A stretch of DNA of 64,000 bases. It comes from an uncultured Bacteroidales bacterium. GTDB taxonomy: Bacteria > Bacteroidota > Bacteroidia > Bacteroidales > P3. The notes beneath the pieces are model-generated. The model searched no databases, was not told the origin of the DNA, and saw nothing but the letters and a program-made list of their open reading frames with translations. Made by a program: the position numbers and the translations under genes. This document shows positions 1-64,000 of this stretch, in pieces; the stretch's first letter is position 1; every line of letters starts with the position of its first letter. The DNA lies in assembly GCA_944321735.1 (NCBI GenBank), contig CALUMK010000002.1, positions 124,001-188,000 of the forward strand, given 5' to 3'.

Positions 1-131
1 AAAATACGTTTGTGGATGTGTTGAGCGAGAAATCCACTTACTTGGCGGCGGTAGAGGAGATGCTGAAGGCCAAATACCAGACCGTGCTGGCCTTGCGTTT
101 GTTGGCATTCTATATGGGGAGCGAGGCTTGA
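1..131 (+). CDS. TolC-like outer-membrane efflux protein, C-terminal end only
   Basis: The reading frame that enters the window at base 3 and stops at TGA 129-131 encodes about 42 residues, ending YQTVLALRLLAFYMGSEA. This resembles the last helix of TolC-family outer-membrane efflux proteins, which typically end in a stretch like AKYQ..(F/L)..(K/R)LL.(F/Y)Y.G. The gene lies 47 bases ahead of a MacA-like adaptor on the same strand, the normal order for a tripartite pump in Bacteroidales. The start lies upstream of the window, so the family is inferred from this short tail plus context. Confidence 0.6.
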   Translation, partial: NTFVDVLSEKSTYLAAVEEMLKAKYQTVLALRLLAFYMGSEA

Positions 132-178
132 GTTGTTGGAACGGGAAATCTGCGCATAAGCTTTGAAAAAATAAAATC

Positions 179-1516
179 ATGACAAGGAAAAAGAAAACCA
201 TATTATGGGTTCTGCTGGCCTTTGCCGTATTGGCTGTGGCGGCTTGGCTTCTTGTTCGTTTTACGGCCGCCAAGCCCGAGGCAGGTATCCTGACCGAGAC
301 CCTTTCCCGGGGCGATATGGAGAACAGCGTGACCGCAACGGGAACAGTAGAACCTTTGGAACAGGTGGAAGTGGGAACTCAGGTGTCGGGCATCATTGCC
401 AAGATTTACGTGGATTATAATTCGCAAGTCAAAGAGGGGCAGATTATTGCGGAACTGGACAAGGATGTGCTGGAAACCGAGCTGGCTTCGGCCAAACTTT
501 CAGTGGAGTCGAACAAGAACGAATACGAGTACCAGCAGAAGAACTACAACCGTACCAAGAGCCTGTACGAACAGTCTTTGGTCAGCGAGAGCGAGTACGA
601 GACTGCCGAGTACAACTACAACAAGGCGAAGATAGCCTACCAGCAGGCAGTGGCGCAGGAGGACAAGGCGCGGACAAACTTAGGGTATGCCACGATTTAT
701 TCGCCGATTGACGGCGTGGTGATTTCACGCGCCGTAGAGGAAGGGCAGACCGTGGCTTCGAGCTATAGCACGCCGACCTTGTTCACGATTGCCAACGATT
801 TGCGGAAGGTGCAGGTAGTGGCCGATGTGGACGAGGCGGACATAGGCTCGGTGCACGAGGGAGCCGAAGTGTCATTTTCGGTGGATGCCTATCCGGGCGA
901 AATTTTCGAAGGGGAGGTGAACCAGGTGAGGATGGAAGCCATCACGACAAACAATGTGGTGACGTACGAGGTGGTAATCCATGCCGATAACCCGGATTTG
1001 AAATTGAAGCCGGGTCTGACGGCCAATATCAGCATCTATTCGATGAGGCGCAGCGGGGTGCTTCGTCTGCCGGTCAAGGCGGTGCGCTTCAAGCCGGAGG
1101 GCGATGCCGTTCCGGGAATGAAACCGGAGGGTGCCGGGATTGAAGGGAACATGCCGCCGAAGCCTTCGATGCCGGAGGGTGATTTTCCGGGGTCGATGCC
1201 GGATGGACCGATGCCGGAAGGTATCGAATTTCCGAAGCCGGGAGTTGTAGGGAGCAATGTCTCTTTGTCCGGCGAGGAGCAGGAGGTGTTGGTATTCGTA
1301 TGGAAGAAGGACAGTTCCGGACAAGGAAGACCTGTGCCGCGCAAGGTGAAGATCGGGGTTACCGACCGGATTTATTATGAAGTGATAGAGGGGCTTTCGG
1401 AAGGGGATGAAGTTTGCGTGGGAGTGGCTTCGGGAGCAGAGGAAATCATGATGCCGTCTGGAGAAAGGAGTCCGTTCATGCCGGGGCCTCCGGGGCGGAA
1501 TAACAAAAAGAAGTAG
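179..1516 (+). CDS. macA: MacA-like periplasmic adaptor of a tripartite ABC efflux pump
   Basis: A 445-residue membrane-fusion protein that would link an inner-membrane MacB-type transporter to a TolC-type channel. An N-terminal membrane anchor (about residues 8-27) is followed by the lipoyl/barrel-sandwich start (GTVEPLEQVEVGTQVSG), a long coiled-coil hairpin (about 85-165), the second lipoyl half (TIYSPIDGVVISRAVEEGQTV) and a beta-barrel domain. Unusual for the family is a Met/Pro/Gly-rich insert at about residues 306-355, with a second short Met/Pro stretch at the C terminus. The next gene starts 5 bases downstream, so they are co-transcribed. The substrate cannot be read from sequence. 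Macrolide export is the name-giving role of the family, not evidence here. Confidence 0.88.
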   Translation: MTRKKKTILWVLLAFAVLAVAAWLLVRFTAAKPEAGILTETLSRGDMENSVTATGTVEPLEQVEVGTQVSGIIAKIYVDYNSQVKEGQIIAELDKDVLETELASAKLSVESNKNEYEYQQKNYNRTKSLYEQSLVSESEYETAEYNYNKAKIAYQQAVAQEDKARTNLGYATIYSPIDGVVISRAVEEGQTVASSYSTPTLFTIANDLRKVQVVADVDEADIGSVHEGAEVSFSVDAYPGEIFEGEVNQVRMEAITTNNVVTYEVVIHADNPDLKLKPGLTANISIYSMRRSGVLRLPVKAVRFKPEGDAVPGMKPEGAGIEGNMPPKPSMPEGDFPGSMPDGPMPEGIEFPKPGVVGSNVSLSGEEQEVLVFVWKKDSSGQGRPVPRKVKIGVTDRIYYEVIEGLSEGDEVCVGVASGAEEIMMPSGERSPFMPGPPGRNNKKK

Positions 1517-1521
1517 GAGCG

Positions 1522-2352
1522 ATGGAAACGGGCGAGATGAAGTCGGCCTTGCCGGATTTCGGGGCGATTCGGGGCGATTCGGCGGCATTGGGTCGGAAAA
1601 TTCCGGATTCGGCAAAGAAAATCATCGAGGTAGAGGAATTGCGCCGGGACTTCCAGGTGGGAGACGAGACGGTTCATGCCTTGCGGGGTATCAGTTTCGA
1701 TATACGGGAAGGGGAGTTTGTGACCATCATGGGAACCAGCGGTTCGGGAAAGAGTACCTTGCTGAATATTTTGGGATGCTTGGATACGCCTACTTCGGGC
1801 GAATACCGTTTGGACGGGATTCCGGTCCGCAGCATGGACAAGAACCGCCGGGCGGAGATACGCAACCGGAAGATAGGTTTTGTGTTTCAGTCTTATAATC
1901 TGTTGCCAAAGACTACGGCTTTGGAAAATGTGGAACTGCCTTTGCTGTACAATCCGGCGGTGGGTGCCGAAGAACGCAGGCTTCGTTCGTTGGAGGCTTT
2001 GCAGAAAGTGGGATTGGCCGACCGGGTGCAGCATCGTTCCAACCAGATGTCGGGCGGGCAGCAGCAGCGGGTGGCCATTGCCAGGGCCTTGGTCAACGAC
2101 CCGGTGCTGATTCTGGCCGACGAGGCGACTGGCAATCTGGATACGCGGACTTCGTATGAGATTCTGAGCCTGTTCCAGGAATTGCACCAGGCCGGGCGGA
2201 CTATCGTGTTCGTGACCCATAACCCGGAACTGTCCCGTTTCAGCAGCCGGACTATCGTTTTGCGGGACGGGCATGTCGTCCAGGATTCGCTGAACCGGGA
2301 TTTGCGTTCGGCCAAGGAGGCCTTGCAGGCCTTGCCGGTGGAGGACGATTAG
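1522..2352 (+). CDS. MacB-type ABC transporter ATP-binding protein (stand-alone ATPase)
   Basis: A 276-residue ATPase of the MacB/LolD/FtsE type. Walker A is GTSGSGKST (about residue 74), the Q-loop is FVFQSYNLLP, the signature is MSGGQQQR, Walker B is LILADEAT and the switch is VTHNPE. The roughly 35-residue N-terminal extension before the ABC fold is unusual and low in recognisable features. In E. coli MacB the ATPase and permease are one polypeptide. Here they are two genes, as is common in Bacteroidota. A palindromic repeat element fills the gap before the permease gene, so the element sits inside the operon. Confidence 0.9.
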   Translation: METGEMKSALPDFGAIRGDSAALGRKIPDSAKKIIEVEELRRDFQVGDETVHALRGISFDIREGEFVTIMGTSGSGKSTLLNILGCLDTPTSGEYRLDGIPVRSMDKNRRAEIRNRKIGFVFQSYNLLPKTTALENVELPLLYNPAVGAEERRLRSLEALQKVGLADRVQHRSNQMSGGQQQRVAIARALVNDPVLILADEATGNLDTRTSYEILSLFQELHQAGRTIVFVTHNPELSRFSSRTIVLRDGHVVQDSLNRDLRSAKEALQALPVEDD

Positions 2353-2466
2353 CTGCGGTGTGTCAGAGCGAGTAAGATGCAAGGCGCTGAGAGCGAGAAC
2401 GAAGGAGCGTACTTAGGTACGTGAGGAAGCGGGCAACGAAGCCCAACGCGGCAGATGCCGCCTTAA
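2353..2466 (-). repeat. Palindromic element A (GTAC-core family), reversed orientation, inside the efflux operon
   Basis: The element begins at the base after the ATPase stop codon. On the minus strand it reads GGCATCTGCCGCGTTG, then a GC-rich stretch, CACGTACCTAAGTACGCTCC at the centre, then CGCCTTGCATCTTACTCGC and TCTGACACACCGC. The right half is nearly identical to that of the element at 58997-59119. The left arm is shortened, so the outermost bases are not fully paired. It is the only full copy whose orientation is opposite to the preceding gene. Confidence 0.8.
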
Positions 2467-2478
2467 AACCATTTTACA

Positions 2479-3699
2479 ATGAATTGGGGTAATTTAATGC
2501 AAATGGCCTTCCGCTCGTTAAAAAACAACAAGTTCCGTTGTTTCCTGACGATGCTGGGCATTATCATCGGGGTGTCCTCGGTCATCACGATGCTGGCTAT
2601 CGGCCAAGGTTCCAAGCGGAGCATCCAAGCGCAGATTTCCGAGATGGGATCGAACGTGATCATGGTGTTTCCGGGAAACCGCCGGGCGGGCGGGGTAAGG
2701 CTTAGCGCGGACGAGATGCAGACCCTCAAATTGCAGGATTACCGTTCCATCGAGGAGAAAGCCACGCTTTTGAGCCATGTCTCGCCTATGGTCAGCAGCA
2801 GCGGCCAGTTCATTTACGGAGCCAAGAATACGCCCTCCACGCTTTACGGGGTGTCTCCGGATTATCTGGATATCCGTATGCTGGAAGTGGAACGGGGAGA
2901 AATGTTTACCGAGGAGGATATAAATGCCATTGCCAAGGTCTGCGTAGTAGGGCAGACGGTGGTGGATAACTTGTTCGAAGAAGGGGAAGACCCGCTGGGA
3001 AAGACGGTGCGTTTCAACGCTACGCCTTTCAAGATTATCGGGGTGTTGAAAGCCAAGGGCTATAACAGTATGGGGCAGGATCAGGACGATTTGGTGCTGG
3101 CTCCTTATACTTCGGTGCAGAAACGGATTCTGGCGATTACGTATTTGCGGGGACTGTATGCCAGCGCGGTGGACGAGAAGCAAAGCGAGGAAGCTATAGA
3201 GCAGATAGAAGGTATCCTGAGGGAAAATCATCGCTTGCAAGACGGGGTGGAAAACGATTTCGAAGTGCGTTCGCAGGAAGAATTGAGCAATATGCTCAGT
3301 TCCACGACCAATCTGCTGACGGTCTTGCTGGCCAGCATTGCGGGGATTTCGCTTTTGGTCGGAGGAATCGGGATTATGAACATCATGTACGTGTCTGTGA
3401 CAGAGCGGACCAAGGAGATTGGCTTGCGGCTGTCCATCGGCGCCAAGGGGCGGCATATCCTATGGCAGTTTTTGATTGAATCGGTCTTGATCAGTGTCAG
3501 CGGGGGAATTGTGGGAGTCCTTTTGGGGGCTTTGGCTTCAATCGCGGTAAAATATATCGCCGGATGGCCTATCTTTGTGCAGCCATGGTCGGTTTTGCTG
3601 GCCTTTGCGGTCTGCACTGTCACCGGGGTGTTCTTTGGTTGGTATCCGGCCAAGAAGGCTGCCAACCTCGATCCGATAGAAGCATTGCGTTATGAATGA
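2479..3699 (+). CDS. MacB-type ABC transporter permease (FtsX-like)
   Basis: A 406-residue inner-membrane permease with the MacB layout. One transmembrane helix near the N terminus (about 20-42, with the KFRCFLTMLGIIIGVSSVI signature) is followed by a large periplasmic MacB core domain (about 50-270). The FtsX domain comes last, with three helices at about 285-310, 330-360 and 375-395. The motif GIMNIMYVSVTERTKEIGLR is typical of the cytoplasmic loop that couples to the ATPase. It pairs with the ATPase at 1522-2352. Its last 8 bases overlap the start of the histidine kinase gene, indicating translational coupling and a shared transcript. Confidence 0.9.
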   Translation: MNWGNLMQMAFRSLKNNKFRCFLTMLGIIIGVSSVITMLAIGQGSKRSIQAQISEMGSNVIMVFPGNRRAGGVRLSADEMQTLKLQDYRSIEEKATLLSHVSPMVSSSGQFIYGAKNTPSTLYGVSPDYLDIRMLEVERGEMFTEEDINAIAKVCVVGQTVVDNLFEEGEDPLGKTVRFNATPFKIIGVLKAKGYNSMGQDQDDLVLAPYTSVQKRILAITYLRGLYASAVDEKQSEEAIEQIEGILRENHRLQDGVENDFEVRSQEELSNMLSSTTNLLTVLLASIAGISLLVGGIGIMNIMYVSVTERTKEIGLRLSIGAKGRHILWQFLIESVLISVSGGIVGVLLGALASIAVKYIAGWPIFVQPWSVLLAFAVCTVTGVFFGWYPAKKAANLDPIEALRYE

Positions 3700-4816
3700 G
3701 TGGTCCTTTTCTCCGGGCAGACGCTACCGGAACATGTTGATACTGATACATGTAGGCGTCTGGGTGATGTTCTTTAGCTGGCCGTTGGTCTTTTCTCATA
3801 CGGACATCCCTGATTTCCGGCGCTTTTACATGCGTTATCTGATTAGTCCCTTTTTGTGTCTTTGCCTGTTCTATTTCAATTATTTTTTCTTGATACGGCG
3901 TTATCTGTTTGCCGGCAAGATGGTGCGGTATTTCTTGATTAACTTGCTGTGTATCGGGGCATCGGTGATGCTGATGCATTTCTGGCAGAAGAATCTGATG
4001 GATTTGATTTTTGGCAAACCGGATCCTGTTCCTCCCGGAAGGCCGGGTCCGATAGGATGGCTGTTCCTGTTTTCCAATTTTGTCCGTTTTGTCTTGGTTG
4101 TGGGCTTTGCGCTGGCTGTCCGATCCGTGGGACGCCGGTATCGGATGAAGATGGAACGCCAGGCTTTCGAAAAGGAAAAGAACGAAATGGAACTGAACAG
4201 CTTGCGGCAGCAATTGCATCCGCACTTCCTGTTCAATACGCTCAATAATATCTATGCGTTGATTTCGATTGACCAGGAAAAGGCCAAGACGGCGGTGCAT
4301 GATTTGAGCGGCCTTCTGCGGTATGTGTTGAAACAGGGCGAGCAGGATACGGTTTCCTTGTCGGAGGAACTGCATTTCATGAACAGTTATATCGCTTTGA
4401 TGAGCTTGAGGCTTTCTCCCAATACCCGTTTGGAAGTGGACTTCCCGGCAGAGGACTCGGTTCGGTCATGCCAAGTGCCGCCCTTGTTGTCTCTCAATAT
4501 CGTGGAGAATGCTTTCAAGTATGGCATGGCTGCAAATAAATCATTGATTCAGATAAGATTGCAGGTGGATAGGGCAAGGAGGCTGATTTGTTTCCATTGC
4601 CAGAATACCTTTGTGCATGACGATGGCAGGGAACCTTTCGGTGGAGGAGAACGAACCGAATTGGGCTTGCAGAACCTTTACAAGCGGTTGCATTACATCT
4701 ATGGGGAAGAATTCCATTTTGAAGTAGGTCCCAAGGGGGATATGTTCGAGGCGGATCTGCTTGTCCCTTGCCGTGTGGGAAGTGGCAATAGAGACTGCTC
4801 TAAATGTAACAGATAA
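3692..4816 (+). CDS. Sensor histidine kinase, LytS/YehU family
   Basis: A 374-residue kinase. The first 150 residues hold about four transmembrane helices with no large extracellular sensor. They are followed by a coiled linker (about 152-170) and the His_kinase family box LRQQLHPHFLFNTLNN, with H178 the likely phosphorylated histidine. An HATPase domain follows, with the N-box NIVENAFKYG and the G-box LGLQNLYKRL. It overlaps the permease gene by 8 bases and is followed 17 bases later by a LytTR response regulator, its evident partner. The link to an efflux operon suggests that the pair senses envelope stress or a pump substrate; that is inference. Confidence 0.9.
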   Translation: MNEWSFSPGRRYRNMLILIHVGVWVMFFSWPLVFSHTDIPDFRRFYMRYLISPFLCLCLFYFNYFFLIRRYLFAGKMVRYFLINLLCIGASVMLMHFWQKNLMDLIFGKPDPVPPGRPGPIGWLFLFSNFVRFVLVVGFALAVRSVGRRYRMKMERQAFEKEKNEMELNSLRQQLHPHFLFNTLNNIYALISIDQEKAKTAVHDLSGLLRYVLKQGEQDTVSLSEELHFMNSYIALMSLRLSPNTRLEVDFPAEDSVRSCQVPPLLSLNIVENAFKYGMAANKSLIQIRLQVDRARRLICFHCQNTFVHDDGREPFGGGERTELGLQNLYKRLHYIYGEEFHFEVGPKGDMFEADLLVPCRVGSGNRDCSKCNR

Positions 4817-4833
4817 GAGAACAGGAGGATACA

Positions 4834-5667
4834 ATGAAATTAAAATGTGTTGTCGTGGATGACGAGCCTTTGGCAATGGAAATGATGGCCGCCTATGTGC
4901 GCAAGACGCCTTATCTGCAATTGGAAAAGGTTTTTTCCAACAGTCTGGAGGCATTGGACTTCATCAGGTCCAATGCGGTGGATTTGGCTTTCCTGGATAT
5001 CCAGATGCCGGATTTGAACGGCTTGGAACTGAGTAGGCTGTTGGCGGGGCTTTCTACGAGAATCGTGTTTGTGACGGCTTACGAACAGTATGCTTTGCAA
5101 GGATTCAAGGTGGATGCCTTGGATTATCTGCTCAAGCCGGTCAGCTATGTCGATTTTTTACGGGCGGCCGAAAGGGCGTTGCGATGGTTCGAACTTACGG
5201 CGCAGCGGGTTGAAGGCAACGATATGGGGAGGGAAGGCTGCATCGAACTCAAACCGGAAGAAAATCTTGCTGAAGATAAAGGGGCTGTGTACCGGGAAGA
5301 GGGACGTTCGGACAGCATCTTTGTCCGGGCCGATTACCGTTGGGTTCGGATTCGTCTGGAAGATATCTTGTTTGTAGAAAGTGTCCGGGATTATGTCAAG
5401 ATACATCTGGATCCCCAAGGCAAGTCCCGTCAGGATACGCCGGGAGCTCCGTTCTGCGTAATGACCTTGCAGAGCATGAAATCCTTGGAAGAGTGGTTCC
5501 CGGCAGAATCCTTTATGCGGGTGCATCGCTCTTTTCTGGTCAATATGGAACAGGTTTCGGCGGTGGAGAAAGGGCGGATTGTTTTTTCTAACGGGGAGAG
5601 CGTGCCGGTTTCCGATTCTTACAAGCCGGTGGTGGATGCCGCGATTCAAAAGAAAACACTATCCTGA
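4834..5667 (+). CDS. LytTR-family response regulator
   Basis: A 277-residue regulator with an N-terminal receiver domain (acidic residues in VVDDEP, phosphoacceptor D55 in FLDIQMPD, T in FVTAYE, K in LLKPV). After a linker of about 50 residues comes a C-terminal LytTR DNA-binding domain (ILFVESVRDYVKIHL ... FMRVHRSFLVN ... VPVSDSYK). An unusually good Shine-Dalgarno sequence, AGGAGG at 4823-4828, sets the ATG at 4834, whereas most genes here have none. It forms a two-component system with the preceding kinase and probably controls the upstream efflux genes or a nearby target. Confidence 0.92.
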   Translation: MKLKCVVVDDEPLAMEMMAAYVRKTPYLQLEKVFSNSLEALDFIRSNAVDLAFLDIQMPDLNGLELSRLLAGLSTRIVFVTAYEQYALQGFKVDALDYLLKPVSYVDFLRAAERALRWFELTAQRVEGNDMGREGCIELKPEENLAEDKGAVYREEGRSDSIFVRADYRWVRIRLEDILFVESVRDYVKIHLDPQGKSRQDTPGAPFCVMTLQSMKSLEEWFPAESFMRVHRSFLVNMEQVSAVEKGRIVFSNGESVPVSDSYKPVVDAAIQKKTLS

Positions 5668-5724
5668 CCTCCTGTGCTATCCGTTTTTCCCATGGGCAAT
5701 GTCGGTGGCGTGGCCTTTTTTGCG

Positions 5725-5732
5725 TATCTTCG
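5725..5732 (+). promoter_or_regulatory. Candidate -7 box TATCTTCG of the C10 protease gene
   Basis: TATCTTCG differs from the Bacteroidota TAnnTTTG box only by a C at the third position of the TTTG part. It lies 31 bases before the chosen ATG, implying a leader of about 27 bases. No clear -33 TTTG is seen at the usual distance. Confidence 0.4.
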
Positions 5733-5763
5733 CAATGCCAACTGCACTAAAGAGAGATTGCTT

Positions 5764-7875
5764 ATGGATGCATGTGCTCGTTTTCGTCTTTTCTTTTGTT
5801 TTTTTTGTTGGGCAATTGCCGGTCTTCCTGCTTGGGCGGATCCGGTTAGCCCGCAATCCGCCCGGGAAAAGGCAATGGCTTTTTATCTGAAGCAATCGGT
5901 TCCCGGGACAAAAGCCGTGCAGGATTTCCAATTGGTGTATCCGGTGGAGCACGGCCATGCCAAGTCCGAGGGCGGTGCAGGCTGCTATGTTTTCAATGTG
6001 CTGCCGGATGCGGGCTTTGTGATTGTATCGGCTGATGACGATTTGCAAAGCATATTGGCTTATTCGTTGACCGGAGGTTTCGAGGCACGAGATATGCCGG
6101 AGAATCTTTCCTTTTGGATTCAATCTTATGAAAATCAGGTGAAGGCCTATCAGGAGGCTGTACGGCAAGGACTTTTGCATGCTGTCGAGATGGCTGATAC
6201 GCTTGGAGCGGCCTCTGTGCCGGTAGTGGCTCCTTTGCTGGAAAACCATCCGGACGGGGCTATCCTGTATGACCAGGGGCTTCCTTATAATGTACTATGC
6301 CCCAATCCGGATTCGTTGGAAAAACCGATGGTGACCGGATGCGTGGCTACATCCATGGCGATGATTGCCCGTTATCATGAGTGGCCGGAGCGTTCTTTCG
6401 GGTCGGTCGAGTACGAGACGAGGTCGTTGGGGATTCCTATCCGGCATGAATTCGGCGAGAAGGCGTATGATTGGGAGCATATGCTGACAACTTATGCTGA
6501 TTCGACTGGATATACGGAGGAAGAGGCCGAAGCCGTGGCAACCTTGATGCGGGACATGGGCTATGCTGTCCGGATGGACTATGGTTATGATTTGAGCGGG
6601 GCTTTTTCGGACTTCCTGATGCAGGCCTGGGCTTTCCATATGGGGTATTCCAAGAAGATGCGGTTTTTGACGAGGGATTTGTTTGCCGATGCCGATTGGG
6701 CGGATGTAGTCCGTGCGGAATTGGACGAGGGTCGTCCTCTGTATTATGCAGGAAACGGGATAGGCGGAGGCCATGCTTTTGTCTGCGATGGTTACGACGA
6801 TCAAGGCTATTTCCATTTCAATTGGGGCTGGTCCGGCCGGGGAAACGGTTGGTATGCCTTGAATAACTTGGCGCCGACCGATTTGGGGACCGGGGCAGGC
6901 TACGGGGAATACAATAATGACCAGACGATAGTCAGTGGTATCAGACCGGCGCAGGAAGGGGAAGAGGCTGATTTGTTCATTGTGAACAACTCGGAGCGAT
7001 GGCGGTGCCAGGAGGGCCTGTTCGACGCGGAAGATCGGGCGATGGTGAGCCTTGGATGGGCCTCGAATTGCGGGGTCGATACGGTGGATATACGTGTGGG
7101 GCTTACTTTCTGGCAGGATTCGGTTCTTTGCAATGCCTATGTGTTTGATTCGGCTTTGCTTCCTCCCATGTATGGGCTGTATGGTAATGTCATAAGCCTC
7201 AATCCGTTGTCTTTGTTGGAACCGGGTACTTACCAAATGAAGCTTTCGGTGCAGGAAGTAGGTACGGATGAATGGGTCGATGTGGTGGGCAGTACCCGTT
7301 ACAAGGTGGATTATACGTTGATAGTGGGAAATGCCTGTTTTTGGGTCGGTTCGTCCGGGATTCCGGAACATATGCCTGTACGCCATTTGGAAGCTACGGT
7401 GGAGGAAGACAGGCTTTTGTTGGCATGGTCGGATCCGTGTGTGATGCAGCCGGATTTCTATCGGGTGTATCTGGACGATGTGGTAGCGGCCGAGCCGGAT
7501 TCCACCTCGGTGCTGTTCACCGGCATGGCTCCGGGACGTTACAAGGTGGAAGTGATGGCGGTGTATGAGGGTGATGTGGAGTCCGATCGGGTCATGAAAT
7601 ATGTGGAAATCAAGGATGTTGCCAACGAACCTTGGGCGGGGGGTGTGTTGCGGGTTTACCCGAATCCGGCTTCGGGAAGTTTTCGCGTGGATGTGCCTGC
7701 TGCAGGGCATCTCCGTTTGCTGGATTTGGCCGGGCGGCTTATGCTGGAGCAGGATTTGCCTTCGGCGGGCATTTATACGTTGGAGGTTCAAGGCCAGGTG
7801 GCAGGACTGTATTTGCTTGAGTTTTCAGAATCGGGAGGTGCTCGATTGTCGTACCATAAGATTCTGCTGAAATAG
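5764..7875 (+). CDS. Secreted C10 (streptopain-like) cysteine protease with type IX sorting domain
   Basis: A 703-residue exported protease. The start at 5764 gives a signal peptide ending near AWADPVS; an upstream in-frame TTG at 5674 would place extra residues ahead of it. A Spi-type propeptide (about 25-140) precedes the C10 catalytic domain. The catalytic cysteine is C193 in TGCVATSMA and the histidine is H337 in GGGHAFVCDGY, followed by the FHFNWGWSG motif. Beta-rich domains follow. The end (VYPNPASGSFRV ... GLYLLEF ... YHKILLK) is a type A type IX secretion sorting domain. The protein should cross the outer membrane through the type IX system and be anchored or released outside. Relatives include streptopain and interpain. 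Confidence 0.92.
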   Translation: MDACARFRLFFCFFCWAIAGLPAWADPVSPQSAREKAMAFYLKQSVPGTKAVQDFQLVYPVEHGHAKSEGGAGCYVFNVLPDAGFVIVSADDDLQSILAYSLTGGFEARDMPENLSFWIQSYENQVKAYQEAVRQGLLHAVEMADTLGAASVPVVAPLLENHPDGAILYDQGLPYNVLCPNPDSLEKPMVTGCVATSMAMIARYHEWPERSFGSVEYETRSLGIPIRHEFGEKAYDWEHMLTTYADSTGYTEEEAEAVATLMRDMGYAVRMDYGYDLSGAFSDFLMQAWAFHMGYSKKMRFLTRDLFADADWADVVRAELDEGRPLYYAGNGIGGGHAFVCDGYDDQGYFHFNWGWSGRGNGWYALNNLAPTDLGTGAGYGEYNNDQTIVSGIRPAQEGEEADLFIVNNSERWRCQEGLFDAEDRAMVSLGWASNCGVDTVDIRVGLTFWQDSVLCNAYVFDSALLPPMYGLYGNVISLNPLSLLEPGTYQMKLSVQEVGTDEWVDVVGSTRYKVDYTLIVGNACFWVGSSGIPEHMPVRHLEATVEEDRLLLAWSDPCVMQPDFYRVYLDDVVAAEPDSTSVLFTGMAPGRYKVEVMAVYEGDVESDRVMKYVEIKDVANEPWAGGVLRVYPNPASGSFRVDVPAAGHLRLLDLAGRLMLEQDLPSAGIYTLEVQGQVAGLYLLEFSESGGARLSYHKILLK

Positions 7876-7900
7876 AGAGCGTATATCTGCTGAAATAGAG
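7864..7900 (+). repeat. 14-bp direct duplication across the stop codon of the C10 gene
   Basis: CTGCTGAAATAGAG occurs at 7864-7877 and again at 7887-7900. The first copy carries the last codons and stop (TAG) of the protease gene. The second lies between it and the next start. It looks like a small local duplication. Confidence 0.7.
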
Positions 7901-7913
7901 GGCCTATAAGCGT

Positions 7914-10900
7914 ATGGAAATGAATCAAGGAAAATTTTTGTCGTTGCGGAAAGACTATCCTCTTTTTGTCTATCGTAGTTTCGAATATCGGAAGACCCGG
8001 AAGGCTTTTTGTCTGTCCTTCCATTTTTCGGTTTGCAATGCCAAAGGGGAAGAGATTCATTCTTTCAGGCCGGATTTGACGTTCCCGATGCGGGATTTCT
8101 ACCATACCGGGCGGATTCCAAAAGATGAATTGCGCAAGCTGGTGTTCCATTGCGGCATGATGGAACTGATCAGCTATTGGAAATGCGTTTGCAGTCCTTG
8201 GGTCAGGATTGAGTGCGGGGAATTGGACGAGGCGCAGATGGGCTGGTTCAAGAAGTTGTATTTCAGTGGGTTGGGCGAGTTTTTCTATTTGAATGGAATT
8301 GAGACGTATTTGGATTCTTTCATGCAGATGGAATGTTGCCCGGTGGAGGATGGGCGCTTGCTGTATGCGGCAGAGACGGCATCGGTCTTGAAGAAAGCGG
8401 GTTCGGGCAAGACGGCTTCCGTGTCGAAAAGGCCGGGCCTCTGTTTTTCGGACGAGGTCTTGGTGCCGGTAGGCGGGGGCAAGGATTCGGTGGTGACGCT
8501 GGAGATATTGAAGAAGCATCATCCGGGAGCCGTGATGCCTATGGTTGTCAATTCCAGAGGGGCGACCCGGACTTGCTGCATGCAGGCGGGCTTCGAGGAC
8601 GAGGATTGCGTGTTGGTGAACCGGACGATAGACCCGCATCTTTTGGAACTCAATGCCCAAGGTTACCTGAACGGGCATACGCCTTTCTCGGCCATGCTGG
8701 CTTTCGTGACGCTTTTGGCATCGGCTTTCACCGGCTACCGGCATATCGCGCTCAGCAATGAGAACAGCGCCAACGAGAGCACGGTACGCGGGGAGAATGT
8801 GAACCATCAGTATTCCAAGAGTCTGGAGTTCGAGAACGATTTCCGGGAATACGTGCGGACGTATATCGGAGCCGAATATGATTATTTCAGTTTCCTGCGG
8901 CCGTTGAATGAGATCGGCATTGCGCGTTTGTTCGCTTCCATCCCATTGTACCATAGTATTTTCAGGAGCTGCAATGCGGGCAGCAAGACCGATTCCTGGT
9001 GCGGGAAATGCCCTAAATGCCTTTTTGCGTTCATTATCCTTTGTCCTTTTTTAGGTATAGGGAAAACGAGCCGGATTTTCGGGAAGAACCTGCTGGATGA
9101 CAGGGATTTGCAGGGATTCTTGGACGATCTTTGCGGCAAGGCGGCGGTCAAGCCTTTCGAGTGCGTGGGGACGGTGGACGAGGTGAACTGGAGCTTGCGG
9201 CAGCTTAGGGCGTACGCTTCGGAAAATGCGTTGCTGCGGTATTATTTCGGCATTCCGGAGGGCGAGGATTCCGGAGGAAATGACAAGCTGCGTCCGGCTG
9301 TTCCGGTCGGGGACGCGGATGCCTTGCTGGAGGAATTTTCTTCGGAGAACAATGTGCCGGGAAACTTGTCGGCGGAGTTGCGGGAGGCGGTGGCTGAGGT
9401 TCGGTTGCGGCAGGATGCGGCTTCGGAAACCGGGCATCTGATTCGGAATCCGTTGCCGGATACGGTCTGCGAGGCTTTCCGGCCGTTTTTCGAGAAAGCG
9501 GGACCGGTGGCTGTCTTGGGCTTTGGCCGGGAAGGGCAAAGTACCTATCGTTTTGTTCGGAAGTTGTTGCCAGCGAAAGAGATATGGGTGATAGACCGCA
9601 ACGAGGCGGTGCGGCGGCATTTGCTTTTAGCGGAAGACAAGGCGGTGCGTTTTCTGACCGGCGATGCCTATTTGGAAGATTTTGCGGCCAAGATGCGTGC
9701 GGGGGCTTTCGGCATCGTGATGAAGACGCCGGGGATTTCGTTGAAGGATTATCCGGATTTGCTGGCCTCGCCCTCGCTGAGTTCGCAAGCGGATTTGTTC
9801 CTGCGGGTCTATGCGCCGCAGGTTATCGGCATTACCGGTACCAAGGGCAAAAGCACGACCACGCTGCTGACCTATCATCTGTTGCAGGTGAATCGTCCTT
9901 GCCTCTTAGCGGGCAATATGGGCTTGCCGTTCTTTGAAATTCTGGACGAGATTGGGCCCAATACATGGATTGTCTGCGAGTTTTCGGCCCATCAGCTGGA
10001 GCAGGTGAAACGGGCGCCGCGTATCGGGGTGCTGCTCAACCTCTACGAGGAGCATCTGGATCATTACCGGAGCTATTTGGATTACCAGCAGGCCAAGATG
10101 AATATCGCCGGGCGGGGTGTCGTGGGTGAGGAAGCCGAAGCGAAGGCGGCCGATAGGGTTTGGCCGGAAGATGAGGGGAAAAGGTTTTTGATTTATAATG
10201 AGGATGATGGGCTTGTGTGTGAACGGATAGAGGAACGTTTTCCGGAAATGCTTTCCGGGGATTCCTTGGTTTCATTTTTGCCATTTTCCTTGCGAAACAG
10301 GGCTGCGTTGTATTTGAACAGGAAGAACCGGGTGGTGGCTTGTTCTAAGGAAAGGAAGCCGAAGGAGGTAGTGTTTGATTTGTCCCAACCGAATCCTTTG
10401 ATAGGCAAGCATAATGTGCGGAATCTGATGGCGGCTTTGCTGGCGGCGCATGCCACGGGCGTGCCTTACGGGAATCTTGTGGGGCGTATCGCTTCGTTCA
10501 AGCCCTTGCCGCACCGTCTGGAGTATGTGGGTTGCGTGGACGGAGTCTATTATTTTGATGATTCCATTTCGACGATTCCGGAGGCTGCCGTGATTGCTGT
10601 GGAAAGCCTGATTGGATTGCCTTATGTGAAAGGGGTGGATACCTTGATTCTGGGCGGGTTCGACAGGGGGATTGACTATAGGGAGCTGCAGATGTACTTA
10701 TGCTTGAAACGTGTGCGGAATGTGGCTTTTACCGGTATGGCAGGGCGGAGGATCCTAAGCAACTTGCTACGTTGGCTGCTTTGGGGAGTGCTTGATGATG
10801 AGAAGCGGGCGATGAAGGCCAGGGAGGGGCTCGAAGGGACTGTGCAGAAGCCGGACGGGGAGGTGGTGCTGGAAAACTGTCTTTATTCGGACGATTACCG

Positions 10901-11051
10901 GAAGATTGTTTCTTGGGCCAAGCGGGTGACGCGGCCGGGCTATGCCTGCGTGTTGTCCCCGGCGGCGGCCAGCTACGACTGTTTCAAGAATTTCGAGGAG
11001 CGGGGCGAGGTGTTCAAGCGTTTGGTGCTGAATAAGGAAGCGGGCGAGTGA
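7914..11051 (+). CDS. Fusion of MurL-like UDP-MurNAc-L-Ala-L-Glu epimerase and MurD-like L-glutamate ligase
   Basis: A 1045-residue fusion. Residues 1 to about 450 look like MurL, the ATP-dependent epimerase known from Xanthomonas. They hold a PP-loop-like VPVGGGKDS (residues 184-192), the segment SNENSANEST, and a cysteine cluster WCGKCPKC (362-369). From about 530 the chain is a Mur ligase of the MurD type. It has a Rossmann start AVLGFGREGQSTY, the ATP loop GTKGKSTT (642-649), the central EFSAHQLEQ and LNLYEEHLDHY motifs, and the C-terminal domain with HRLEYVG..DGVYYFDDS. In the alternative route a MurD2 ligase adds L-glutamate to UDP-MurNAc-L-alanine and MurL inverts it to D-glutamate. 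Here both steps seem to sit in one chain, with the epimerase first. A 40-residue insert (about 740-780) interrupts the ligase. The family assignment is from memory of the motifs. Confidence 0.82.
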   Translation: MEMNQGKFLSLRKDYPLFVYRSFEYRKTRKAFCLSFHFSVCNAKGEEIHSFRPDLTFPMRDFYHTGRIPKDELRKLVFHCGMMELISYWKCVCSPWVRIECGELDEAQMGWFKKLYFSGLGEFFYLNGIETYLDSFMQMECCPVEDGRLLYAAETASVLKKAGSGKTASVSKRPGLCFSDEVLVPVGGGKDSVVTLEILKKHHPGAVMPMVVNSRGATRTCCMQAGFEDEDCVLVNRTIDPHLLELNAQGYLNGHTPFSAMLAFVTLLASAFTGYRHIALSNENSANESTVRGENVNHQYSKSLEFENDFREYVRTYIGAEYDYFSFLRPLNEIGIARLFASIPLYHSIFRSCNAGSKTDSWCGKCPKCLFAFIILCPFLGIGKTSRIFGKNLLDDRDLQGFLDDLCGKAAVKPFECVGTVDEVNWSLRQLRAYASENALLRYYFGIPEGEDSGGNDKLRPAVPVGDADALLEEFSSENNVPGNLSAELREAVAEVRLRQDAASETGHLIRNPLPDTVCEAFRPFFEKAGPVAVLGFGREGQSTYRFVRKLLPAKEIWVIDRNEAVRRHLLLAEDKAVRFLTGDAYLEDFAAKMRAGAFGIVMKTPGISLKDYPDLLASPSLSSQADLFLRVYAPQVIGITGTKGKSTTTLLTYHLLQVNRPCLLAGNMGLPFFEILDEIGPNTWIVCEFSAHQLEQVKRAPRIGVLLNLYEEHLDHYRSYLDYQQAKMNIAGRGVVGEEAEAKAADRVWPEDEGKRFLIYNEDDGLVCERIEERFPEMLSGDSLVSFLPFSLRNRAALYLNRKNRVVACSKERKPKEVVFDLSQPNPLIGKHNVRNLMAALLAAHATGVPYGNLVGRIASFKPLPHRLEYVGCVDGVYYFDDSISTIPEAAVIAVESLIGLPYVKGVDTLILGGFDRGIDYRELQMYLCLKRVRNVAFTGMAGRRILSNLLRWLLWGVLDDEKRAMKAREGLEGTVQKPDGEVVLENCLYSDDYRKIVSWAKRVTRPGYACVLSPAAASYDCFKNFEERGEVFKRLVLNKEAGE

Positions 11052-11123
11052 AGGGAAAGTGAGCGAGAGGTTCGCCGGTTTTGGCTATAGTCGGAGGTTG
11101 GGATAGAAAAGCGGTGGCGGGTC

Positions 11124-11154
11124 TTGGCGAGTCTGTGCCAAAAGTATAATTTTG
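11124..11154 (+). promoter_or_regulatory. Promoter of ftcD
   Basis: TTGG at 11124-11127 lies 19 bases before a perfect -7 box TAATTTTG at 11147-11154, a typical Bacteroidota promoter. The predicted leader of roughly 90 bases to the ATG at 11248 is long for this window. I see no known riboswitch in it; it ends in an A/T-rich stretch before the start codon. Confidence 0.65.
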
Positions 11155-11247
11155 CAGGCTCGGATTGGGCGAGGGACTGGCGTGCGCTTCCTCCTTTGGG
11201 TTCGCATCCCTCCTAAAAAAAGAAATAATTTAATTTTTTGATATACA

Positions 11248-12936
11248 ATGAAAAAAATCATCGAGTGCGTGCCTAACTTCAGCGAAGGCCGCGACATGTC
11301 GGTTATCAAGCAGATTACCGATGAAGTGGAAAAGATTGAAGGTGTGAAGCTTCTGGATGTGGATCCGGGGCAGGCGACCAACCGTACCGTGGTCACTTTC
11401 GTGGGCGAACCGGATGCGGTGGTGGAAGCTGCGTTCCAGGCTATCAAGAAAGCGGGCCAAATCATTGATATGCGCCAGCATCATGGGGAACATCCTCGTT
11501 TCGGGGCTACGGACGTTTGTCCTTTGGTTCCGGTGGCGGGCATCACGATGGAAGAGACTGTGGAATACGCCCGGGCTTTGGCCAAGAGAGTGGGCGAGGA
11601 GCTGGGCATCCATGTGTACTGCTACGAAAATGCGGCTTTCGACCCGCGTCGGCGCAACTTGGCTTACTGCCGTGCCGGGGAATACGAAGGCTTGAAGGAC
11701 AAGATTGCCACGCCCGACGGCAAGCCGGATTTCGGACCGGCCGAGTTCAATGCGTTCTCGGGGGCTACGGCTATCGGGGCGCGTGACTTCTTGGTGGCTA
11801 TCAACTATAATTTGAACACTACTTCGACCCGGCGGGCCAATGCTATTGCGTTCGATGTCCGCGAAAAGGGCCGTCCGATGCGCGAAGGTGGCAAGGTGAC
11901 CGGCAAGCCGATGAAGGACGAGAAGGGCAACACGATTATGATTCCGGGTACGTTGAAGGCGACCAAGGCGATTGGCTGGTACATTGAAGAATACGGGATT
12001 GCTCAGGTTTCGATGAACATTACCAATATCTCGGTAACGCCGGTGCATGTGGCTTACGAGGAAGTGTTTGCCAAGGCGGCGGCTCGCGGGGTGCGTGTCA
12101 CGGGGGCTGAAATCGTGGGTTTGGTTCCCAAGAAGTGCCTGATTGATGCCGGTAAGTATTATCTGGCCAAGCAGCAGCGTTCGTTGGGCGTGGACGAAAA
12201 GGAAATCATCAAGATTGCCGTCAAGTCGATGGGCTTGGACGATTTGCGTCCGTTCAATCCGGAAGAAAAGGTGATTGAATACGTGATGGAGGCCGACAAC
12301 GAGCAGAAGAAGCTGGTGGACATGACTTGCACGGGCTTTGCCAACGAGACGGCCAGCGAGTCCCCGGCGCCCGGCGGCGGTTCCATTTCGGCTTACATGG
12401 GTTCGTTGGCGGCGGCACTGGGTACGATGGTGGCCAACCTTTCGAGCCACAAGGCCGGTTGGGACGATCGTTGGAAGGAGTTCTCCGACTGGGCTGAAAA
12501 GGGTCAGGCGGTCAAGGACGAGCTGTTGCATTTGGTGGACGAGGATACCAATGCGTTCAACAAGATCATGGATGCGTTCGGGATGCCCAAGAAGACCGAT
12601 GAGGACAAGGCGGCTCGCACGGCGGCTATCCAGGCGGCTACCAAGTATGCTACCGAAGTGCCTTTCCGCACGATGAAGAAGGCTTTCGAGGCTTTTGAAG
12701 TGGTTCGGGCGATGGCCGAGGAAGGCAATCCCAATTCGGTTTCGGATGCCGGCGTGGGTGCGCTCTGCGCTCGTTCGGCGGTCTTGGGGGCTTACCTGAA
12801 TGTCCGTATCAATGCGGCGGGCTTGAAGGATCGCGCTTTTGCGGATTCCATCTTGGCCGAAGCCAAGGCGATTGCCGACAAGGCGGTGGCCGAAGAAAAG
12901 GAAATCCTGGATATCGTGAATGCCAAGATTGGATAG
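11248..12936 (+). CDS. ftcD: Glutamate formimidoyltransferase / formimidoyl-THF cyclodeaminase
   Basis: A 562-residue bifunctional enzyme of histidine breakdown and folate metabolism. Residues 1 to about 330 are the formiminotransferase, which moves the formimino group from N-formimino-glutamate to tetrahydrofolate (start KKIIECVPNFSEGRD, then HHGEHPRFGATDVCPL). Residues about 365-562 are the cyclodeaminase, which makes methenyl-THF and ammonia (SPAPGGGSISAYMGSLAAALGTMVANL). The fused form is known in animals and many Bacteroidota. No other hut gene is adjacent, which is unusual because these are often clustered. It is a single transcription unit bounded by its own promoter and a strong terminator. 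Confidence 0.95.
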   Translation: MKKIIECVPNFSEGRDMSVIKQITDEVEKIEGVKLLDVDPGQATNRTVVTFVGEPDAVVEAAFQAIKKAGQIIDMRQHHGEHPRFGATDVCPLVPVAGITMEETVEYARALAKRVGEELGIHVYCYENAAFDPRRRNLAYCRAGEYEGLKDKIATPDGKPDFGPAEFNAFSGATAIGARDFLVAINYNLNTTSTRRANAIAFDVREKGRPMREGGKVTGKPMKDEKGNTIMIPGTLKATKAIGWYIEEYGIAQVSMNITNISVTPVHVAYEEVFAKAAARGVRVTGAEIVGLVPKKCLIDAGKYYLAKQQRSLGVDEKEIIKIAVKSMGLDDLRPFNPEEKVIEYVMEADNEQKKLVDMTCTGFANETASESPAPGGGSISAYMGSLAAALGTMVANLSSHKAGWDDRWKEFSDWAEKGQAVKDELLHLVDEDTNAFNKIMDAFGMPKKTDEDKAARTAAIQAATKYATEVPFRTMKKAFEAFEVVRAMAEEGNPNSVSDAGVGALCARSAVLGAYLNVRINAAGLKDRAFADSILAEAKAIADKAVAEEKEILDIVNAKIG

Positions 12937-13006
12937 TAACGTGTTTATGATACGCCTGATATAGGCGGCCTTGAGGTTTTGATGTCTTGAAGGCTGTCAG
13001 ATGCGA

Positions 13007-13042
13007 AAAGTCCCGGCTGCGTTTTGCGGTCGGGACTTTTTT
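13007..13042 (+). terminator. Intrinsic terminator of ftcD
   Basis: AAAAGTCCCGGC / GTCGGGACTTTTTT form a GC-rich stem with a short loop and a run of six T, 70 bases after the ftcD stop. Confidence 0.88.
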
Positions 13043-13122
13043 GCAGGGAGAGCAGGTGTGGGATTTTGAGAAATTCTTCAGTTTGGCAGAATTGCCTTTA
13101 CAGGCGGAAGCCAAAGTTCTGC

Positions 13123-13575
13123 TTAGTAGTCTATTTCCATAGGAAGGTAGGACTTGGCGCTGAAAGTGCATTCCCGGCCATCGGACAGTCGGACTTCGAT
13201 TTCCCGGCGGTCTTGTTCCATGGACCAGATGCCGGTCACGTGGGGAAAGTTCTGGCTGATGAAGGCTTGGATGGGTTCGGGAATCAGCGATGCCGGAAGC
13301 GGTTTTTGCCGCTGGCTGATTTTCTTCCATCGGCCGTTCCGCCGGAACTCGATGACGGTGCCGTCTTTGAACTGCACCTTGTATTCCACTTCCACGCCAT
13401 CCACTTCTTTCTTGCCGCTGAGCCAGACAGAGGTCGGGTAATAGGTTTGGAGGAAGCTTTGGGCGCGGCGGGGCAGGCGATCCATCGACACGGCCTTGTC
13501 GTATTCTATGCCATCGGCCCAGACGGGGGCAGCGCATAGGGTGGCTATGAGGGCGATGAGGATTGTGCGTTTCAT
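13123..13575 (-). CDS. PepSY-like exported protein (third of a tandem trio)
   Basis: A 150-residue protein with a cleavable signal peptide (MKRTILIALIATLCAAPVWA). Two PepSY-like repeats follow: LPRRAQSFLQTYYP...EYKVQFKDGTVIEFRRNGRWKKI, then PEPIQAFISQNFP...DRREIEVRLSDGRECTF. The same pattern is seen in the two genes upstream on this strand, and it fits the Bacteroidota PepSY-like (DUF2874) family. The mature part would be periplasmic or exposed. The function is unknown; members are often proposed to inhibit or modulate other proteins. The gene is separated from its neighbour by 110 bases. Confidence 0.8.
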   Translation of the reverse strand: MKRTILIALIATLCAAPVWADGIEYDKAVSMDRLPRRAQSFLQTYYPTSVWLSGKKEVDGVEVEYKVQFKDGTVIEFRRNGRWKKISQRQKPLPASLIPEPIQAFISQNFPHVTGIWSMEQDRREIEVRLSDGRECTFSAKSYLPMEIDY

Positions 13576-13685
13576 TTCTTGGGTTTTTTAGGCTTTGGTT
13601 GGAAGGGGTGAGGCTGGTTTTGCCCGGGGCGGCTCGGCAGTTTGGGGAATCCGAAACCGATGCCGGAGCAGGAACTGCTTGCCGC

Positions 13686-14180
13686 TTAATCGTCCCAGTC
13701 TATCAGCAGGAAGTTCTTCTTGCTGAAGGTGAGCTCCAATCGGTTGGTGAGTTCCACTTCAATTTCGCGGCGGTCTTGGGATATTTCCCTGACACAGAGA
13801 CCGGGATGGTTCTCGTTGATATACTCTTGGATAGGTGCAGGCACGATATCCATCGGCACGCATCCGGCCTTGTGCTTGATTTCTTTCCATTCCCCGTGGC
13901 GGTCAAAGGTGATCTGGATGCCGTCGGTCAAGATTACTTCATATTCTTTCTCCAACCATTCCAAATCCTTGCGGGCCAAGGCGGTCTTGCTGTTGCCGTA
14001 ATGGGTTTGCAGGAAGACTTGGGCTGGATCTGGCAATTGGTCGCGCAGGATGGGTTTTTCGTAATCGGCCCAAAATGGACTGAGTGCCAGTGCGATGACA
14101 ATGATGCCGGCGGGGATGCCCAGCCCAAGCAGCCATTTCTTCCACTTGGGCATGGGGTTCTTCTGTGAATTAGTCGTCAT
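13686..14180 (-). CDS. PepSY-like protein with N-terminal membrane anchor (second of trio)
   Basis: A 164-residue protein. Unlike its two neighbours it has no clear signal-peptidase site. Instead it has a positively charged N terminus and a hydrophobic helix (about residues 17-35, LLGLGIPAGIIVIALAL), so it may stay anchored in the inner membrane. The mature region repeats the trio's pattern (LPDPAQVFLQTHYG ... EYEVILTDGIQITFDRHGEWKEI ... PIQEYINENHP ... DRREIEVELTNRLELTF). The first ATG at 14180 overlaps the upstream gene by 11 bases. A second ATG at 14153 would avoid the overlap. Coupled transcription with the upstream gene is clear either way. Confidence 0.78.
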   Translation of the reverse strand: MTTNSQKNPMPKWKKWLLGLGIPAGIIVIALALSPFWADYEKPILRDQLPDPAQVFLQTHYGNSKTALARKDLEWLEKEYEVILTDGIQITFDRHGEWKEIKHKAGCVPMDIVPAPIQEYINENHPGLCVREISQDRREIEVELTNRLELTFSKKNFLLIDWDD

Positions 14181-14613
14181 ATCCGATTAATGTAAGGGTG
14201 TTGATGTCGAATTTGAGTTCGATGCCGCTGTTGAGTTCCACTTCGATGTCGCGGCTGTCGCGGTCGATGCTCTTGATGAAAGCGGTGGGCTGGTGTTGTT
14301 TTACAAAGGTAAGAATTTGTTGGGGAATTACTTGGTCGGGCAGGGCTTCGTAGGCGCGTTCGATTTTCTTCCATTCCCCGTTGCTGTTGAATTCCACTTC
14401 GGTGCGGTCGGTGTAGTAAACTTCGTATTCGCTGCCGAAGAATCCCATTTCTTCGATGGCGTAGGCGAAAGTGAGGTTGGCGAAGTTGGCCTGCAGGAAC
14501 TGCTGGGCCGTGGCGGGCAGCTTGTCGATCGTGATAGGACGTTCGTCGTTGTCGGCTTTGGCAATGGATAATGCGCTTACGGCAAACAGGGCTGCGAAAA
14601 ACAGTTTTTTCAT
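14170..14613 (-). CDS. PepSY-like exported protein (first of trio)
   Basis: A 147-residue protein with a signal peptide (MKKLFFAALFAVSALSIAKA). The mature part carries the tandem pattern LPATAQQFLQANFA ... EYEVYYTDRTEVEFNSNGEWKKIER ... QILTFVKQHQP ... DSRDIEVELNSGIELKFD, and it is clearly paralogous to the next two genes. It is the promoter-proximal gene of the trio. The family fits PepSY-like/DUF2874; the function is unknown. The acidic C terminus (IGYDD) matches the IDWDD ending of its neighbour, so the resemblance runs to the last residue. Confidence 0.82.
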   Translation of the reverse strand: MKKLFFAALFAVSALSIAKADNDERPITIDKLPATAQQFLQANFANLTFAYAIEEMGFFGSEYEVYYTDRTEVEFNSNGEWKKIERAYEALPDQVIPQQILTFVKQHQPTAFIKSIDRDSRDIEVELNSGIELKFDINTLTLIGYDD

Positions 14614-14732
14614 GGTTTTAAAAATTTTTAAGGTTAGTAATTTTGAGCTTGGCTTTTGAGTTCCGAGCCTTGCTCGTTGTTTTCACGGTGCAAAGATGGT
14701 ATGAGATTTTATAGCGAATTCAAAATGTAATT

Positions 14733-14910
14733 TTACTTTTTCTTTGCGAAAGAAAAAGTAACAAAAAGAAACTTTCGGCCCAGGACAAAAAGAGGCCATA
14801 GCGCGCTCTGCGCCTAAAGGGCAAGAACTCGCAAGGCCAAGGAAGTGCCTTGCTCAAACAGCTTGCCCTTTGACGGCTTATCGCTGCTATGGCTAATCTC
14901 TTTTTTCCTG
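14733..14910. repeat. Two-part intergenic palindrome (second repeat family)
   Basis: A perfect hairpin TTACTTTTTCTTT / AAAGAAAAAGTAA (14733-14761) is followed by a long imperfect palindrome at about 14788-14907. There, AAAAGAGGCCATAGC and AAAGGGCAAG near the left end pair with CTTGCCCTTT and GCTATGGC..CTCTTTT near the right. It lies between the divergently placed end of ispF and the start of the PepSY trio. It encodes nothing convincing and may serve as terminator for ispF. The composition differs from the GTAC-core family. Confidence 0.7.
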
Positions 14911-14973
14911 AGGCCGAGGGCCACGCGCAGGCCAAAGCTGGAGGCCGGCCCGCAGCTCAAGCAAGCCTGTCTA

Positions 14974-15456
14974 TTAGGCGTAAATCAATGCCACGGCTGA
15001 GGCGGATGCCCCTTCCTCGCGGCCTTCGAAGCCCATGTGTTCGGTGGTGGTGGCTTTGATGGAGACTTGCTCGATGCCAAGGCCGAGGACAGAAGCGATA
15101 CGTTGGCGCATCTGCGGGATATAGGAGGCAATTTTGGGGCGTTGCAGACGAATCGTGGCATCGATATTGCCGATGGCGTAATGGTGCGATGCCAGCAAGT
15201 CGGCAGTGCGCTTCAATAATATTGTACTGTCAATGTTCTTGTAGGACGGATCCTTGTCGGGAAAATGCTGTCCTATGTCTCCCAAGGCGGCGGCTCCGAG
15301 CAAGGCATCGGCAATCGCGTGCAGCAGCACATCGGCATCGGAATGGCCTAACAGGCCTTGCGTGTGCGGGACTTCAATGCCGCCGAGGATGAGCTTACGG
15401 TCGGGAGCGAATGCATGAGCGTCGTAGCCGTAGCCGATTCTGAAATTTGTATTCAT
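14974..15456 (-). CDS. ispF: 2-C-methyl-D-erythritol 2,4-cyclodiphosphate synthase
   Basis: A 160-residue enzyme of the MEP isoprenoid pathway that makes the cyclic diphosphate with loss of CMP. The zinc and substrate motifs are evident: [42 protein letters not shown], and [14 protein letters not shown] near the C terminus. The ATG at 15456 is chosen because it puts the family motif at residues 5-15; longer forms begin in poorly conserved sequence. It lies downstream of porV on the same strand, with a porV terminator between them. I see no other isoprenoid gene here. Confidence 0.95.
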
Positions 15457-15536
15457 TGTCGTGTTGCTTTTTCTTTGGATGTTCTTTTCACTCTTCACTC
15501 TGGCATGCCATTGGGGCAATGGCTTTTTTTCAAAAG

Positions 15537-15573
15537 AAAAAACCGGTCGCATGAAGTCTTGATGCGGCCGGTC
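15537..15573 (-). terminator. Intrinsic terminator of porV
   Basis: On the minus strand ACCGGCCGCAT and ATGCGACCGGT form a stem followed by TTTTTTCTTTT, about 30 bases after the porV stop. Confidence 0.85.
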
Positions 15574-15601
15574 TTCTGAGTCTTTCTCCGAGGAGGGAAG
15601 A

Positions 15602-16819
15602 TTAATTTTTCCGGTTGAAGTTGAAATTTACTCCAATGCGGAGGGTGTTCTTCAAAGGATTGGACCCCGAAACCTGGGAGGTCGGAATCAGATAAGAGAA
15701 GTCGAGGCCGATCATCTTGTAGCGCAGGCCGACACCTAAGGTGAAGTATTGGCGGTTTCCCTTCCATTTGCTTTCGTGGAAATAACCAGCACGGATGGCC
15801 AGCAGGTCTCTCCACCACCATTCGGCTCCAAGGCTCCACATGATTTCCTGCATTTCTTCCTTGAAACCGCCGGGAGCGTCGCTAAACGATTGGAAGATGC
15901 CTTGCATCACATTGACATCAGGGTCTTGGCCAATCAGGATCGGGCTTCCCAGTGAATCGATGCCGCCCGATAGAGGCGAAGTAGGTACCAGCAATTTGCT
16001 TGCTTCCCCGTAGAAGCCGACGCTGTTGTAGTCGTCGATATGCCAATTGAAACCAATCCCTAAGCGTAAGGTGGTCGGCAGAAAGTTTTTGTCTTCATCG
16101 CTGGGATTGCTGACATAACTGATTTTGTTTCCGATATTGGTGATGCTCAAACCGGCCATCAAGGTTCCTGTTTGGGCGTTTTTCAAATCGAAATCCTGGT
16201 TGTAGTACAATCCGATGTCGGCAGCGCCCGCCAATCCGGCACGGGTGTCATCTCCTTGTACGTATTGCCCCATGGTCAGATTGGAATAGATGAAGCGTCC
16301 AGTTACGGCAATCGAAAGCACGTCGATTAATTTGCGGGAATAGCTGAGGTCCACGGAGAATTCGTTGGGGCGGTAAGTAGTTCCGACCTGATCGTATTCG
16401 GTGGTAAATGTCACATCTCCCATGGAGAAATACAATAATGAGAAAGCGATGGCGCTACGGTCGTCTTTGAATTTGTAGGCTCCGCTCAAGTAGGCCAGCG
16501 ACATGTCCGGTACTAAGTTGATGAGCCAGGGGCTATAGGTCAGGCTGAAGCCGAAGTTGTCCTTCATGTACGGGTATTTGGCGGCATTGTAGTGTTGGGC
16601 GTTGAGGTCGGCCGTGGTGGCAACACCGATGTCCCCCATCCCTGCCGAGCGGGCATCCGGAGCCATGGATATGAAGGGCACCGCCGTGGAAATGGCATTA
16701 GGTGTTTGCCCTAAAACGGAATGATCCCCACTTCCGTCTTGGCCGGGTAAGATTTGCGCTTTTATGCAAGGTTGCAATGCGAATAGTGCGACCAGCAGTA
16801 ACCAGAGTTTTCTTTGCAT
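15602..16819 (-). CDS. porV: Type IX secretion outer-membrane shuttle protein PorV (LptO)
   Basis: A 405-residue outer-membrane beta-barrel protein. A signal peptide ends near IKAQILPG. It is followed by the family signature [27 protein letters not shown] and alternating beta strands, finishing with an aromatic/basic barrel end ([11 protein letters not shown]). PorV binds the C-terminal domains of cargo leaving the SprA/Sov translocon and hands them to the PorU sortase complex. In many Bacteroidota porV sits next to porU; no porU is seen in this window. A GldJ-like gene lies 2.7 kb away. The gene has its own promoter and terminator. Cargo suited to it occurs at 5764, 17229 and 33713. Confidence 0.93.
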
Positions 16820-16871
16820 TAGCTTATGTTGTTTTAAGGTTGTTTTTGCAGTAAAACCGAACCAAAGCGGG

Positions 16872-16901
16872 CAAAATTAAGAAAATCCGTAAAATGACAA
16901 A
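16872..16901 (-). promoter_or_regulatory. Promoter of porV
   Basis: On the minus strand a TTTG (16898-16901) is followed 18 bases later by TAATTTTG (16872-16879), a good match to the Bacteroidota -33/-7 pattern. It predicts a leader of about 45 bases. The 409-base divergent region 16820-17228 holds this promoter and a weaker one facing the other way; I see nothing else in it. Confidence 0.7.
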
Positions 16902-17128
16902 ACCGCTGTTTGGCTCAAATTTTGTCTTGGGCAAATCTTGGTCGGTTTGCTGTGTTTTCGTATTTTGAATTAAAACAAGGGGTTACGGAATGCGGGTGGA
17001 AATTCGGTGAAAACAAGTTCGGAGGAACGGCCTTATTAATCCTTTGCTGTATATCGTATTATGTTTTTCATTGGAAAAATTTCTTTTTTTTCGGAAGCCT
17101 GGAGGACGGAATTGTTCTAATAGGGCGT

Positions 17129-17136
17129 TAGTTTTG
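17129..17136 (+). promoter_or_regulatory. Candidate -7 box TAGTTTTG upstream of the 17229 gene
   Basis: TAGTTTTG fits TAnnTTTG and lies about 90 bases before the ATG at 17229. A -33 TTTG at the usual spacing is not evident. Confidence 0.4.
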
Positions 17137-17228
17137 CGTCCGCTTTCAGAGGGGTATTCCCGAGGCCGGTTCGGCTTCCTTGGAATACAGGAACGAGATG
17201 TTTCGATAACCAAAAAAACATAAATAAG

Positions 17229-19265
17229 ATGAAAAGTTTTATGAGTTTCAGAAAAGTGGCTTTCGGGCTGCTGTTGGGAACTTTGCCGTTGGCAGGTTCC
17301 TCTTTGAATGCGGCGGGCGATGCCGGCTTGGGGGCGAAGGTGATTTCGGGCTTTAAGGCGGCAGTATCGGTGGACAAGGGCATGGTGATTGCGACACCGG
17401 GCAGCGGCTTCGACACCTTGGCTGTAAGCATTGATTTCAGTGGGGTTTTCGACACGGCGGCTGCCAATGAGTTTGTGGTCGAATTGTCCGACCCTCAGGG
17501 TTCGTTTGCCCAGAATACGACCGAGATTGTTCGTTTGACGGAAGCCAAAGATACCGTTTACGGTTGGATTGTGCCATCGACGGTGGCAGACGGGGATTTC
17601 TACCGTGTCCATGTACGTTCCACCTTGTTGGATTCGGTTGTCGGGCAGAGCCTGCAATTCCGTGTCCGGAAAGAATACGAAGCGGAAGCTCAGATTCCGA
17701 ACTCCGGTTTTGAAGTTTGGCAGAACGAAGGCATGGCGGAAGCCGAGCCGCTGGGTTGGCATTCGTTCAAGACCGCAAGCGGTACTTTGTCCAGTATGGG
17801 AGGCAGTCAATTGCAGGTATCGTCCGATGTACGGCCTGGATCGGCAGGCAAGTACAGCGCGCAAATAAGATCCAATGTCATCATGGGTGTTCCTGCCAAC
17901 GGGAATTTGACTACGGGACGGATTAATATGGGCTCGATGACGGCGGCCGATATCACGGGCAACTACAATTTTACCGATTTGACAGATCCTGGGCACGCGA
18001 TGCCTTTTGCAACGGTTCCCGATTCCTTGACCTTCTGGGTCAAATTTACAATGACCGATAAGCTCTATCAATCTACAGGCTTGATGCAAGGTTTCAATGT
18101 GACGGATTCTTCGGATATGTATGCAGCGGTGACAGTGACAATCCATGATGGGGACACGGCATACCAGGATCCGAATGTAGATAGTTTGAAGCAAGGTATG
18201 GAAACCCATGTGGTGGCTAAGGCGCAGCAGTTGATTCCCGACAGCAAGGGGGAATGGGTTCGTTACAGCCTGCCTTTCGAACCCGGTATGTCTCAAAATC
18301 CCCGGTATATACTGGTATCGGTTACCACTAATATCAATCCTGGCTGCGGGCCTGCGGGCACATTTTCAGGAATGACGGCTACACGTGTGGATACCCTTTG
18401 GCTCGATGATATGTTGATGATATATGCTCCGGAAGTGTCTTTGGCAGTAGAGGAACGGGAAATTTCTTTGGGTCGGGAATCCGTCGGTTTCGAGGCGGTT
18501 TTGAGCGGAACTATCAACCCATCCAATATCAATGGCTTGGATTCCAATCTGTTGATAGTAGAGGCTGATACTTTGGCCGATTTCTCTTCGGCATCGATCG
18601 ATACGCTTTATAATCAAAAAGCCGATGCAGGGACGGTGAAGGCCGATTTGGATCTTTCGGACTTGCTTCCCGGCAAGACTTATTACCTGAGGGCAAGGAC
18701 GACGAATTATGCCGCTGTTTCCGATACGCTGAGCTTGCAGATGCTGGAGGAAAGCATTGAGGTTGAGGTGGTGTACGAGGTGGAAGGTTCGGATGAAGCG
18801 GAAATCCGGCTCTATCGGAATGCCGAGGAGGAGAGCCTCTTGTCAGGAAGCTGGGTCGGGATGCACGATTCCTTGACTTTCATAGCTGTTTATCCTGAGA
18901 ACGAACGATTCCTTGGTTGGTATGAAAACGATACCTTGCAAGGCATGGCAGATACTTTGGTCGTGGGCGATGTGCAGCGGGCCTACCATCTGGTGGCTCG
19001 GTTTGAAGCTTCTTTTGCCAACGAAGATGCATCCTTTTTCGATGTCCGGCTGTATCCGAATCCGGCCAAAGAAGAATTGCATGTAGAAGGAGCTGAGCTT
19101 GATAGAATCGAGATTTTCAGCTTGACGGGTGTCAAGGTGCTGGAGGCCAGGCTGGACGGTTGTGCCGGGGAAATCCGTTTGCAAGGAATTCCTCGTGGAA
19201 TGTATCTTTATAAGGTATATGACCGGTTCGGTGCAGTGGTCGCAGGACGTTTGCTGAAAATTTGA
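17229..19265 (+). CDS. Surface protein with carbohydrate-binding-like domain and type IX sorting domain
   Basis: A 678-residue exported protein with an N-terminal signal peptide (about 1-29). A beta-rich region follows, then a segment starting IPNSGFEVWQNE (about 156) with a jelly-roll-like layout. This resembles the putative carbohydrate-metabolism (PCMD) domain of Bacteroidota surface proteins. Next come a fibronectin-like stretch (about 405-505) and a short bacterial-repeat-like stretch (VEVVYEVEGSDEAE...FIAVYPENERFLGWYEND). The type A sorting domain (FDVRLYPNPAKEELHVEG ... IPRGMYLYKVYDRFGAVVAGRLLKI) ends the chain. It is transcribed divergently from porV. The ligand and function are unknown. 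Confidence 0.75.
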   Translation: MKSFMSFRKVAFGLLLGTLPLAGSSLNAAGDAGLGAKVISGFKAAVSVDKGMVIATPGSGFDTLAVSIDFSGVFDTAAANEFVVELSDPQGSFAQNTTEIVRLTEAKDTVYGWIVPSTVADGDFYRVHVRSTLLDSVVGQSLQFRVRKEYEAEAQIPNSGFEVWQNEGMAEAEPLGWHSFKTASGTLSSMGGSQLQVSSDVRPGSAGKYSAQIRSNVIMGVPANGNLTTGRINMGSMTAADITGNYNFTDLTDPGHAMPFATVPDSLTFWVKFTMTDKLYQSTGLMQGFNVTDSSDMYAAVTVTIHDGDTAYQDPNVDSLKQGMETHVVAKAQQLIPDSKGEWVRYSLPFEPGMSQNPRYILVSVTTNINPGCGPAGTFSGMTATRVDTLWLDDMLMIYAPEVSLAVEEREISLGRESVGFEAVLSGTINPSNINGLDSNLLIVEADTLADFSSASIDTLYNQKADAGTVKADLDLSDLLPGKTYYLRARTTNYAAVSDTLSLQMLEESIEVEVVYEVEGSDEAEIRLYRNAEEESLLSGSWVGMHDSLTFIAVYPENERFLGWYENDTLQGMADTLVVGDVQRAYHLVARFEASFANEDASFFDVRLYPNPAKEELHVEGAELDRIEIFSLTGVKVLEARLDGCAGEIRLQGIPRGMYLYKVYDRFGAVVAGRLLKI

Positions 19266-19333
19266 TAAGTTGATGTTTTTGCGGTGTTCTATGTTCGTGC
19301 ATCGCTATGTTTTGCCGGATTAAGCGGCAAAGG

Positions 19334-19388
19334 AGTCCCTCCGGAATAGAGAAACAAAGGTGTATCGCTTCCGGAGGGATTTTTTTTC
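19334..19388 (+). terminator. Intrinsic terminator downstream of the 17229 gene
   Basis: TCCCTCCGGAA and TTCCGGAGGGA form an 11-bp stem with a loop of about 29 bases, followed by eight T. Confidence 0.85.
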
Positions 19389-19431
19389 GGGTCGGGTCTC
19401 TGCAAATCCGCGTACATATCCGGAAAAAAAC

Positions 19432-19439
19432 TATCTTTG
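19432..19439 (+). promoter_or_regulatory. -7 box TATCTTTG of gldJ
   Basis: A consensus TAnnTTTG box 33 bases upstream of the gldJ start region. No strong -33 element is visible. Confidence 0.6.
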
Positions 19440-19472
19440 CAGCCAAATGCCTAAAAAGGACCGTTAATTTTG

Positions 19473-21065
19473 ATGATGATGTCTAAGCATATCTTGAAGA
19501 CTGCTGTTTGGCTTGGAATCCTTGGCGGGACGGCTATAGGATTGGTCTCTTGCAACAGCGGCAATCTCTACAATGGCAAAAAGTACCAATCGCCTTCCAC
19601 GGGATGGATGGTGAATGATCCTGCATGGGGTGGTTTCCAAAACAATGAATCTTACGAGCAGCCTGTACCGGCGCGCTTTCAGTTTATTCCTGGCGGGTAT
19701 TATACGATGGGAATGAATCAGGAAGACCTTAAGTTCGAACATAATAATCCTCCGCGTCCCATGACAGTCAGTTCTTTTTATATGGACGAGGTGGAGACTT
19801 CCAATGCGGATTACAAAGAGTATCTTTATTGGTTGCATCGAGTGTATGGGGAAAGCCATCCGGAGATGGTGCGGGCGGCCATGCCGGATCCTTTGGTGTG
19901 GAACTCTATTGGGGGGTTCCGGGATCCTATGACTGGGGATTACTTTGAAAATCCGGGGTATAACAACTATCCGGTCGTGGGGGTCTCTTGGATTCAGGCA
20001 CGGGATTATTGCGTTTGGCGTACGGATCGCTATAACGAATACATCCTATGGGATAACAAGTATTGGGATTTGAGGATAGAGGAACGCGATGGAGGAGGCG
20101 AAGCAGGGGATAATATTGCAGAGGGGACTGTCTATGAGTTCAATACGGATTCCTATCTGGCAAAGGGAAATGAATTCATAGGAATCAATGCCATAACGGA
20201 TATGAGTCCGGGCAAAGTGAATGAATTGCGGGCGATTACCAAGCAGGATGGGATATTGATGGAGAAACTGCGTCTTCCGACGGAAGCTGAATGGGAATAC
20301 GCTGCTTTGGCATTGGCTGGAAATACCGAAAACGAAAGGCTGAGTGAACGCCGTGTGTATCCGTGGAATGGTAAGCCTTTGCAGGTCAGGGCGTCAGATA
20401 AAGATTACAGAGGGATGATGCTGGGCAACTTCACTCGGGGAAAAGGGGATTACATGGGGACGGCTGGTGGATCTTTGGGCTTGAACGATGGGGCTGAATA
20501 CACGGCTCCGGTGTATTCCTATTATCCCAATGATTTCGGGCTTTTCAATATGGCTGGCAATGTGGCTGAATGGTGCTTGGATGTTTACCGTCCGATGACT
20601 TTTGACGATGCCGATGATTTGAACGCATATCGTGGCAATGTGTACGTGTCCGCCAAGGATAGCATGGGAGAATACCAATTGGATGAGTTCGGTCGGATCA
20701 TATACCATCCTTATACGGATAATCAATTGGCGGGTCGGGACAATTTTACCACATCCGACAATCGGAACTTCGGGGATGGCGATAATAATTCGTTGATAGC
20801 GAAATCCGGGAGCGACTCCACGACATCCTTGATGTATGGCGCCAGTACGTTGATTTCGGATAATTCGAGAGTTGTCAAAGGGGGGTCGTGGAAAGACCGT
20901 GCTTATTACATGTCTCCGGCCACGCGCCGTTATTTGGAAGAGGATCGGAGTGCGGCATGGATCGGTTTCCGTTGCGTGATGTCTCGTATAGGACCGACCA
21001 AGGGAGGGGCTACCGATATAAAAAGAATAGGTTCGCTTCCGCCGAACAACGGGAAGGCGAAATAG
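19473..21065 (+). CDS. gldJ: GldJ-like lipoprotein with FGE-sulfatase fold
   Basis: About 530 residues. A lipoprotein signal (AIGLVSC, cysteine near residue 23) is followed by the GldJ-type start SPSTGWMVNDPAWGGF. A formylglycine-generating-enzyme-like (SUMF1) domain then spans nearly the whole chain: FIPGGYYTMG, SFYMDEVETSNADYKEYLYWL, YPVVGVSWIQARDYCVWRTDR, LRLPTEAEWEYAALA, NMAGNVAEWCLDVY, VVKGGSWKDRAYYM, GFRCVMS. In gliding Flavobacteria GldJ is an outer-membrane lipoprotein needed for motility and type IX secretion and stabilises GldK. In non-gliding Bacteroidales the role is presumably in secretion. ATG codons run in tandem at 19473, 19476 and 19479, so the exact start is open. PorK/GldK is the close alternative; the STGW.VNDP start favours GldJ. 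Confidence 0.78.
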   Translation: MMMSKHILKTAVWLGILGGTAIGLVSCNSGNLYNGKKYQSPSTGWMVNDPAWGGFQNNESYEQPVPARFQFIPGGYYTMGMNQEDLKFEHNNPPRPMTVSSFYMDEVETSNADYKEYLYWLHRVYGESHPEMVRAAMPDPLVWNSIGGFRDPMTGDYFENPGYNNYPVVGVSWIQARDYCVWRTDRYNEYILWDNKYWDLRIEERDGGGEAGDNIAEGTVYEFNTDSYLAKGNEFIGINAITDMSPGKVNELRAITKQDGILMEKLRLPTEAEWEYAALALAGNTENERLSERRVYPWNGKPLQVRASDKDYRGMMLGNFTRGKGDYMGTAGGSLGLNDGAEYTAPVYSYYPNDFGLFNMAGNVAEWCLDVYRPMTFDDADDLNAYRGNVYVSAKDSMGEYQLDEFGRIIYHPYTDNQLAGRDNFTTSDNRNFGDGDNNSLIAKSGSDSTTSLMYGASTLISDNSRVVKGGSWKDRAYYMSPATRRYLEEDRSAAWIGFRCVMSRIGPTKGGATDIKRIGSLPPNNGKAK

Positions 21066-21079
21066 GATTTTTCCATGGA

Positions 21080-21184
21080 TGATAGAGGAGGATGTTTCAA
21101 AATAAGAATTTGAAATCATTCTCAGGCGGTGCGTCAGAGTGAGTAAGAAGCAACGCAGCAGACTGCTCATTATGACACACCGCA
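21080..21184 (-). repeat. Palindromic element B (GTAC-core family, core deleted) with conserved tail
   Basis: On the minus strand GCGGTGTGTCATAATGAGCA, then TCTGCTGCGTTGC, runs straight into TTCTTACTCACTCTGACGCACCGC, so the central GTAC core is missing. The arms pair almost perfectly. The sequence past the right arm (CCTGAGAATGATTTCAAATT, then CTTATTTTGAAACATCCTC) matches the tail of the element at 58997-59119 for about 45 more bases. It lies between gldJ and the U32 gene. Confidence 0.78.
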
Positions 21185-21246
21185 TTTTTTTTTGTTTGGA
21201 ATGGTTGTGAAAGCTAGATTCCCATAGAGCTTTTATTAAAACGCTA

Positions 21247-23217
21247 ATGTCAGGTCTGATAGAATCTTGTGTGAAAAATCGAAAGCGGAGGATAGAACTC
21301 TTGGCTCCGGCAGCCAATGCTGATGTGGCTTTTGCCGCTATTCGGGCCGGCGCGGATTCGGTTTATATGGGCGGGCCTGCGTTCGGGGCAAGAGCAAAGG
21401 TCGGCAATCCCATGTCTGAGGTGGGGAAAGTGGCTTCGTATGCCCATCGTTACGGCGCTCGTTGTTTCATGACCTTGAACACGCTGGTTTTCGAGAATGA
21501 GATGGAGGATGCGTTGCGGATAGCCAGGCAGGCGTACGAATCGGGGGTGGATGCTTTGATTATCCAAGACTTAGGGTTGATTGAGGCAGGTTTGCCTCCC
21601 ATCGAATTGCACGCCAGTACGCAATGCCATATTGCCACAGCGGAGAAAGCCCGTTTTTTGGAGCAGGCTGGGTTCAAGCGATTGGTTTTAGCCAGGGAAC
21701 TTTCCGTGCAGGAAATAGCTCGAATTGCATCTTCGGTGGATTGCGAGATAGAATGCTTTGTGCATGGTGCGCTCTGTGTGAGTTATAGCGGCCAATGTTA
21801 TATGGGCTGCTATCTCAACGGGAGGAGCGGCAATAGGGGCGAATGCTCTCAGGCATGCCGTCTGTCATACGATTTGGTGGATGCCCGGGGGACAATTTTG
21901 GAAAAAGAGCGTTATCTGCTTTCCATGAAGGATTTGAATGCCGAGGCTTTCTTGCCGGACTTGTTGCGTGCCGGCGTGACATGCCTGAAGATAGAAGGCC
22001 GTTTGAAAGATGCTCAGTACGTGAAGAATGTGACGGCTTATTATCGTCGTAAGCTTGATGAAATCTTTCGAATCGAGGGCGATTGTGTCCCTTTTTCCCA
22101 AGGAGAGGTGCGTCCGGGCTTCGAACCTGATTTGGAGAAGGGTTTTCATAGGGCTTACACTTCCTTTAATCTGGATGGGGAACGGAAAAAATGGGTGCTT
22201 CCGGAAACGCCCAAGGCGATAGGGGAATACATTGGTTCTGTCTTGGGCTGCAAGGCAGTTTCCCAAGGGTACAGCGGGCTTTGCCTGTATGTTCGTTTGA
22301 TGCCGGGCGTCTCGTTGCTCCCCGGAGATGGTTTGTGTTATTTTGATAGTGGCAGAGTTTTGAAAGGGAGTGTTTTGGAAAGAGTGGAGTTGAACGCTTC
22401 GGGGAAAATGAAAGCCGGGGAGGCTCTGTTGTTTACTTCGTGGTCGGGCAAGGCAGGCGATTTGCCGGCAAAAGGAACTCGTCTGTTTCGTAATCGGGAT
22501 ACAGGCTTTGAAAGGTCGGTGCAAGACGCCTCGTGCGAACGGAAAATAGGTGTCCATTTTGTTTTTGACGCCAAGCAGGAATCTTTCCGGATGCGTAGTG
22601 AGGATGGCTTGGAGGTTTCATTTCCAATAGATAAGAGTGTTTTGGAGGAAGCGGCGCAGCCGGCGATGGCCAAGGAAACCTTTGCGCGTCAGTTGGCCAA
22701 GTTGGGAGGAACTGCCTACGAGATGAAATCTTTTTCCTACGAGGGTACACCGGTCTATTTCCTTCCCTCCGCAGTATTGAATGATTGCCGGAGGCATCTG
22801 GCGGAAAAGATGGATGCTTGCCGGGAACGCTTTTTTGATCCAAGAGAGAATCATTCGCTTTTCCGAGGGCCGGCTTCTGGCAAGCTCTCGTTGGCAGACC
22901 CGAAGTCTTTTCCGATTGACGCCTTGCTTCCCATGTACCGTTGGAATGTGGCTAATTCATGGGCGGAGCGGTTTTACCGGAGGCGGGGTGTCGATTTGAG
23001 GGTTTCCGCTTTTGAACTGCAAGAGCCGGCCGAGCGTCGTCGCGGCGGGCAGCTTCTGATGGTCTGCAAGCATTGCGTGCGCTATCAGATAGGCCGATGT
23101 TTAAAGGACGAAGCCGATAAAACACGGATACAAGATTTGTATTTGTGTCATGGACGGGACAAATTTGCCTTGAGGTTTGATTGCAAGAATTGCCGTATGG
23201 AAGTCTGGTCTATCTGA
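21247..23217 (+). CDS. Peptidase U32 family protein
   Basis: A 656-residue protein of the U32 (collagenase-like) family. The N-terminal TIM-barrel part starts ELLAPAANADVAFAAIRAGADSVYMGG and includes LEMP-type helices. The family signature is ECFVHGALCVSYSGQCYMGCYLNGRSGNRGECSQACRLSYDL (about 170-210), whose cysteines are thought to bind an Fe-S cluster in relatives that hydroxylate RNA. The long C-terminal part includes another cysteine pair region (CKHCVRYQIGRCL, FDCKNCRMEVW). Relatives act in 23S rRNA or tRNA hydroxylation (RlhA, TrhP) rather than proteolysis, so peptidase may be a misnomer. The next gene follows about 58 bases later. Confidence 0.88.
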   Translation: MSGLIESCVKNRKRRIELLAPAANADVAFAAIRAGADSVYMGGPAFGARAKVGNPMSEVGKVASYAHRYGARCFMTLNTLVFENEMEDALRIARQAYESGVDALIIQDLGLIEAGLPPIELHASTQCHIATAEKARFLEQAGFKRLVLARELSVQEIARIASSVDCEIECFVHGALCVSYSGQCYMGCYLNGRSGNRGECSQACRLSYDLVDARGTILEKERYLLSMKDLNAEAFLPDLLRAGVTCLKIEGRLKDAQYVKNVTAYYRRKLDEIFRIEGDCVPFSQGEVRPGFEPDLEKGFHRAYTSFNLDGERKKWVLPETPKAIGEYIGSVLGCKAVSQGYSGLCLYVRLMPGVSLLPGDGLCYFDSGRVLKGSVLERVELNASGKMKAGEALLFTSWSGKAGDLPAKGTRLFRNRDTGFERSVQDASCERKIGVHFVFDAKQESFRMRSEDGLEVSFPIDKSVLEEAAQPAMAKETFARQLAKLGGTAYEMKSFSYEGTPVYFLPSAVLNDCRRHLAEKMDACRERFFDPRENHSLFRGPASGKLSLADPKSFPIDALLPMYRWNVANSWAERFYRRRGVDLRVSAFELQEPAERRRGGQLLMVCKHCVRYQIGRCLKDEADKTRIQDLYLCHGRDKFALRFDCKNCRMEVWSI

Positions 23218-23275
23218 GGCAGAGTCAGGGAAAATGGGAATGAGATTCGGGAGATTCGATTTAAATGTGTTGTCG

Positions 23276-25189
23276 ATGAGAGAAATAAAGTGGAAAACGG
23301 CAGGAATGCTCGGGATGTTTATGGTTTTTCTGTGTATGCTGGCCTCCTGCGCCCGTTATGGCGCTGGTCCGACAGGAGGACCGAAAGATTTGGCTCCCCC
23401 CGTTTTGCTGTCGGCAATGCCTGCCGAGGGGCATCTGTTGCATGATTTGAACGGGCCTACGGAGATTGCGTTGAATTTTGACGAGTATGTGGTGCTGACA
23501 GGGACAGAGAATGTGATTACATCCCCGCCATTGACCAAGGTCGCCTATACCGGGCATTTGAAGCAGGTAAAAGTGGTGATCGAGGATACCTTATTGCCGG
23601 ATCGGACTTATTCGATTAACTTCAATGATGCCATAGGGGATTTGCACGAATCAACTCCTTTGAGAGGATATACGTATTTTTTTTCGACAGGAGACAAGGT
23701 GGATAGCGGTCGGATCGACGGAGTGGTCAAGGACGCCTTTACGCTGGAGAAAGTGGCTGGGGCTTCGGTGATGTTTTACGGGCTGTGTCCGGAAGGATAT
23801 CCGGTTAGAAAGCAGCCGGATTATGTGGCAGTTACGGATACGGGGGGCTATTTCCAATGCCAATATATGGCGAAAGGCTGTTATTATCTTATCGTGGCCG
23901 CAGAAGAAAGCCGGGATTATCAACTGGATCCGACACAGGAAAAGATGGCCTATACTTCGGGATGCTGGAAGACGCAGGATTATCGACCTCCGGTGCTTTT
24001 TCAGAAGCGGGCCGGGGTCAAGGAAAGCGACACGGCGATGTGGCGGGTCAACGATTCCCTGTATAGGATGGAACGGGATTATAAGATTCAGTCTGTCCAG
24101 AAAGAAGACAGATGCCTGTATATCTATCAGGATAGGCTGGATTCCGTTTTTTTGAAAGAAGCCAAGCTGGACAAGGCCGGAGAGATTACATTGAACTGGT
24201 ATTATGCGCTTGATCAGGATAGCCTGAGACTGGAATTTCTGCCGGCTTATTCCGATTTTGAGATGGTGCGGCAATGGGAAGCGATGCAGGCGGATTCCAA
24301 TCGTCAGGAAGATGGGCGGAGAAACCGACGTAACCGTCTGACTGAAGAGGATTTCGAACTTCCGGATCTGACATGGCCTTCTTATTTGCGGTATGCCTAT
24401 GTGCCGCAGGCGGATCCCTTGGTTTCGAAAGTTTATTTCAATAACTTGGCTTTGGACGCATTGCGGCTTGTTATCCGTTACAAGTCCTTTGCCGATACGG
24501 CGGAGCTGATGTCCGCGAGTTCATCCGGGAAAAAGACGGCTCCGGACACGGCCAGTTTCAGATTGTCCATGTCGCCTTCTACTCTGTTTTTTGAGGATAG
24601 CATGTTGCTGAGTTTCAATTTTCCGGTAGTAGGGGAGGATTGGAGCAAGGCCAGGGTTTTAGAAATCGCCGTTGACGAGGAAGGCAAAAGGGATACGGTA
24701 GAAGTGGCCATTAGCAATACTTGCTTGAAAAAGATTTACCCTAATCGATATTGTTTGGCCTATGCGTGGAAGCCGGGACGGGAATATTCTGTATTTGTGC
24801 CTTCGGCTTGTTTTACGGATTATTTCGGGCGTTTGGTGGATACGAGCTTTTCTACGGTTCGGGTTCCTTCTTTGGAAACATACGGCCAGGTCGGCTTGCG
24901 TGTGCAGGGCATGGATACCAGTGCCCGCTATCTGATACAGATGGTGGCATCAGGCCAGGATCGCACGGTCATCTTTTCGGATGAGCTTCCGAAGGACGGG
25001 CGGATGGACTACCCGTATGTGTCTCCTGGTAATATCAGTTTTGTCTTGATTCGGGATGATAATCGGAATGGCGTATGGGATGGTGGGATTTATTTGGACC
25101 GGATTCAACCGGAACGGCGTTGGTTTTTTCCAAAAACCTTGCAAGTGGAGGCGGATTGGCGAATAGAGGAGACTTGGCAGCTGAAGTGA
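23276..25189 (+). CDS. Lipoprotein with N-terminal Ig-like (SbsA-type) domain
   Basis: A 637-residue lipoprotein. The ATG at 23276 gives a signal ending in CMLASC and the Bacteroidota motif CARYGAGPTGGPKDLAPP. An Ig-like bacterial domain follows (PPVLLSAMPAEGHLLHDLNGPTEIALNFDEYVVL ... ITSPPL ... RTYSINFNDAIGDLHE...TYFFSTGD). The remainder is beta-rich and ends in a segment typical of this family (IRDDNRNGVWDGGIYLDRIQPERRWFFPKTLQVEADWRIEETWQL). These proteins are widespread in Bacteroidota and of unknown function. Longer in-frame starts overlap the U32 gene and are rejected because they would hide the signal peptide. It converges with the next gene with 15 bases between stops. Confidence 0.82.
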   Translation: MREIKWKTAGMLGMFMVFLCMLASCARYGAGPTGGPKDLAPPVLLSAMPAEGHLLHDLNGPTEIALNFDEYVVLTGTENVITSPPLTKVAYTGHLKQVKVVIEDTLLPDRTYSINFNDAIGDLHESTPLRGYTYFFSTGDKVDSGRIDGVVKDAFTLEKVAGASVMFYGLCPEGYPVRKQPDYVAVTDTGGYFQCQYMAKGCYYLIVAAEESRDYQLDPTQEKMAYTSGCWKTQDYRPPVLFQKRAGVKESDTAMWRVNDSLYRMERDYKIQSVQKEDRCLYIYQDRLDSVFLKEAKLDKAGEITLNWYYALDQDSLRLEFLPAYSDFEMVRQWEAMQADSNRQEDGRRNRRNRLTEEDFELPDLTWPSYLRYAYVPQADPLVSKVYFNNLALDALRLVIRYKSFADTAELMSASSSGKKTAPDTASFRLSMSPSTLFFEDSMLLSFNFPVVGEDWSKARVLEIAVDEEGKRDTVEVAISNTCLKKIYPNRYCLAYAWKPGREYSVFVPSACFTDYFGRLVDTSFSTVRVPSLETYGQVGLRVQGMDTSARYLIQMVASGQDRTVIFSDELPKDGRMDYPYVSPGNISFVLIRDDNRNGVWDGGIYLDRIQPERRWFFPKTLQVEADWRIEETWQLK

Positions 25190-25204
25190 GCGTCAGCAGT
25201 CGGC

Positions 25205-26221
25205 TTAGTCCACCATCAGGTTGCATCCGCGTATGTCGCTATTGTCAAAGCGCCCTAAGACGGAGAAACTGCCGTCGGGATAGAGGCGTCCCAAGTCTTG
25301 CGTGGCGATGAATGGGCAGGAGAGCATGTTCCCAAGGTCGATTACATTGATTCCACCGCTTCGTCCTTCTTCTTCCCAGCGGAGCGGATCCTGGCTTTGA
25401 CGAATCAGGATTTTCATCCAGGGAGGGCATTGGAACCGCATCCCGTCACCAATCGAATAGGCTTGGCTTAGGAGCTCGCACATGCCGTATTCCGAATGGA
25501 CGGCTTCGATTTGGAAATCGGCGCACAGGATTTGATGCAACTCTTCCTTGGGCATTTCTTTCCGTCTTCCTTTCATTCCGCCGGTTTCGAGGATTACCGT
25601 GTGACGGAGCGGCATAGGGCAGTTTTCTGCCATGTCCAGCAATGCGTAGCTGACCCCGAAGAGCATGGTTTTCCGTCCTTGGGATTCAAGGTCTTGCAAT
25701 TTTCCGGCCAGTTTTTCCCGGTCGTAAAGATAGAAACCGCTTTCGGTTTGCCCGCTCTGTGCAATAAGTCCTTTCATCATGTAGATCAAGGACGAATGCG
25801 GCTGTTCCAGATAGTTGGGCAATAAGGCGAGGAATACGTAGTCGGAAGGCTCTCCCCAAAAATACCTGAAAGCCTTGCTGAAACATTGTTCGTATAACGA
25901 AATGTCACAGAGGAAATGACGGCTTTGGACGGCACCTTGCGAGGTGGTGCCTGAACTCATGAAATAATCTTGCACGGGCAAGCCTTCCACGGAAATCTTT
26001 TGTGTCTTGAACAAATCAATGGGGATGAAGGGAATTTGCCTGTAGTGCGAGATGCTGTCCGGGCGGAATCCCTTGTGAAGATAACCGACAAAGCGTGCAT
26101 ATACGGGGTTGTGTTCCCATTGAAATCGGAAAATGTCCAAAGCCAAGTCGTTGAAGTCCTTTTCAGACTCGATGGTGAATATCCGGGATTTGAGCTTTTC
26201 GATTACTGGCTTTGTCAACAT
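25205..26221 (-). CDS. LuxE-type acyl-protein synthetase-like / acyl-adenylating enzyme
   Basis: A 338-residue protein that resembles LuxE acyl-protein synthetases and phenylacetate-CoA ligase-like adenylating enzymes. It has IPFIPIDLFKTQKI, the nucleotide-binding YFMSSGTTSQGAVQSRH, a central MLFGVSYALLDMAE, LETGGMKGRRKEM, and the downstream EYGMCELLSQAYS and DLGRLYPDGSFSVLGRFDNSDIRGCNL. LuxE activates a fatty acid as acyl-AMP and transfers it to its own cysteine. The substrate here is unknown, and no acyl carrier, reductase or pathway gene is adjacent. In Bacteroidota such genes also occur near O-antigen or pigment loci. It stands alone, convergent with the Ig-like lipoprotein gene. Confidence 0.8.
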   Translation of the reverse strand: MLTKPVIEKLKSRIFTIESEKDFNDLALDIFRFQWEHNPVYARFVGYLHKGFRPDSISHYRQIPFIPIDLFKTQKISVEGLPVQDYFMSSGTTSQGAVQSRHFLCDISLYEQCFSKAFRYFWGEPSDYVFLALLPNYLEQPHSSLIYMMKGLIAQSGQTESGFYLYDREKLAGKLQDLESQGRKTMLFGVSYALLDMAENCPMPLRHTVILETGGMKGRRKEMPKEELHQILCADFQIEAVHSEYGMCELLSQAYSIGDGMRFQCPPWMKILIRQSQDPLRWEEEGRSGGINVIDLGNMLSCPFIATQDLGRLYPDGSFSVLGRFDNSDIRGCNLMVD

Positions 26222-26301
26222 TTTTTATAATTTTACAACTTTGTAGCCGTTTTTGCTTGACAGGAAGGTTCCCCTTATGGCACGGGCGGCGGTTAAATAG
26301 C

Positions 26302-26309
26302 TATTTTTG
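26302..26309 (+). promoter_or_regulatory. -7 box TATTTTTG ahead of the 26333-mrdA-rodA unit
   Basis: TATTTTTG fits the TAnnTTTG pattern and lies 23 bases upstream of the ATG at 26333. No clear -33 partner is visible. Confidence 0.5.
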
Positions 26310-26332
26310 TTTGAAAAACATTTGTTTAGGTG

Positions 26333-26899
26333 ATGTTTTTGCGTCGCGCCGCACGGCTTTTCCGGGTTTCAAAGTTACGAATTCTGCCCGTAATCCTGGC
26401 TGTATCGGGCATGGTGGCCTGTGTCGAGCCCATGGAATTTCCTCCTGAACCCTATCTGGAGTTCAGGCAGAATATACTGAGCTGGCAGATCGGATTGACC
26501 GGGGATACCACGGAACTGTTGGAGGTGGAATTCTATTTCCAGGACGGGGACGGTGACATCGGCCGTGAGACGGAAGACGAGGTTTTCCCGTATGTGGGGG
26601 ATTCTTTGTACAATCTGCATTTCCATCTTTTGGAAGTGATGCCTGATAGCACTTTCCGTCAGGTCTATTATACGGACAGCATGGGCATGGATTATCCGGT
26701 GGAATATAATTACCATTTGCATTATATCGAGCCTGTCAATGCCAATAATGCCATGAGCGGGACGATTACATGGGTCGTGGATGATTTTCCCAGCACGGCA
26801 TTCTTCATGCAGGGACGTAGGGTATGTTATAGCATTTACCTTTACGATAGGGCCTTGCATAGGAGCAACACGATTTATACCGATCCAATACAATTGTAA
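26333..26899 (+). CDS. Small lipoprotein of unknown function ahead of mrdA
   Basis: About 188 residues. After a basic N terminus (FLRRAARLFRVSKLR) a hydrophobic stretch ends in GMVAC, a lipoprotein cleavage site near residue 31. The mature part is acidic and contains EFYFQDGDGDIGRETEDEV, a calcium-loop-like acidic run that is common in Bacteroidota lipoproteins of this size. It ends SIYLYDRALHRSNTIYTDPIQL. It is 3 bases ahead of mrdA and so lies in the same transcript, where mreC and mreD are found in many Bacteroidota. I do not recognise a function. A role with the elongation machinery is only suggested by position. Confidence 0.7.
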   Translation: MFLRRAARLFRVSKLRILPVILAVSGMVACVEPMEFPPEPYLEFRQNILSWQIGLTGDTTELLEVEFYFQDGDGDIGRETEDEVFPYVGDSLYNLHFHLLEVMPDSTFRQVYYTDSMGMDYPVEYNYHLHYIEPVNANNAMSGTITWVVDDFPSTAFFMQGRRVCYSIYLYDRALHRSNTIYTDPIQL

Positions 26900-26902
26900 G
26901 CG

Positions 26903-28756
26903 ATGCAGCGTTCTACAGTCAACAGGGCTTCGGTCGTTGCGGCCATTTTTATCGTGTTCGTCTGTATTTATTGGATCAGGCTTTTTCAACTTCAGATATT
27001 GGATGAACGTTATACGCTCGATGCCCAGTCGAATGCTATTCGGCACAAAGTCCAGTATCCTGGGCGAGGTTTGGTTTTTGATCGGAATGGGGAAATTTTA
27101 GTGTACAATGAAGCCGTCTATGATTTGATGGTGGTTCCTGGCCAGGTGGATGTGGATTCTATGGATTGGAACTTTCTGGCCGATTTGCTTGAGATAGATT
27201 CTGCCGGAACGAGAGAACGCTACAAGAAAGCCCGTTCGTATTCGCGCTATGCTCCATCGGTTTTCGAGAAGCAGATATCCAAAGAAGTTTACGGGCGTTT
27301 GCAGGAATATATGTACCAGTTCCCCGGCTTTTATGTGCAAAGCCGGAGCTTGCGGCGTTATCCCCAGCCGATAGCCGCTCATGTGCTGGGCGATGTGGGA
27401 GAAGTCAGTACCGAGGAAATCAAGGCTAATCCGTATTACAAGCCTGGAGATTATATCGGGAAAAACGGATTGGAGAAATATTACGAGGAAGCCCTGCGGG
27501 GGCGCAAAGGGGTCAAGGTGGTGATGGTGGATGTGCTGAACCGGGAAAAAGGCAGTTATAAGGATGGGCTGTACGACAGTCTGGCTCAGCCGGGGGAAAG
27601 CCTTTTTACTACATTGGATATTGGTTTGCAGGCATATGCGGAAGAATTGATGCACGGCAAGCGCGGAAGCGTGGTGGCGATAGAACCTTCGACAGGCGAA
27701 GTGCTGGCATTGGTTTCCGCTCCCTCGTACGATCCTAATCTGCTGGTGGGGCGTATCCGGAGCCGGAATTACGGGGAATTGATAAAAGACCCGCAAAAGC
27801 CCTTGTTCAACAGGGCTTTGATGTCGTACTACCCGCCTGGTTCCATTTTCAAGCTGCCGCAGGCCCTGATTGGTTTGCAGGAAGGGGTAATCGGTCCGAA
27901 TACGGGTTTCGAATGCGACAAGACGTTGATTGGATGTCATGAGCATCCGGATGCCAGGACGCTTGCCGAAGGCGTAAGGATGTCCTGCAATCCTTATTTC
28001 TACCAGGTGTTCAAGCGGATTATACAGCAAGGCAAGAATCCCAGTATTTTTGAAGATAGCCGAATCGGTTTGTCCCGATGGGACGAATACATGCATTCCT
28101 TTGGTTTGGGTATCAGGTTGGGAATTGATCTTTTGGGAGTGAAAGGCGGTTATATCCCGGATACGGCATTTTATGACCGGTTCTACGGGCGGAAACGTTG
28201 GGCGTTCAGCACGATATATTCATTGAGCATCGGTCAGGGGGAAGTGAGTCTGGTGCCCTTGCAAATGGCGAATTTGGCTGCCGTCATGGCCAATAGGGGG
28301 TTTTATCTCACCCCGCATCTGGTTCGGGCAGTCGGGAACGATAGCTTGGCGGCAGGGGATACGGTCCGGCATTATGCCTTGGTGGAATCCAAGTATTTCG
28401 ATCCGGTTGTGCGCGGGATGTACGAGGCGGTTCATTTGCAGAAAGGAACGGCCAGACGGGCAGAGATACCGGATATCGTGGTCTGCGGCAAAACCGGCAC
28501 TTCGGAAAATCCGCATGGAGAGGATCATGCTGTCTTTATCGGTTTTGCCCCGATGGATCATCCCCGGATAGCCGTGTCGGTGTTCTTGGAAAACAGCGGC
28601 TTTGGGGGCACTTGGGCGGCTCCATTGGGCAGTCTTTTGATAGAGAGGTATTTGACAGGCAAGGTGGTGCGGGAAGAATTGGAACGGCAGGTCAAGGAAT
28701 TCACGATTTTTGAACGGGATGCCGAAGGAAATATAATCGGTCCTCCGGCGCATTAG
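26903..28756 (+). CDS. mrdA: Penicillin-binding protein 2 (elongasome transpeptidase)
   Basis: A 617-residue class B penicillin-binding protein. It has one N-terminal transmembrane helix (about 12-30), a PBP dimer domain (YPGRGLVFDRNGEILVYNEAVYDLMVVP), and a transpeptidase domain with the active-site SxxK as S314-K317 in PPGSIFK. The SCN motif MSCNPYF comes next, then KTGTSENP near residue 530. It cross-links lateral-wall peptidoglycan during rod growth together with RodA, encoded 14 bases downstream. The usual mreB-mreC-mreD genes are not immediately upstream; a lipoprotein gene takes that place. Confidence 0.95.
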   Translation: MQRSTVNRASVVAAIFIVFVCIYWIRLFQLQILDERYTLDAQSNAIRHKVQYPGRGLVFDRNGEILVYNEAVYDLMVVPGQVDVDSMDWNFLADLLEIDSAGTRERYKKARSYSRYAPSVFEKQISKEVYGRLQEYMYQFPGFYVQSRSLRRYPQPIAAHVLGDVGEVSTEEIKANPYYKPGDYIGKNGLEKYYEEALRGRKGVKVVMVDVLNREKGSYKDGLYDSLAQPGESLFTTLDIGLQAYAEELMHGKRGSVVAIEPSTGEVLALVSAPSYDPNLLVGRIRSRNYGELIKDPQKPLFNRALMSYYPPGSIFKLPQALIGLQEGVIGPNTGFECDKTLIGCHEHPDARTLAEGVRMSCNPYFYQVFKRIIQQGKNPSIFEDSRIGLSRWDEYMHSFGLGIRLGIDLLGVKGGYIPDTAFYDRFYGRKRWAFSTIYSLSIGQGEVSLVPLQMANLAAVMANRGFYLTPHLVRAVGNDSLAAGDTVRHYALVESKYFDPVVRGMYEAVHLQKGTARRAEIPDIVVCGKTGTSENPHGEDHAVFIGFAPMDHPRIAVSVFLENSGFGGTWAAPLGSLLIERYLTGKVVREELERQVKEFTIFERDAEGNIIGPPAH

Positions 28757-28770
28757 AAAGAGAGTGAGAA

Positions 28771-30024
28771 ATGGGAACGATAGGCGGTACTTTGAAGAAC
28801 ATGGACAAACCTTTGCTGCTGGTTTACTTTTTATTGGTCGCGGCAGGTTGGTTCAATATCTATTCGGTGGTGTACGATCCGGAAAGCTTTGCGGGCTTCT
28901 CATTTGCGACAAGGTATGGCAAACAATTGGTTTTTATTGGCTTTGCGATATTGTTGGCTGCTTTTGTCATGATATCAGACCTCCGGGTTTTTACGCAATT
29001 CGCCTATCTTTATTATGGCATTTGCATTTTGTTGTTGCTGGCTGTGTTAGTGGTGGGGACGGAGATTTCCGGCGCCAAGTCGTGGATAAAGATAGGCTCT
29101 TTGTCAATCCAGCCGTCGGAATTTGCTAAGGTGGCGACCTGTTTGGCTTTCGCCAAATTTGTCTCGCAACCATCGTTGAACATGAAGCAGCCGCGGAACC
29201 AGCTGAGGGGGGCTTTGTGGTTCTTGTTTCCGATGATGTTGATTCTGTTGCAGCCCGATGCGGGATCGGCCTTGGTCTTTCTTTCTTTTGTCTTGCCTTT
29301 GTACCGGGAAGGAATGTCCGGCTGGGTTTTGGTGACGGGATTGGTGGCTGTGGCTTTGTTTGTGGCGGCTTTATTAGTGAACAGGTATGTATTGATTGGT
29401 TTTATCGCCTTGGTGACCATTTTCTTGATATGGCGCAACAAGAGGTCGGTTAAGAATATAGCTTTGGGAGGTTTGCTTTTTTTGGTTTGTTCCCTGTACA
29501 CATTGGGCGTGGAATACGCGTTCAATCATCTCAGCGCTCATCAGCAGACTCGAATCAATGTGCTTTTAGGCAAGGAGCAAGATATCCATGGCGCAGGATA
29601 TAACGTGAACCAGTCGAAGATTGCGATTGGCAGCGGCGGTTTCTGGGGAAAAGGCTATTTGCAGGGGACGCAGACTAAATTCGATTTTGTCCCGGAACAG
29701 AGCACCGATTTCATTTTCTGTACGGTCGGGGAAGAATGGGGGTGGGCCGGCTGCACGGTGTTTCTGGGATGTTACCTTTTTCTTTTGCTCCGCCTTGTCA
29801 AGCTGGCCGAGAAGCAACGTAGCGATTATGCAAGAGTCTATGGCTATGGAGTTGCCGGCATATTTTTCATGCATCTTTTTGTCAATGTGGGGATGACGAT
29901 AGGTTTGTTGCCCGTTATTGGCATTCCGTTGCCGTTCTTCAGCTATGGCGGGTCTTCGTTATGGGCTTTTACTTTGTTGTTGTTTATTTTCATCAAGATG
30001 GATGCTCGGCAGCGGAATTTGTAG
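28771..30024 (+). CDS. rodA: Peptidoglycan glycosyltransferase RodA
   Basis: A 417-residue SEDS-family protein with about ten transmembrane helices. It shows the motifs GAKSWIKIGSLSIQPSEFAKVATCLAFAKF, LLQPDAGSALVFLSF, the long periplasmic loop with QSKIAIGSGGFWGKGYLQGTQTKFDFVPEQSTDFIF, and near the end GLLPVIGIPLPFFSYGGSSLWAF. It polymerises glycan strands with PBP2. The ATG at 28771 is the first; one at 28801 would give a slightly shorter N terminus. Its last codons overlap the -33 box of the next gene's promoter. Confidence 0.95.
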   Translation: MGTIGGTLKNMDKPLLLVYFLLVAAGWFNIYSVVYDPESFAGFSFATRYGKQLVFIGFAILLAAFVMISDLRVFTQFAYLYYGICILLLLAVLVVGTEISGAKSWIKIGSLSIQPSEFAKVATCLAFAKFVSQPSLNMKQPRNQLRGALWFLFPMMLILLQPDAGSALVFLSFVLPLYREGMSGWVLVTGLVAVALFVAALLVNRYVLIGFIALVTIFLIWRNKRSVKNIALGGLLFLVCSLYTLGVEYAFNHLSAHQQTRINVLLGKEQDIHGAGYNVNQSKIAIGSGGFWGKGYLQGTQTKFDFVPEQSTDFIFCTVGEEWGWAGCTVFLGCYLFLLLRLVKLAEKQRSDYARVYGYGVAGIFFMHLFVNVGMTIGLLPVIGIPLPFFSYGGSSLWAFTLLLFIFIKMDARQRNL

Positions 30025-30049
30025 AAGATAAAACACTTTCTTAAATTTG
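30018..30049 (+). promoter_or_regulatory. Consensus promoter of the DPP III-family gene
   Basis: TTTG (30018-30021), 20 bases, then TAAATTTG (30042-30049): a full match to the Bacteroidota -33/-7 promoter. The -33 box lies in the final codons of rodA. The predicted leader is about 70 bases. Confidence 0.8.
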
Positions 30050-30125
30050 CCCAATCAATGGACGGGGAATTGTAGGAAATTTCTTGGGCCAGAGAGATTT
30101 ATAAAACAAACTAAATAATGAGAAT

Positions 30126-31751
30126 ATGAAAAAAGTTTTCTTATTTGCCGGAATAAGCGCTCTTCTGTTGAGCTCTTGCGGTAACAAGCAAACCCAGCCG
30201 AAAGCCGATGACGGTACCGTGATGGGATATGCCCGGATTGAGCTGAAAGCCGATTTGAGCCGGTTTAGTGAAAACGACCGGAAGATGATGGGCTACTTGT
30301 GCGATGCAGCCGACATCATGAACGATTTGTTCTGGAAGCAGGCCTTTACAGGAGACAAAGACCAGCTTCTGTCGGCCATCAAGAACGATACCTTGCGCAA
30401 GTTCGCCGAAATCAATTACGGGCCATGGGATCGCTTGGATGGCAACAAGCCTTTCCTCAATGGCTATGTGCAAAAACCATTAGGGGCTAATTTCTATCCG
30501 GGAGAAATGACTTCCGAAGAGTTCGACGCGCTGAAGGATCCCGACAAGACTTCCCTCTATACGATGATTCGTCGCGATGACAAGGGCAAGCTCCATGTTA
30601 TCTGGTATCATGACTTTTTCAAGGAAGAAATCACCCAGGCGGCTGCCCTGTTGGATTCGGCTGCTGCCTTGGCTACCGATGCCGGCTTCAAGAATTACCT
30701 GACCAAGCGGGCTGAGGCTTTGCGTACCGACCAATATTATGAAAGCGATTTGGCCTGGATGGATGCCAAGACTTCCGATATCGATTTCGTGATCGGACCT
30801 ATCGAGAACTATGAAGACGCCATGTATGGCTACAAGGCTGCTTACGAGTCGTTCCTGTTGATCAAGGATCCCGAATGGAGCGCGAAGCTGGCCAAGTATT
30901 CGGCTTTGTTGCCCGATTTGCAGAAAGAACTTCCGGTGGATGGCAAGTACAAGGCTGAAATGCCGGGTACGGATTCCGATTTGAACGTGTACGATGTGAT
31001 TCTGTACCGTGGCGATTGCAATGCCGGAGGCAAGACCATTGCCATCAATCTGCCTAACGACGAACGTGTGCATATTCAGAAAGGCACGCGCAAGCTGCAG
31101 CTGAAGAATGCGATGCAGGCCAAGTTCGACAAGATCCTGATGCCTATTTCCGAAATCGTCATGAATCCGGAACAGCAGAAGATGGTGGATTTCAACAGCT
31201 TCTTTGAAAACGTCACTTTCCATGAAGTGGCACACGGTCTGGGTGTGAAGAATACGATCAACGGTCAAGGAACCGTTCGTTCGGCATTGATGGAAACCTA
31301 CACGACCATCGAGGAAGCCAAAGCCGACATCATGGGCTTGTATATCGTAGATCAGCTTTACAAGAAGGGCGAGATGAGCGGTACTTCGGTTGAAAACAAT
31401 TACATCACCTTCTTTGCCGGCATTTTCCGTTCGGTACGTTTTGGTGCAGCCAGCGCGCATGGCAAGGCCAATATGCTTTGCTTCAATTGGATGAAGGACA
31501 ACGGTGCATTCAGCCGTTCGGAAGATGGCATTTATACCGTGGATTTGGAAAAGATGAAGGCCGCTACGGTATCCATGATGGCTCAAATCCTGAAGTTCCA
31601 GGCGGAAGGCGATTACGAAGGCGTTAAGAAGTGGATTGAAGAGAAAAGCGTGATTTCGCCCGAATTGCAGCAGGATTTGGATAGGATTGCTGCTGCGGAT
31701 ATTGCCAAGGATATATACTTTGTTCAAGGCAAATCCGTCCTTGGATTGTAA
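30126..31751 (+). CDS. DPP III-family (M49-like) zinc metallopeptidase, lipoprotein
   Basis: A 541-residue lipoprotein (signal ends LLSSC, cysteine near residue 18). The zinc site reads H366-E-V-A-H370 with a following EEAKAD (396-401). In most M49 peptidases the first motif is the longer HEXXGH. A five-residue HEXXH form is known from some bacterial members. The chain is shorter than classical DPP III (about 670-720 residues). Expected activity is removal of dipeptides from oligopeptides at the cell surface or periplasm. The gene has a consensus promoter and ends in a large palindromic element that starts at its stop codon. Confidence 0.82.
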   Translation: MKKVFLFAGISALLLSSCGNKQTQPKADDGTVMGYARIELKADLSRFSENDRKMMGYLCDAADIMNDLFWKQAFTGDKDQLLSAIKNDTLRKFAEINYGPWDRLDGNKPFLNGYVQKPLGANFYPGEMTSEEFDALKDPDKTSLYTMIRRDDKGKLHVIWYHDFFKEEITQAAALLDSAAALATDAGFKNYLTKRAEALRTDQYYESDLAWMDAKTSDIDFVIGPIENYEDAMYGYKAAYESFLLIKDPEWSAKLAKYSALLPDLQKELPVDGKYKAEMPGTDSDLNVYDVILYRGDCNAGGKTIAINLPNDERVHIQKGTRKLQLKNAMQAKFDKILMPISEIVMNPEQQKMVDFNSFFENVTFHEVAHGLGVKNTINGQGTVRSALMETYTTIEEAKADIMGLYIVDQLYKKGEMSGTSVENNYITFFAGIFRSVRFGAASAHGKANMLCFNWMKDNGAFSRSEDGIYTVDLEKMKAATVSMMAQILKFQAEGDYEGVKKWIEEKSVISPELQQDLDRIAAADIAKDIYFVQGKSVLGL

Positions 31752-31873
31752 AACTGGTTTTTAGCGGCATCTACTTCGTTGCGCGAAACTGCCCGCATCC
31801 TCACGTACAAAAGTACGCTCCGGTGCGGGCAGCTTCGCGCGCCTCGTATCTGCTCGCTAAAAAGCCAGTTTTA
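31751..31873 (+). repeat. Palindromic element C (GTAC-core family), complete
   Basis: The element begins at the last base of the preceding stop codon. Left arm AAACTGGTTTTTAGCGGCAT, then CTACTTCGTTGCGCGAAACT and GCCCGCATCCTCACGTAC. Loop AAAA. Right arm GTACGCTCCGGTGCGGGC, then AGCTTCGCGCGCCTCGTATC and TGCTCGCTAAAAAGCCAGTT. The two arms, each about 60 bases, pair along almost their whole length. A palindrome this long can fold as a very stable RNA hairpin or DNA cruciform. Confidence 0.88.
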
Positions 31874-31970
31874 CCGGGTAGTGTTATGAGGAAGTGACTG
31901 AAGCTTCCTTTCTTGGAAGAAGCGATTTTGTTGGAGTATTCTGACGGGGTCGCTTTTTTTTGTTGGATAT

Positions 31971-32086
31971 TCCTTTCCTTCTCTCTCTTTTTTTTCTCTC
32001 TTTCTTCTTCTTCTTCTTCTTCTTCTTTCTATTCTCTCTCTGTTCTTCGTTCTTCTTGTCTTGTTCTTCTTTTCCTCTCGTTTTTG
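31971..32086 (+). repeat. Polypyrimidine tract with (TTC)n
   Basis: Sixty consecutive pyrimidines (31971-32030), including about eight TTC repeats at 32003-32026, continue with few interruptions to about 32086. A reading frame passes through it into gpsA but would encode only Phe/Ser/Leu runs and is not a credible N-terminal extension. The 457 bases between the preceding gene and gpsA hold element C, this tract, a 12-bp direct repeat TGCGGGGAATTT (32116 and 32181) and the gpsA promoter. Confidence 0.85.
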
Positions 32087-32194
32087 CGGTTTTTGCTTTG
32101 TGGTTTTTGTGTTTCTGCGGGGAATTTTTGGGGGGGATAGGGGCTGGTGGACGGGTCTGTTTCCGGGGATTGATTCCTGTTGCGGGGAATTTCG

Positions 32195-32202
32195 TATTTT
32201 TG
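32195..32202 (+). promoter_or_regulatory. -7 box TATTTTTG of gpsA
   Basis: The box ends only six bases before the ATG at 32209, so transcription should begin at or a few bases before the start codon (leaderless or nearly so). An ATTG about 22 bases upstream may be the -33 element. Confidence 0.6.
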
Positions 32203-32208
32203 CCCGCT

Positions 32209-33201
32209 ATGAGTAAGAATGTTGCGGTTATAGGCGGCGGTAGCTGGGCTACGGCGATTGCCAAGATTTTGCTGAACAATCAGGAAGAATTGCATTGGTG
32301 GGTTCGGGAACCTGAAATTTTGGAAGGCCTGCGGAGGGAGGGCATCAATCCCATGTATCTTTCGGGGGTGGAATTTCCTATAGAGCGTTTGCATGTCAGC
32401 AACGATATCCGTCAAGTGGTCGATGCGGCCGATACCTTGGTGATGGTAGTCCCCGCGGTCTATCTGCCGGGAGCGTTGCAGTGTCTGGAAACAGGGGCAT
32501 TGCAAGGAAAGGGGATATGTTCGGCCATCAAGGGCATCATTCCTGGACACGACCAAGTGGTCTGCGAGTACCTGCGGGATGCTTTCGGAGTGCCGGAAGA
32601 GAATCTGGCAGCTATCAGCGGGCCTTCCCACGCCGAAGAAATCGCATTGAATCGTTTGACTTATCTGACGGCGGCTTCGCGTAATTCTGAATTGGCGGAA
32701 CATATAGCCCGGCTGTTCTCATGCGAATATGTGCGGACACGTTGCAGCGATGATGTCTACGGGATAGAATACGCGGCGGTGATGAAGAACGTTTACGCGC
32801 TGGCGGTCGGCATAGCCAAAGGCTTGGGCTATGGCGATAACTTTGTTTCCGTGCTGGTCAGCAATGCGCTTGAGGAAATGCGGGTCTTTTTGGAAAAAGT
32901 ACACGATATCAAGAGGAATCTGAATTCGGCATCCTATTTAGGGGATTTGCTGGTGACTTCCTATTCCCAGTTCAGCCGCAACCGGACTTTCGGCAATATG
33001 ATAGGACAGGGCTATTCGGTCAAGTCGGCGATTTTGGAGATGAAAATGGTGGCCGAGGGTTATTACGCTTCGGGCAGCGTTCACGCCATCAAGCAGAATT
33101 TCCAGGTGGCGATGCCGATTTTCGAGGCAGTTCATGCGGTTTTGTATGAAAACTGTAGCCCCAGGCGGGTTTTCCGGCAGTTGGAGGCTTTGTTCTCTTG
33201 A
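32209..33201 (+). CDS. gpsA: NAD(P)-dependent glycerol-3-phosphate dehydrogenase
   Basis: A 330-residue enzyme that reduces dihydroxyacetone phosphate to sn-glycerol 3-phosphate for phospholipid synthesis. The Rossmann motif VAVIGGGSWATAIAKIL starts at residue 5. The catalytic region has SGPSHAEEIA, GIEYAAVMKNVYALAVGIAKGLGYGDN and LGDLLVTSYSQFSRNRTFG. The ATG at 32209 gives the usual length and places the nucleotide-binding motif at the N terminus; an upstream in-frame start would read through a polypyrimidine tract. The gene stands alone. Confidence 0.95.
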   Translation: MSKNVAVIGGGSWATAIAKILLNNQEELHWWVREPEILEGLRREGINPMYLSGVEFPIERLHVSNDIRQVVDAADTLVMVVPAVYLPGALQCLETGALQGKGICSAIKGIIPGHDQVVCEYLRDAFGVPEENLAAISGPSHAEEIALNRLTYLTAASRNSELAEHIARLFSCEYVRTRCSDDVYGIEYAAVMKNVYALAVGIAKGLGYGDNFVSVLVSNALEEMRVFLEKVHDIKRNLNSASYLGDLLVTSYSQFSRNRTFGNMIGQGYSVKSAILEMKMVAEGYYASGSVHAIKQNFQVAMPIFEAVHAVLYENCSPRRVFRQLEALFS

Positions 33202-33389
33202 ATTTTCTTAGACCCTCGATGGAGGGAACTGTGTAGGAATTAGCCATGCGTTTTATGGGGCTGGCCAAGGGTGTGTCCAATGTGAATTTCCGACCGGCAT
33301 CAGGGAAAATCTGAAGAAATCCAGTATCCATTTGGCGTTGTGTTTAGAAACGCCTATCTTTACAAGCGTTTGTTCACGGAGTATTAATT

Positions 33390-33590
33390 AAACCCGAATC
33401 GGTCATGAGACTTTGGGGAGATTGCCCGCTTGTGTCATGCAGCATGCTTCTGGCCTGGCCGAAGGCGTAGCGGGCTACGTCGAGGCGTAGCGAGGAGCAA
33501 GATGCGGACAGAAGCGAACAAGATGCACAAAAGCATCCCTCTTCGAAAACAGGAAACACACTCGGCGAGTCTAATGACCGATTTGGGTTT
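33390..33590 (+). repeat. Long divergent palindrome D
   Basis: Outer arms AAACCCGAATCGGTCATGAG (33390) and GTCTAATGACCGATTTGGGT (33569) pair at nearly every base over about 21 bp. The interior (about 160 bases) is less regular. It holds a nested palindrome GGCGTAGCGGGCTACGTCGA and, on the minus strand, GCATCTTGCTCCTCGCTACG, which recalls the right flank of the GTAC-core family. It may be a distant member. The 511 bases between gpsA and the nuclease gene otherwise show only unassigned sequence (33202-33389) and a promoter candidate. Confidence 0.65.
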
Positions 33591-33645
33591 ATAGGCTTTC
33601 CATTGCCTGTCCTATGCCTTGTCCGGCGGCTTTGCGGAAAATGTG

Positions 33646-33653
33646 TATCTTCG
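33646..33653 (+). promoter_or_regulatory. Candidate -7 box TATCTTCG of the exported nuclease gene
   Basis: The same TATCTTCG variant as in front of the C10 protease gene, 60 bases upstream of the chosen ATG. No -33 TTTG at normal spacing. Confidence 0.4.
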
Positions 33654-33712
33654 CGTTTTATAGGCTTGTTTGTTTAGGGCATTGGAATATGTTCACGATA
33701 AAGGAAATTGTC

Positions 33713-35635
33713 ATGCGGGTTAGCAGAAGGAATTTTTGGTGGGCGGCCTTGTTGGGGCTTTTTATGGCGGGGATGCCTGTGACGGCGCAGACTTCTGTGC
33801 GGATTTGCCAGATACAAGGGTCGGGGGCGGCATCGCCGCTGGCGGGGGAAGAAGTGCGGACGGAAGGCGTGGTGACGCTGGCTTTGTTCGGGGACGGGCA
33901 GCTGGGCGGTTTCTTTATCCAGGACACGCTGGGGGACGGCGATGCCGCCACTTCGGACGGGATTTTCGTCTATGGCCGGGAAGAAGTGCAGGCGGGCGAT
34001 TATGTGGCGCTGACGGGGACTGTGGCTGAATACGACGGCAAGACGGAACTGACTTCGGTCCGGGACTTGGCGGTCTTGAAGCAAGGCGTAAAGATACCCT
34101 ATGTCCCGGTCGGCTTCCCTGAAGGGCTTGCCGATAACTACGAGGCGTACGAAGGCATGGCTTTGATGTTCACGAATCCGCTATATCTCAATTCCACTTA
34201 CGATTTGCGCTATGACGGCAGCCTGGAATTGGGGTCGGAACGCTTGCGGTCGCCTACCGATTATGTAGAACCAGGCAGCGCGGACTACGAGGCTGCCTTG
34301 GCATCGAACCGGAAAGACCGGCTAGTGCTGGACGATGGCAGCACTAATCGCAATCCTTCCCCTACGCCTTTTCTGAATCAGGATGGCACTTGCAGGACGG
34401 GACAGAAAGTCGATACTTTATATTGCGTGCTGGATGAGGTTGATGGCAGTTACAAGGTCTATGCAGCCGAGGAACTCCGCTGGAAAGGGAACGAGAGGAC
34501 TGGAACGCCGGACGAAGCGGCTTTGGGCGACTATTCCTTGAAGGTCTGCGGTTACAATCTGGAGATGTTCTTTGCCGACGAGCCTTTGCAGACGGAGCGG
34601 ATTGTCAAGCTTCTGGATGCCATTGATGCCGATTTGTTCGGCTTGGTTGAAGTGGGCGGCGGTTCGGCTGTCATCACCGCTTTGGTGGAAGCCTTGAACG
34701 AGGCCAAAGGCCGCGAGGAATACGATTACATCCGTTGGGCCGGGCATGAGCAGAGCTCCACCTATACGCTCAACCATATCGTGTACCGGAAATCCAAGCT
34801 GGAACCCTTCGGTGGTTATTTCATGATCAATTCCGTGAACCCGCTCAACCGTAAACTGGTGCAGGGTTTTCGTGAGATTGCTTCGGGCGAGGCTTTTGTC
34901 TATAGCATCAATCATTTCAAGTCCAAGAGCGGAAGCGGGAGCGGGGCCGATGCCGACCAAGGCGATGGCCAAGGGGAATACAACAGCCGCCGCCGTCAGG
35001 AGGCATACGCGGTGGTGAACAAGCTGAGCGAGCTCCGATACCATTACGAGACGGACCGGATTTTGGTGATGGGCGACCTCAATTCGTTGTATATGGAAGA
35101 CCCGATTCGGATTTTCGTGGACAAGGGTTACGAGGACCAGGTGCATCGGTTTGAACCGGACAGCTACACGTATTGCTACGACGGGCAGGTGCAGTTCCTG
35201 GATTATTCGTTGGCTTCGGCTGGCATGCAGCCCTATGTGACCGGTGCTACGGTCTGGCATGTGAACGCGGACGAGCCTTCTTTCTTGGACTACGACCGGG
35301 ATGAAACGCATCAGAGCGGTCCCTACCGGGCTTCGGACCACGACCCGGTCATTGTGGGCTTGAATTTCTCGAATGTGGCCAATGCGTCTGAGCCTTCGGC
35401 CTCGGCGATGGAAGTCCGGCTTTGGCCCAATCCGGCATCGGACGCTTTCCATGTGGAAAGTTCCCAAGCGGTGGATTTGAGCGTTTATACCTTGCAAGGC
35501 GCGTTGGTGTACCGTTCAGGGCTGGCTTCGGCACGTCATGAAGTGGAGGTGGCGGGTTGGTTGCCGGGCTGCTACGTGGTGGTTGCCCGTAATCAGCAAG
35601 GGGGATTGGAAAGGATGAAGTTGACGGTACTGTGA
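33713..35635 (+). CDS. Exported endonuclease/exonuclease/phosphatase-fold nuclease with type IX sorting domain
   Basis: A 640-residue protein resembling the ExeM/NucH extracellular nuclease family. A signal peptide (ends GMPVTAQ) precedes an OB-fold domain (about 25-125, EVRTEGVVTLALFGDGQLGGFFIQD). The catalytic fold (about 275-560) has YNLEMFF, LFGLVEVG, INHFKSKSGS with a GDGQGEYN segment, RILVMGDLNSLYMEDP, and SDHDPVIVG: the Asn, Glu, His, Asp-Asn and Asp-His set expected for metal-dependent phosphodiester cleavage. A type A sorting domain (VRLWPNPASDAFHVES ... GCYVVVARNQ) ends the chain. The ATG at 33713 starts the signal peptide; a longer in-frame start at 33614 is less likely. The probable substrate is extracellular DNA. 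Confidence 0.85.
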   Translation: MRVSRRNFWWAALLGLFMAGMPVTAQTSVRICQIQGSGAASPLAGEEVRTEGVVTLALFGDGQLGGFFIQDTLGDGDAATSDGIFVYGREEVQAGDYVALTGTVAEYDGKTELTSVRDLAVLKQGVKIPYVPVGFPEGLADNYEAYEGMALMFTNPLYLNSTYDLRYDGSLELGSERLRSPTDYVEPGSADYEAALASNRKDRLVLDDGSTNRNPSPTPFLNQDGTCRTGQKVDTLYCVLDEVDGSYKVYAAEELRWKGNERTGTPDEAALGDYSLKVCGYNLEMFFADEPLQTERIVKLLDAIDADLFGLVEVGGGSAVITALVEALNEAKGREEYDYIRWAGHEQSSTYTLNHIVYRKSKLEPFGGYFMINSVNPLNRKLVQGFREIASGEAFVYSINHFKSKSGSGSGADADQGDGQGEYNSRRRQEAYAVVNKLSELRYHYETDRILVMGDLNSLYMEDPIRIFVDKGYEDQVHRFEPDSYTYCYDGQVQFLDYSLASAGMQPYVTGATVWHVNADEPSFLDYDRDETHQSGPYRASDHDPVIVGLNFSNVANASEPSASAMEVRLWPNPASDAFHVESSQAVDLSVYTLQGALVYRSGLASARHEVEVAGWLPGCYVVVARNQQGGLERMKLTVL

Positions 35636-35696
35636 TTGCCTTTCATGGATTGGAACGTGGCAAAACCGTCATTGTGCGTTGAAAAATAAAAGAAAT

Positions 35697-37841
35697 ATGA
35701 TAAGAATTACCTCCATCGCCTGCATCGCGGGCTTTGTCGCCGGGGGCTTCGGCTCTTCTTCGGCATCGGATTCCATTCCTGTGAAAGACAGTGCAAGGGA
35801 AAATCCTTTCTTGGTATCGTGGGAAAATCAGGCCTACCGGATTCCGCCTTTTTCTTCAATCAAGGAGGAAGATTACCTGCCTGCCTTGCAGAAAGGCATC
35901 GAATGCCAGGACCAAGCTATCCAGTCTATTGTCCGCAACAGGGCGGAAGCCACTTTCGAGAACACGGTGCTGGCTTTGGAGAAGAGCGGGGAACTGATTG
36001 ACAAGGTTTCGGCCGTGCTGTTCAATGTGGCGGCGGCGCATTCGAACGAGAACCTGCGCCAGATTGAAGCTGAGGCCATGCAGATGCTCAGCAGCCAGAG
36101 CGACAAGGTGTATATGAACCCTTTCCTTTTCCGCCGGGTAAAACGGCTCAAGGAGCAGGGTTATGTGACCGATCCGGCGCAGAAGAAGCTTTTGGACGAC
36201 ATGTACCGGGACTTCGTGCTGAGCGGGGCAGAGCTTGCGCCTGCGGTTCAGGATTCGCTCAAGGTTGTCAATGCCCGTTTGAGCGAGCTGGGCAGCCGAT
36301 TTGCGCAGAACCTCTTGCTGGCTACGGCCGATTATACTTTGTATGTGGAGGATGCCAGCCGTTTGGAGGGGCTGCCGGCGGATGCCTTGCAAAGGGCTGC
36401 CAGGAAGGCTGAAGCGGCAGGCCGCAAGGGTTATGCGTTCGGGCTGGATAATCCTACGATTATGCCTTTTTTGCAGTACGTGAAGGACGCAGGCCTCCGC
36501 AAGGAGATTCTGGATGCCTATGCGGCGCGCTGCCAGGCCGGGAGCAAGTACGACAACAGCCAAATCGTCAAGGAACTGGTTGGATTGCGCCTGAAGAAGG
36601 CCCAGTTGCTGGGATTCCCTGATTACGCTTCTTATGTGCTGCAGACCCGGATGGCCAAGGATTCGGAGTCGGTCTATGCGTTGCTGGACGAAATCTGGCC
36701 CTATGCCTTGGATCGAGCCAAGGACGAGCTGGCGCAGATGAAGAAGTTCCGCAAGAAGGAGGACGGCCTGAAAGGGGATTTCCTGCCTTCGGATTGGAGG
36801 TATTACGCCAACCGGGTCAAGCAGGCCGAATATGCGTTGGATGAGAACGAGCTGAAGCCCTATCTGACGGTGGACAATGTACGCAACGGGATTTTCTACC
36901 TCTGCCAACGTTTGTACGGCATCGGTTTCGAGCTTTTGCCCGATGCCGAGACACCCACGCCCAATACTGCGGCTTATTTGTGCAAGGACAAGGATGGCAG
37001 CGTGCTGGGAGTCCTCTTCTTGGATATGACGGCTCGTCCCGGCCAGAAGTCGGGCGGAGCCTGGAACACATCCTATGTGGAACAGTCTTACAGCGAGGAT
37101 GGCAAGCGGCTCACGCCGGTGACCTCGATTGTCTGCAACTTCACGCCTGCTGCCGGCGATGAGCCGGTGATGCTGACCATGGACGAGACCGAGACTTTCT
37201 TCCATGAGTTCGGCCATGCCTTGCACTGCCTCTTTTCCGATGTGCCTTACGAGGCATTGAGCAGCGTGCCTCGCGATTTCGTGGAGCTGCCTTCGCAAGT
37301 GATGGAGCATTGGGCCTTGCACCCCTTGATGCTCAAGGAATACGCCAAGCATTACAAGACCGGCGAGCCTATGCCGCAGGAATTGGTGGACCGCATCCAG
37401 GAAGTGCGGAACTACGGCCAGGGCTTTGCTACCACCGAGCTTTTGGCGGCCGCCTTGCTCGATATGGATTACCATACATTGACCGCCTTTCCCGCCGATT
37501 TGGATCCTGAAAAGTTCGAGCAGGCCGAGCTGAACAAGAAACGGGGCTTGATTCCCGAAATCTATCCCCGTTACAAGAGCAATTACTTCTCGCATATCAT
37601 GGATGGGGGGTACAGTGCCGGCTACTACAGTTATATATGGTCTGAAGTGCTTGATGCCGATGCCTTCGATGCCTATGTAGAAAGCGGGGACATCTTCAAC
37701 ACTAAGATTGCCGAGTCTTTCCGCAACGACATCTTGAAGAACGGCGGCTTGTACGATGCGATGAAGATGTATGTCAAGTTCCGCGGGCATGAGCCGGATC
37801 CGAAGGCTCTTTTGCGGAGTCGCGGCTTGATCGGCGAGTGA
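35697..37841 (+). CDS. dcp: M3-family peptidyl-dipeptidase
   Basis: A 714-residue metallopeptidase with the zinc motif HEFGHALH in ETETFFHEFGHALHCLFSDV and the downstream glutamate in FVELPSQVMEHW, followed by GGYSAGYYSYIWSEVLDADAF near the C terminus. It belongs to the M3 oligopeptidase/Dcp branch, which removes C-terminal dipeptides from small peptides. An N-terminal signal (about 1-30, ITSIACIAGFVAGGFGSSSAS) suggests a periplasmic location. ATG at 35697 is preferred over a TTG six codons upstream. The last codons and stop form part of the left arm of a palindromic element. Confidence 0.9.
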   Translation: MIRITSIACIAGFVAGGFGSSSASDSIPVKDSARENPFLVSWENQAYRIPPFSSIKEEDYLPALQKGIECQDQAIQSIVRNRAEATFENTVLALEKSGELIDKVSAVLFNVAAAHSNENLRQIEAEAMQMLSSQSDKVYMNPFLFRRVKRLKEQGYVTDPAQKKLLDDMYRDFVLSGAELAPAVQDSLKVVNARLSELGSRFAQNLLLATADYTLYVEDASRLEGLPADALQRAARKAEAAGRKGYAFGLDNPTIMPFLQYVKDAGLRKEILDAYAARCQAGSKYDNSQIVKELVGLRLKKAQLLGFPDYASYVLQTRMAKDSESVYALLDEIWPYALDRAKDELAQMKKFRKKEDGLKGDFLPSDWRYYANRVKQAEYALDENELKPYLTVDNVRNGIFYLCQRLYGIGFELLPDAETPTPNTAAYLCKDKDGSVLGVLFLDMTARPGQKSGGAWNTSYVEQSYSEDGKRLTPVTSIVCNFTPAAGDEPVMLTMDETETFFHEFGHALHCLFSDVPYEALSSVPRDFVELPSQVMEHWALHPLMLKEYAKHYKTGEPMPQELVDRIQEVRNYGQGFATTELLAAALLDMDYHTLTAFPADLDPEKFEQAELNKKRGLIPEIYPRYKSNYFSHIMDGGYSAGYYSYIWSEVLDADAFDAYVESGDIFNTKIAESFRNDILKNGGLYDAMKMYVKFRGHEPDPKALLRSRGLIGE

Positions 37842-37957
37842 TAACGGATAATCTACGGCGTTGCCATCGGGTCTCGGACTCGGTCACATACTTGAGTATG
37901 CTCCCGTCGTCCTCGCCCTCGGCGGCCTCGTATCTTACCCGTTCTGACTCGCCGATT
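37831..37957 (+). repeat. Palindromic element E (GTAC-core family), overlapping the dcp stop codon
   Basis: Left arm CGGCGAGTGATAACGGATAA, then TCTACGGCGTTGCC. Core GGTCACATACTTGAGTATGC, then TCCCGTC. Right arm GGCCTCGTATCTTACCCGTT, then CTGACTCGCCG. GGCGAGTgATAACGG pairs with CCGTTCTGACTCGCC. The stop codon TGA of dcp (37839-37841) lies inside the left arm. Confidence 0.85.
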
Positions 37958-38007
37958 TTCGGCGAAGTGCAAAAAGACGGTTTGATTCCGCTTTCAGTTT
38001 GCACAGT

Positions 38008-38056
38008 CCTTACTCCCTTGGCGGCCTCGTATCTTACCCGTTCGGACTCGCCGCCC
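38008..38056 (+). repeat. Right-half copy of element E
   Basis: CCTTACTCCCTTGGCGGCCT, then CGTATCTTACCCGTTCGGAC and TCGCCGCC, repeats the right arm of element E about 90 bases further on without its own left arm. The 332 bases between dcp and the next gene hold element E, this half copy and an unassigned stretch (38057-38173). Confidence 0.7.
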
Positions 38057-38173
38057 GGGGGGGCGGTTGGATGATGGAACCCGCCGGGAGTCCGGTACTT
38101 TGGGGGATTCCCTGAGATTCGGATTGGCAAGGAGGGTGTTCGGATTTCGGATTGATTAGATATACCTATTCAG

Positions 38174-38833
38174 ATGATACGTGTAGAGAATGTTTCCAAG
38201 AGTTTCGGGCATTTGCAAGTGCTCGACTCGGTGAGTTTGCAAGTGGAGGATGCTTCGGTGGTGAGCATCACGGGGGCCTCCGGAGCCGGGAAGACGACGC
38301 TCTTGCAGATTATGGGCAGCTTGGATCGTCCTGATTCGGGCAAGGTCCTGATAGGGGATACCGATATATATGCGTTGTCGTCCAGGCGGCTTTCGGCTTT
38401 CCGTAATACCCGTATCGGTTTCGTGTTCCAGTTCCATTACCTTTTGCCGGAGTTCACGGCTTTGGAGAATGTGATGATGCCGGCTTTGATTGGGGGCAAG
38501 GAACGCCGGCAGGCGGAAACGGATGCGGCAGACCTGCTGGAATTCCTCGGTTTAGGTTCGCGCATGGGGCATAAGCCTTCCGAACTTTCGGGAGGGGAAC
38601 AGCAACGGGTGGCGGTGGCCCGGGCTTTGGTCAACCGCCCTGAAGTGGTGTTCGCCGACGAGCCTTCCGGCAATCTGGATACGGCCAATGCCTTGGCCTT
38701 GCACAGGCTTTTCTTTGATTTGCGGGATCGTTACCATCAGACATTCGTGATAGTGACCCATAATCCGGAATTGGCCTCGATGTCGGATGCCTGTATCGAG
38801 ATGAAAGATGGTCGGATTTCAAAAAGATGCTGA
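38174..38833 (+). CDS. lolD: LolD-type ABC transporter ATP-binding protein
   Basis: A 219-residue ATPase of the LolD/MacB group. Walker A is GASGAGKTT, the Q-loop is [12 protein letters not shown] with the [10 protein letters not shown] motif usual in LolD, the signature is LSGGEQQR, Walker B is VVFADEPS and the switch is VTHNPE. LolD powers lipoprotein release from the inner membrane with LolC/LolE-type permeases. No permease gene is adjacent, so the partner must be encoded elsewhere. The identification as LolD rather than another MacB-type ATPase rests on length and motif resemblance only. Confidence 0.75.
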
Positions 38834-38861
38834 AAAAGAGTTGAGAATATAAAAAAATCAT

Positions 38862-38869
38862 GTATCTTT
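38862..38869 (+). promoter_or_regulatory. -7 box TATCTTTG of the thrS operon
   Basis: A consensus TAnnTTTG 41 bases upstream of the thrS ATG, with a TTG about 20 bases before it. The leader of about 35 bases is too short for a T-box and shows none. Confidence 0.65.
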
Positions 38870-38909
38870 GCGCTCCTTTTTGGCAAAAACTATTGTTTTT
38901 GATAAAACT

Positions 38910-40841
38910 ATGATTAACATTACATTACCTGATGGGTCGGTGAAGCAGTACCCCGAAGGGGTTACGGCTCTTGAAGTGGCCAAGGGTTTGAGCGAAGGCT
39001 TGGCTCGCAATGTATTGGCTGCAAAAGTGGACGAAGAAGTATGGGACGCCACCCGCCCCATCGATAAGGATTGCCATCTTACCTTGCTTACCTGGCAGGA
39101 TGAAGACGGGCGTGCTGCGTTCTGGCATTCCACGGCTCACTTGGCTGCAGAGGCTATCGAGCAACTCTATCCCGGTGCCAAGTTCGGTATCGGGCCTCAT
39201 ATCGACACCGGTTTCTATTACGATATCGATTTCGGCGACAATGAGATTTCTTCGGACGATTTCCCGAAAATCGAGGAAAGGGTGATGAAGCTGGCTGCCG
39301 AGAAGCAGGCTTTTGTCCGCAAGGATGTCAGCAAAGCCGAGGCTATCAAGTACTTTACCGAAAAGGGGGACGAGTACAAGCTGGATTTGATTAACGATCT
39401 GGCCGATGGTACGATTACCTTTTATACCAACGGCACGTTCACCGATTTGTGCCGCGGGCCGCATATCCCGGATACCTCTTTTATCAAGGCGTTCAAGCTG
39501 ACTTCGATTGCCGGGGCTTATTGGCGCGGGGATGAGAATCGCAAGATGCTGACCCGTATTTACGGGGTTTCCTTCCCCAAGCAGAAAGACCTCAAGGAGT
39601 ATCTGGAGTTCCTGGAAGAGGCCAAGAAACGCGACCATCGCAAGATTGGCAAGGAAATGGAGCTTTTCACTTTCTCGCCGAAGGTGGGGGCCGGTCTGCC
39701 TATTTGGCTGCCTAACGGCACGGCCATGCGCGAACAGCTGGAAAAATTCCTGAAGAAAGTTCAGCGCAAGGCGGGTTATGTGCAGGTAATGTGCCCGCAT
39801 ATCGGGAACGTGGAATTGTACAAGACTTCCGGGCACTACGACAAATACGGCAAGGATTCGTTCCAGCCTATCAATACGCCGGTGGAAGGCGAACAGTTCT
39901 TCCTCAAACCGATGAACTGCCCTCACCACTGCGAGGTTTACCGCTCCAAACCGCGTTCGTACAAGGATCTGCCTTTGCGTATCGCCGAGTTCGGCACGGT
40001 GTACCGTTATGAGCAGAGCGGGGAATTGCATGGTTTGACGAGGGTTCGCGGCTTTACACAGGACGATGCCCATATCTTCTGTACCGCCGATCAGCTGAAA
40101 GCCGAATTTGAATCGGTGATTGATATTATTTTGTTGATTTTCAAGACATTGAATTTCAAAGAATATTCGGCGCAGATTTCGCTTCGAGACAAGGTGGATC
40201 ACAGCAAGTACATCGGTTCGGACGAGAATTGGGAAAAGGCTGAAAGGGCTATCGTCGAAGCGGCGGCTGAAAAAGGCTTGAACACTTATGTGGAATATGG
40301 CGAAGCGGCTTTCTATGGTCCTAAATTGGATTTCATGGTGCGCGATGCCTTGGGTCGCAAATGGCAGTTGGGTACGGTACAGGTGGACTACAACCTGCCC
40401 GAACGTTTCGGCTTGGAATACGTAGGTGCCGATAACCAGAAGCACCGTCCCATCATGATCCACCGGGCCCCGTTCGGTTCGATGGAGCGTTTCGTAGCCG
40501 TGTTGACGGAAAATACTGCCGGACGTTTCCCCTTATGGCTTACGCCGGTGCAGTTCACGGTACTGCCCATCAGCGAAAAGTACCTGGATTACGCCAAGAA
40601 AGTCAAGGAGCTTCTGGAAGACCAGGAACTCAGGGGCAATATCGATGACCGCAGTGAAAAGACGGGTCGCAAAATCCGTGATGCCGAAATGAAGCATATT
40701 CCTTATATGTTGGTTGTGGGCGAGAAGGAGGCTGCCGAAGGCACTGTTTCTGTCCGCAAGCATGGCGAAGGAGACTTGGGCAGCATGAAGCTGGAAGACT
40801 TCGCCAAACGGGTAACCGAAGAAGTGAAAGAATACAAATAA
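38910..40841 (+). CDS. thrS: Threonyl-tRNA synthetase
   Basis: A 643-residue class II synthetase. It starts with a TGS domain ([17 protein letters not shown]), followed by the editing domain with [16 protein letters not shown] and the second-half zinc motif, where [17 protein letters not shown] is seen. The catalytic core has the class II motifs, [56 protein letters not shown], and the C-terminal anticodon-binding domain. The ATG at 38910 matches the family N terminus. It leads the operon thrS-infC-rpmI-rplT, a widely conserved order. Confidence 0.97.
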
Positions 40842-40855
40842 TACAAACAAAACGT

Positions 40856-40862
40856 AAGGAGG
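40856..40862 (+). promoter_or_regulatory. Shine-Dalgarno site AAGGAGG that fixes the infC start at ATA
   Basis: AAGGAGG, a perfect anti-16S complement, lies 8 bases before ATA at 40871 and 14 bases before ATT at 40877. There is no ATG, GTG or TTG at a useful distance until GTG at 40967, which would remove conserved sequence. Confidence 0.85.
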
Positions 40863-40870
40863 ACAGAGCC

Positions 40871-41512
40871 ATAGCTATTCCCAGCAACAGAAATCAGAAC
40901 CGCGGTTTCCGCGCTCCCGTCAGGAAAGAGGAGGAACATAGGATTAACCGCCGCATTACCGCGCCTGTGGTGCGCGTGGTAGGCGATAATGTGGAACCTG
41001 CCATCATGCACTTGAAGGAGGCACTCCGTCTGGCCGAAGACAAAGGCTTGGATTTGGTAGAGATTTCCCCTTCTGCCAATCCTCCGGTTTGCAAGGTGAT
41101 TGATTACCAGAAGTTCCTTTACGAGCAGAAACGTAAGCAGAAGGAAATCAAGGCGAAGAGTGCTAAAATCGTGGTAAAGGAGATTCGACTTGGACCGCAG
41201 ACCGATGACCATGATTTTAATTTCAAGTTGAATCATGCCAAGCGTTTCCTCTCCGAAGGTTCGAAGGTGAAGGTGGATGTGTTCTTCCGGGGTCGCACCA
41301 TTGTCTACAAGGAGCAGGGCGAGGCCATGTTGCTGAAGTTTGCTGAGGCTTTGCTTGAGTTCGGCAAGCCGGAAAGCATGCCGAAACTGGAGGGCAAGCG
41401 GATGATGATGATGATTCAGCCGGTCAAGGCTGCGGTCAAGAAAGCGGCGCCAAAGGCGGAAGAGTCCGCGGCAAAGCCTGAGCCGGCCGTCAAGGGCGAG
41501 GGCCAGGAATAA
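40871..41512 (+). CDS. infC: Translation initiation factor IF-3, with a non-canonical ATA start
   Basis: About 213 residues if initiated at ATA 40871. The reading frame is open from the upstream Shine-Dalgarno site. It encodes (M)AIPSNRNQNRGFRAPVRK, then EEEHRINRRITAPVVRVVGDN, the expected IF-3 N terminus, followed by LRLAEDKGLDLVEISPSANPPVCKVIDYQKFLYEQKRKQKE. The C-terminal domain ends in a charged Ala/Lys/Glu/Pro tail (about 190-213). A start at the first ordinary codon (GTG 40967) would delete about 32 residues of the N-terminal domain. In E. coli infC starts with AUU and IF-3 represses it by rejecting such codons. The ATA here implies the same feedback. ATT at 40877 is a less well-spaced alternative. 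Confidence 0.9.
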   Translation: MAIPSNRNQNRGFRAPVRKEEEHRINRRITAPVVRVVGDNVEPAIMHLKEALRLAEDKGLDLVEISPSANPPVCKVIDYQKFLYEQKRKQKEIKAKSAKIVVKEIRLGPQTDDHDFNFKLNHAKRFLSEGSKVKVDVFFRGRTIVYKEQGEAMLLKFAEALLEFGKPESMPKLEGKRMMMMIQPVKAAVKKAAPKAEESAAKPEPAVKGEGQE

Positions 41513-41615
41513 AAGCTCTCTGCAAGATTCCCTGCGCATCGGTCTTGTCGCCGATTGGGCATCGCAAGTTGCGGAGAAGGAAAAGAGAAGTTTAACAAAC
41601 CCATAAATAAAAGTC

Positions 41616-41810
41616 ATGCCAAAAGTAAAGACCAAATCGGCTGCAAAGAAAAGGTTTTCTTTCACCGGAACGGGCAAGATTAAACGTCAGCACGCTTACA
41701 AGAGTCACATTTTGACTAAAAAAAGCAAAAAGCGTAAACGTAATCTGACTTACTCGGCAATCGTTCACCCTGCCAATGTGAAGGCAGTGAAGGATATGCT
41801 GAATATGTAA
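41616..41810 (+). CDS. rpmI: 50S ribosomal protein L35
   Basis: A 64-residue basic protein ([46 protein letters not shown]...), the classic L35 pattern at the family's full length. It lies between infC and rplT as in most bacteria. The 103 bases after infC could hold the L20 autoregulatory site known elsewhere, but I cannot identify one by eye. Confidence 0.97.
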
Positions 41811-41943
41811 TCCGCGTTCGTTCATCAAGTCCGCTGTTTCCGGAGGGCGGATTTAAACAAGGCTCTGGAGAAAGTAGTATTAATTGATTATGAGCACAAA
41901 AGTCTTCTGAAACAAAGGAGCGCTCATACAAAAAAACACTAAA

Positions 41944-42288
41944 ATGCCAAGATCAGTCAATGTCGTAGCCGCTCGGGCTCGCAGAAAGAAGATCATGAAA
42001 TTGACCCGCGGCCAATTCGGACGCAGGAAGAATGTCTGGACCGTCGCCAAGAACTCTTGGGAAAAAGGTCTCACTTATGCTTATCGTGACCGTAAGGCCA
42101 AAAAGAGAAGCTTCAGGAATTTGTGGATTGTACGTATCAATGCCGGTATCCGTCCTTACGGTATGTCCTATTCCGCTTTCATCGGCAAATTGCATCAGAA
42201 ACACATCGATTTGAACCGCAAGGTGCTGGCCGATTTGGCAATGAACCATCCCGAAGCCTTCAAGGCCGTTGTAGATAGTGTGAAATAA
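41944..42288 (+). CDS. rplT: 50S ribosomal protein L20
   Basis: A 114-residue protein with the L20 start [67 protein letters not shown] and [17 protein letters not shown] near the end. L20 binds 23S rRNA early in assembly and in other bacteria represses the rpmI-rplT mRNA. The 133-base gap after rpmI is unusually long. Confidence 0.97.
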
Positions 42289-42315
42289 TTAGCAACCCTA
42301 TAAATATAAGTTACC

Positions 42316-42669
42316 ATGAGCAAACCGGCGTTAATGCAATTTGTTGATACTTTGACAAAAAGCAATGAACTGCCTGCTTTCAAAGCTGGCGACACCATAA
42401 CTGTAAGTTACAAGATCAAGGAAGGTAACAAGGAACGTATCCAGCAGTTCCAAGGCGTTGTGCTGCAACGCAGCGGGAGCGGTACTACCGCTACTTTCAC
42501 GGTTCGGAAGATGTCGGGCAACATCGGTGTGGAAAGAATTTTCCCCATCAACTCGCCTTTCATCGAAAAAGTGGAAGTGAACAAGCGCGGGGTTGTCCGT
42601 CGCGCCCGTATCTTCTACTTGCGCAAACTTACCGGTAAGAAAGCCCGTATCAAGGAACGTCGTTTCTAA
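42316..42669 (+). CDS. rplS: 50S ribosomal protein L19
   Basis: A 117-residue protein with [35 protein letters not shown] and [43 protein letters not shown], full-length L19, located at the subunit interface. It starts 27 bases after rplT and ends before a strong terminator. It therefore seems to share the thrS-infC-rpmI-rplT transcript; in many bacteria it sits with rpsP-rimM-trmD instead. Confidence 0.97.
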
Positions 42670-42709
42670 TGCGGCTCGTTCCCTTGAAGGGGAGGGCTTG
42701 AGAGCCTTT

Positions 42710-42745
42710 AAAAGGTCTTCCGTCATTGGCGGGAGGCCTTTTTTT
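42710..42745 (+). terminator. Intrinsic terminator after rplS
   Basis: AAAAGGTCTTCC and GGGAGGCCTTTT pair (with G-T pairs) around a short loop and end in seven T. The next gene's -7 box begins four bases later. Confidence 0.85.
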
Positions 42746-42748
42746 GTT

Positions 42749-42756
42749 TAATTTTG
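42749..42756 (+). promoter_or_regulatory. -7 box TAATTTTG of the 42780 lipoprotein gene
   Basis: TAATTTTG, preceded 19 bases earlier by TTGG (42726), predicts a leader of about 20 bases. A second candidate, TATCTTCA at 42760, overlaps the expected start region. Confidence 0.5.
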
Positions 42757-42779
42757 CCGTATCTTCAAATATTTTGGCG

Positions 42780-44492
42780 ATGAAATCAATAGCTTTGCTA
42801 TGGAAGATAGGCGGCTCATGCATTGCCATGGCTTTTGTCTTGTTTTCGTCTTGTTCGGATGATGCATACGACTTGAAGAATCCGGTAGACAAGACCGTGG
42901 AGATAGGCGGCGACAGTCTCTATTTCCCGTTAGGGACAACTCAGATGTTCACGCTCGACAAATTGTTGGGGGAAGGCGCTTTTGAGGGAGTACTGCAATT
43001 GAACGAGGACAGCTGTTATGTGCTTCGTCCCAAGCCGGAAGAAACTTCGCTCGCTTTGTCGGCATTGGATTCGAAGCTTTTGCAATTCGAAGCCGTGGAA
43101 GCCGAGCAGAATCTGGGGCTTGCTTTCGGTTCGGGGACGGTCGCGATGCTGGATGTCCCGGTGGAATTGGAATTGGTGTTGCCGGATGTGCCATCGGCTG
43201 TCCGGTCTTTGCAGTCGGTTCGTTTTCAAGACGCGGCGATGGAGTTGAGTCTGGAATTCCCGTCCTTGCCGGCAGGCATGGAGCTTTCCCTGTTGCATCC
43301 TGCCTTGCAATTGCACTTTCCCGAATCATTGGTTTTTGCCGAAGATGCCGGTTTGAGTAGCGGGAATACGCTGTCGATTCAGGCTTTCAATACGACTTCG
43401 GGATTTTCTTTGCAGTTGCCGTTGGAATCATTGGAGACATCCGATTTCCCTGTCCGGGATGGTCGGTTGTCGATTCCGTTGACCTTGCGGTTGGGAGGAA
43501 GCATTTCAGTGCTTGAAGGGACGGTCGTTTCAGAGATGGTGGAAGCTGTTTTCCATTGTCGTTTGCATCGATTGGAGCCGGAGTCGGCAGAAGGCGTGTT
43601 CAGTCCGGATCTGCCTGTATGGAATACGGATTTGGACATGGGCGTGATTCCGGATGCTTTGCAGAATCCGGGGGCGAATTTGGATTTTGAAAGGCCTTAC
43701 ATCTTGGTATCTTTGGACTGCAATGCGGATATTCCGATGAATGCCGATTTGGAATTTGTTCCATGGAGCGAAGATGCCGACTGGTCTTCCTCCCGGCAGC
43801 AAGCCCGGATTCACTTGCCCGCCATTTCAGAACGGGTGGATGGGCCATTGGATTTCTATCTTTGCAATAATCCGGATTTGGTACCGGAAGGGGGGATTTT
43901 CGTAGAAACCGATGTGCCTGAACTCTTTCGCCATATGCCGGATTTGGTGTTGGTGAATGTCAGGATGGAATCCGATACGACGAGGCTTCATACGTATTCT
44001 TTTGTAGATGAGTATCACGCAGATGTGGCAGTGCATATCGATATTCCTGTCGTGTTCGGGGAGGAACTTTTCCTTCCTTTCGGGGATACATTGATGAACA
44101 ATATTCCGGAATCTTTGTCGGTTTATATGGAGGAGGATGCCTTGGTGATTTACGGAGAGTCTATCAATACTTATCCGATGGACATGGCTATCAGTTTGAT
44201 GCTGCTGGATGCCGATCACCGGGTATTGCCCCTTGAGACGGGAGAACCTCAGATATTGGATGCCTCGACTGATGGCAAGCCGGTCCGTGTTCCCGTAGAA
44301 TACAGGATTGTGGATAGCAGGGGGATTTTGGCAGCGTATCCCATGAAATATTTGTATGTGTCTTGCGAGGCTTTGTCCAATGAAGGTGCTGTTGGGTTGC
44401 CGGTTCGTCATTCTTCGTTTTTTCAAGCTTTCTTGAAATTGAAGAAGACTGGGGGCATTGCTTTCGACTTGGATGAAATTGGGGCTGAATGA
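42780..44492 (+). CDS. Large lipoprotein of unknown function
   Basis: About 570 residues. The ATG at 42780 gives a lipoprotein signal ending LFSSC (cysteine near residue 25). The mature part is beta-rich and acidic, with repeated patterns of short hydrophobic strands (DVPVELELVLPDVPSAV, LSIPLTLRLGGSISVLEGTVV, VAVHIDIPVVFGEELFLPFGDTL). It may consist of several Ig-like or jelly-roll modules; I do not recognise a named domain. The gene is followed 25 bases later by a DUF5723 barrel-like protein, so the two probably work together at the outer membrane. The function is unknown. Confidence 0.8.
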   Translation: MKSIALLWKIGGSCIAMAFVLFSSCSDDAYDLKNPVDKTVEIGGDSLYFPLGTTQMFTLDKLLGEGAFEGVLQLNEDSCYVLRPKPEETSLALSALDSKLLQFEAVEAEQNLGLAFGSGTVAMLDVPVELELVLPDVPSAVRSLQSVRFQDAAMELSLEFPSLPAGMELSLLHPALQLHFPESLVFAEDAGLSSGNTLSIQAFNTTSGFSLQLPLESLETSDFPVRDGRLSIPLTLRLGGSISVLEGTVVSEMVEAVFHCRLHRLEPESAEGVFSPDLPVWNTDLDMGVIPDALQNPGANLDFERPYILVSLDCNADIPMNADLEFVPWSEDADWSSSRQQARIHLPAISERVDGPLDFYLCNNPDLVPEGGIFVETDVPELFRHMPDLVLVNVRMESDTTRLHTYSFVDEYHADVAVHIDIPVVFGEELFLPFGDTLMNNIPESLSVYMEEDALVIYGESINTYPMDMAISLMLLDADHRVLPLETGEPQILDASTDGKPVRVPVEYRIVDSRGILAAYPMKYLYVSCEALSNEGAVGLPVRHSSFFQAFLKLKKTGGIAFDLDEIGAE

Positions 44493-44517
44493 TGCAGTTT
44501 TCCTATAGAATCGATTG

Positions 44518-46008
44518 ATGATGAAGAGACTGTTTGTTATGCTTGTTTTGGGGACCATGGCATGGGCTTCGGTTCGGTCGCAGTCCCCGGTATCAGGGAT
44601 CGAGTATTTCCAGCCGGGGTATAGCTACCGTCATTTGCTGAATCCGGCTTTTGTCCCTTTATGCGGTTATGTGGGGATTCCGGTTTTGGGTAATCTCAAT
44701 GCCAGCGTGGGCAGCAATATGGGACTTTCGACCTTGCTATATCCTTTGTCGGACGGGAGTCTGGGTACTTTCATGCATCCGGAAGTGGATGCCGATGCCT
44801 TTATGAAAAAAATCCATAGGCGGAATTATGCGGGCATGGATTTCCAGACAGCTCTGTTGTCTGGAGGATGGTTTATGGGAAAATCCTTTTGGAACGTGAA
44901 TGTCTCGGTAAGAGGAATGTTGCAGATGGGATTGCCTTACGAGTTTTTTGAATTTGCCAAGAAAGGAATGCAGGGGAATCCTTCGGAATACACGATGGAA
45001 AATCTGGAGTTCTCTGCCAGAGCCTATCTGGAGTTAGCTGTTGGTTATGCTCGTCCGATTCACCCGGATATAACGGTTGGCGGTAAGTTCAAGTTCTTGG
45101 TGGGGTTGACAGAGATGGAATTTCGTGCGGAACGTGTCGATGCTTATTTGAGTGAAGATGCCTGGAAGGTCAACAGTTCGGCTGATTTCCAGGTATTCGG
45201 CCGGTTGATTGATCCGGATTGGCCAGATCGGCAAAGTCTTCCTTATTTGACATTGGGTGATGTGCGGCCGTCTGGATATGGGATAGCGGTGGATATGGGG
45301 GCGGAATACCGTCCGTCTTTCCTTCCCGGTCTTCGTTTCTCGCTATCCTTGCTCGATTTGGGTTTTTTGGCGTATCCCGCTCAGGACATAACGCGGTATT
45401 CGGCTTCTGGCGAAGTTCAGTATGATGGTCTGGAAGAAATCGGTCCCGGATTGGATGTGGAGGAGGCGATAAAGAATACGTTGGACGATATGTTTTCGAT
45501 GTTTGATTTTGGGAAGACGGACGTGGAAAAATCGGTTGGCCGGATGTTGAATCCAGTCCTGAACATGGGCGTGGAATATGCTTTATGGAACAATCGTTTT
45601 AGTGTCGGGCTGTTGAATACGACAACCTTCCATCACTGCTATACGGAGAATGAATTGTCGGTGGTGGCCAATCTTCGGCCGGTGCGTTGGTTTTCGTTCT
45701 CGCTGGCCTATTCGTTCCTTGCCGGTGCGAACGGTCTCGGCTGGGCATTGAATTTCAGTCCGGATGTAGGGCTGAACCTGTTTTTGGCATCCAATTACCT
45801 TCCTTTGTCGGTTAGCCCTCAGCTGATTCCTCTCAAGCGGGCTCATGTCGATATACAGTTCGGGTTGGTTGTCCCATTGGGAAGGAACAGGTTGGCCATC
45901 GAAGACAAGAATCCTATGGATGTGAATGTTTTTCCATATACTCCGAAAGATTCCTTCGGTGGATGGAAGCAGGCCGGGCAGAAAGGCAAGAAAGTGAAGA
46001 TAAGATGA
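44518..46008 (+). CDS. DUF5723 family outer-membrane protein
   Basis: About 496 residues with a signal peptide (ends SVRSQSP). Family-like features are HLLNPAFVPLCGYVGIPVLGNLNASVGSN near the N terminus, DFQTALLSGGWFMGKSFWNVNVS, LELAVGYARPIHPDITVGGKFKFLVGL, and late barrel-like strands ending NPMDVNVFPYTPKDSFGGWKQAGQKG. Such proteins are widespread in Bacteroidota and probably form outer-membrane barrels, but no function is assigned. Two ATGs (44518, 44521) are possible. The stop TGA overlaps the queE ATG (ATGA), so the two are translationally coupled. Confidence 0.82.
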   Translation: MMKRLFVMLVLGTMAWASVRSQSPVSGIEYFQPGYSYRHLLNPAFVPLCGYVGIPVLGNLNASVGSNMGLSTLLYPLSDGSLGTFMHPEVDADAFMKKIHRRNYAGMDFQTALLSGGWFMGKSFWNVNVSVRGMLQMGLPYEFFEFAKKGMQGNPSEYTMENLEFSARAYLELAVGYARPIHPDITVGGKFKFLVGLTEMEFRAERVDAYLSEDAWKVNSSADFQVFGRLIDPDWPDRQSLPYLTLGDVRPSGYGIAVDMGAEYRPSFLPGLRFSLSLLDLGFLAYPAQDITRYSASGEVQYDGLEEIGPGLDVEEAIKNTLDDMFSMFDFGKTDVEKSVGRMLNPVLNMGVEYALWNNRFSVGLLNTTTFHHCYTENELSVVANLRPVRWFSFSLAYSFLAGANGLGWALNFSPDVGLNLFLASNYLPLSVSPQLIPLKRAHVDIQFGLVVPLGRNRLAIEDKNPMDVNVFPYTPKDSFGGWKQAGQKGKKVKIR

Positions 46009-46625
46009 GGATGAATACAGGAAAGAATGCGCTACTTCCGGTAGTGGAATGTTTTTATTCGTTGCAGGGCGAAGGCGCTCATGCAGGCTGGCCGGCTTTT
46101 TTTATCCGTTTGGCCGGCTGTCGCAATGCTTGCAGCTTTTGCGATACCAAGGAGTCCTGGAGCGAAGAAGGATATCCTCGGCTCAGCCCGGAGGAATTGG
46201 CAAAGAAGGTATTGGCGTCAGGAGCGAAGGCCTGCGTATTGACAGGAGGCGAGCCCTTGTTGCACGATTTGACGGCATTGTGCCGCTGTTTGAAGGATGC
46301 CGGGATTGATCTTTGGTTGGAGACTTCCGGATCCGAACCTTTGTCCGGGCAGTGGGATTGGGTCTGCCTTTCTCCCAAGAAAGGCATTCCGGTAGATGGC
46401 AGCTGTTATGCGGCGGCTTCGGAATTGAAGGTGGTGGTGGAAAGCCCGGCCGATTTCGTTTTTGCCGAAGAACAGGCCGGAAAAGTAGGGGCGCATTGCC
46501 TTTGCTATTTGCAGAGCGAATGGAGCGTTTCATCGGATATGTTGCCGGGCATACTTTCCTATATTATGCGGTATCCAGGCTGGAAACTTTCGTTGCAACA
46601 GCATAAAATATTGAATGTTAGGTGA
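46005..46625 (+). CDS. queE: 7-carboxy-7-deazaguanine synthase
   Basis: A 206-residue radical SAM enzyme that converts 6-carboxy-tetrahydropterin into 7-carboxy-7-deazaguanine, a precursor of queuosine. VVECFYSLQGEGAHAGWPAFFIRLAGC leads into the [4Fe-4S] motif CxxxCxxC as CRNACSFCDT. VLTGGEPLLHD is the SAM-binding GGEP motif, and LETSGSEPL and LSPKKGIP follow. The start overlaps the preceding stop by four bases. No other que gene lies nearby. Confidence 0.93.
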   Translation: MRMNTGKNALLPVVECFYSLQGEGAHAGWPAFFIRLAGCRNACSFCDTKESWSEEGYPRLSPEELAKKVLASGAKACVLTGGEPLLHDLTALCRCLKDAGIDLWLETSGSEPLSGQWDWVCLSPKKGIPVDGSCYAAASELKVVVESPADFVFAEEQAGKVGAHCLCYLQSEWSVSSDMLPGILSYIMRYPGWKLSLQQHKILNVR

Positions 46626-46664
46626 TTTTTGTCTGCGGACTGCTATGGTGGATTCTGTTTCCCG

Positions 46665-46692
46665 GCGAGAGATCCGACTCTCGATCTTTTTT
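46665..46692 (+). terminator. Intrinsic terminator of queE
   Basis: CGAGAG / CTCTCG stem followed by ATCTTTTTT, 40 bases after the queE stop and directly before the next promoter box. Confidence 0.75.
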
Positions 46693-46694
46693 GC

Positions 46695-46702
46695 TAAATT
46701 CG
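46695..46702 (+). promoter_or_regulatory. Candidate -7 box TAAATTCG, almost touching the start codon
   Basis: TAAATTCG (TAnnTTTG with one C) ends five bases before the ATG at 46707, which implies a leaderless or nearly leaderless mRNA for the large surface protein. Confidence 0.45.
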
Positions 46703-46706
46703 CCCC

Positions 46707-49292
46707 ATGATAGTAAGAACCGGTTTTCGACGGACGCTGATATTGCTCCTTCTCTTGGCAAGTTTCTGCTTGAGACTGTACGGCACGCATCAAAAGGCTG
46801 CAGAATTGATTGTGGAGCATGTTTCCGGTTATACCTACAAGGCTAAGCTCTATACATATACCTTTACGCAGACCGATGTGGACCGGCCTCAGCTCGAGAT
46901 TGGCTGGGGAGACGGTACGACCACTATTCTGACCCGTTCCCGGGAAGTGACACTGGATAACGATACGAAGCTGAATTATTATGAAGGGACGCATACGTAT
47001 GCGGGACCAGGGACTTATACATTGTATATGGAAGACCCCAATCGCAATTCCGGGGTGGTCAATGTGCCCAACAGCGTGTTGACATACATGTATATTTCGA
47101 CGACGATTACGATAAGCCCTTGGTTGGGGGAGGGCAATAGCAGCCCTGTCACGACAAGAAGCCCGGTGGACGATATGGCCTGCTTGGGACGTCGTTACGA
47201 GCATAACCCGGCTGCTTATGACCCAGATGGGGACAGCCTTTCGTATCATTTGATACCGTGCCGGGGCGAAGGAGGAGAATCGATACCCGGTTATACGTAT
47301 CCAGCTGCGAGCGACACCTTTATGATTGACCCTTATACCGGCACGCTGGTATGGGATGCCCCGATGGCGCAGGGAGAGTACAATGCGGCGATATTGATCG
47401 AGGAGTGGCGCAATAAAATCAAGATAGGGGATGTGACCAGAGATATGCAGATTATCGTCCGGGCTTGCGAGAATCTCCCTCCTTCGATAGAATGCGATGA
47501 ATCCTATTGTGTGACAGCCGGGCAGACTTTGATGTTCCCTGTATGGGTTTTGGATCGAGGACGGAACAGGCTGAAGCTTGAAGTTTCGGGCGAGGTGATG
47601 CAAGGAGGCGTCAGAGCCGGTCTCCAGACGGTTTATTCCGGCGAGGATTCGGCATTTTATTTCTTTTATTGGAATACCTCTCTTTCCGATTCCAGGGATA
47701 AGGAATATATGCTGTATTTGCGGGCTGAAGACGATGGGGATCCGGCTTTGAGTTCGGTCAAGATTGTCAGAGTGAAAGTAATGGCGCCGCCTTCTGTTTT
47801 CGAGGAGCCAAGGATAGAAGAGGATGGGTTTTATCTGACATGGACAGCGAGTGTGAGTCCTCATGCGGCTTCTTACGAGTTGTATCGCCGGGATTGTTAC
47901 CGGAAAGAGCCTGTTTACGATTCGTGCCAGGTCGGCATAGGGGATGATACTTACCGGCTGGTGGCGGACTTGCCCTTGGATCAACCTTATTATTTCGATT
48001 CGGACGTGCTGGAAGGACGGGAGTATTGCTATCGGCTGCTGACCCGTTTCCCGGATGGGGATATGAGCAAGCAGTCGGATCCGGTTTGCTTGCAGTTGCG
48101 TAATATACATCCTCTTTTGACCAAGGTCGATGTGCTTTCTACGGATGAAGTGCAAGGACGGATGGCGGTGGAATGGGTTGCGCCGGAGGATTTGGATACA
48201 TCGCGGGAATGGACTTATAGCCTTTATGCAGGGATTTCTCCCGACAGCCTGTTTTTCGAGGCGTCATTTCCTTTTGCCGAAAGGGTCATATACCAGGATT
48301 CCGGTCTGAATACGGTTCGCCATCGTTATTTTTACCGGGTTGCCATGGATTCCGTGCCCGGATTGCAAGCTTCTTCGGTTTATTTGAAGGCGGAAGGTCT
48401 GACGCATCGGATCCGGCTTGACTGGGATTTGGAGCATCCCTGGATGAATTACAGGTATGATGTTTATCGTTACGAAGATTCTGTGGGAGGATTTTGTTTG
48501 ATAGGAAGTTCCGAATCATCCTTTTATGATGATACGGAAGTGAAGGTGGACAAAGAATACCGCTATTATGTGGAAGCGGTAGGAGGCTATGGTTCGCAGG
48601 CAATACCTGACACATTGTACAACAGATCGAATATTGCCGGGGCAATGGCTATGGAAGGACTTCCTTGCCAGCCATGGTTGGATTTGGCCAATTCTTCGTG
48701 TTCCCCTTTGTCAAATACCTTGGTTTGGGATTTTGACAGTCTTTTCTTGTTTTCGGGGATTGTCGATACGGCTTGGTCTGCAGCGGAAAGGGACGAGTGC
48801 GAAGCTTCGGTATCCTATTACGAAGTTTTCCGGAAAAACGCCGTGGACATGGATTACGAGTGGCTGGCCACCGTGGAGGATAAAGAATATGTCGATAACG
48901 ATCCGGGTTCTTTGTTTTGTTGGTATTATGTGGTGGCAGTCAACGAGTCGGATATGGCAGGGATGCCCAGCAACGAGGTCTTTGCGGACAATTGGGATTG
49001 TTTTTCATTTGAATTGCCGGATGTGTTTACTCCCAATGGGGATAGCTATAATGAGACTTGGACTGCTATCGACCCCTTGCATATCGATCACTTCCATGTC
49101 AAAGTTGTCAACCGTTGGGGGGTAACGGTCTTTTCTTCTTCGGATCCGGAATTTTCCTGGAATGGGAAGGTCAACAATACGGGAGCGGACTGCCCGGACG
49201 GTCCCTATTTTTATGTGGCAGAGTTTGAAGTCCGTGCAGAAGGGAAGACGTTTAAGAAGGTTCAGTCTGGGAGTGTTTCCATTTTGAGATAA
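46707..49292 (+). CDS. Large surface protein with gliding-motility (CHU_C) type B sorting domain
   Basis: An 861-residue exported protein with a signal peptide (about 1-25). A PKD-like or IPT-like segment with GWGDGTTTILTRSREVTL follows, then an Ig-like region with DPDGDSLSYHLIPCRGEGGESIPGYTYP. Three or more fibronectin type III-like modules come next (for example about 355-450, 460-560 and 580-660). The end, FELPDVFTPNGDSYNETWTA...HFHVKVVNRWGVTVFSSSDPEFSWNGKVNNTGADCPDGPYFYVAEFEV, is the gliding-motility-associated C-terminal domain that directs type B type IX export. Its partner may be a PorP/SprF-type protein, not seen here. The function is unknown (adhesin-like). Confidence 0.85.
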   Translation: MIVRTGFRRTLILLLLLASFCLRLYGTHQKAAELIVEHVSGYTYKAKLYTYTFTQTDVDRPQLEIGWGDGTTTILTRSREVTLDNDTKLNYYEGTHTYAGPGTYTLYMEDPNRNSGVVNVPNSVLTYMYISTTITISPWLGEGNSSPVTTRSPVDDMACLGRRYEHNPAAYDPDGDSLSYHLIPCRGEGGESIPGYTYPAASDTFMIDPYTGTLVWDAPMAQGEYNAAILIEEWRNKIKIGDVTRDMQIIVRACENLPPSIECDESYCVTAGQTLMFPVWVLDRGRNRLKLEVSGEVMQGGVRAGLQTVYSGEDSAFYFFYWNTSLSDSRDKEYMLYLRAEDDGDPALSSVKIVRVKVMAPPSVFEEPRIEEDGFYLTWTASVSPHAASYELYRRDCYRKEPVYDSCQVGIGDDTYRLVADLPLDQPYYFDSDVLEGREYCYRLLTRFPDGDMSKQSDPVCLQLRNIHPLLTKVDVLSTDEVQGRMAVEWVAPEDLDTSREWTYSLYAGISPDSLFFEASFPFAERVIYQDSGLNTVRHRYFYRVAMDSVPGLQASSVYLKAEGLTHRIRLDWDLEHPWMNYRYDVYRYEDSVGGFCLIGSSESSFYDDTEVKVDKEYRYYVEAVGGYGSQAIPDTLYNRSNIAGAMAMEGLPCQPWLDLANSSCSPLSNTLVWDFDSLFLFSGIVDTAWSAAERDECEASVSYYEVFRKNAVDMDYEWLATVEDKEYVDNDPGSLFCWYYVVAVNESDMAGMPSNEVFADNWDCFSFELPDVFTPNGDSYNETWTAIDPLHIDHFHVKVVNRWGVTVFSSSDPEFSWNGKVNNTGADCPDGPYFYVAEFEVRAEGKTFKKVQSGSVSILR

Positions 49293-49571
49293 ACGCATTT
49301 ATAGCGGCATCTACTTTGTTGCGAGCCTTGTCCAAGTCGGTCACATACGGAAGTATGCTCCCTCCTTGGCCAGCGGCTCGACGCCTCGTAGCTGCTCGCT
49401 ATAAATGCGTTTCTCATATTGAGCGGCATCTACTTTGTTGCGAGCCTTGTCCAAGTCGGTCACATACTTGAGTATGCTCCCTCCTTGGCCAGCGGCTCGA
49501 CGCCTCGTAGCTGCTCGCTATAAATGCGTTTCTCATATTGAGCGGCATCTACTTTGTTGCGAGCCTTGTCC
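49291..49571 (+). repeat. Tandem array of palindromic elements F, 119-bp period
   Basis: Two full units and a partial third (repeat points 49303, 49422 and 49541). Each unit reads AGCGGCATCTACTTTGTTGC, then GAGCCTTGTCCAAGTCGGTC, ACATAC, a triplet, then GTATGCTCCCTCCTTGGCCA, GCGGCTCGACGCCTCGTAGC, TGCTCGCTATAAATGCGTTT. In the first unit AAACGCATTTATAGC at 49291 pairs with GCTATAAATGCGTTT. The third unit breaks off after GCCTTGTCC. The first unit starts inside the stop codon of the preceding gene. The triplet in the core differs between units (GGA, TTG). The 301 bases between the flanking genes are almost entirely this array. Confidence 0.92.
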
Positions 49572-49593
49572 GGCAGAGTCCCCTATGGATTTA

Positions 49594-51105
49594 TCAAAAG
49601 ACCGAATAGATGAAAGGTTCGCTGCTGGCATGTTCTTTGAAGAGAATTAAAAGGACAGCGATAGCCAGGGTAATCAGGAACTGGAGCCAGCGGGGAGATT
49701 GGCAGAAAAGGCGTTCTGATTTTCTTTTGAGACGTTCCGGCACAAGAATGACAAGGATGAATGCCAAAAGCAGCAAGGCAAGGCAAACGTGCTGCTGGCA
49801 GATAAGAAGCGGCCTTGACCAATCCATGGGGCTGAACAGGCCGAGAAACATCTCGGCTGCGTTCTGCAAGTTGGGCGAGCGGAACAGGATCCAGCTGAGA
49901 CTCACCAATTGGAATGTTATGAACCATCCAAGGAACCGCCAGAGGCGGGATTTCTCTGCTTGATGCTGCCATCCGGTAGCTTTTTCGAGGCATAATAAAA
50001 GACCGTGAATCCCACCCCAGAGCAAGAATCCCATTCCAGCGCCATGCCAGAATCCGGCCACAAGCATGGTGGTCATCAAAGCTATGCCGCAACGTGCCAT
50101 GCCATGGCGATTGCCTCCGAGTGGAATATAGAGGTAGTCCCGGAACCAGCTGGAGAGCGAGATATGCCAACGTCTCCAGAACGAGGTCAAGGAAGAGGCT
50201 TTGTACGGTGTCCGGAAATTCTCGGGAAGCTGGAACCCAAAGAGGGCGGCAATACCGATGGCAATATCGGTATAACCCGAAAAATCGCAATAAATCCGGA
50301 AGCTGAACGCATAGACAGCCATCCATTTTTCTATCGGGCTGAATGATTCCGGTTCGGCGAAGACCGGGGCAGAGACATGCAAGGATATATAATCGGCAAA
50401 TACGATTTTTTTGACCAGTCCCATCAGAATCAGGAAAAGTGCGGAAGAAAATTCCTTGACACTGAGCATATAGTGTTTTTGCAATTGAGGCATGAATTGC
50501 CCGGCTCGGACAATAGGGCCGGCAACCAACTGCGGGAAGAAACAAAAGTAGAAGCTGAAATCGCCCAGGTTCTTGGTGGCGTGGATTTGGCCTCGCTTGA
50601 GGTCGATGAGATAGCTTATTGCCTGGAAAGTGAAGAAAGACAGTCCAATAGGGGGTATGAGCTTTTCTATGTGGAAAATTCCGTTTTCCATCGGGTTGGA
50701 TAGGAAGGAAGCGGAAAAATAGTCGATGGCTGGCAGGCCGGTATCGAACAGGGCATTGAAAACCTGTGTGAAGAATGCGCTGTATTTAAAGATGCCAAGG
50801 ATGATGAGATTGGCCATGATACCGAGTGCCATCCAGTTTTTCTTTTGCTTCTGCGGCGCGGTATCGATTTGGATCCCGATGCCGAAGTTCAGGATGATGG
50901 AGAGCAGGAGGATAAAGATGAAATAGCCTCCTGTTTTGTAATAAAAGAAAAAGCTGCAAGCCAGCAGGAATGTGTTGCGGATTTGCGGTTTTTTGTAGCA
51001 GAGGCAGAATCCCGCCAGCGTGACTAGCAGGAATAACCAGAAATCCAGGCTGGTGAACAGGAAACTGCTTTGCGTATGGGTCAGGAACTGCAACAAATAA
51101 TCCAT
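49594..51105 (-). CDS. MBOAT-family O-acyltransferase (AlgI/PatA-like)
   Basis: A 503-residue membrane protein with about ten or more transmembrane segments. Its MBOAT region has SYLIDLKRGQIHATKNLGDFSFYFCFFPQLVAGPIVRA, FWRRWHISLSSWFRDYLYIPLGGNRHG and VAGFWHGAGMGFLLWGGIHGLLL, which includes the invariant histidines. In AlgI, PatA and DltB systems such a protein passes acyl (usually acetyl) groups across the inner membrane to an SGNH partner that decorates a polysaccharide or peptidoglycan. Here the gene directly upstream encodes an SGNH-like protein, with a single base between them, and a lytic transglycosylase precedes that, pointing to peptidoglycan as a possible acceptor. Confidence 0.9.
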   Translation of the reverse strand: MDYLLQFLTHTQSSFLFTSLDFWLFLLVTLAGFCLCYKKPQIRNTFLLACSFFFYYKTGGYFIFILLLSIILNFGIGIQIDTAPQKQKKNWMALGIMANLIILGIFKYSAFFTQVFNALFDTGLPAIDYFSASFLSNPMENGIFHIEKLIPPIGLSFFTFQAISYLIDLKRGQIHATKNLGDFSFYFCFFPQLVAGPIVRAGQFMPQLQKHYMLSVKEFSSALFLILMGLVKKIVFADYISLHVSAPVFAEPESFSPIEKWMAVYAFSFRIYCDFSGYTDIAIGIAALFGFQLPENFRTPYKASSLTSFWRRWHISLSSWFRDYLYIPLGGNRHGMARCGIALMTTMLVAGFWHGAGMGFLLWGGIHGLLLCLEKATGWQHQAEKSRLWRFLGWFITFQLVSLSWILFRSPNLQNAAEMFLGLFSPMDWSRPLLICQQHVCLALLLLAFILVILVPERLKRKSERLFCQSPRWLQFLITLAIAVLLILFKEHASSEPFIYSVF

Positions 51106-51106
51106 G

Positions 51107-52657
51107 TCAGTGCGTTTGGGATACGGGATGGGATTTTTCTATGTGTCTGGCTCGTTCTATGCTCATTTCCCGGCGTTCTTGCTGCAAGAATTGACGGTAG
51201 GCGTCGAGCAATGCCTTGTAGAAAAGCCGGCCGTTGAGGTTGGTTTTCTCTATGTCGGCCAGATCTGGATTTTTTAGCATTTCTGCTGGATTCCAGAAAA
51301 TGCAGGCCGTCTGGAAGGCGGTTTCTTTCTGGATTTGAATCAAGTCTGGCGTATCCGATGGGGAATTTGTCGACTTTGGGGATGAATCCTGCGTGGCGAT
51401 CAAGACTACAGGGGTAGATGGCATCAGGCTTCGGATATAGCTCAGTTCCCGGAGCAAATGGAGCCGGAATGTATGATACGGTTGCCCGGAGTCGTTTTCT
51501 GTCCGGGATTGCGCGGTGTCGGACAGTGCAGGCTGATAGAGGATGAGTCCGACATTAGCCAAGAGCATCTGATCGGTTAGGAATCGCCGGTTGTTGACCG
51601 AGAAGACCTTGCCTTTGTTCCTGGGCAGGAAAATGTTGTCAACACTGACGCCGACAGTGTCGTTGAAAGCTATGGCATAGAGATTCCGGTTCCGTTTCAG
51701 AACTAGTTGGAGAAGTATGTTCTGGGTGTTTTTCGGCAAAGGGTAAGAGAGTCGTTGTTGGCCAGGGCATTTGAGCACGGATGCGGGCAGGATGTTTTCC
51801 GGGGAGGATTCCTTGGGGTTTTGTCTGCTGCTGTTGCCGGAGATGGAAATTTTTATGTCTTTCGGCAGTACATCTTCGTGGACAAAAGCTTCCATGCATA
51901 AACCGGGATAGTTTTGGAAAACGGGGGGGAGGTCGATTCGAATTTGTCCGATATCTTGGCTATGGGAAGCTGTGGCCAAAGCGTTGAGTGGAGGAGGCCC
52001 CAGATAGTAGGTCATGATGCCGAAATTGCCCCGGCGGGTATCGGTTGCAGAGGCGACTTCATGCCAGGTATCGCTTGTCTTTATACGGAAAAGGTCATTC
52101 TTTGCTTCCGGATCAAGGCTGGAGGCCGGCTGGGAAAGGGGAATTATGCCGGGGCCGGATCCTCCGAAGTCGGATTGTATCAATTGACGTAGAGTGCCGG
52201 AGATTCGATTGTCCGGGGCGTATGCCCCTTCATAACAAAGGATGCGGACAAAGTACGGGCGGTTATTGGCCAGGTTCTCGTTCCAGAAGACAGGATCAGG
52301 GTAGCAGTTTTGGATAAGTTGGGCTTGTTCGGGATGGCTGAGCATTAGTAGCTTGGCAAAGAATTGACGCAAAAGGCGTCTTCCGGCGCCGGTCGTATCG
52401 TATTGAAATGGGGCCAGGGGGATGTCTTGCAGCCGGGCGGACGAAGGAGCGTGCTCTGGAAAACGGTATATCCGTTGGTAGAGTAGCATCAGGCTGTCCT
52501 GCTGCCAGCGTTCATGCAGGCTTTGCTGCACAGGGGCGGGTTGGGTGCCTTCCCAATCGGAAAATCCTTCATGACCAAGCCTTTTCAAGAGGAAATGGGC
52601 GGCGGAGAGAACCGCTATCGCGCCGAACAGGAACAGAAGGCTTTTCAGAGGTTTCAT
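51107..52657 (-). CDS. SGNH-like partner protein, probably catalytically degenerate
   Basis: A 516-residue protein with an N-terminal membrane anchor or signal (about 5-24). Residues 136-170, YFVRILCYEGAYAPDNRISG and FGGSGPGIIP, follow the layout of SGNH/GDSL proteins of Bacteroidota. There I expect VRI.HYGDSQIE.DR, so the GDS triad block reads EGA here. Near the C terminus the usual D..H site reads DIEKTNLNG with N473 where histidine is expected. Both catalytic residues thus seem lost. It may act as a substrate-binding or scaffold partner of the MBOAT protein. The alignment is from memory and should be tested. Confidence 0.65.
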   Translation of the reverse strand: MKPLKSLLFLFGAIAVLSAAHFLLKRLGHEGFSDWEGTQPAPVQQSLHERWQQDSLMLLYQRIYRFPEHAPSSARLQDIPLAPFQYDTTGAGRRLLRQFFAKLLMLSHPEQAQLIQNCYPDPVFWNENLANNRPYFVRILCYEGAYAPDNRISGTLRQLIQSDFGGSGPGIIPLSQPASSLDPEAKNDLFRIKTSDTWHEVASATDTRRGNFGIMTYYLGPPPLNALATASHSQDIGQIRIDLPPVFQNYPGLCMEAFVHEDVLPKDIKISISGNSSRQNPKESSPENILPASVLKCPGQQRLSYPLPKNTQNILLQLVLKRNRNLYAIAFNDTVGVSVDNIFLPRNKGKVFSVNNRRFLTDQMLLANVGLILYQPALSDTAQSRTENDSGQPYHTFRLHLLRELSYIRSLMPSTPVVLIATQDSSPKSTNSPSDTPDLIQIQKETAFQTACIFWNPAEMLKNPDLADIEKTNLNGRLFYKALLDAYRQFLQQERREMSIERARHIEKSHPVSQTH

Positions 52658-52675
52658 GGCAGAGGGCTTGCGTTT

Positions 52676-54340
52676 TTATTGCTTGTTGACCTGTATTTGG
52701 AGGATTTGTCCGGGATAGATGCGGCCTTTGGCATCCAGATTGTTGGTTCGGATGATGTCGTTGACCGTGGATCCCGGGTACATCCGGGATATGGCATAAA
52801 CCGATTCCCCGCTCCGCACTTTATGCTCGTAAGTGCCGGGAGCTACTGTTTTGGGTTTTGTCTGCTTTTGGCTTTTTTGCGAGGATGGTAGCGCGTTGCT
52901 GTAGATGTACAGCAGTTGGTTCGGGTAGATAGTGGAAGATCGCAAATGGTTCAGTTCCATGATATGGGATACCCGGACATGATATTTGGCGGCGATGCCG
53001 GACAGGGTCTCGCCTCGTTTGACGCGGTGCTGGAATCGGGCAGGCGTGGGCGGCATGGTGTTGTCATCGTCGGCATAAATGTCTTGGGCGTTCTCCATGA
53101 ACTTGACTTTGAAGTTGATGGGAAGCCGGATACTGTAATAGTCTGTATTGCCGGGAATCACGTCCATTCGGTACTGCGGGTTGAGGTCGCGCAGGATTTG
53201 CACGGGAATATCCAGATGTTCGGCTACGACTTTGAGGTTAAGGTCCTGGCTTACCATCAAGGTGTCGGTCAGGATCGGGGGCTGGGAACGGAGCGGGATG
53301 CCATGCTCTTCGTTGTAGTTCATGGCATAAGTAGCGCCAATGAAAGCAGGGACGTAGCCACGGGTCTCTCTGGGGAGGAAGGGGTATATCTGCCAGAAAT
53401 CCGTTTTGCCTCTGGCTCGACGGATGGCTTTGCGGACATTGCCGGGTCCGCAGTTGTAAGCGGCGATGGCCAAGGTCCAATCTCCAAAACTCTCGTAGAG
53501 GTCTTTGAGGTAGCGGGCGGCGGCATGGCTGGCTTTGAAAGGATCCATGCGTTCGTCCACGGCCAGATCGATATCCAGGTCGTACATCTTGCCTGTGCCG
53601 TACATGAATTGCCAGCATCCGGAGGCTCCGGCACGGGAAACTGCACGAGGGTTTAGGCCGGATTCAATAATGGCTAGGTATTTGAGTTCTTGAGGCACGC
53701 CATTCTGAGCCATGGCCTGTTCAAAAATCGGAAAGTAGTATTGGGATAGGGCCAGCATCACGTCAACTTGCTGGCGGCGTTTGTTGACATAGACTTCGAT
53801 GTAGTTGCGGACAGTCTGGTTGTAGGAAAGTTTGACCAAAAAGCCTTGGTTCAAACTGTCTATGCGGTTTCGGTAAATCGAGTCGGGACTGTCATAGACG
53901 GGAATGTCAAGGGCAAGGTTGTTCCAGGCTTCGATTCGGGTCGAGTCTTTGGGTTGATAACGGTGTCTGGCATCGTAGAATCGCAATTCGTCGGACAGGA
54001 AGAACTCGTCGAGCAGCATCTGGCTCAAGCTGTCTTGCGATGTAGGGGCGGCAAACCGTATGAATGTGGCAGAGTCCGTTATGCGGGCGATGGAATCCGG
54101 GAGGAATCCGGATTGGACGCTTGTGTCGGGAAGGAGGGTGTCTTGGGCAATGGGCTTTAGGAGGCAGCCTTGCAAAGTGTCGTTTGCGGAAGCCTTTTCC
54201 GCGCAGGCTGCCAGGATGGTGTCGCAGGTCGTGTTTTGCTTGAACGGGCGGCTCTTGGATGTGCATAGCCCCTCGTTGATGAATGAAAGGCAGAAAAGCA
54301 GAAGGATTCCTATTGTTTTTTGTCGGTGCGTGTTCACCAT
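52676..54340 (-). CDS. MltD-like lytic transglycosylase with LysM repeats
   Basis: A 554-residue exported enzyme. After a signal peptide (MVNTHRQKTIGILLLFCLSFINEGLC) and a linker, the SLT/GH23-type catalytic domain (about 190-330) has the catalytic glutamate in KYLAIIESGLNPRAVSRAGASGCWQFMYGTGKMYDL and AIAAYNCGPGNVRKAIRRA. Two C-terminal LysM domains (about 445-490, RVKRGETLSGIAAKYHVRVSHIMELN, and 505-550, KVRSGESVYAISRMYPGSTVNDIIRTN) would bind peptidoglycan. It cuts glycan strands to 1,6-anhydro-MurNAc. It heads a likely operon with the SGNH-like and MBOAT genes. O-acetylation of MurNAc blocks this reaction, so joint expression makes functional sense (inference). Confidence 0.9.
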   Translation of the reverse strand: MVNTHRQKTIGILLLFCLSFINEGLCTSKSRPFKQNTTCDTILAACAEKASANDTLQGCLLKPIAQDTLLPDTSVQSGFLPDSIARITDSATFIRFAAPTSQDSLSQMLLDEFFLSDELRFYDARHRYQPKDSTRIEAWNNLALDIPVYDSPDSIYRNRIDSLNQGFLVKLSYNQTVRNYIEVYVNKRRQQVDVMLALSQYYFPIFEQAMAQNGVPQELKYLAIIESGLNPRAVSRAGASGCWQFMYGTGKMYDLDIDLAVDERMDPFKASHAAARYLKDLYESFGDWTLAIAAYNCGPGNVRKAIRRARGKTDFWQIYPFLPRETRGYVPAFIGATYAMNYNEEHGIPLRSQPPILTDTLMVSQDLNLKVVAEHLDIPVQILRDLNPQYRMDVIPGNTDYYSIRLPINFKVKFMENAQDIYADDDNTMPPTPARFQHRVKRGETLSGIAAKYHVRVSHIMELNHLRSSTIYPNQLLYIYSNALPSSQKSQKQTKPKTVAPGTYEHKVRSGESVYAISRMYPGSTVNDIIRTNNLDAKGRIYPGQILQIQVNKQ

Positions 54341-54432
54341 GGCACTCGGTCTATCAAGGTTTCGGGTGATTTTGTGACTGAAGGCGGATATGTTGTTTCA
54401 TCGTTTTCCGGCGATGTTTTTTTTGCCGGAAG

Positions 54433-54816
54433 TCAACGGTTGGTCGGCCAGGTCTTGCGGGCTATTTCTATGTCCTTGTCGGGTCGCAGCAAGGTGGAGA
54501 CCATGATGAGGCTGTAGGTGTCCTCTTCGTGCAGCATGGCGTTGAGCGTGTCGTCTTGGATGGCGGATAGCCTCTTTTGGAAAATCTGTCGGGCCTCTTC
54601 TTCCGCTTCGGCATTGTCAATGGCCCATACCGTGAAATTTTCCATGTCGAAACGGGTCTGCACATAGGTCATGATGGCTATTTCATCGGAATTTCGGATA
54701 TCGACCTCGTTGGCCAGACCGAAGACATAGGCCGACTCTTCCTCTTCCGAGCAGGAAAGGAAAACGGTGGGAACAAGCAACAATGCGGCTGTGAATATTT
54801 TGAGAAGTCTTTTCAT
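54433..54816 (-). CDS. Small acidic lipoprotein (paralogue of the 56651 gene)
   Basis: 127 residues from the ATG at 54816. A lipoprotein signal (MKRLLKIFTAALLLVPTVFLSC) is followed by EEEESAYVFGLANEVDIRNSDEIAIMTYVQTRFDMENFTVWA, an acidic helix-like stretch (NAEAEEEARQIFQKRLSAIQDDTLNAML), and the end EIARKTWPTNR. The same pattern, with the same ending (WPTDR), occurs in the lipoprotein at 56651-57049 on the other side of nnr. No known domain. The longer in-frame start (54894) adds 26 residues before the signal and is rejected. Confidence 0.82.
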   Translation of the reverse strand: MKRLLKIFTAALLLVPTVFLSCSEEEESAYVFGLANEVDIRNSDEIAIMTYVQTRFDMENFTVWAIDNAEAEEEARQIFQKRLSAIQDDTLNAMLHEEDTYSLIMVSTLLRPDKDIEIARKTWPTNR

Positions 54817-54836
54817 CAAACTTGGATTTAAAAAAG

Positions 54837-54844
54837 CAAAGTTA
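54837..54844 (-). promoter_or_regulatory. -7 box TAACTTTG of the 54433-54816 lipoprotein gene
   Basis: On the minus strand TAACTTTG matches the consensus and lies about 20 bases upstream of the ATG at 54816. Confidence 0.6.
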
Positions 54845-54921
54845 GAAACTGTTTTGAAATTCTCCAATCCTGCGTTTTGGACATTGTCGTGCATGGATTC
54901 AGGTGTATGGCGGGCGTATTC

Positions 54922-56493
54922 TTAGAATCGGACTTGCTGGAGCTGCCGGAATGCTTCGGGCAAGGCGGCAATGATGTCGCTGGCGGCCATGGATTGTTCC
55001 GTGCAGCGGAGGGCGGCGTAGTCCCCGGCCAAGCCGTGCAGGTAGACGGCGGTGTAGGCGGCTTGCCAGACGGAGAGTCCTTGGCCGAGCAGGCTGAGGC
55101 AGAGTCCGGTCAGCACGTCCCCGCTTCCGCCGGTGGCCATGCCCGGGTTGCCGGTGGTGTTGAAGAGCATGGCTGGGCCGGGGATTGCGCCGCCCGGGGT
55201 ACGGATGCCTGCGCTGCCGGGCTGGCTGACGGAGGTATGGGCGCCTTTGAGCACGACAACTGCGCCGTAGCGGTCGGAAAATTCCTGCTGGCGGCGCAGA
55301 CGTTCCCTGCTGTCGGAGGTTTTTCCGGCCAGGCGTTCGAATTCCTTGGGATGCGGCGTGAGGATGCAGCGGCCTTTGGGCAAGAATTCCAGCAAGGTGG
55401 GGTCTTGGGCCAGGAGGTTGAGTCCGTCGGCATCGATGACTAAGGGGCAAGCGGCAAAGCGCAGTACGTTTTTGAGCCATTGAGCGGCTTCGTCCGAAGT
55501 GCCGATTCCCGGGCCAATGCCGATGGCCGAATAATGCGCGGTCTTGGCCCAGTCCATTAAACTCGGATCTATGAAAAGGGCTTCCGGCACAGCGGTTTGC
55601 AGCACGAGCCGGTTGTCGGCGCAGGAAGCGATGCTGAGCACCCCGCATCCGCTTTTCAAGGCTGCCCGGCCGGCCAAGACGGCCGCCCCGGCCATGCCTG
55701 TACTGCCTGCAATCAATAAATCCCGCCCGAAAAGACCCTTGTGCGCGAATTTCGGTCGCTTGGGCAGGTTCCGCGCCGCGTCCCGGTCTTGCAGCAGGTA
55801 GGCATCGGCCGGGTTTCCCCGCATGAAATTCTCGTCCAGGCCGATATCCAACAACACGAAGCCGGCCGGGCGGCCTTCGTTTTCCGGCCAAAGGAATGCT
55901 TTCTTGGCAAACTGGAACGAGAGGCAGAGGCTGTTTTCCACCACCGGGTTTTCCCTTGGAGTCGGCTTGTCGGCCATCAGTCCCGAGGGGATATCAATCG
56001 AGTATTTTTTCCCGCTGCAAGCATTGATAAAGTCTACCACGGCTGCCGTGGCCTCGTCCAAGCGGCCGTCCAATCCGGTGCCGACCAAGGCATCGGTCAA
56101 GATATCGTTTTCCCCTGTTTCCGGAAGCCCGTCTTGGCCGAAAATCCGTAACGGCATATTCGTTTCCTGCAACAGCTGCGCGTTCCGTTCCGCATCCGGG
56201 CTGTACCGGCCCTCTTTCTTGTCCGGCATCCAGACTTCCACGATGCTGCCTTTTTCGTTCAGCATCCGGGCCAGCGCGAAGCCGTCGCCTCCGTTGTTGC
56301 CCCGTCCGCAGAAAATGACGAATTTGGGCTTTCGGCTTGAGGCCGGATCGAAGGCCTCCGGTTCGTTTTCAAACAGGAAATCGAAACAGGCGCGGGCCGC
56401 CCTTTCCATCAGCTGCCAGGAACTTATGCCTTGCCTCCGTATCGTCTCGGCATCGGCTTTCCGGATTATATCCACGGGATAGACTGGAATCAT
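54922..56493 (-). CDS. nnr: Bifunctional NAD(P)H-hydrate epimerase / dehydratase
   Basis: A 523-residue repair enzyme. The N-terminal YjeF epimerase domain (about 1-215) has FVIFCGRGNNGGDGFALARML and IDIPSGL. The C-terminal carbohydrate-kinase-like dehydratase (about 235-515) has HKGLFGRDLLIAGSTGMAGAAVLAGRAALKSGCG, AIGIGPGIGTS, VIDADGLNLL, LTPHPKEFERL, and NTTGNPGMATGGSGDVLTG. Together they restore damaged NADHX and NADPHX. It runs opposite to the 56651 lipoprotein gene and the same way as its paralogue downstream. Confidence 0.95.
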   Translation of the reverse strand: MIPVYPVDIIRKADAETIRRQGISSWQLMERAARACFDFLFENEPEAFDPASSRKPKFVIFCGRGNNGGDGFALARMLNEKGSIVEVWMPDKKEGRYSPDAERNAQLLQETNMPLRIFGQDGLPETGENDILTDALVGTGLDGRLDEATAAVVDFINACSGKKYSIDIPSGLMADKPTPRENPVVENSLCLSFQFAKKAFLWPENEGRPAGFVLLDIGLDENFMRGNPADAYLLQDRDAARNLPKRPKFAHKGLFGRDLLIAGSTGMAGAAVLAGRAALKSGCGVLSIASCADNRLVLQTAVPEALFIDPSLMDWAKTAHYSAIGIGPGIGTSDEAAQWLKNVLRFAACPLVIDADGLNLLAQDPTLLEFLPKGRCILTPHPKEFERLAGKTSDSRERLRRQQEFSDRYGAVVVLKGAHTSVSQPGSAGIRTPGGAIPGPAMLFNTTGNPGMATGGSGDVLTGLCLSLLGQGLSVWQAAYTAVYLHGLAGDYAALRCTEQSMAASDIIAALPEAFRQLQQVRF

Positions 56494-56554
56494 CGTTGAT
56501 TTGTATTTCTAAATACGAAGATAGGTCAATTTTCAATATTCGGAACATTTGCCT

Positions 56555-56562
56555 TATCTTTG
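56555..56562 (+). promoter_or_regulatory. -7 box TATCTTTG of the 56651 lipoprotein gene
   Basis: A consensus box that predicts a leader of about 85 bases containing an imperfect inverted repeat (GATAGGACGAGGAAATCCTATC at about 56591-56612, the core of a small hairpin). Confidence 0.6.
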
Positions 56563-56650
56563 CGCCCCCTATGGCGTGTCCCTGTGGCGGATAGGACGAG
56601 GAAATCCTATCGGGTGGCGATGCGGATGGCATAGAAACTTAGTTGATAAA

Positions 56651-57049
56651 ATGAAAAAGATTTTGAAAGCAGGCCTCCTGTTGTTGATGCCTTTATCTTT
56701 GTTGTTTACCGCTTGCTCTTCGAAAGAAGGGGCTGAAGAAGAGTCCGACTACGCTTATGGTATCACGAACGAAGCCCAGCTGACTCAGTCGGATGCGCTC
56801 TCCATCATGAGCTATGTGGAATCCCGTGTCGATTTGGAGGCGTTCACCATTAGGAGCACCAGCGAGGAAGAAGCCGACGAACGGGCTATTCAGGAGTTCA
56901 ATTCCCGTTTGACATCCATTAACGATGCGGAATTCGATGCCATGTTCAAGGGTAGCGACTATTATTCCTTGATTTTGAAAGGCGCGGCTGCGGAAGGCGA
57001 GGAAAACCCGGAACTGGCTCGCAAGATTTGGCCTACCGACCGGCAATAA
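56651..57049 (+). CDS. Small acidic lipoprotein (paralogue of the 54433 gene)
   Basis: 132 residues. The signal MKKILKAGLLLLMPLSLLFTAC is followed by SSKEGAEEESDYAYGITNEAQLTQSDALSIMSYVESRVDLEAFTIRS, an acidic helical stretch (EEEADERAIQEFNSRLTSINDAEFDAMFKG), YYSLILKGAA, and the end ELARKIWPTDRQ. It shares layout and many positions with the lipoprotein at 54433-54816: the SD...IM.YV..R.D.E.FT block, A..I..F...L..I.D and AR..WPT.R. The function is unknown; no recognised domain. Confidence 0.85.
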   Translation: MKKILKAGLLLLMPLSLLFTACSSKEGAEEESDYAYGITNEAQLTQSDALSIMSYVESRVDLEAFTIRSTSEEEADERAIQEFNSRLTSINDAEFDAMFKGSDYYSLILKGAAAEGEENPELARKIWPTDRQ

Positions 57050-57073
57050 TGCAGTAGTTGCTTTTGATTCCTA

Positions 57074-57123
57074 ATCCGGTATCTGTCAGTGTGTCATATA
57101 TGCTTGAGAGATGCCGGTTTTTT
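57074..57123 (+). terminator. Intrinsic terminator after the 56651 gene
   Basis: CCGGTATCT and AGATGCCGG form a stem around a loop of about 26 bases, followed by TTTTTTG. Confidence 0.75.
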
Positions 57124-57153
57124 GTTTGGCATAACGCTATTGGAAAATAGAAT

Positions 57154-58995
57154 ATGATGCAGAAGAATAAATTCAAGGCTTGCTTGTCCTGCGCGCTTCT
57201 TTTGGGCAGTTTCTTTTCGTTGTCGTTTTTGCAGGCGCAGACACCTCGTCCGGCCAATCCGGAATCGAACCCAGAAGTAAAGGAATACCCCAAGAACCAT
57301 CCCGACGTGGTGGACAAGAAGATGGCCGGACTGTTGCAGCTGATCCGCTTCGCATACGTGGAAGAGGTGGACATGGCTCCGATAGTGGAAAAGGGGGTGG
57401 TCACGATGCTGGAGGAACTGGATCCCCATTCGGCCTATATCTCGGCCAAGGACTTGCAGAAGATGAACGAGCCCTTGGTGGGCAATTTCGACGGCATCGG
57501 CGTTTCGTTCCAGCCCAACAACGACAGCATCGTGATTATCGAGGTGATAGCCGGAGGGCCTTCGTCCAAGGTGGGTCTGCTGGCCGGGGACAAGATCGTG
57601 ACGATAGACACGATGAGCGCCACCGGCAAGAACGCCAACCGGGATTTCGTATTCAAGCATCTGCGAGGCAAGAAAGGCACCAAGGTGAATGTGGGCATCA
57701 AGCGTCAAGGCGAGCCGGAAATTCTGCATTTCGAGATTATCCGGGACAAGATACCAATCAACAGCGTCAATACCTATTTCATGGTTGACAAGGAAAACGG
57801 CTATATCATGCTGACGCGCTTTGCCCGTACCAGCGTGGAGGAGGTGCGCGATGCCTTGAAAGATCTTAAATCGCAGGGAATGAAGAACTTGATTTTAGAC
57901 TTGCGAGGCAATTCGGGAGGCTATCTGGATGTGGCGGTGGATCTGGCCGACGAATTCCTGCCTAAGGACGAGCTGGTTGTCTATATGGAGGGCAAGGCGC
58001 AGCCTAAGGAACCTTTCTATGCTACCAAGAACGGTTTCTTCACCAAAGGCCGTGTGGTGGTGATGGTGGACGAGGGCTCGGCATCGGCTTCCGAGATTCT
58101 TTCCGGAGCTTTGCAGGATTGGGACAGAGCCATCATAGTGGGGCGGCGAACCTTTGGCAAGGGCTTGGTGCAGAGACCCTTCGGGCTTTCGGACGGATCC
58201 AATGTCCGCTTGACGATAGCCCGTTACTACACGCCTTCGGGTCGTTGCATCCAGAAACCTTACAAGGATGGCATGGAAGCCTATTATAAGGATATCATGA
58301 ACCGTTACCGTCATGGGGAAATGCTCAATCCGGATTCGATCAACCTGCCGGATTCCTTACGTTACCAGACGGCCGGGGGACGGGTTGTTTACGGTGGCGG
58401 CGGCATCATGCCCGATGTGTTCGTGGCGGTCGATACCCAGCGGGCCAGCGACTATTATATGGCTTTGCGGGCCAAGAACCTGATGAACCGCTTTGTCCTG
58501 GATCGTCTGGATGGTCAGAGGGAGCAATATTTGGCGGAATATCCCGATTTTGAGCATTTCTACGAGAATTTCCGGATGGACGAGGCTTTCATGCAGGAAT
58601 TCTACGATTACGCAGCCGAACACGGGGTTCCCTATACGAATTTCAAGAAGGCGCAGGCGGGCCAGTTTTTGCAGGAGTTGATTAAGGCCATGCAGTCGGA
58701 TTCGGCTTTGGACAAGGCCGTATCGTATGAGGATTATATGTCGAGGGTGCTTTGGGCGCAGGATAGCATGCAGTCGTATTTGATGGAAAAGGCCAGGGCG
58801 GAGGATGCCCGGCAGAAAGCCTATGCAGCGAAGTCGGACAAGTTCTTGCGGGCGCAGCTCAAGGCCATGTTCGCCAATAATCTTTATGGGGCGGAATACT
58901 ATTACCAAGTGACCAAGGATGTGGACGATGCCTTTGCCCGTGCGTTGGAAGTGTTGAAGGACAGGAAGTTGTTTGATGAACTCGGCATCCGGTAA
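57154..58995 (+). CDS. C-terminal processing peptidase (S41, PDZ)
   Basis: A 613-residue exported serine protease of the CtpA/Prc type with a signal peptide (ends FLQAQTPR). A PDZ domain sits at about 105-190 (GIGVSFQPNNDSIVIIEVIAGGPSSKVGLLAGDKIV). The S41 core has LDLRGNSGGYLDVAVDLADEF, VDEGSASASEILSGALQDWDRAIIVG and RTFGKGLVQRPFGLSDGSNVRLTIARYYTPSGRCIQKPY. The Ser-Lys dyad therefore comes from GSASASE and FGKG. A long C-terminal helical region (about 440-610) is typical of the family. A palindromic element follows two bases after its stop. Confidence 0.92.
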   Translation: MMQKNKFKACLSCALLLGSFFSLSFLQAQTPRPANPESNPEVKEYPKNHPDVVDKKMAGLLQLIRFAYVEEVDMAPIVEKGVVTMLEELDPHSAYISAKDLQKMNEPLVGNFDGIGVSFQPNNDSIVIIEVIAGGPSSKVGLLAGDKIVTIDTMSATGKNANRDFVFKHLRGKKGTKVNVGIKRQGEPEILHFEIIRDKIPINSVNTYFMVDKENGYIMLTRFARTSVEEVRDALKDLKSQGMKNLILDLRGNSGGYLDVAVDLADEFLPKDELVVYMEGKAQPKEPFYATKNGFFTKGRVVVMVDEGSASASEILSGALQDWDRAIIVGRRTFGKGLVQRPFGLSDGSNVRLTIARYYTPSGRCIQKPYKDGMEAYYKDIMNRYRHGEMLNPDSINLPDSLRYQTAGGRVVYGGGGIMPDVFVAVDTQRASDYYMALRAKNLMNRFVLDRLDGQREQYLAEYPDFEHFYENFRMDEAFMQEFYDYAAEHGVPYTNFKKAQAGQFLQELIKAMQSDSALDKAVSYEDYMSRVLWAQDSMQSYLMEKARAEDARQKAYAAKSDKFLRAQLKAMFANNLYGAEYYYQVTKDVDDAFARALEVLKDRKLFDELGIR

Positions 58996-58996
58996 G

Positions 58997-59205
58997 GCGA
59001 TGTGTCATAATGAGCAATCTGCTTTGTTGCTATCGAGTCTCGAACTCAGTCACGTACCAAAGTACGCTCCTTCGTTCTCGCTCTCAGCGCCTTGCATCTT
59101 ACTCACTCTGACACACCGCCTGAGATTTGTTTCAAATCCCTATTTTGATACACCCTCATAGGAAGAGACGAAGGCTACGGGCAATCTACTTTGTTGCGGT
59201 TTTTA
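58997..59205 (+). repeat. Palindromic element G (GTAC-core family) plus left-half relic
   Basis: Full element 58997-59119: left arm GCGATGTGTCATAATGAGCA, then ATCTGCTTTGTTGC; core GTCACGTACCAAAGTACGCT; right arm CGCCTTGCATCTTACTCACT, then CTGACACACCGC. The arm ends pair (TGTGTCATAATGAG with ACTCTGACACA). A conserved tail (GAGATTTGTTTCAAATCCCT, then ATTTTGATACACCCTC) follows, as at element B. At 59178-59200 GGGCAATCTACTTTGTTGCG is a left-half relic just before tcdA. Confidence 0.88.
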
Positions 59206-59224
59206 AGAAATTTTATTGATTCAG

Positions 59225-60082
59225 ATGGAAGATACAGGATGGACGGATAGGACGGCCTTGCTGCTGGGCGATGCCAATATGGAAAAATTGCGCTCGGCCT
59301 CGGTCTTGGTGATGGGCTTGGGCGGCGTGGGAGCTTATGCGGCCGAGATGCTGGTTCGAGCCGGGATAGGGAAGATATGCATCGTGGACGGGGACGAGGT
59401 GAGCTTGACGAACCTGAACCGTCAGCTGCCAGCTTTGCATTCCACCTTGGGGCAGTCCAAAGCCGGGATTCTGAAAGCCCGTTTCCTGGATATCAATCCG
59501 GAATTGGAGATAGAGGCGATGGGCGAATATGTCAAGGATCAGCGGATGGTGGAGATTCTGGAAAGCCGGCCTTTCGACTACGTGGTGGATGCGATAGACA
59601 CGCTTTCGCCCAAGATCTACCTGCTCTACCATTGCGTGAAGCGGAAGATGCGGGTGGTGAGCGCGATGGGGTCGGGCGGCAAGGCGGATCCTTTGCAATT
59701 GAAAATCTGCGATATCTCCCAAACTTACCATTGCGCTTTGGCGGACGCCTTGCGCAAACGTCTGCATAAATTGAATATCTATACCGGCATTCAAGCGGTC
59801 TTTTCGCCCGAGCCGGTGCCGGCGCATGCGGTTCGCAAGACTTTCGGGGAACGCAACAAGAAGTCGATGGTGGGCACGGTTTCCTATATGCCGCCTCTGG
59901 TGGGCTGTCTCTGCGCTTCGGTGGTGATCCGGGAGCTGTGCGGGGAGAGAGTCGTGTCGGACTTGCCGGTGCCGCTTTCGGTCCGCCGCAAGATTGCCGA
60001 AGCGGAAAAATTTCCCATAGCGGAAATCGGCGATGGGGCGAGGCCTTTGAAAAGCGGGTCTCCGGATTCGATGTCCGATTGA
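59225..60082 (+). CDS. tcdA: tRNA threonylcarbamoyladenosine dehydratase
   Basis: A 285-residue E1-like (ThiF/UBA) protein with the ATP motif SVLVMGLGGVGAYAAEMLVRAGIGKICIVDGD, the arginine finger region TNLNRQLPALHSTLGQSK, and DVVDAID-type and SAMGSGGKADP segments. It resembles TcdA (CsdL), which forms cyclic t6A at position 37 of tRNAs. The ATG at 59225 is preferred over an upstream TTG (59216). A left-half repeat relic sits 25 bases ahead, so the promoter must be short or the gene is co-transcribed. Confidence 0.88.
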   Translation: MEDTGWTDRTALLLGDANMEKLRSASVLVMGLGGVGAYAAEMLVRAGIGKICIVDGDEVSLTNLNRQLPALHSTLGQSKAGILKARFLDINPELEIEAMGEYVKDQRMVEILESRPFDYVVDAIDTLSPKIYLLYHCVKRKMRVVSAMGSGGKADPLQLKICDISQTYHCALADALRKRLHKLNIYTGIQAVFSPEPVPAHAVRKTFGERNKKSMVGTVSYMPPLVGCLCASVVIRELCGERVVSDLPVPLSVRRKIAEAEKFPIAEIGDGARPLKSGSPDSMSD

Positions 60083-60159
60083 TTATAGGCTTCGTTGCCG
60101 TTTGTTCCCGCCTGGGGGCGGGTCGGCTTGCCTGCGGACCGGCAAAGAAAAAAGGGCTT

Positions 60160-60194
60160 TTTGTAACAGCCTATCGAAAAATGATGTAACTTTG
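60160..60194 (+). promoter_or_regulatory. Promoter of gdhA
   Basis: TTTG (60160-60163) and, 23 bases on, TAACTTTG (60187-60194). The -7 box is perfect; the spacing is slightly long. Predicted leader about 85 bases, A/T-rich before the start codon. Confidence 0.65.
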
Positions 60195-60285
60195 TCCCTG
60201 TTTTCCGGTGGGGCAAGGCAGAAGGGTCTATGGAAAACATTTGGAATTGAATAAAATAAATAATCATAACTTAAAACTTACTGCC

Positions 60286-61620
60286 ATGGACGTAAAAAAA
60301 ATCTTGGCTGATCTGAAGGAAAAACATCCTGACGAACCTTTGTTCCTCCAAGCTGTAGAGGAAGTGTTGTATTCCATCAAGGATTATGTGGAAGCACATC
60401 CCAAGTATGAACAACACAAGATTATCGAACGTATGGTTGAACCGGACCGTATCTTCACTTTCCGTGTAGAATGGGTTGACGACAAGGGCGAAATCCAAGT
60501 CAACACCGGTTACCGTGTACAATTCAACAACGCGATTGGACCTTACAAAGGCGGTCTGCGTTTCCACCCCTCCGTACGTTTGGATACCCTCAAGTTCCTG
60601 GGCTTCGAACAGACATTCAAGAACAGCTTGACCACATTGCCTATGGGCGGTGGCAAGGGTGGTTCCGACTTCAACGCAAAAGGTCGTTCCGACAATGAAA
60701 TCATGCGTTTCTGCCAGGCTTTCATGATGGAACTCCAGAAATACATCGGACCTGAAACCGACGTTCCCGCTGGCGATATAGGTGTTGGCGGCCGCGAAAT
60801 CGGTTACATGTACGGCATGTACAAGAAACTGCGTCGTGAAAACACCGGCGTTCTGACCGGCAAGGGTGCTGGCTGGGGTGGTTCCATCCTGCGTCCCGAA
60901 GCTACCGGTTTCGGTGCTGTTTACTTCGTAGAACACATGCTGAAGGCTCACAACATGGACATCAAGGGCAAGACCGTAGCCATCTCCGGTTTCGGTAATG
61001 TGGCTTGGGGTGCTGTTACCAAAGCTACCCAGCTGGGTGCCAAGGTTGTGACCATTTCCGGTCCTGACGGTTATGTTTACGATCCGGAAGGCTTCAACCA
61101 GGAAAAGATCAACTACATGTTGGAACTGCGTGCCAGCAACAACGACGTTGTGGCTCCTTTCGCCGACAAGTTCAAGAGCGCTACTTTCTTCGCTGGCAAG
61201 AAGCCTTGGGAACAGAAAGTGGATATCGCCATGCCTTGCGCTACCCAGAACGAACTCCGTCTGGAAGATGCAAAGCAACTGATCGCCAACAAGGTTACCT
61301 TGGTTGCCGAAGTTTCGAACATGGGTTGCCATGCTGATGCCGTGAACGAATTCATCAAGACCAAGACCATCTTTGCTCCTGGCAAGGCTGTCAACGCCGG
61401 TGGTGTTGCCGTTTCCGGTCTTGAAATGAGCCAGAATGCTGAAAAGCTGCACTGGACAGGTGAAGAAGTTGACCAGAAGCTGCACCAGATCATGTCGAGC
61501 ATCCACGAAAACTGCATCAAGTACGGTAAGGAAGGCGACTACGTTAACTACGTTAAGGGTGCCAACATTGCCGGCTTTATCAAGGTGGCTGACTCTATGA
61601 TTGAACAAGGCGTCTGCTAA
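60286..61620 (+). CDS. gdhA: Glutamate dehydrogenase (hexameric, probably NADP-type)
   Basis: A 444-residue enzyme with RVEWVDDKGEIQVNTGYRVQFNNAIGPYKGGLRFHPSV, the active-site lysine region LPMGGGKGGSDFNAKGRSD, DVPAGDIGVGGREIGYMYG and a Rossmann domain TVAISGFGNVAWGAVTKATQLGAKVVTISG. It interconverts glutamate and 2-oxoglutarate plus ammonia, the main ammonia-assimilating route in many Bacteroidales. The ATG at 60286 is the standard start. Codon use here is stronger than in neighbouring genes (many optimal codons such as AAG, GGT and AAC), fitting high expression. The mRNA ends in palindromic element H immediately after the stop. Confidence 0.97.
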   Translation: MDVKKILADLKEKHPDEPLFLQAVEEVLYSIKDYVEAHPKYEQHKIIERMVEPDRIFTFRVEWVDDKGEIQVNTGYRVQFNNAIGPYKGGLRFHPSVRLDTLKFLGFEQTFKNSLTTLPMGGGKGGSDFNAKGRSDNEIMRFCQAFMMELQKYIGPETDVPAGDIGVGGREIGYMYGMYKKLRRENTGVLTGKGAGWGGSILRPEATGFGAVYFVEHMLKAHNMDIKGKTVAISGFGNVAWGAVTKATQLGAKVVTISGPDGYVYDPEGFNQEKINYMLELRASNNDVVAPFADKFKSATFFAGKKPWEQKVDIAMPCATQNELRLEDAKQLIANKVTLVAEVSNMGCHADAVNEFIKTKTIFAPGKAVNAGGVAVSGLEMSQNAEKLHWTGEEVDQKLHQIMSSIHENCIKYGKEGDYVNYVKGANIAGFIKVADSMIEQGVC

Positions 61621-61691
61621 TTTTGGAATGTGATAATGCGTGATTTGCTGCGTTGCGCGCCTTGCATCTCACGCATTCTGACATTCCAAAA
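61621..61691 (+). repeat. Palindromic element H (short form, core deleted) directly after gdhA
   Basis: It starts at the base after the gdhA stop. TTTTGGAATGTGATAATGCG, then TGATTTGCTGCGTTG, pairs with CGCGCCTTGCATCTCACGCA, then TTCTGACATTCCAAAA. The arms of about 33 bases carry few mismatches. The central GTAC core is absent, as in element B. Confidence 0.88.
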
Positions 61692-61695
61692 GAAA

Positions 61696-61887
61696 GGGGT
61701 TATCTGCGGCGTTGCCTGCGGGTCTCGGACTCGGTCACGAACAGCAGTGCAAGCCGAATGCAGAGACAGAGTTTACTCTGGCTATGCTGAGGCGCAGCCT
61801 GCTCTCGCTGCGGAGCAGCAACAAAGTACGCTCCCGTCGTCCTCGCCCTTGGCGGCCTTGCATCTTACCCATTCTAACGCCCCGACT
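61696..61887 (+). repeat. Palindromic element I (GTAC-core family) with an inserted repeat
   Basis: Left arm GGGGTTATCTGCGGCGTTGC, then GGGTCTCGGACTCGGTCACG. Right part AAAGTACGCTCCCGTCGTCC, then TCGCCCTTGGCGGCCTTGCA and TCTTACCCATTCTAACGCCC. The core is split by about 83 bases (61741-61824), including CAAGCCGAATGCAGAGACAG and GGCTATGCTGAGGCGCAGCC, which carry their own inverted repeat. I recall similar GCAAGCCGA...GAGGCGCAGCC segments in other Bacteroidales intergenic regions but cannot verify it. Confidence 0.8.
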
Positions 61888-61889
61888 TC

Positions 61890-61930
61890 AAAAGGGACTG
61901 TGTTGGAATCCTGACACAGTCCCTTTTTTT
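61890..61930 (+). terminator. Strong intrinsic terminator downstream of elements H and I
   Basis: AAAAGGGACTGTGT and ACACAGTCCCTTTTTTT form a perfect 12- to 13-bp stem with a T run. The 343 bases between gdhA and rsmG are filled by elements H and I, this terminator and a short promoter-less gap. Confidence 0.9.
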
Positions 61931-61963
61931 GTATGGTTTCATGTGGTCGTTGCATAGGTTTTA

Positions 61964-62707
61964 ATGCAAGAAAATATTGAAATGGAGGAAGTAGTATCGC
62001 GTTCGGTGCAAGAAGATTTGGAGAAGGTTTTCTCGTTTTTTCCGGCTTTGAGCGAGGAGCAGAAGTCGCAGTATGCGCAGCTGTACCCGCTTTATCAGGA
62101 TTGGAATTCTAAGATTAACTTGATTTCGCGCAAGGATATAGACAATCTGTACATACATCATGTGCTGCACAGTTTGGCCATTGCCAAGGTCTTGAAGTTC
62201 GAGCCGGGGGCGAGGGTTCTGGATGTGGGCACCGGAGGCGGTTTCCCTGGGATTCCCTTGTCGGTGATGTTCCCGCAGGCGCAGTTTCATCTGGTGGATT
62301 CGATAGGCAAGAAGATTAAGGTGGTGCAGGCGGTAGCCGATGCCTTGGGCTTGCAAAATGTGCAGGCGGAGCAATGCCGGGCCGAGACTTTGACTTCCCG
62401 ATACGATTTCATTGTGAGCCGGGCGGTGACCCGTTTGCCGGAATTCTACGGTTGGGTCCGCAATTTGGTTTCCAAGGAGCAGCATCATGCCTTGCCTAAC
62501 GGGATTCTTTATTTGAAAGGGGGCGATGTGCGTGCCGAGACCGCGCCGTTCGGCCGTCGGGTTTATGTTTATGATATTCTGGACTTGTTCGGCGTTCCTA
62601 AGCCTCCCAAGCGCCGGCCAGAGGACATGGAAGAAGAGAAGCCGGTGCAGGAACAGGGGCTGGCCGAGTATTTGGAGACGAAGAAAGTGATTTACCTGTC
62701 GTTCTGA
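61964..62707 (+). CDS. rsmG: 16S rRNA (guanine527-N7)-methyltransferase
   Basis: A 247-residue AdoMet methyltransferase. The N-terminal helical part has LYQDWNSKINLISRKDIDNLYIHHVLHSLAI, the SAM loop is VLDVGTGGGFPGIPLSVMFP, and VDSIGKKIKVVQAVADALGL, FIVSRAVTRLPEFYGWV and a late LETKKVIYLSF complete the family pattern. About 20-25 extra residues (about 205-235, PKPPKRRPEDMEEEKPVQEQ) lie between the last core strand and the usual C-terminal ETKKV motif. It methylates N7 of G527 of 16S rRNA. A second ATG at 61982 could also be used. Confidence 0.92.
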   Translation: MQENIEMEEVVSRSVQEDLEKVFSFFPALSEEQKSQYAQLYPLYQDWNSKINLISRKDIDNLYIHHVLHSLAIAKVLKFEPGARVLDVGTGGGFPGIPLSVMFPQAQFHLVDSIGKKIKVVQAVADALGLQNVQAEQCRAETLTSRYDFIVSRAVTRLPEFYGWVRNLVSKEQHHALPNGILYLKGGDVRAETAPFGRRVYVYDILDLFGVPKPPKRRPEDMEEEKPVQEQGLAEYLETKKVIYLSF

Positions 62708-62861
62708 TCAGCTATGCTCAGAGGGTCGTTTTTTGCTGGAAAAAGGACCAAAGAATGAGAGTTTCAAACCTTTTGTTGTAATATTGCACTTGTGCATGTT
62801 GTGGTTTGTCAGGGAAGGGCAGTCCTGGGCACGAACAGAGTGGAACATCAAACTTGGACTT

Positions 62862-63473
62862 ATGTTTTCTGCATTGGAACAATTGGATTGGAAAGTTTCG
62901 TTGGCCATCAATCATTGGCGTTCGGACGGGGCTGATATTTTCATGGCGTTTATAACGCAGACTTGGCCTTGGATTCCGTTGTATGCAGTCTTGATAGGAT
63001 TGATTGTCTATTGTTACCGTAAGGAAAATGCTTGGTGGCTGCCGGTCTTGGGCGTGGTGGCTTTGGTCGGCTTGGCCGATTGGACAAGCGTGCATTTCTT
63101 CAAGGATGTGATATGCCGTTTTCGTCCGAGCCATACTCCTGAATTAGAAGGTTTGCTCTATCTTCCGGATGGGAAGGGCGGCCTCTACGGTTTCATCTCT
63201 TCCCACGCGGCTAATTGTTTTGCGATAGCCGCTTATGTGACCTTTGTCTTGAAAGGGCGTTTCCGTTTCTTCCGATCCGGCATCATGTATTTATGGGCGG
63301 TTCTGATTGCCTACAGTCGCGTTTATTTAGGCAAGCATTTCTTCGGGGATGTGCTTTGCGGTGCCATCTGGGGCGTGCTGCTGGCCTTCCTGATGTGGCG
63401 GCTTATCCGTTTATTGCTTTCCAGATATTATCCTTCAGTTCTTCAATCCCCTGTCCGCTTACCGAAGAAATAA
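62862..63473 (+). CDS. PAP2-family membrane phosphatase
   Basis: A 203-residue membrane protein with about five transmembrane helices and the three PAP2 motifs: K(x6)RP as [13 protein letters not shown] (for PSGH), and [12 protein letters not shown]. Likely substrates are phosphatidic acid, undecaprenyl pyrophosphate or lipid A phosphates; the sequence does not decide. The ATG at 62862 is chosen because upstream in-frame sequence holds an untypical N terminus; a possible -7 box TAATATTG lies at about 62779. The last 71 bases overlap the end of the convergent obg gene. Confidence 0.9.
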
Positions 63474-64000
63474 AGGTGCAGGGCAGGCCTTCGGGCAGAT
63501 TAGCGCGGACTTCCTTTTCCGTTTTCCGGAGGTCTTCGGCCGGGAGGAGGTCGGTTTTGGTGACCGCTAGGAGCCGCTGCTTGTCTAAGAGTTCAGGATT
63601 GTATTTCTGCAGTTCGTTGAGCAAGATATCGTATTGTTCGGCCACGCTTTTCTCGTTTTCTTCCAGGCTCACCATGAACAGCAGCACCGAGTTGCGTTCT
63701 ATATGCCTTAGGAATCGCAATCCTAAGCCTTTGCCTTCGGCGGCGCCTTCGATGATGCCGGGTATGTCGGCCATCACGAAGGATTGGTTGTCCCGGTAGC
63801 GGACGATGCCGAGATTGGGGACTAGGGTCGTGAAGGGGTAATTGGCAATTTCGGGTTTGGCCGCGGAGACTACCGAAAGCAGGGTGGACTTGCCGGCATT
63901 GGGGAATCCTACCAAGCCTACATCGGCTAGGATTTTCAGTTCGAGGATTTTCCATCCTTCGATTCCTTCTTCTCCCGGTTGGGCGAACTTGGGGGCCTGC
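63403..64000 (-). CDS. obg: GTPase Obg, C-terminal part (gene continues past the window)
   Basis: About 199 codons of the obg gene, entering from beyond the right end. The OBG-to-G-domain junction [24 protein letters not shown] leads into the G1 motif [31 protein letters not shown]3 ([27 protein letters not shown]), G4 (AVTKTDLL) and G5 ([14 protein letters not shown]) follow before the stop. Obg is an essential ribosome-assembly GTPase. The downstream PAP2 gene overlaps it tail to tail by 71 bases. Confidence 0.93.

Follow-up and report, generated by a model that had tools for sequence, protein, structure and literature searches.

The 64,000-nt stretch of Bacteroidales DNA analysed here (the window) contains copies of a long hairpin element that is probably a non-autonomous mobile DNA element, and on sequence comparison it probably belongs to one superfamily with the enterobacterial ERIC sequences, spread over several phyla. 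Among the meanings considered in the first-pass annotation, a non-autonomous mobile unit is the best supported, based on (i) filled and empty sites in related genomes, (ii) the many copies and (iii) a patchy distribution among the genomes searched.

Structure of the element and its copies in the window

In the window's genome the element is a hairpin of about 127 nt (mostly 123–129 nt among the model matches) composed of a variable outer stem, a conserved loop, a variable inner stem and a conserved core, GTCAC-(GTAC..GTAC)-GCTCC. The core is near-invariant among copies, and the outer arms are variable in sequence and most often 21–22 nt long (40 of 84 full elements). The covariance-model search proposed in the first-pass annotation gives at least 110 matches in this genome, a lower bound set by scoring 150 of 674 candidates. 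With up to three mismatches allowed, the core pattern matches the genome 90 times and the reversed pattern 0 times, well above what chance would give; at least one of the 90 matches (L087) lacks the loop motifs, and 3 of 92 core contexts were dropped because a motif was missing or the context was truncated. Rfam searches with the whole window at gathering scores, with a single element at E ≤ 1 and with three further loci gave no match to a curated model.

Model matches confirm an element or part copy at all eight places first noticed (2353, 21080, 31751, 37831, 49291, 58997, 61621 and 61696). Full elements on the + strand are found at 31748–31875, starting within the stop codon of frame 30126–31751; at 37830–37957, where the upstream frame 35679–37841 terminates inside the left arm; at 49289–49415, at the stop codon of frame 46707–49292; and at 58996–59121, immediately 3′ of the stop of frame 57154–58995. 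The last of these belongs to a subfamily with a repeated tail, here reaching ~59157. The element at 49289 is followed by a tandem second copy at 49408–49534 (+ strand; model match G000:C2:173408-173534) and then by a third part copy that extends to ~49560. Also on the + strand are a copy at 61622–61691, immediately 3′ of the stop of frame 60208–61620, and a composite copy at 61694–61873, in which the core apex is replaced by ~86 nt (~61739–61824) versus 7 nt in other copies. The − strand carries a copy at 21124–21184 that consists of outer arms and loop motifs, lacking the inner stem and core (E = 2e-6), and a chimeric copy at 2353–2473 that joins a type II left half to a type I right half (E = 1e-9). 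The right end of the chimeric copy abuts the stop of the + strand frame 1522–2352, making it an exception to the orientation rule described below, and its outer arms are unpaired (arm score 0, fold z −1.6).

Some details of the initial description require adjustment. An exact GTCAC(G/A)TAC is present at four places, of which the 49291 tandem accounts for two; 31751 and 2353 read CTCAC. The copies at 21080 and 61621 have no inner stem. Open frames agree with the six copies placed beside or inside a stop codon, but the copy at 2353 has the opposite orientation.

Relationship to ERIC and distribution

A model built from the window's genome only (R1) matches one E. coli ERIC with 39.1 bits (E = 1.1e-6); a core-only match scores 22.9 bits with the same model. 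At E ≤ 0.01, R1 matches 79 of 81 loci from several phyla, a set in which 80 loci were selected by their core and some belong to the same genus as the window. Aligned across phyla, 59 matches are 81.7% paired versus 31–42% when slid, a comparison that leans toward the model because the alignment was fitted to it. The reversed-pattern control is 0 in 18 of 18 element-bearing genomes.

The ERIC core is found in 5375 of 5426 E. coli genomes, and the element in 11 of the 13 genomes of the window's genus. Copy numbers in the relatives' genomes are lower bounds, with at most 57 candidates scored in each, and one locus set holds 50 loci selected for variety. The phyla of other hosts are as given by the record titles. 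A Firmicutes host was rejected for the element-rich genome G062 ("Ruminococcus flavefaciens NALB_7813_18"), which has a junction identical to that of G010 from the window's genus; the group labelled Ruminococcus belongs to the window's genus, and the total of 275 discussed below includes two of these copies twice. Judged by simple pattern, the loop motifs are not universal: 5 of 38 Providencia copies have motif A, and none of the 31 Verrucomicrobia copies has motif B.

The best reading of these sequence matches is that the family represents a sister branch of ERIC with relatives in several phyla. It may instead be that the two have converged on one recognition structure rather than descended from a common ancestor. 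None of the titles and abstract openings listed by the literature searches announces ERIC outside the Gammaproteobacteria. In the accessible parts of two papers on non-gammaproteobacteria, ERIC occurs only in a reference (PMC5082802) or as a comparison beside a ~90-bp Betaproteobacteria repeat (PMC3110155). Neither the kinship with ERIC nor the orientation rule appeared in the first-pass annotation.

Filled and empty sites in relatives

Comparison of syntenic regions in close relatives identifies both filled and empty sites. The 31751 site is occupied in G001, G009 and G011, with the G011 copy truncated at the end of its contig, and empty in 6 of 9 relatives, in a site comparison from which L498, L510 and L511 of 20 loci were left out and in which L508 is misplaced. 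The inner arms of this element differ between G000 and G009. The 49291 site is empty in two of three relatives (G009 and G011) and the 58997 site in 8 of 10 aligned relatives. At 49291 and 31751, comparison with the empty relatives puts the insertion point at the native stop codon, with the junction at its TA. More generally, TA is present at the left end of 51 of 75 copies, at the right end of 33 and at both ends of 26, and in 24% of background 8-mers. No empty site is readable at 61621 because the relatives carry 1.5–3.4 kb of other DNA there. Derivation of the arms from the target was also considered and is rejected at the aligned sites, where the empty relatives lack the arm sequence.

Pairing of the arms

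Of the 84 full elements, 76 qualified for alignment and 74 were aligned. Paired cells make up 82.7% of 2957, versus 59.6% when shuffled and 32.6–44.9% when slid, and double changes in the arms number 764 versus 277, which bears out a family of structured repeats whose arms covary. Outer arms from the same copy give −23.4 kcal/mol and arms swapped between copies −9.8 kcal/mol, as expected from the claim that arms pair within each copy, which fails for 2353. The same swap in Porphyromonas (−43.1 vs −43.4) involves copies too alike for the test to inform. The outer modules vary largely independently of the inner ones: the 34 pairs whose inner identity is 0.90–0.95 have an outer identity of 0.52, compared with 0.53 for all pairs, although the ten pairs at an inner identity of ≥0.95 retain considerable likeness in their outer arms (0.72). 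Differing but complementary arms are real, but selection for the hairpin is not a forced inference because palindrome correction or exchange of arm modules also yields covariation.

It is possible, if rather unlikely, that the covariation is purely mutational, with template switching perfecting imperfect palindromes and no structural selection involved. The near equality of A·C and G·T mismatches given below would be expected, and among 34 copies whose left arm contains ATAA, the right arm is mismatched in 23, an exact complement in 2 and other in 9. However, most of these ATAA copies retain their mismatches and loops, arms of 21–22 nt are the commonest and the structure is kept across phyla.

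A role in mRNA has been proposed for ERIC in Yersinia and for REP sequences in E. coli, and the present elements could likewise be functional 3′ UTR hairpins, selected after stops for mRNA stability, ribosome stalling or recycling, or decay tuning, with mobility secondary. We consider this unlikely. Orientation and position at stops are fixed in some genomes, and the accessible parts of PMC2229807 and PMC10969869 report that Yersinia ERIC and its orientation influence upstream mRNA. On the transcribed strand of 55 gene-linked copies (2197 cells), however, there are 72 G·T and 83 A·C mismatches in a test run without a known-RNA positive control, and because A·C is as common as G·T, mRNA does not appear to keep the pairing. 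This comparison does not support RNA-level covariation, although the inner arms alone (columns 37–43) lean to G·T (36 vs 16). With RNA parameters the transcribed strand also folds less stably in 73 of 74 copies, a bias partly shared by shuffled copies (56 of 74 with RNA and 65 of 74 with DNA parameters), so the minus-strand stability excess is partly composition. On the better-folding strand the conserved loops read as tandem G·A. Together with the lack of a T run, these observations weaken the earlier suggestion of mRNA-stabilising hairpins.

Position at stop codons and orientation

In 89 of 275 copies the left end lies at the stop of a gene on the same strand, compared with 3 of 275 at the mirror position. 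The genes are simple open-frame or codon-usage calls; one call set limits the distance to 62 nt by construction, and the 89/275 count is free of that limit. The rule is strong in the window's genus and Providencia and weak in Klebsiella (2/27), Porphyromonas (2/20) and a Verrucomicrobia MAG (3/29). In annotated E. coli, ERIC starts 1 nt past ybhI and 6 nt past cusC, in each case on the same strand; three of five distinct E. coli ERIC loci do not follow the rule, and at one exceptional locus a gene on the other strand terminates 15 nt past the right end.

IS200/IS605 elements transpose as single strands at the replication fork, and a similar process could set orientation here, which we think distinctly unlikely. 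Among the 100 of 132 places listed for Providencia RB151, 22 of 23 spaced loci at 0.23–1.76 Mb are + and 21 of 21 at 2.65–4.39 Mb are −, tracking the GC skew halves (positive in 5/5 windows at 0.3–1.5 Mb and negative in 8/8 at 2.6–4.6 Mb; in between, the skew is negative at 1.8 Mb in one window and positive in those at 2.0–2.4 Mb). This pattern is not general: 22 loci in the window's genome lie with the skew and 12 against it (one weak match excluded), and 20 matches on one contig of G495, from Providencia's family, have mixed signs. Replichore orientation was therefore rejected as a general rule.

That the hairpins are ordinary intrinsic terminators, as first suggested, or unrelated look-alike palindromes is scarcely credible despite their location at gene 3′ ends, since 8 of 75 copies have TTTT within 14 nt past the right arm versus 7 of 75 in the mirrored control, the core is near-invariant and the reversed control is 0.

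Proposed mechanism and implications

For the mobile element that we favor, a putative trans-acting enzyme would recognize the core and loops, where tandem sheared G·A pairs could arise on the strand written GGAGC..GTGAC. Insertion would take place at TA dinucleotides, often the TA of a stop codon; the element's first base (A or G) would then rebuild the stop and the host gene would be unharmed. Complementarity of the arms may be maintained by DNA processes, namely template correction within the hairpin and the swapping of inner and outer modules from one copy to another, and probably not by selection on mRNA.

A bolder and quite improbable extension is that ERIC is a twig of a bacteria-wide class of hairpins inserted one-way at functional stops, either because the mover acts via mRNA at the terminating ribosome or because the element is kept only there, where its tightly folding strand stays out of mRNA as it must. 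Only translation knows the position of a stop codon, and the mover may therefore act on or through ribosome-held mRNA, for example by cleavage in the A site after UA and subsequent copying into DNA.

How such elements move is described as an open question in the accessible part of a 2007 review (PMC2229807), and ERIC has long been used for typing with its mover and function unknown throughout. The many diverged copies from other phyla allow the near-invariant core, the loops and the G·A reading to be separated from the free parts. Comparing genomes that carry the element with those that lack it offers a way to search for the enzyme, and the preference for stop codons and for one orientation gives a sharp hint, open to testing, of how the element moves or what it does. 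The question of ERIC mobility and maintenance is thereby opened to comparison far outside the gut bacteria of its name.

Comparison with known systems

REP, BIME and REPIN sequences are likewise extragenic palindromes that often lie just past stop codons, but the REP core differs from the present one. REPs are also only 20–40 bp long (accessible part of PMC3733652), compared with ~127 nt here. The Correia/NEMIS and RUP MITEs resemble the element in being non-autonomous, with TA at the ends and terminal inverted repeats (PMC2229807, as accessible); the present element differs in being conserved at or near its apex, with variable ends.

The closest likeness is to ERIC (IRU, RU-1). The outer arms vary and lack the constant TATACCC..GGGTATA ends of the printed ERIC consensus, with only TA enriched at the ends, and the hosts include Bacteroidales and other phyla, whereas the accessible part of a 2024 review (PMC10969869) gives the ERIC host range as Enterobacteriaceae and Vibrionaceae. 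In common with ERIC, the element is a single long imperfect palindrome of about 127 bp, intergenic and multi-copy, with CTGCGTTG- and GCCTTG-like motifs (consensus in the accessible part of PMC2759123) and a core in which GTCAC and GCTCC flank a 4-bp stem and its loop.

A large family of structured repeats

The family of structured repeats claimed from the window is real and larger than first claimed. The shared core and flanks are visible at the places named in the first-pass annotation, the covariance model places eight matches in the window, and a search of the whole genome (2.71 Mb, 39 contigs) gave at least 110 matches at E ≤ 0.01 with 150 candidates scored. With up to three mismatches the core pattern occurs 90 times in this genome (49 forward, 41 reverse) and its reversed control not at all. 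There are 84 distinct full elements among 92 core contexts, of which 89 have both loop motifs. The element has no match in Rfam.

Read in the + orientation, defined as GTCAC..GCTCC, a left outer arm (∼21–22 nt, like its partner) is followed by a loop motif near ATCTRCKKCGTTGC, a left inner arm (16–19 nt), the core GTCAC-RTAC-nnnA-GTAY-GCTCC, a right inner arm (18–21 nt), a loop motif GCCTYGYATCT and the right outer arm. CTCAC replaces GTCAC in 24/89 copies, and the outer arms can be sorted by eye into two loosely defined types, GGCGTGTGATAAYGGGCA and TAAAACGnATTTmTAnnGGC.

The proposal that the arms are complementary yet specific to each copy is borne out by both energies and covariation. Outer arms pair at –23.4 kcal/mol within a copy versus –9.8 after swapping between copies, and inner arms at –16.6 versus –9.3 kcal/mol. 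Over 74 aligned copies from this genome, 82.7% of 2957 cells are paired, compared with 59.6% in shuffles and 32.6–44.9% with slid partners, and two-sided changes occur in 764 cells (277 in shuffles) and at 36 of 40 pairs.

Which strand folds

If selection in mRNA maintained the hairpin, G.U would be expected to be tolerated more readily than A.C. In the 2957 cells we count 108 G.T and 117 A.C; the numbers are 72 and 83 in 55 copies into which the upstream gene reads, and 79 and 114 among 2298 cross-phylum cells. A.C is thus as common as G.T, which argues that the + transcript does not maintain the pairing overall, although the inner arms alone lean the opposite way (36 G.T versus 16 A.C, columns 37–43). 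With RNA parameters the minus strand folds better in 73/74 own and 59/59 cross-phylum copies, by means of about 10 and 13 kcal/mol, compared with 56/74 shuffled copies and a gap of about 3 kcal/mol. With DNA parameters it folds better in 67/74 own and 58/59 cross-phylum copies but also in 65/74 shuffled ones, and composition therefore explains much of the DNA strand bias. The conserved loops of the minus strand, AGAT/AGAT in 51/76 copies and GGAGC/GTGAC or GTGAG in 64/76, can by their sequence form tandem sheared G.A pairs.

Modules and composite elements

In 34 pairs of copies with inner parts 90–95% identical, the outer arms are 52% alike, no more than in all pairs (53%; shuffled, 43%), and thus inner and outer parts appear to be largely exchanged or renewed independently. 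The outer arms are 72% alike in the 10 pairs with inner identity above 95%. The left arm contains ATAA in 34 copies; of these, 23 have a mismatched right arm and two a right arm that complements the left exactly, the outcome that hairpin-templated correction would give.

At window positions 61739–61824, ∼86 nt lie at the core apex, between GTCAC and AGTACGCTCC. Such composite stretches recur in the genome (L263–L273), and in relatives the apex is the exact starting point of many matches.

Filled and empty sites

Comparison of syntenic sites among relatives revealed both filled and empty sites at 58997, 49291 and 31751. Site 58997 is filled in G000 (the window's own genome) and its relative G001 and empty in eight other relatives, most of which have a protein two residues longer. 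The same position in a further relative, G011, is occupied by an inner-deleted copy of a different type (L288), and in G001 (L282) a second element lies close behind the first, so that one gene end appears to have been hit more than once. Site 49291 is filled in G000 and G001, with identical left outer arms and different inner arms, and empty in G009 and G011, where the reading frame ends at the same residue. Site 31751 is filled in G000, G001, G009 and G011 and empty in six relatives, and here too the frame stops at one and the same residue. The G000 and G009 copies agree in the core, in most of the outer arms and in part of the loops, and their inner arms differ, each being self-complementary. 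Site 37831 is filled in G000, G001 and G011, with small changes to the protein end. Arm sequence leaves no visible trace at the aligned empty sites, and the arms therefore arrive together with the element. Mobility through a putative enzyme is the best reading.

The 31751 element is followed at about 31970–32090 by a long low-complexity stretch rich in pyrimidines (runs of CTT and TC) that is different in G001 and G009. Behind the 37831 element (about 38000–38060) lies another partial copy, of the 3′ half.

Placement at stop codons

The question of most interest is the placement of elements in one orientation at stop codons in some genomes. In the window's own genome, same-strand open-frame stops cluster 40–57 nt before the core, which is the left end of the hairpin, and opposite-strand stops after the core are scattered. 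With start-anchored frames, a same-strand stop falls 40–60 nt before the core in 89/275 copies and at the mirror position in 3/275. By group, the left-end counts are 46/80 in the own genome, 8/23 in its congener G010, 16/59 on other contigs, 2/27 in Klebsiella, 3/29 in Verrucomicrobia, 2/20 in Porphyromonas and 12/37 in Providencia, where many of the remaining copies stand further along in tandem arrays. Calling genes by codon usage yields 60 left and two right of 81 in the own genome, and 120 left and seven right in eight groups (n = 301).

In the own genome the left-end stop is TAA in 32 cases, TGA in 14 and TAG in 12 (background 75, 52 and 26). TA is found at the left end in 51/75 copies, at the right in 33/75 and at both in 26/75, against a background of 24%. 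We read this as insertion at stop codons: the element would insert at the TA of the stop, with putative TA duplication, and its first base would rebuild TAA or TAG. The TGA cases need another account.

Distribution and cross-phylum structure

The exact match was found in the own genome alone among 395 genomes spread over the phylum, a sample with only five other genomes of the same order, and the control gave none; the pattern is therefore specific and its distribution patchy. The element is present in 11/13 genomes of the genus, 8 of 48 other relatives and 13/30 genomes of Providencia's family. All 18/18 element-bearing genomes have between 1 and 132 occurrences of a wider core pattern (a single one in four of them), and its control occurs in none of the 18.

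An exact core scan of GTDB contigs gave at least 115 stretches, and 80 loci among the matches listed were used further. The record titles, one of them wrong, point among others to named strains of Lysinibacillus, Shouchella, Sporosarcina, Clostridiaceae, Porphyromonas, Pantoea, Klebsiella, Serratia and Providencia, and to MAGs of Halarcobacter, Sulfurimonas, Verrucomicrobia and Lentisphaerae; some loci belong to the window's own genus. A publicly deposited MAG labelled Ruminococcus flavefaciens NALB_7813_18 (G062; compare G010; L150, L156, L386–L405) appears to be of that genus.

Pairing extends to these other genomes. Aligning 59 matches from 50 chosen loci to R1, the model built from own-genome copies, gave the consensus c..cgTt .. 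GTCAC.TAC...aGTA.GCTCC .. cgCCT.gc; in this alignment, fitted to R1 and hence biased towards it, 81.7% of 2258 cells are paired compared with 31–42% when slid. Double changes occur at 37/40 pairs (34.8 shuffled), and the number of pair types is not above shuffled. Own arms outperform swapped arms in GTDB copies (–38.0 versus –19.9) and Providencia (–33.4 versus –25.0), but not among the nearly alike Porphyromonas copies (–43.1 versus –43.4). By simple pattern (shuffled means at most 5.7), loop motif A is found in 43/75 GTDB copies, 5/38 Providencia copies, 25/31 copies of the Verrucomicrobia MAG, 19/21 Porphyromonas copies and 50/77 own-genome copies, and loop motif B in 37/75, 21/38, 0/31, 20/21 and 61/77, respectively. 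Core and length are therefore more constant than the loops.

Replichore orientation was rejected as a rule of the family. In Providencia rettgeri RB151, 43 of 44 spaced loci follow the replichore (100 places among the matches listed), but the own genome has 22 loci with and 12 against, and another genome of Providencia's family is mixed. ERIC-type elements in RB151 (L328–L356) form tandem arrays, with spacings mostly of 122–201 bp.

Relationship to known repeats

A second dispersed repeat, at 33389–33591, is about 203 bp long, has 24-nt terminal inverted repeats (92% complementary) and looks like a MITE; among the matches listed, more than 20 at 88–97% identity are in G000 alone, with others in G001, G009 and G011. 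For the hairpin family itself, the Betaproteobacteria repeat BRE, which is about 90 bp long and sometimes overlaps gene ends (PMC3110155), might be a candidate for comparison.

The closest resemblance is to ERIC, whose centre, GGAGC-TTAC-loop-GTAA-GTGAC, has the same plan on the opposite strand. The typed ERIC core is present in 5375/5426 E. coli genomes, and in the 127-nt consensus given in PMC2759123, CTGCGTTG, GCCGCCTTGC and the core follow one another as they do in the window elements. R1 matches one E. coli ERIC at full length (39.1 bits, E 1.1e-6) and, at E ≤ 0.01, 79 of 81 loci (this one and the 80 GTDB loci among the matches listed). The exceptions are L202 and L161, the latter a core-only match of 22.9 bits, where most other loci score far higher. 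In annotated E. coli, where eight hits represent five distinct loci, ERIC begins 1 nt after ybhI and 6 nt after cusC, and at psuT/yeiL, preT/yeiS and argP/rpiA it touches no same-strand stop. We do not call the window elements ERIC because the constant terminal sequences of ERIC, sought in them, are absent. They are best read as a sister branch, both belonging to a wider superfamily in which ERIC is the enterobacterial member.
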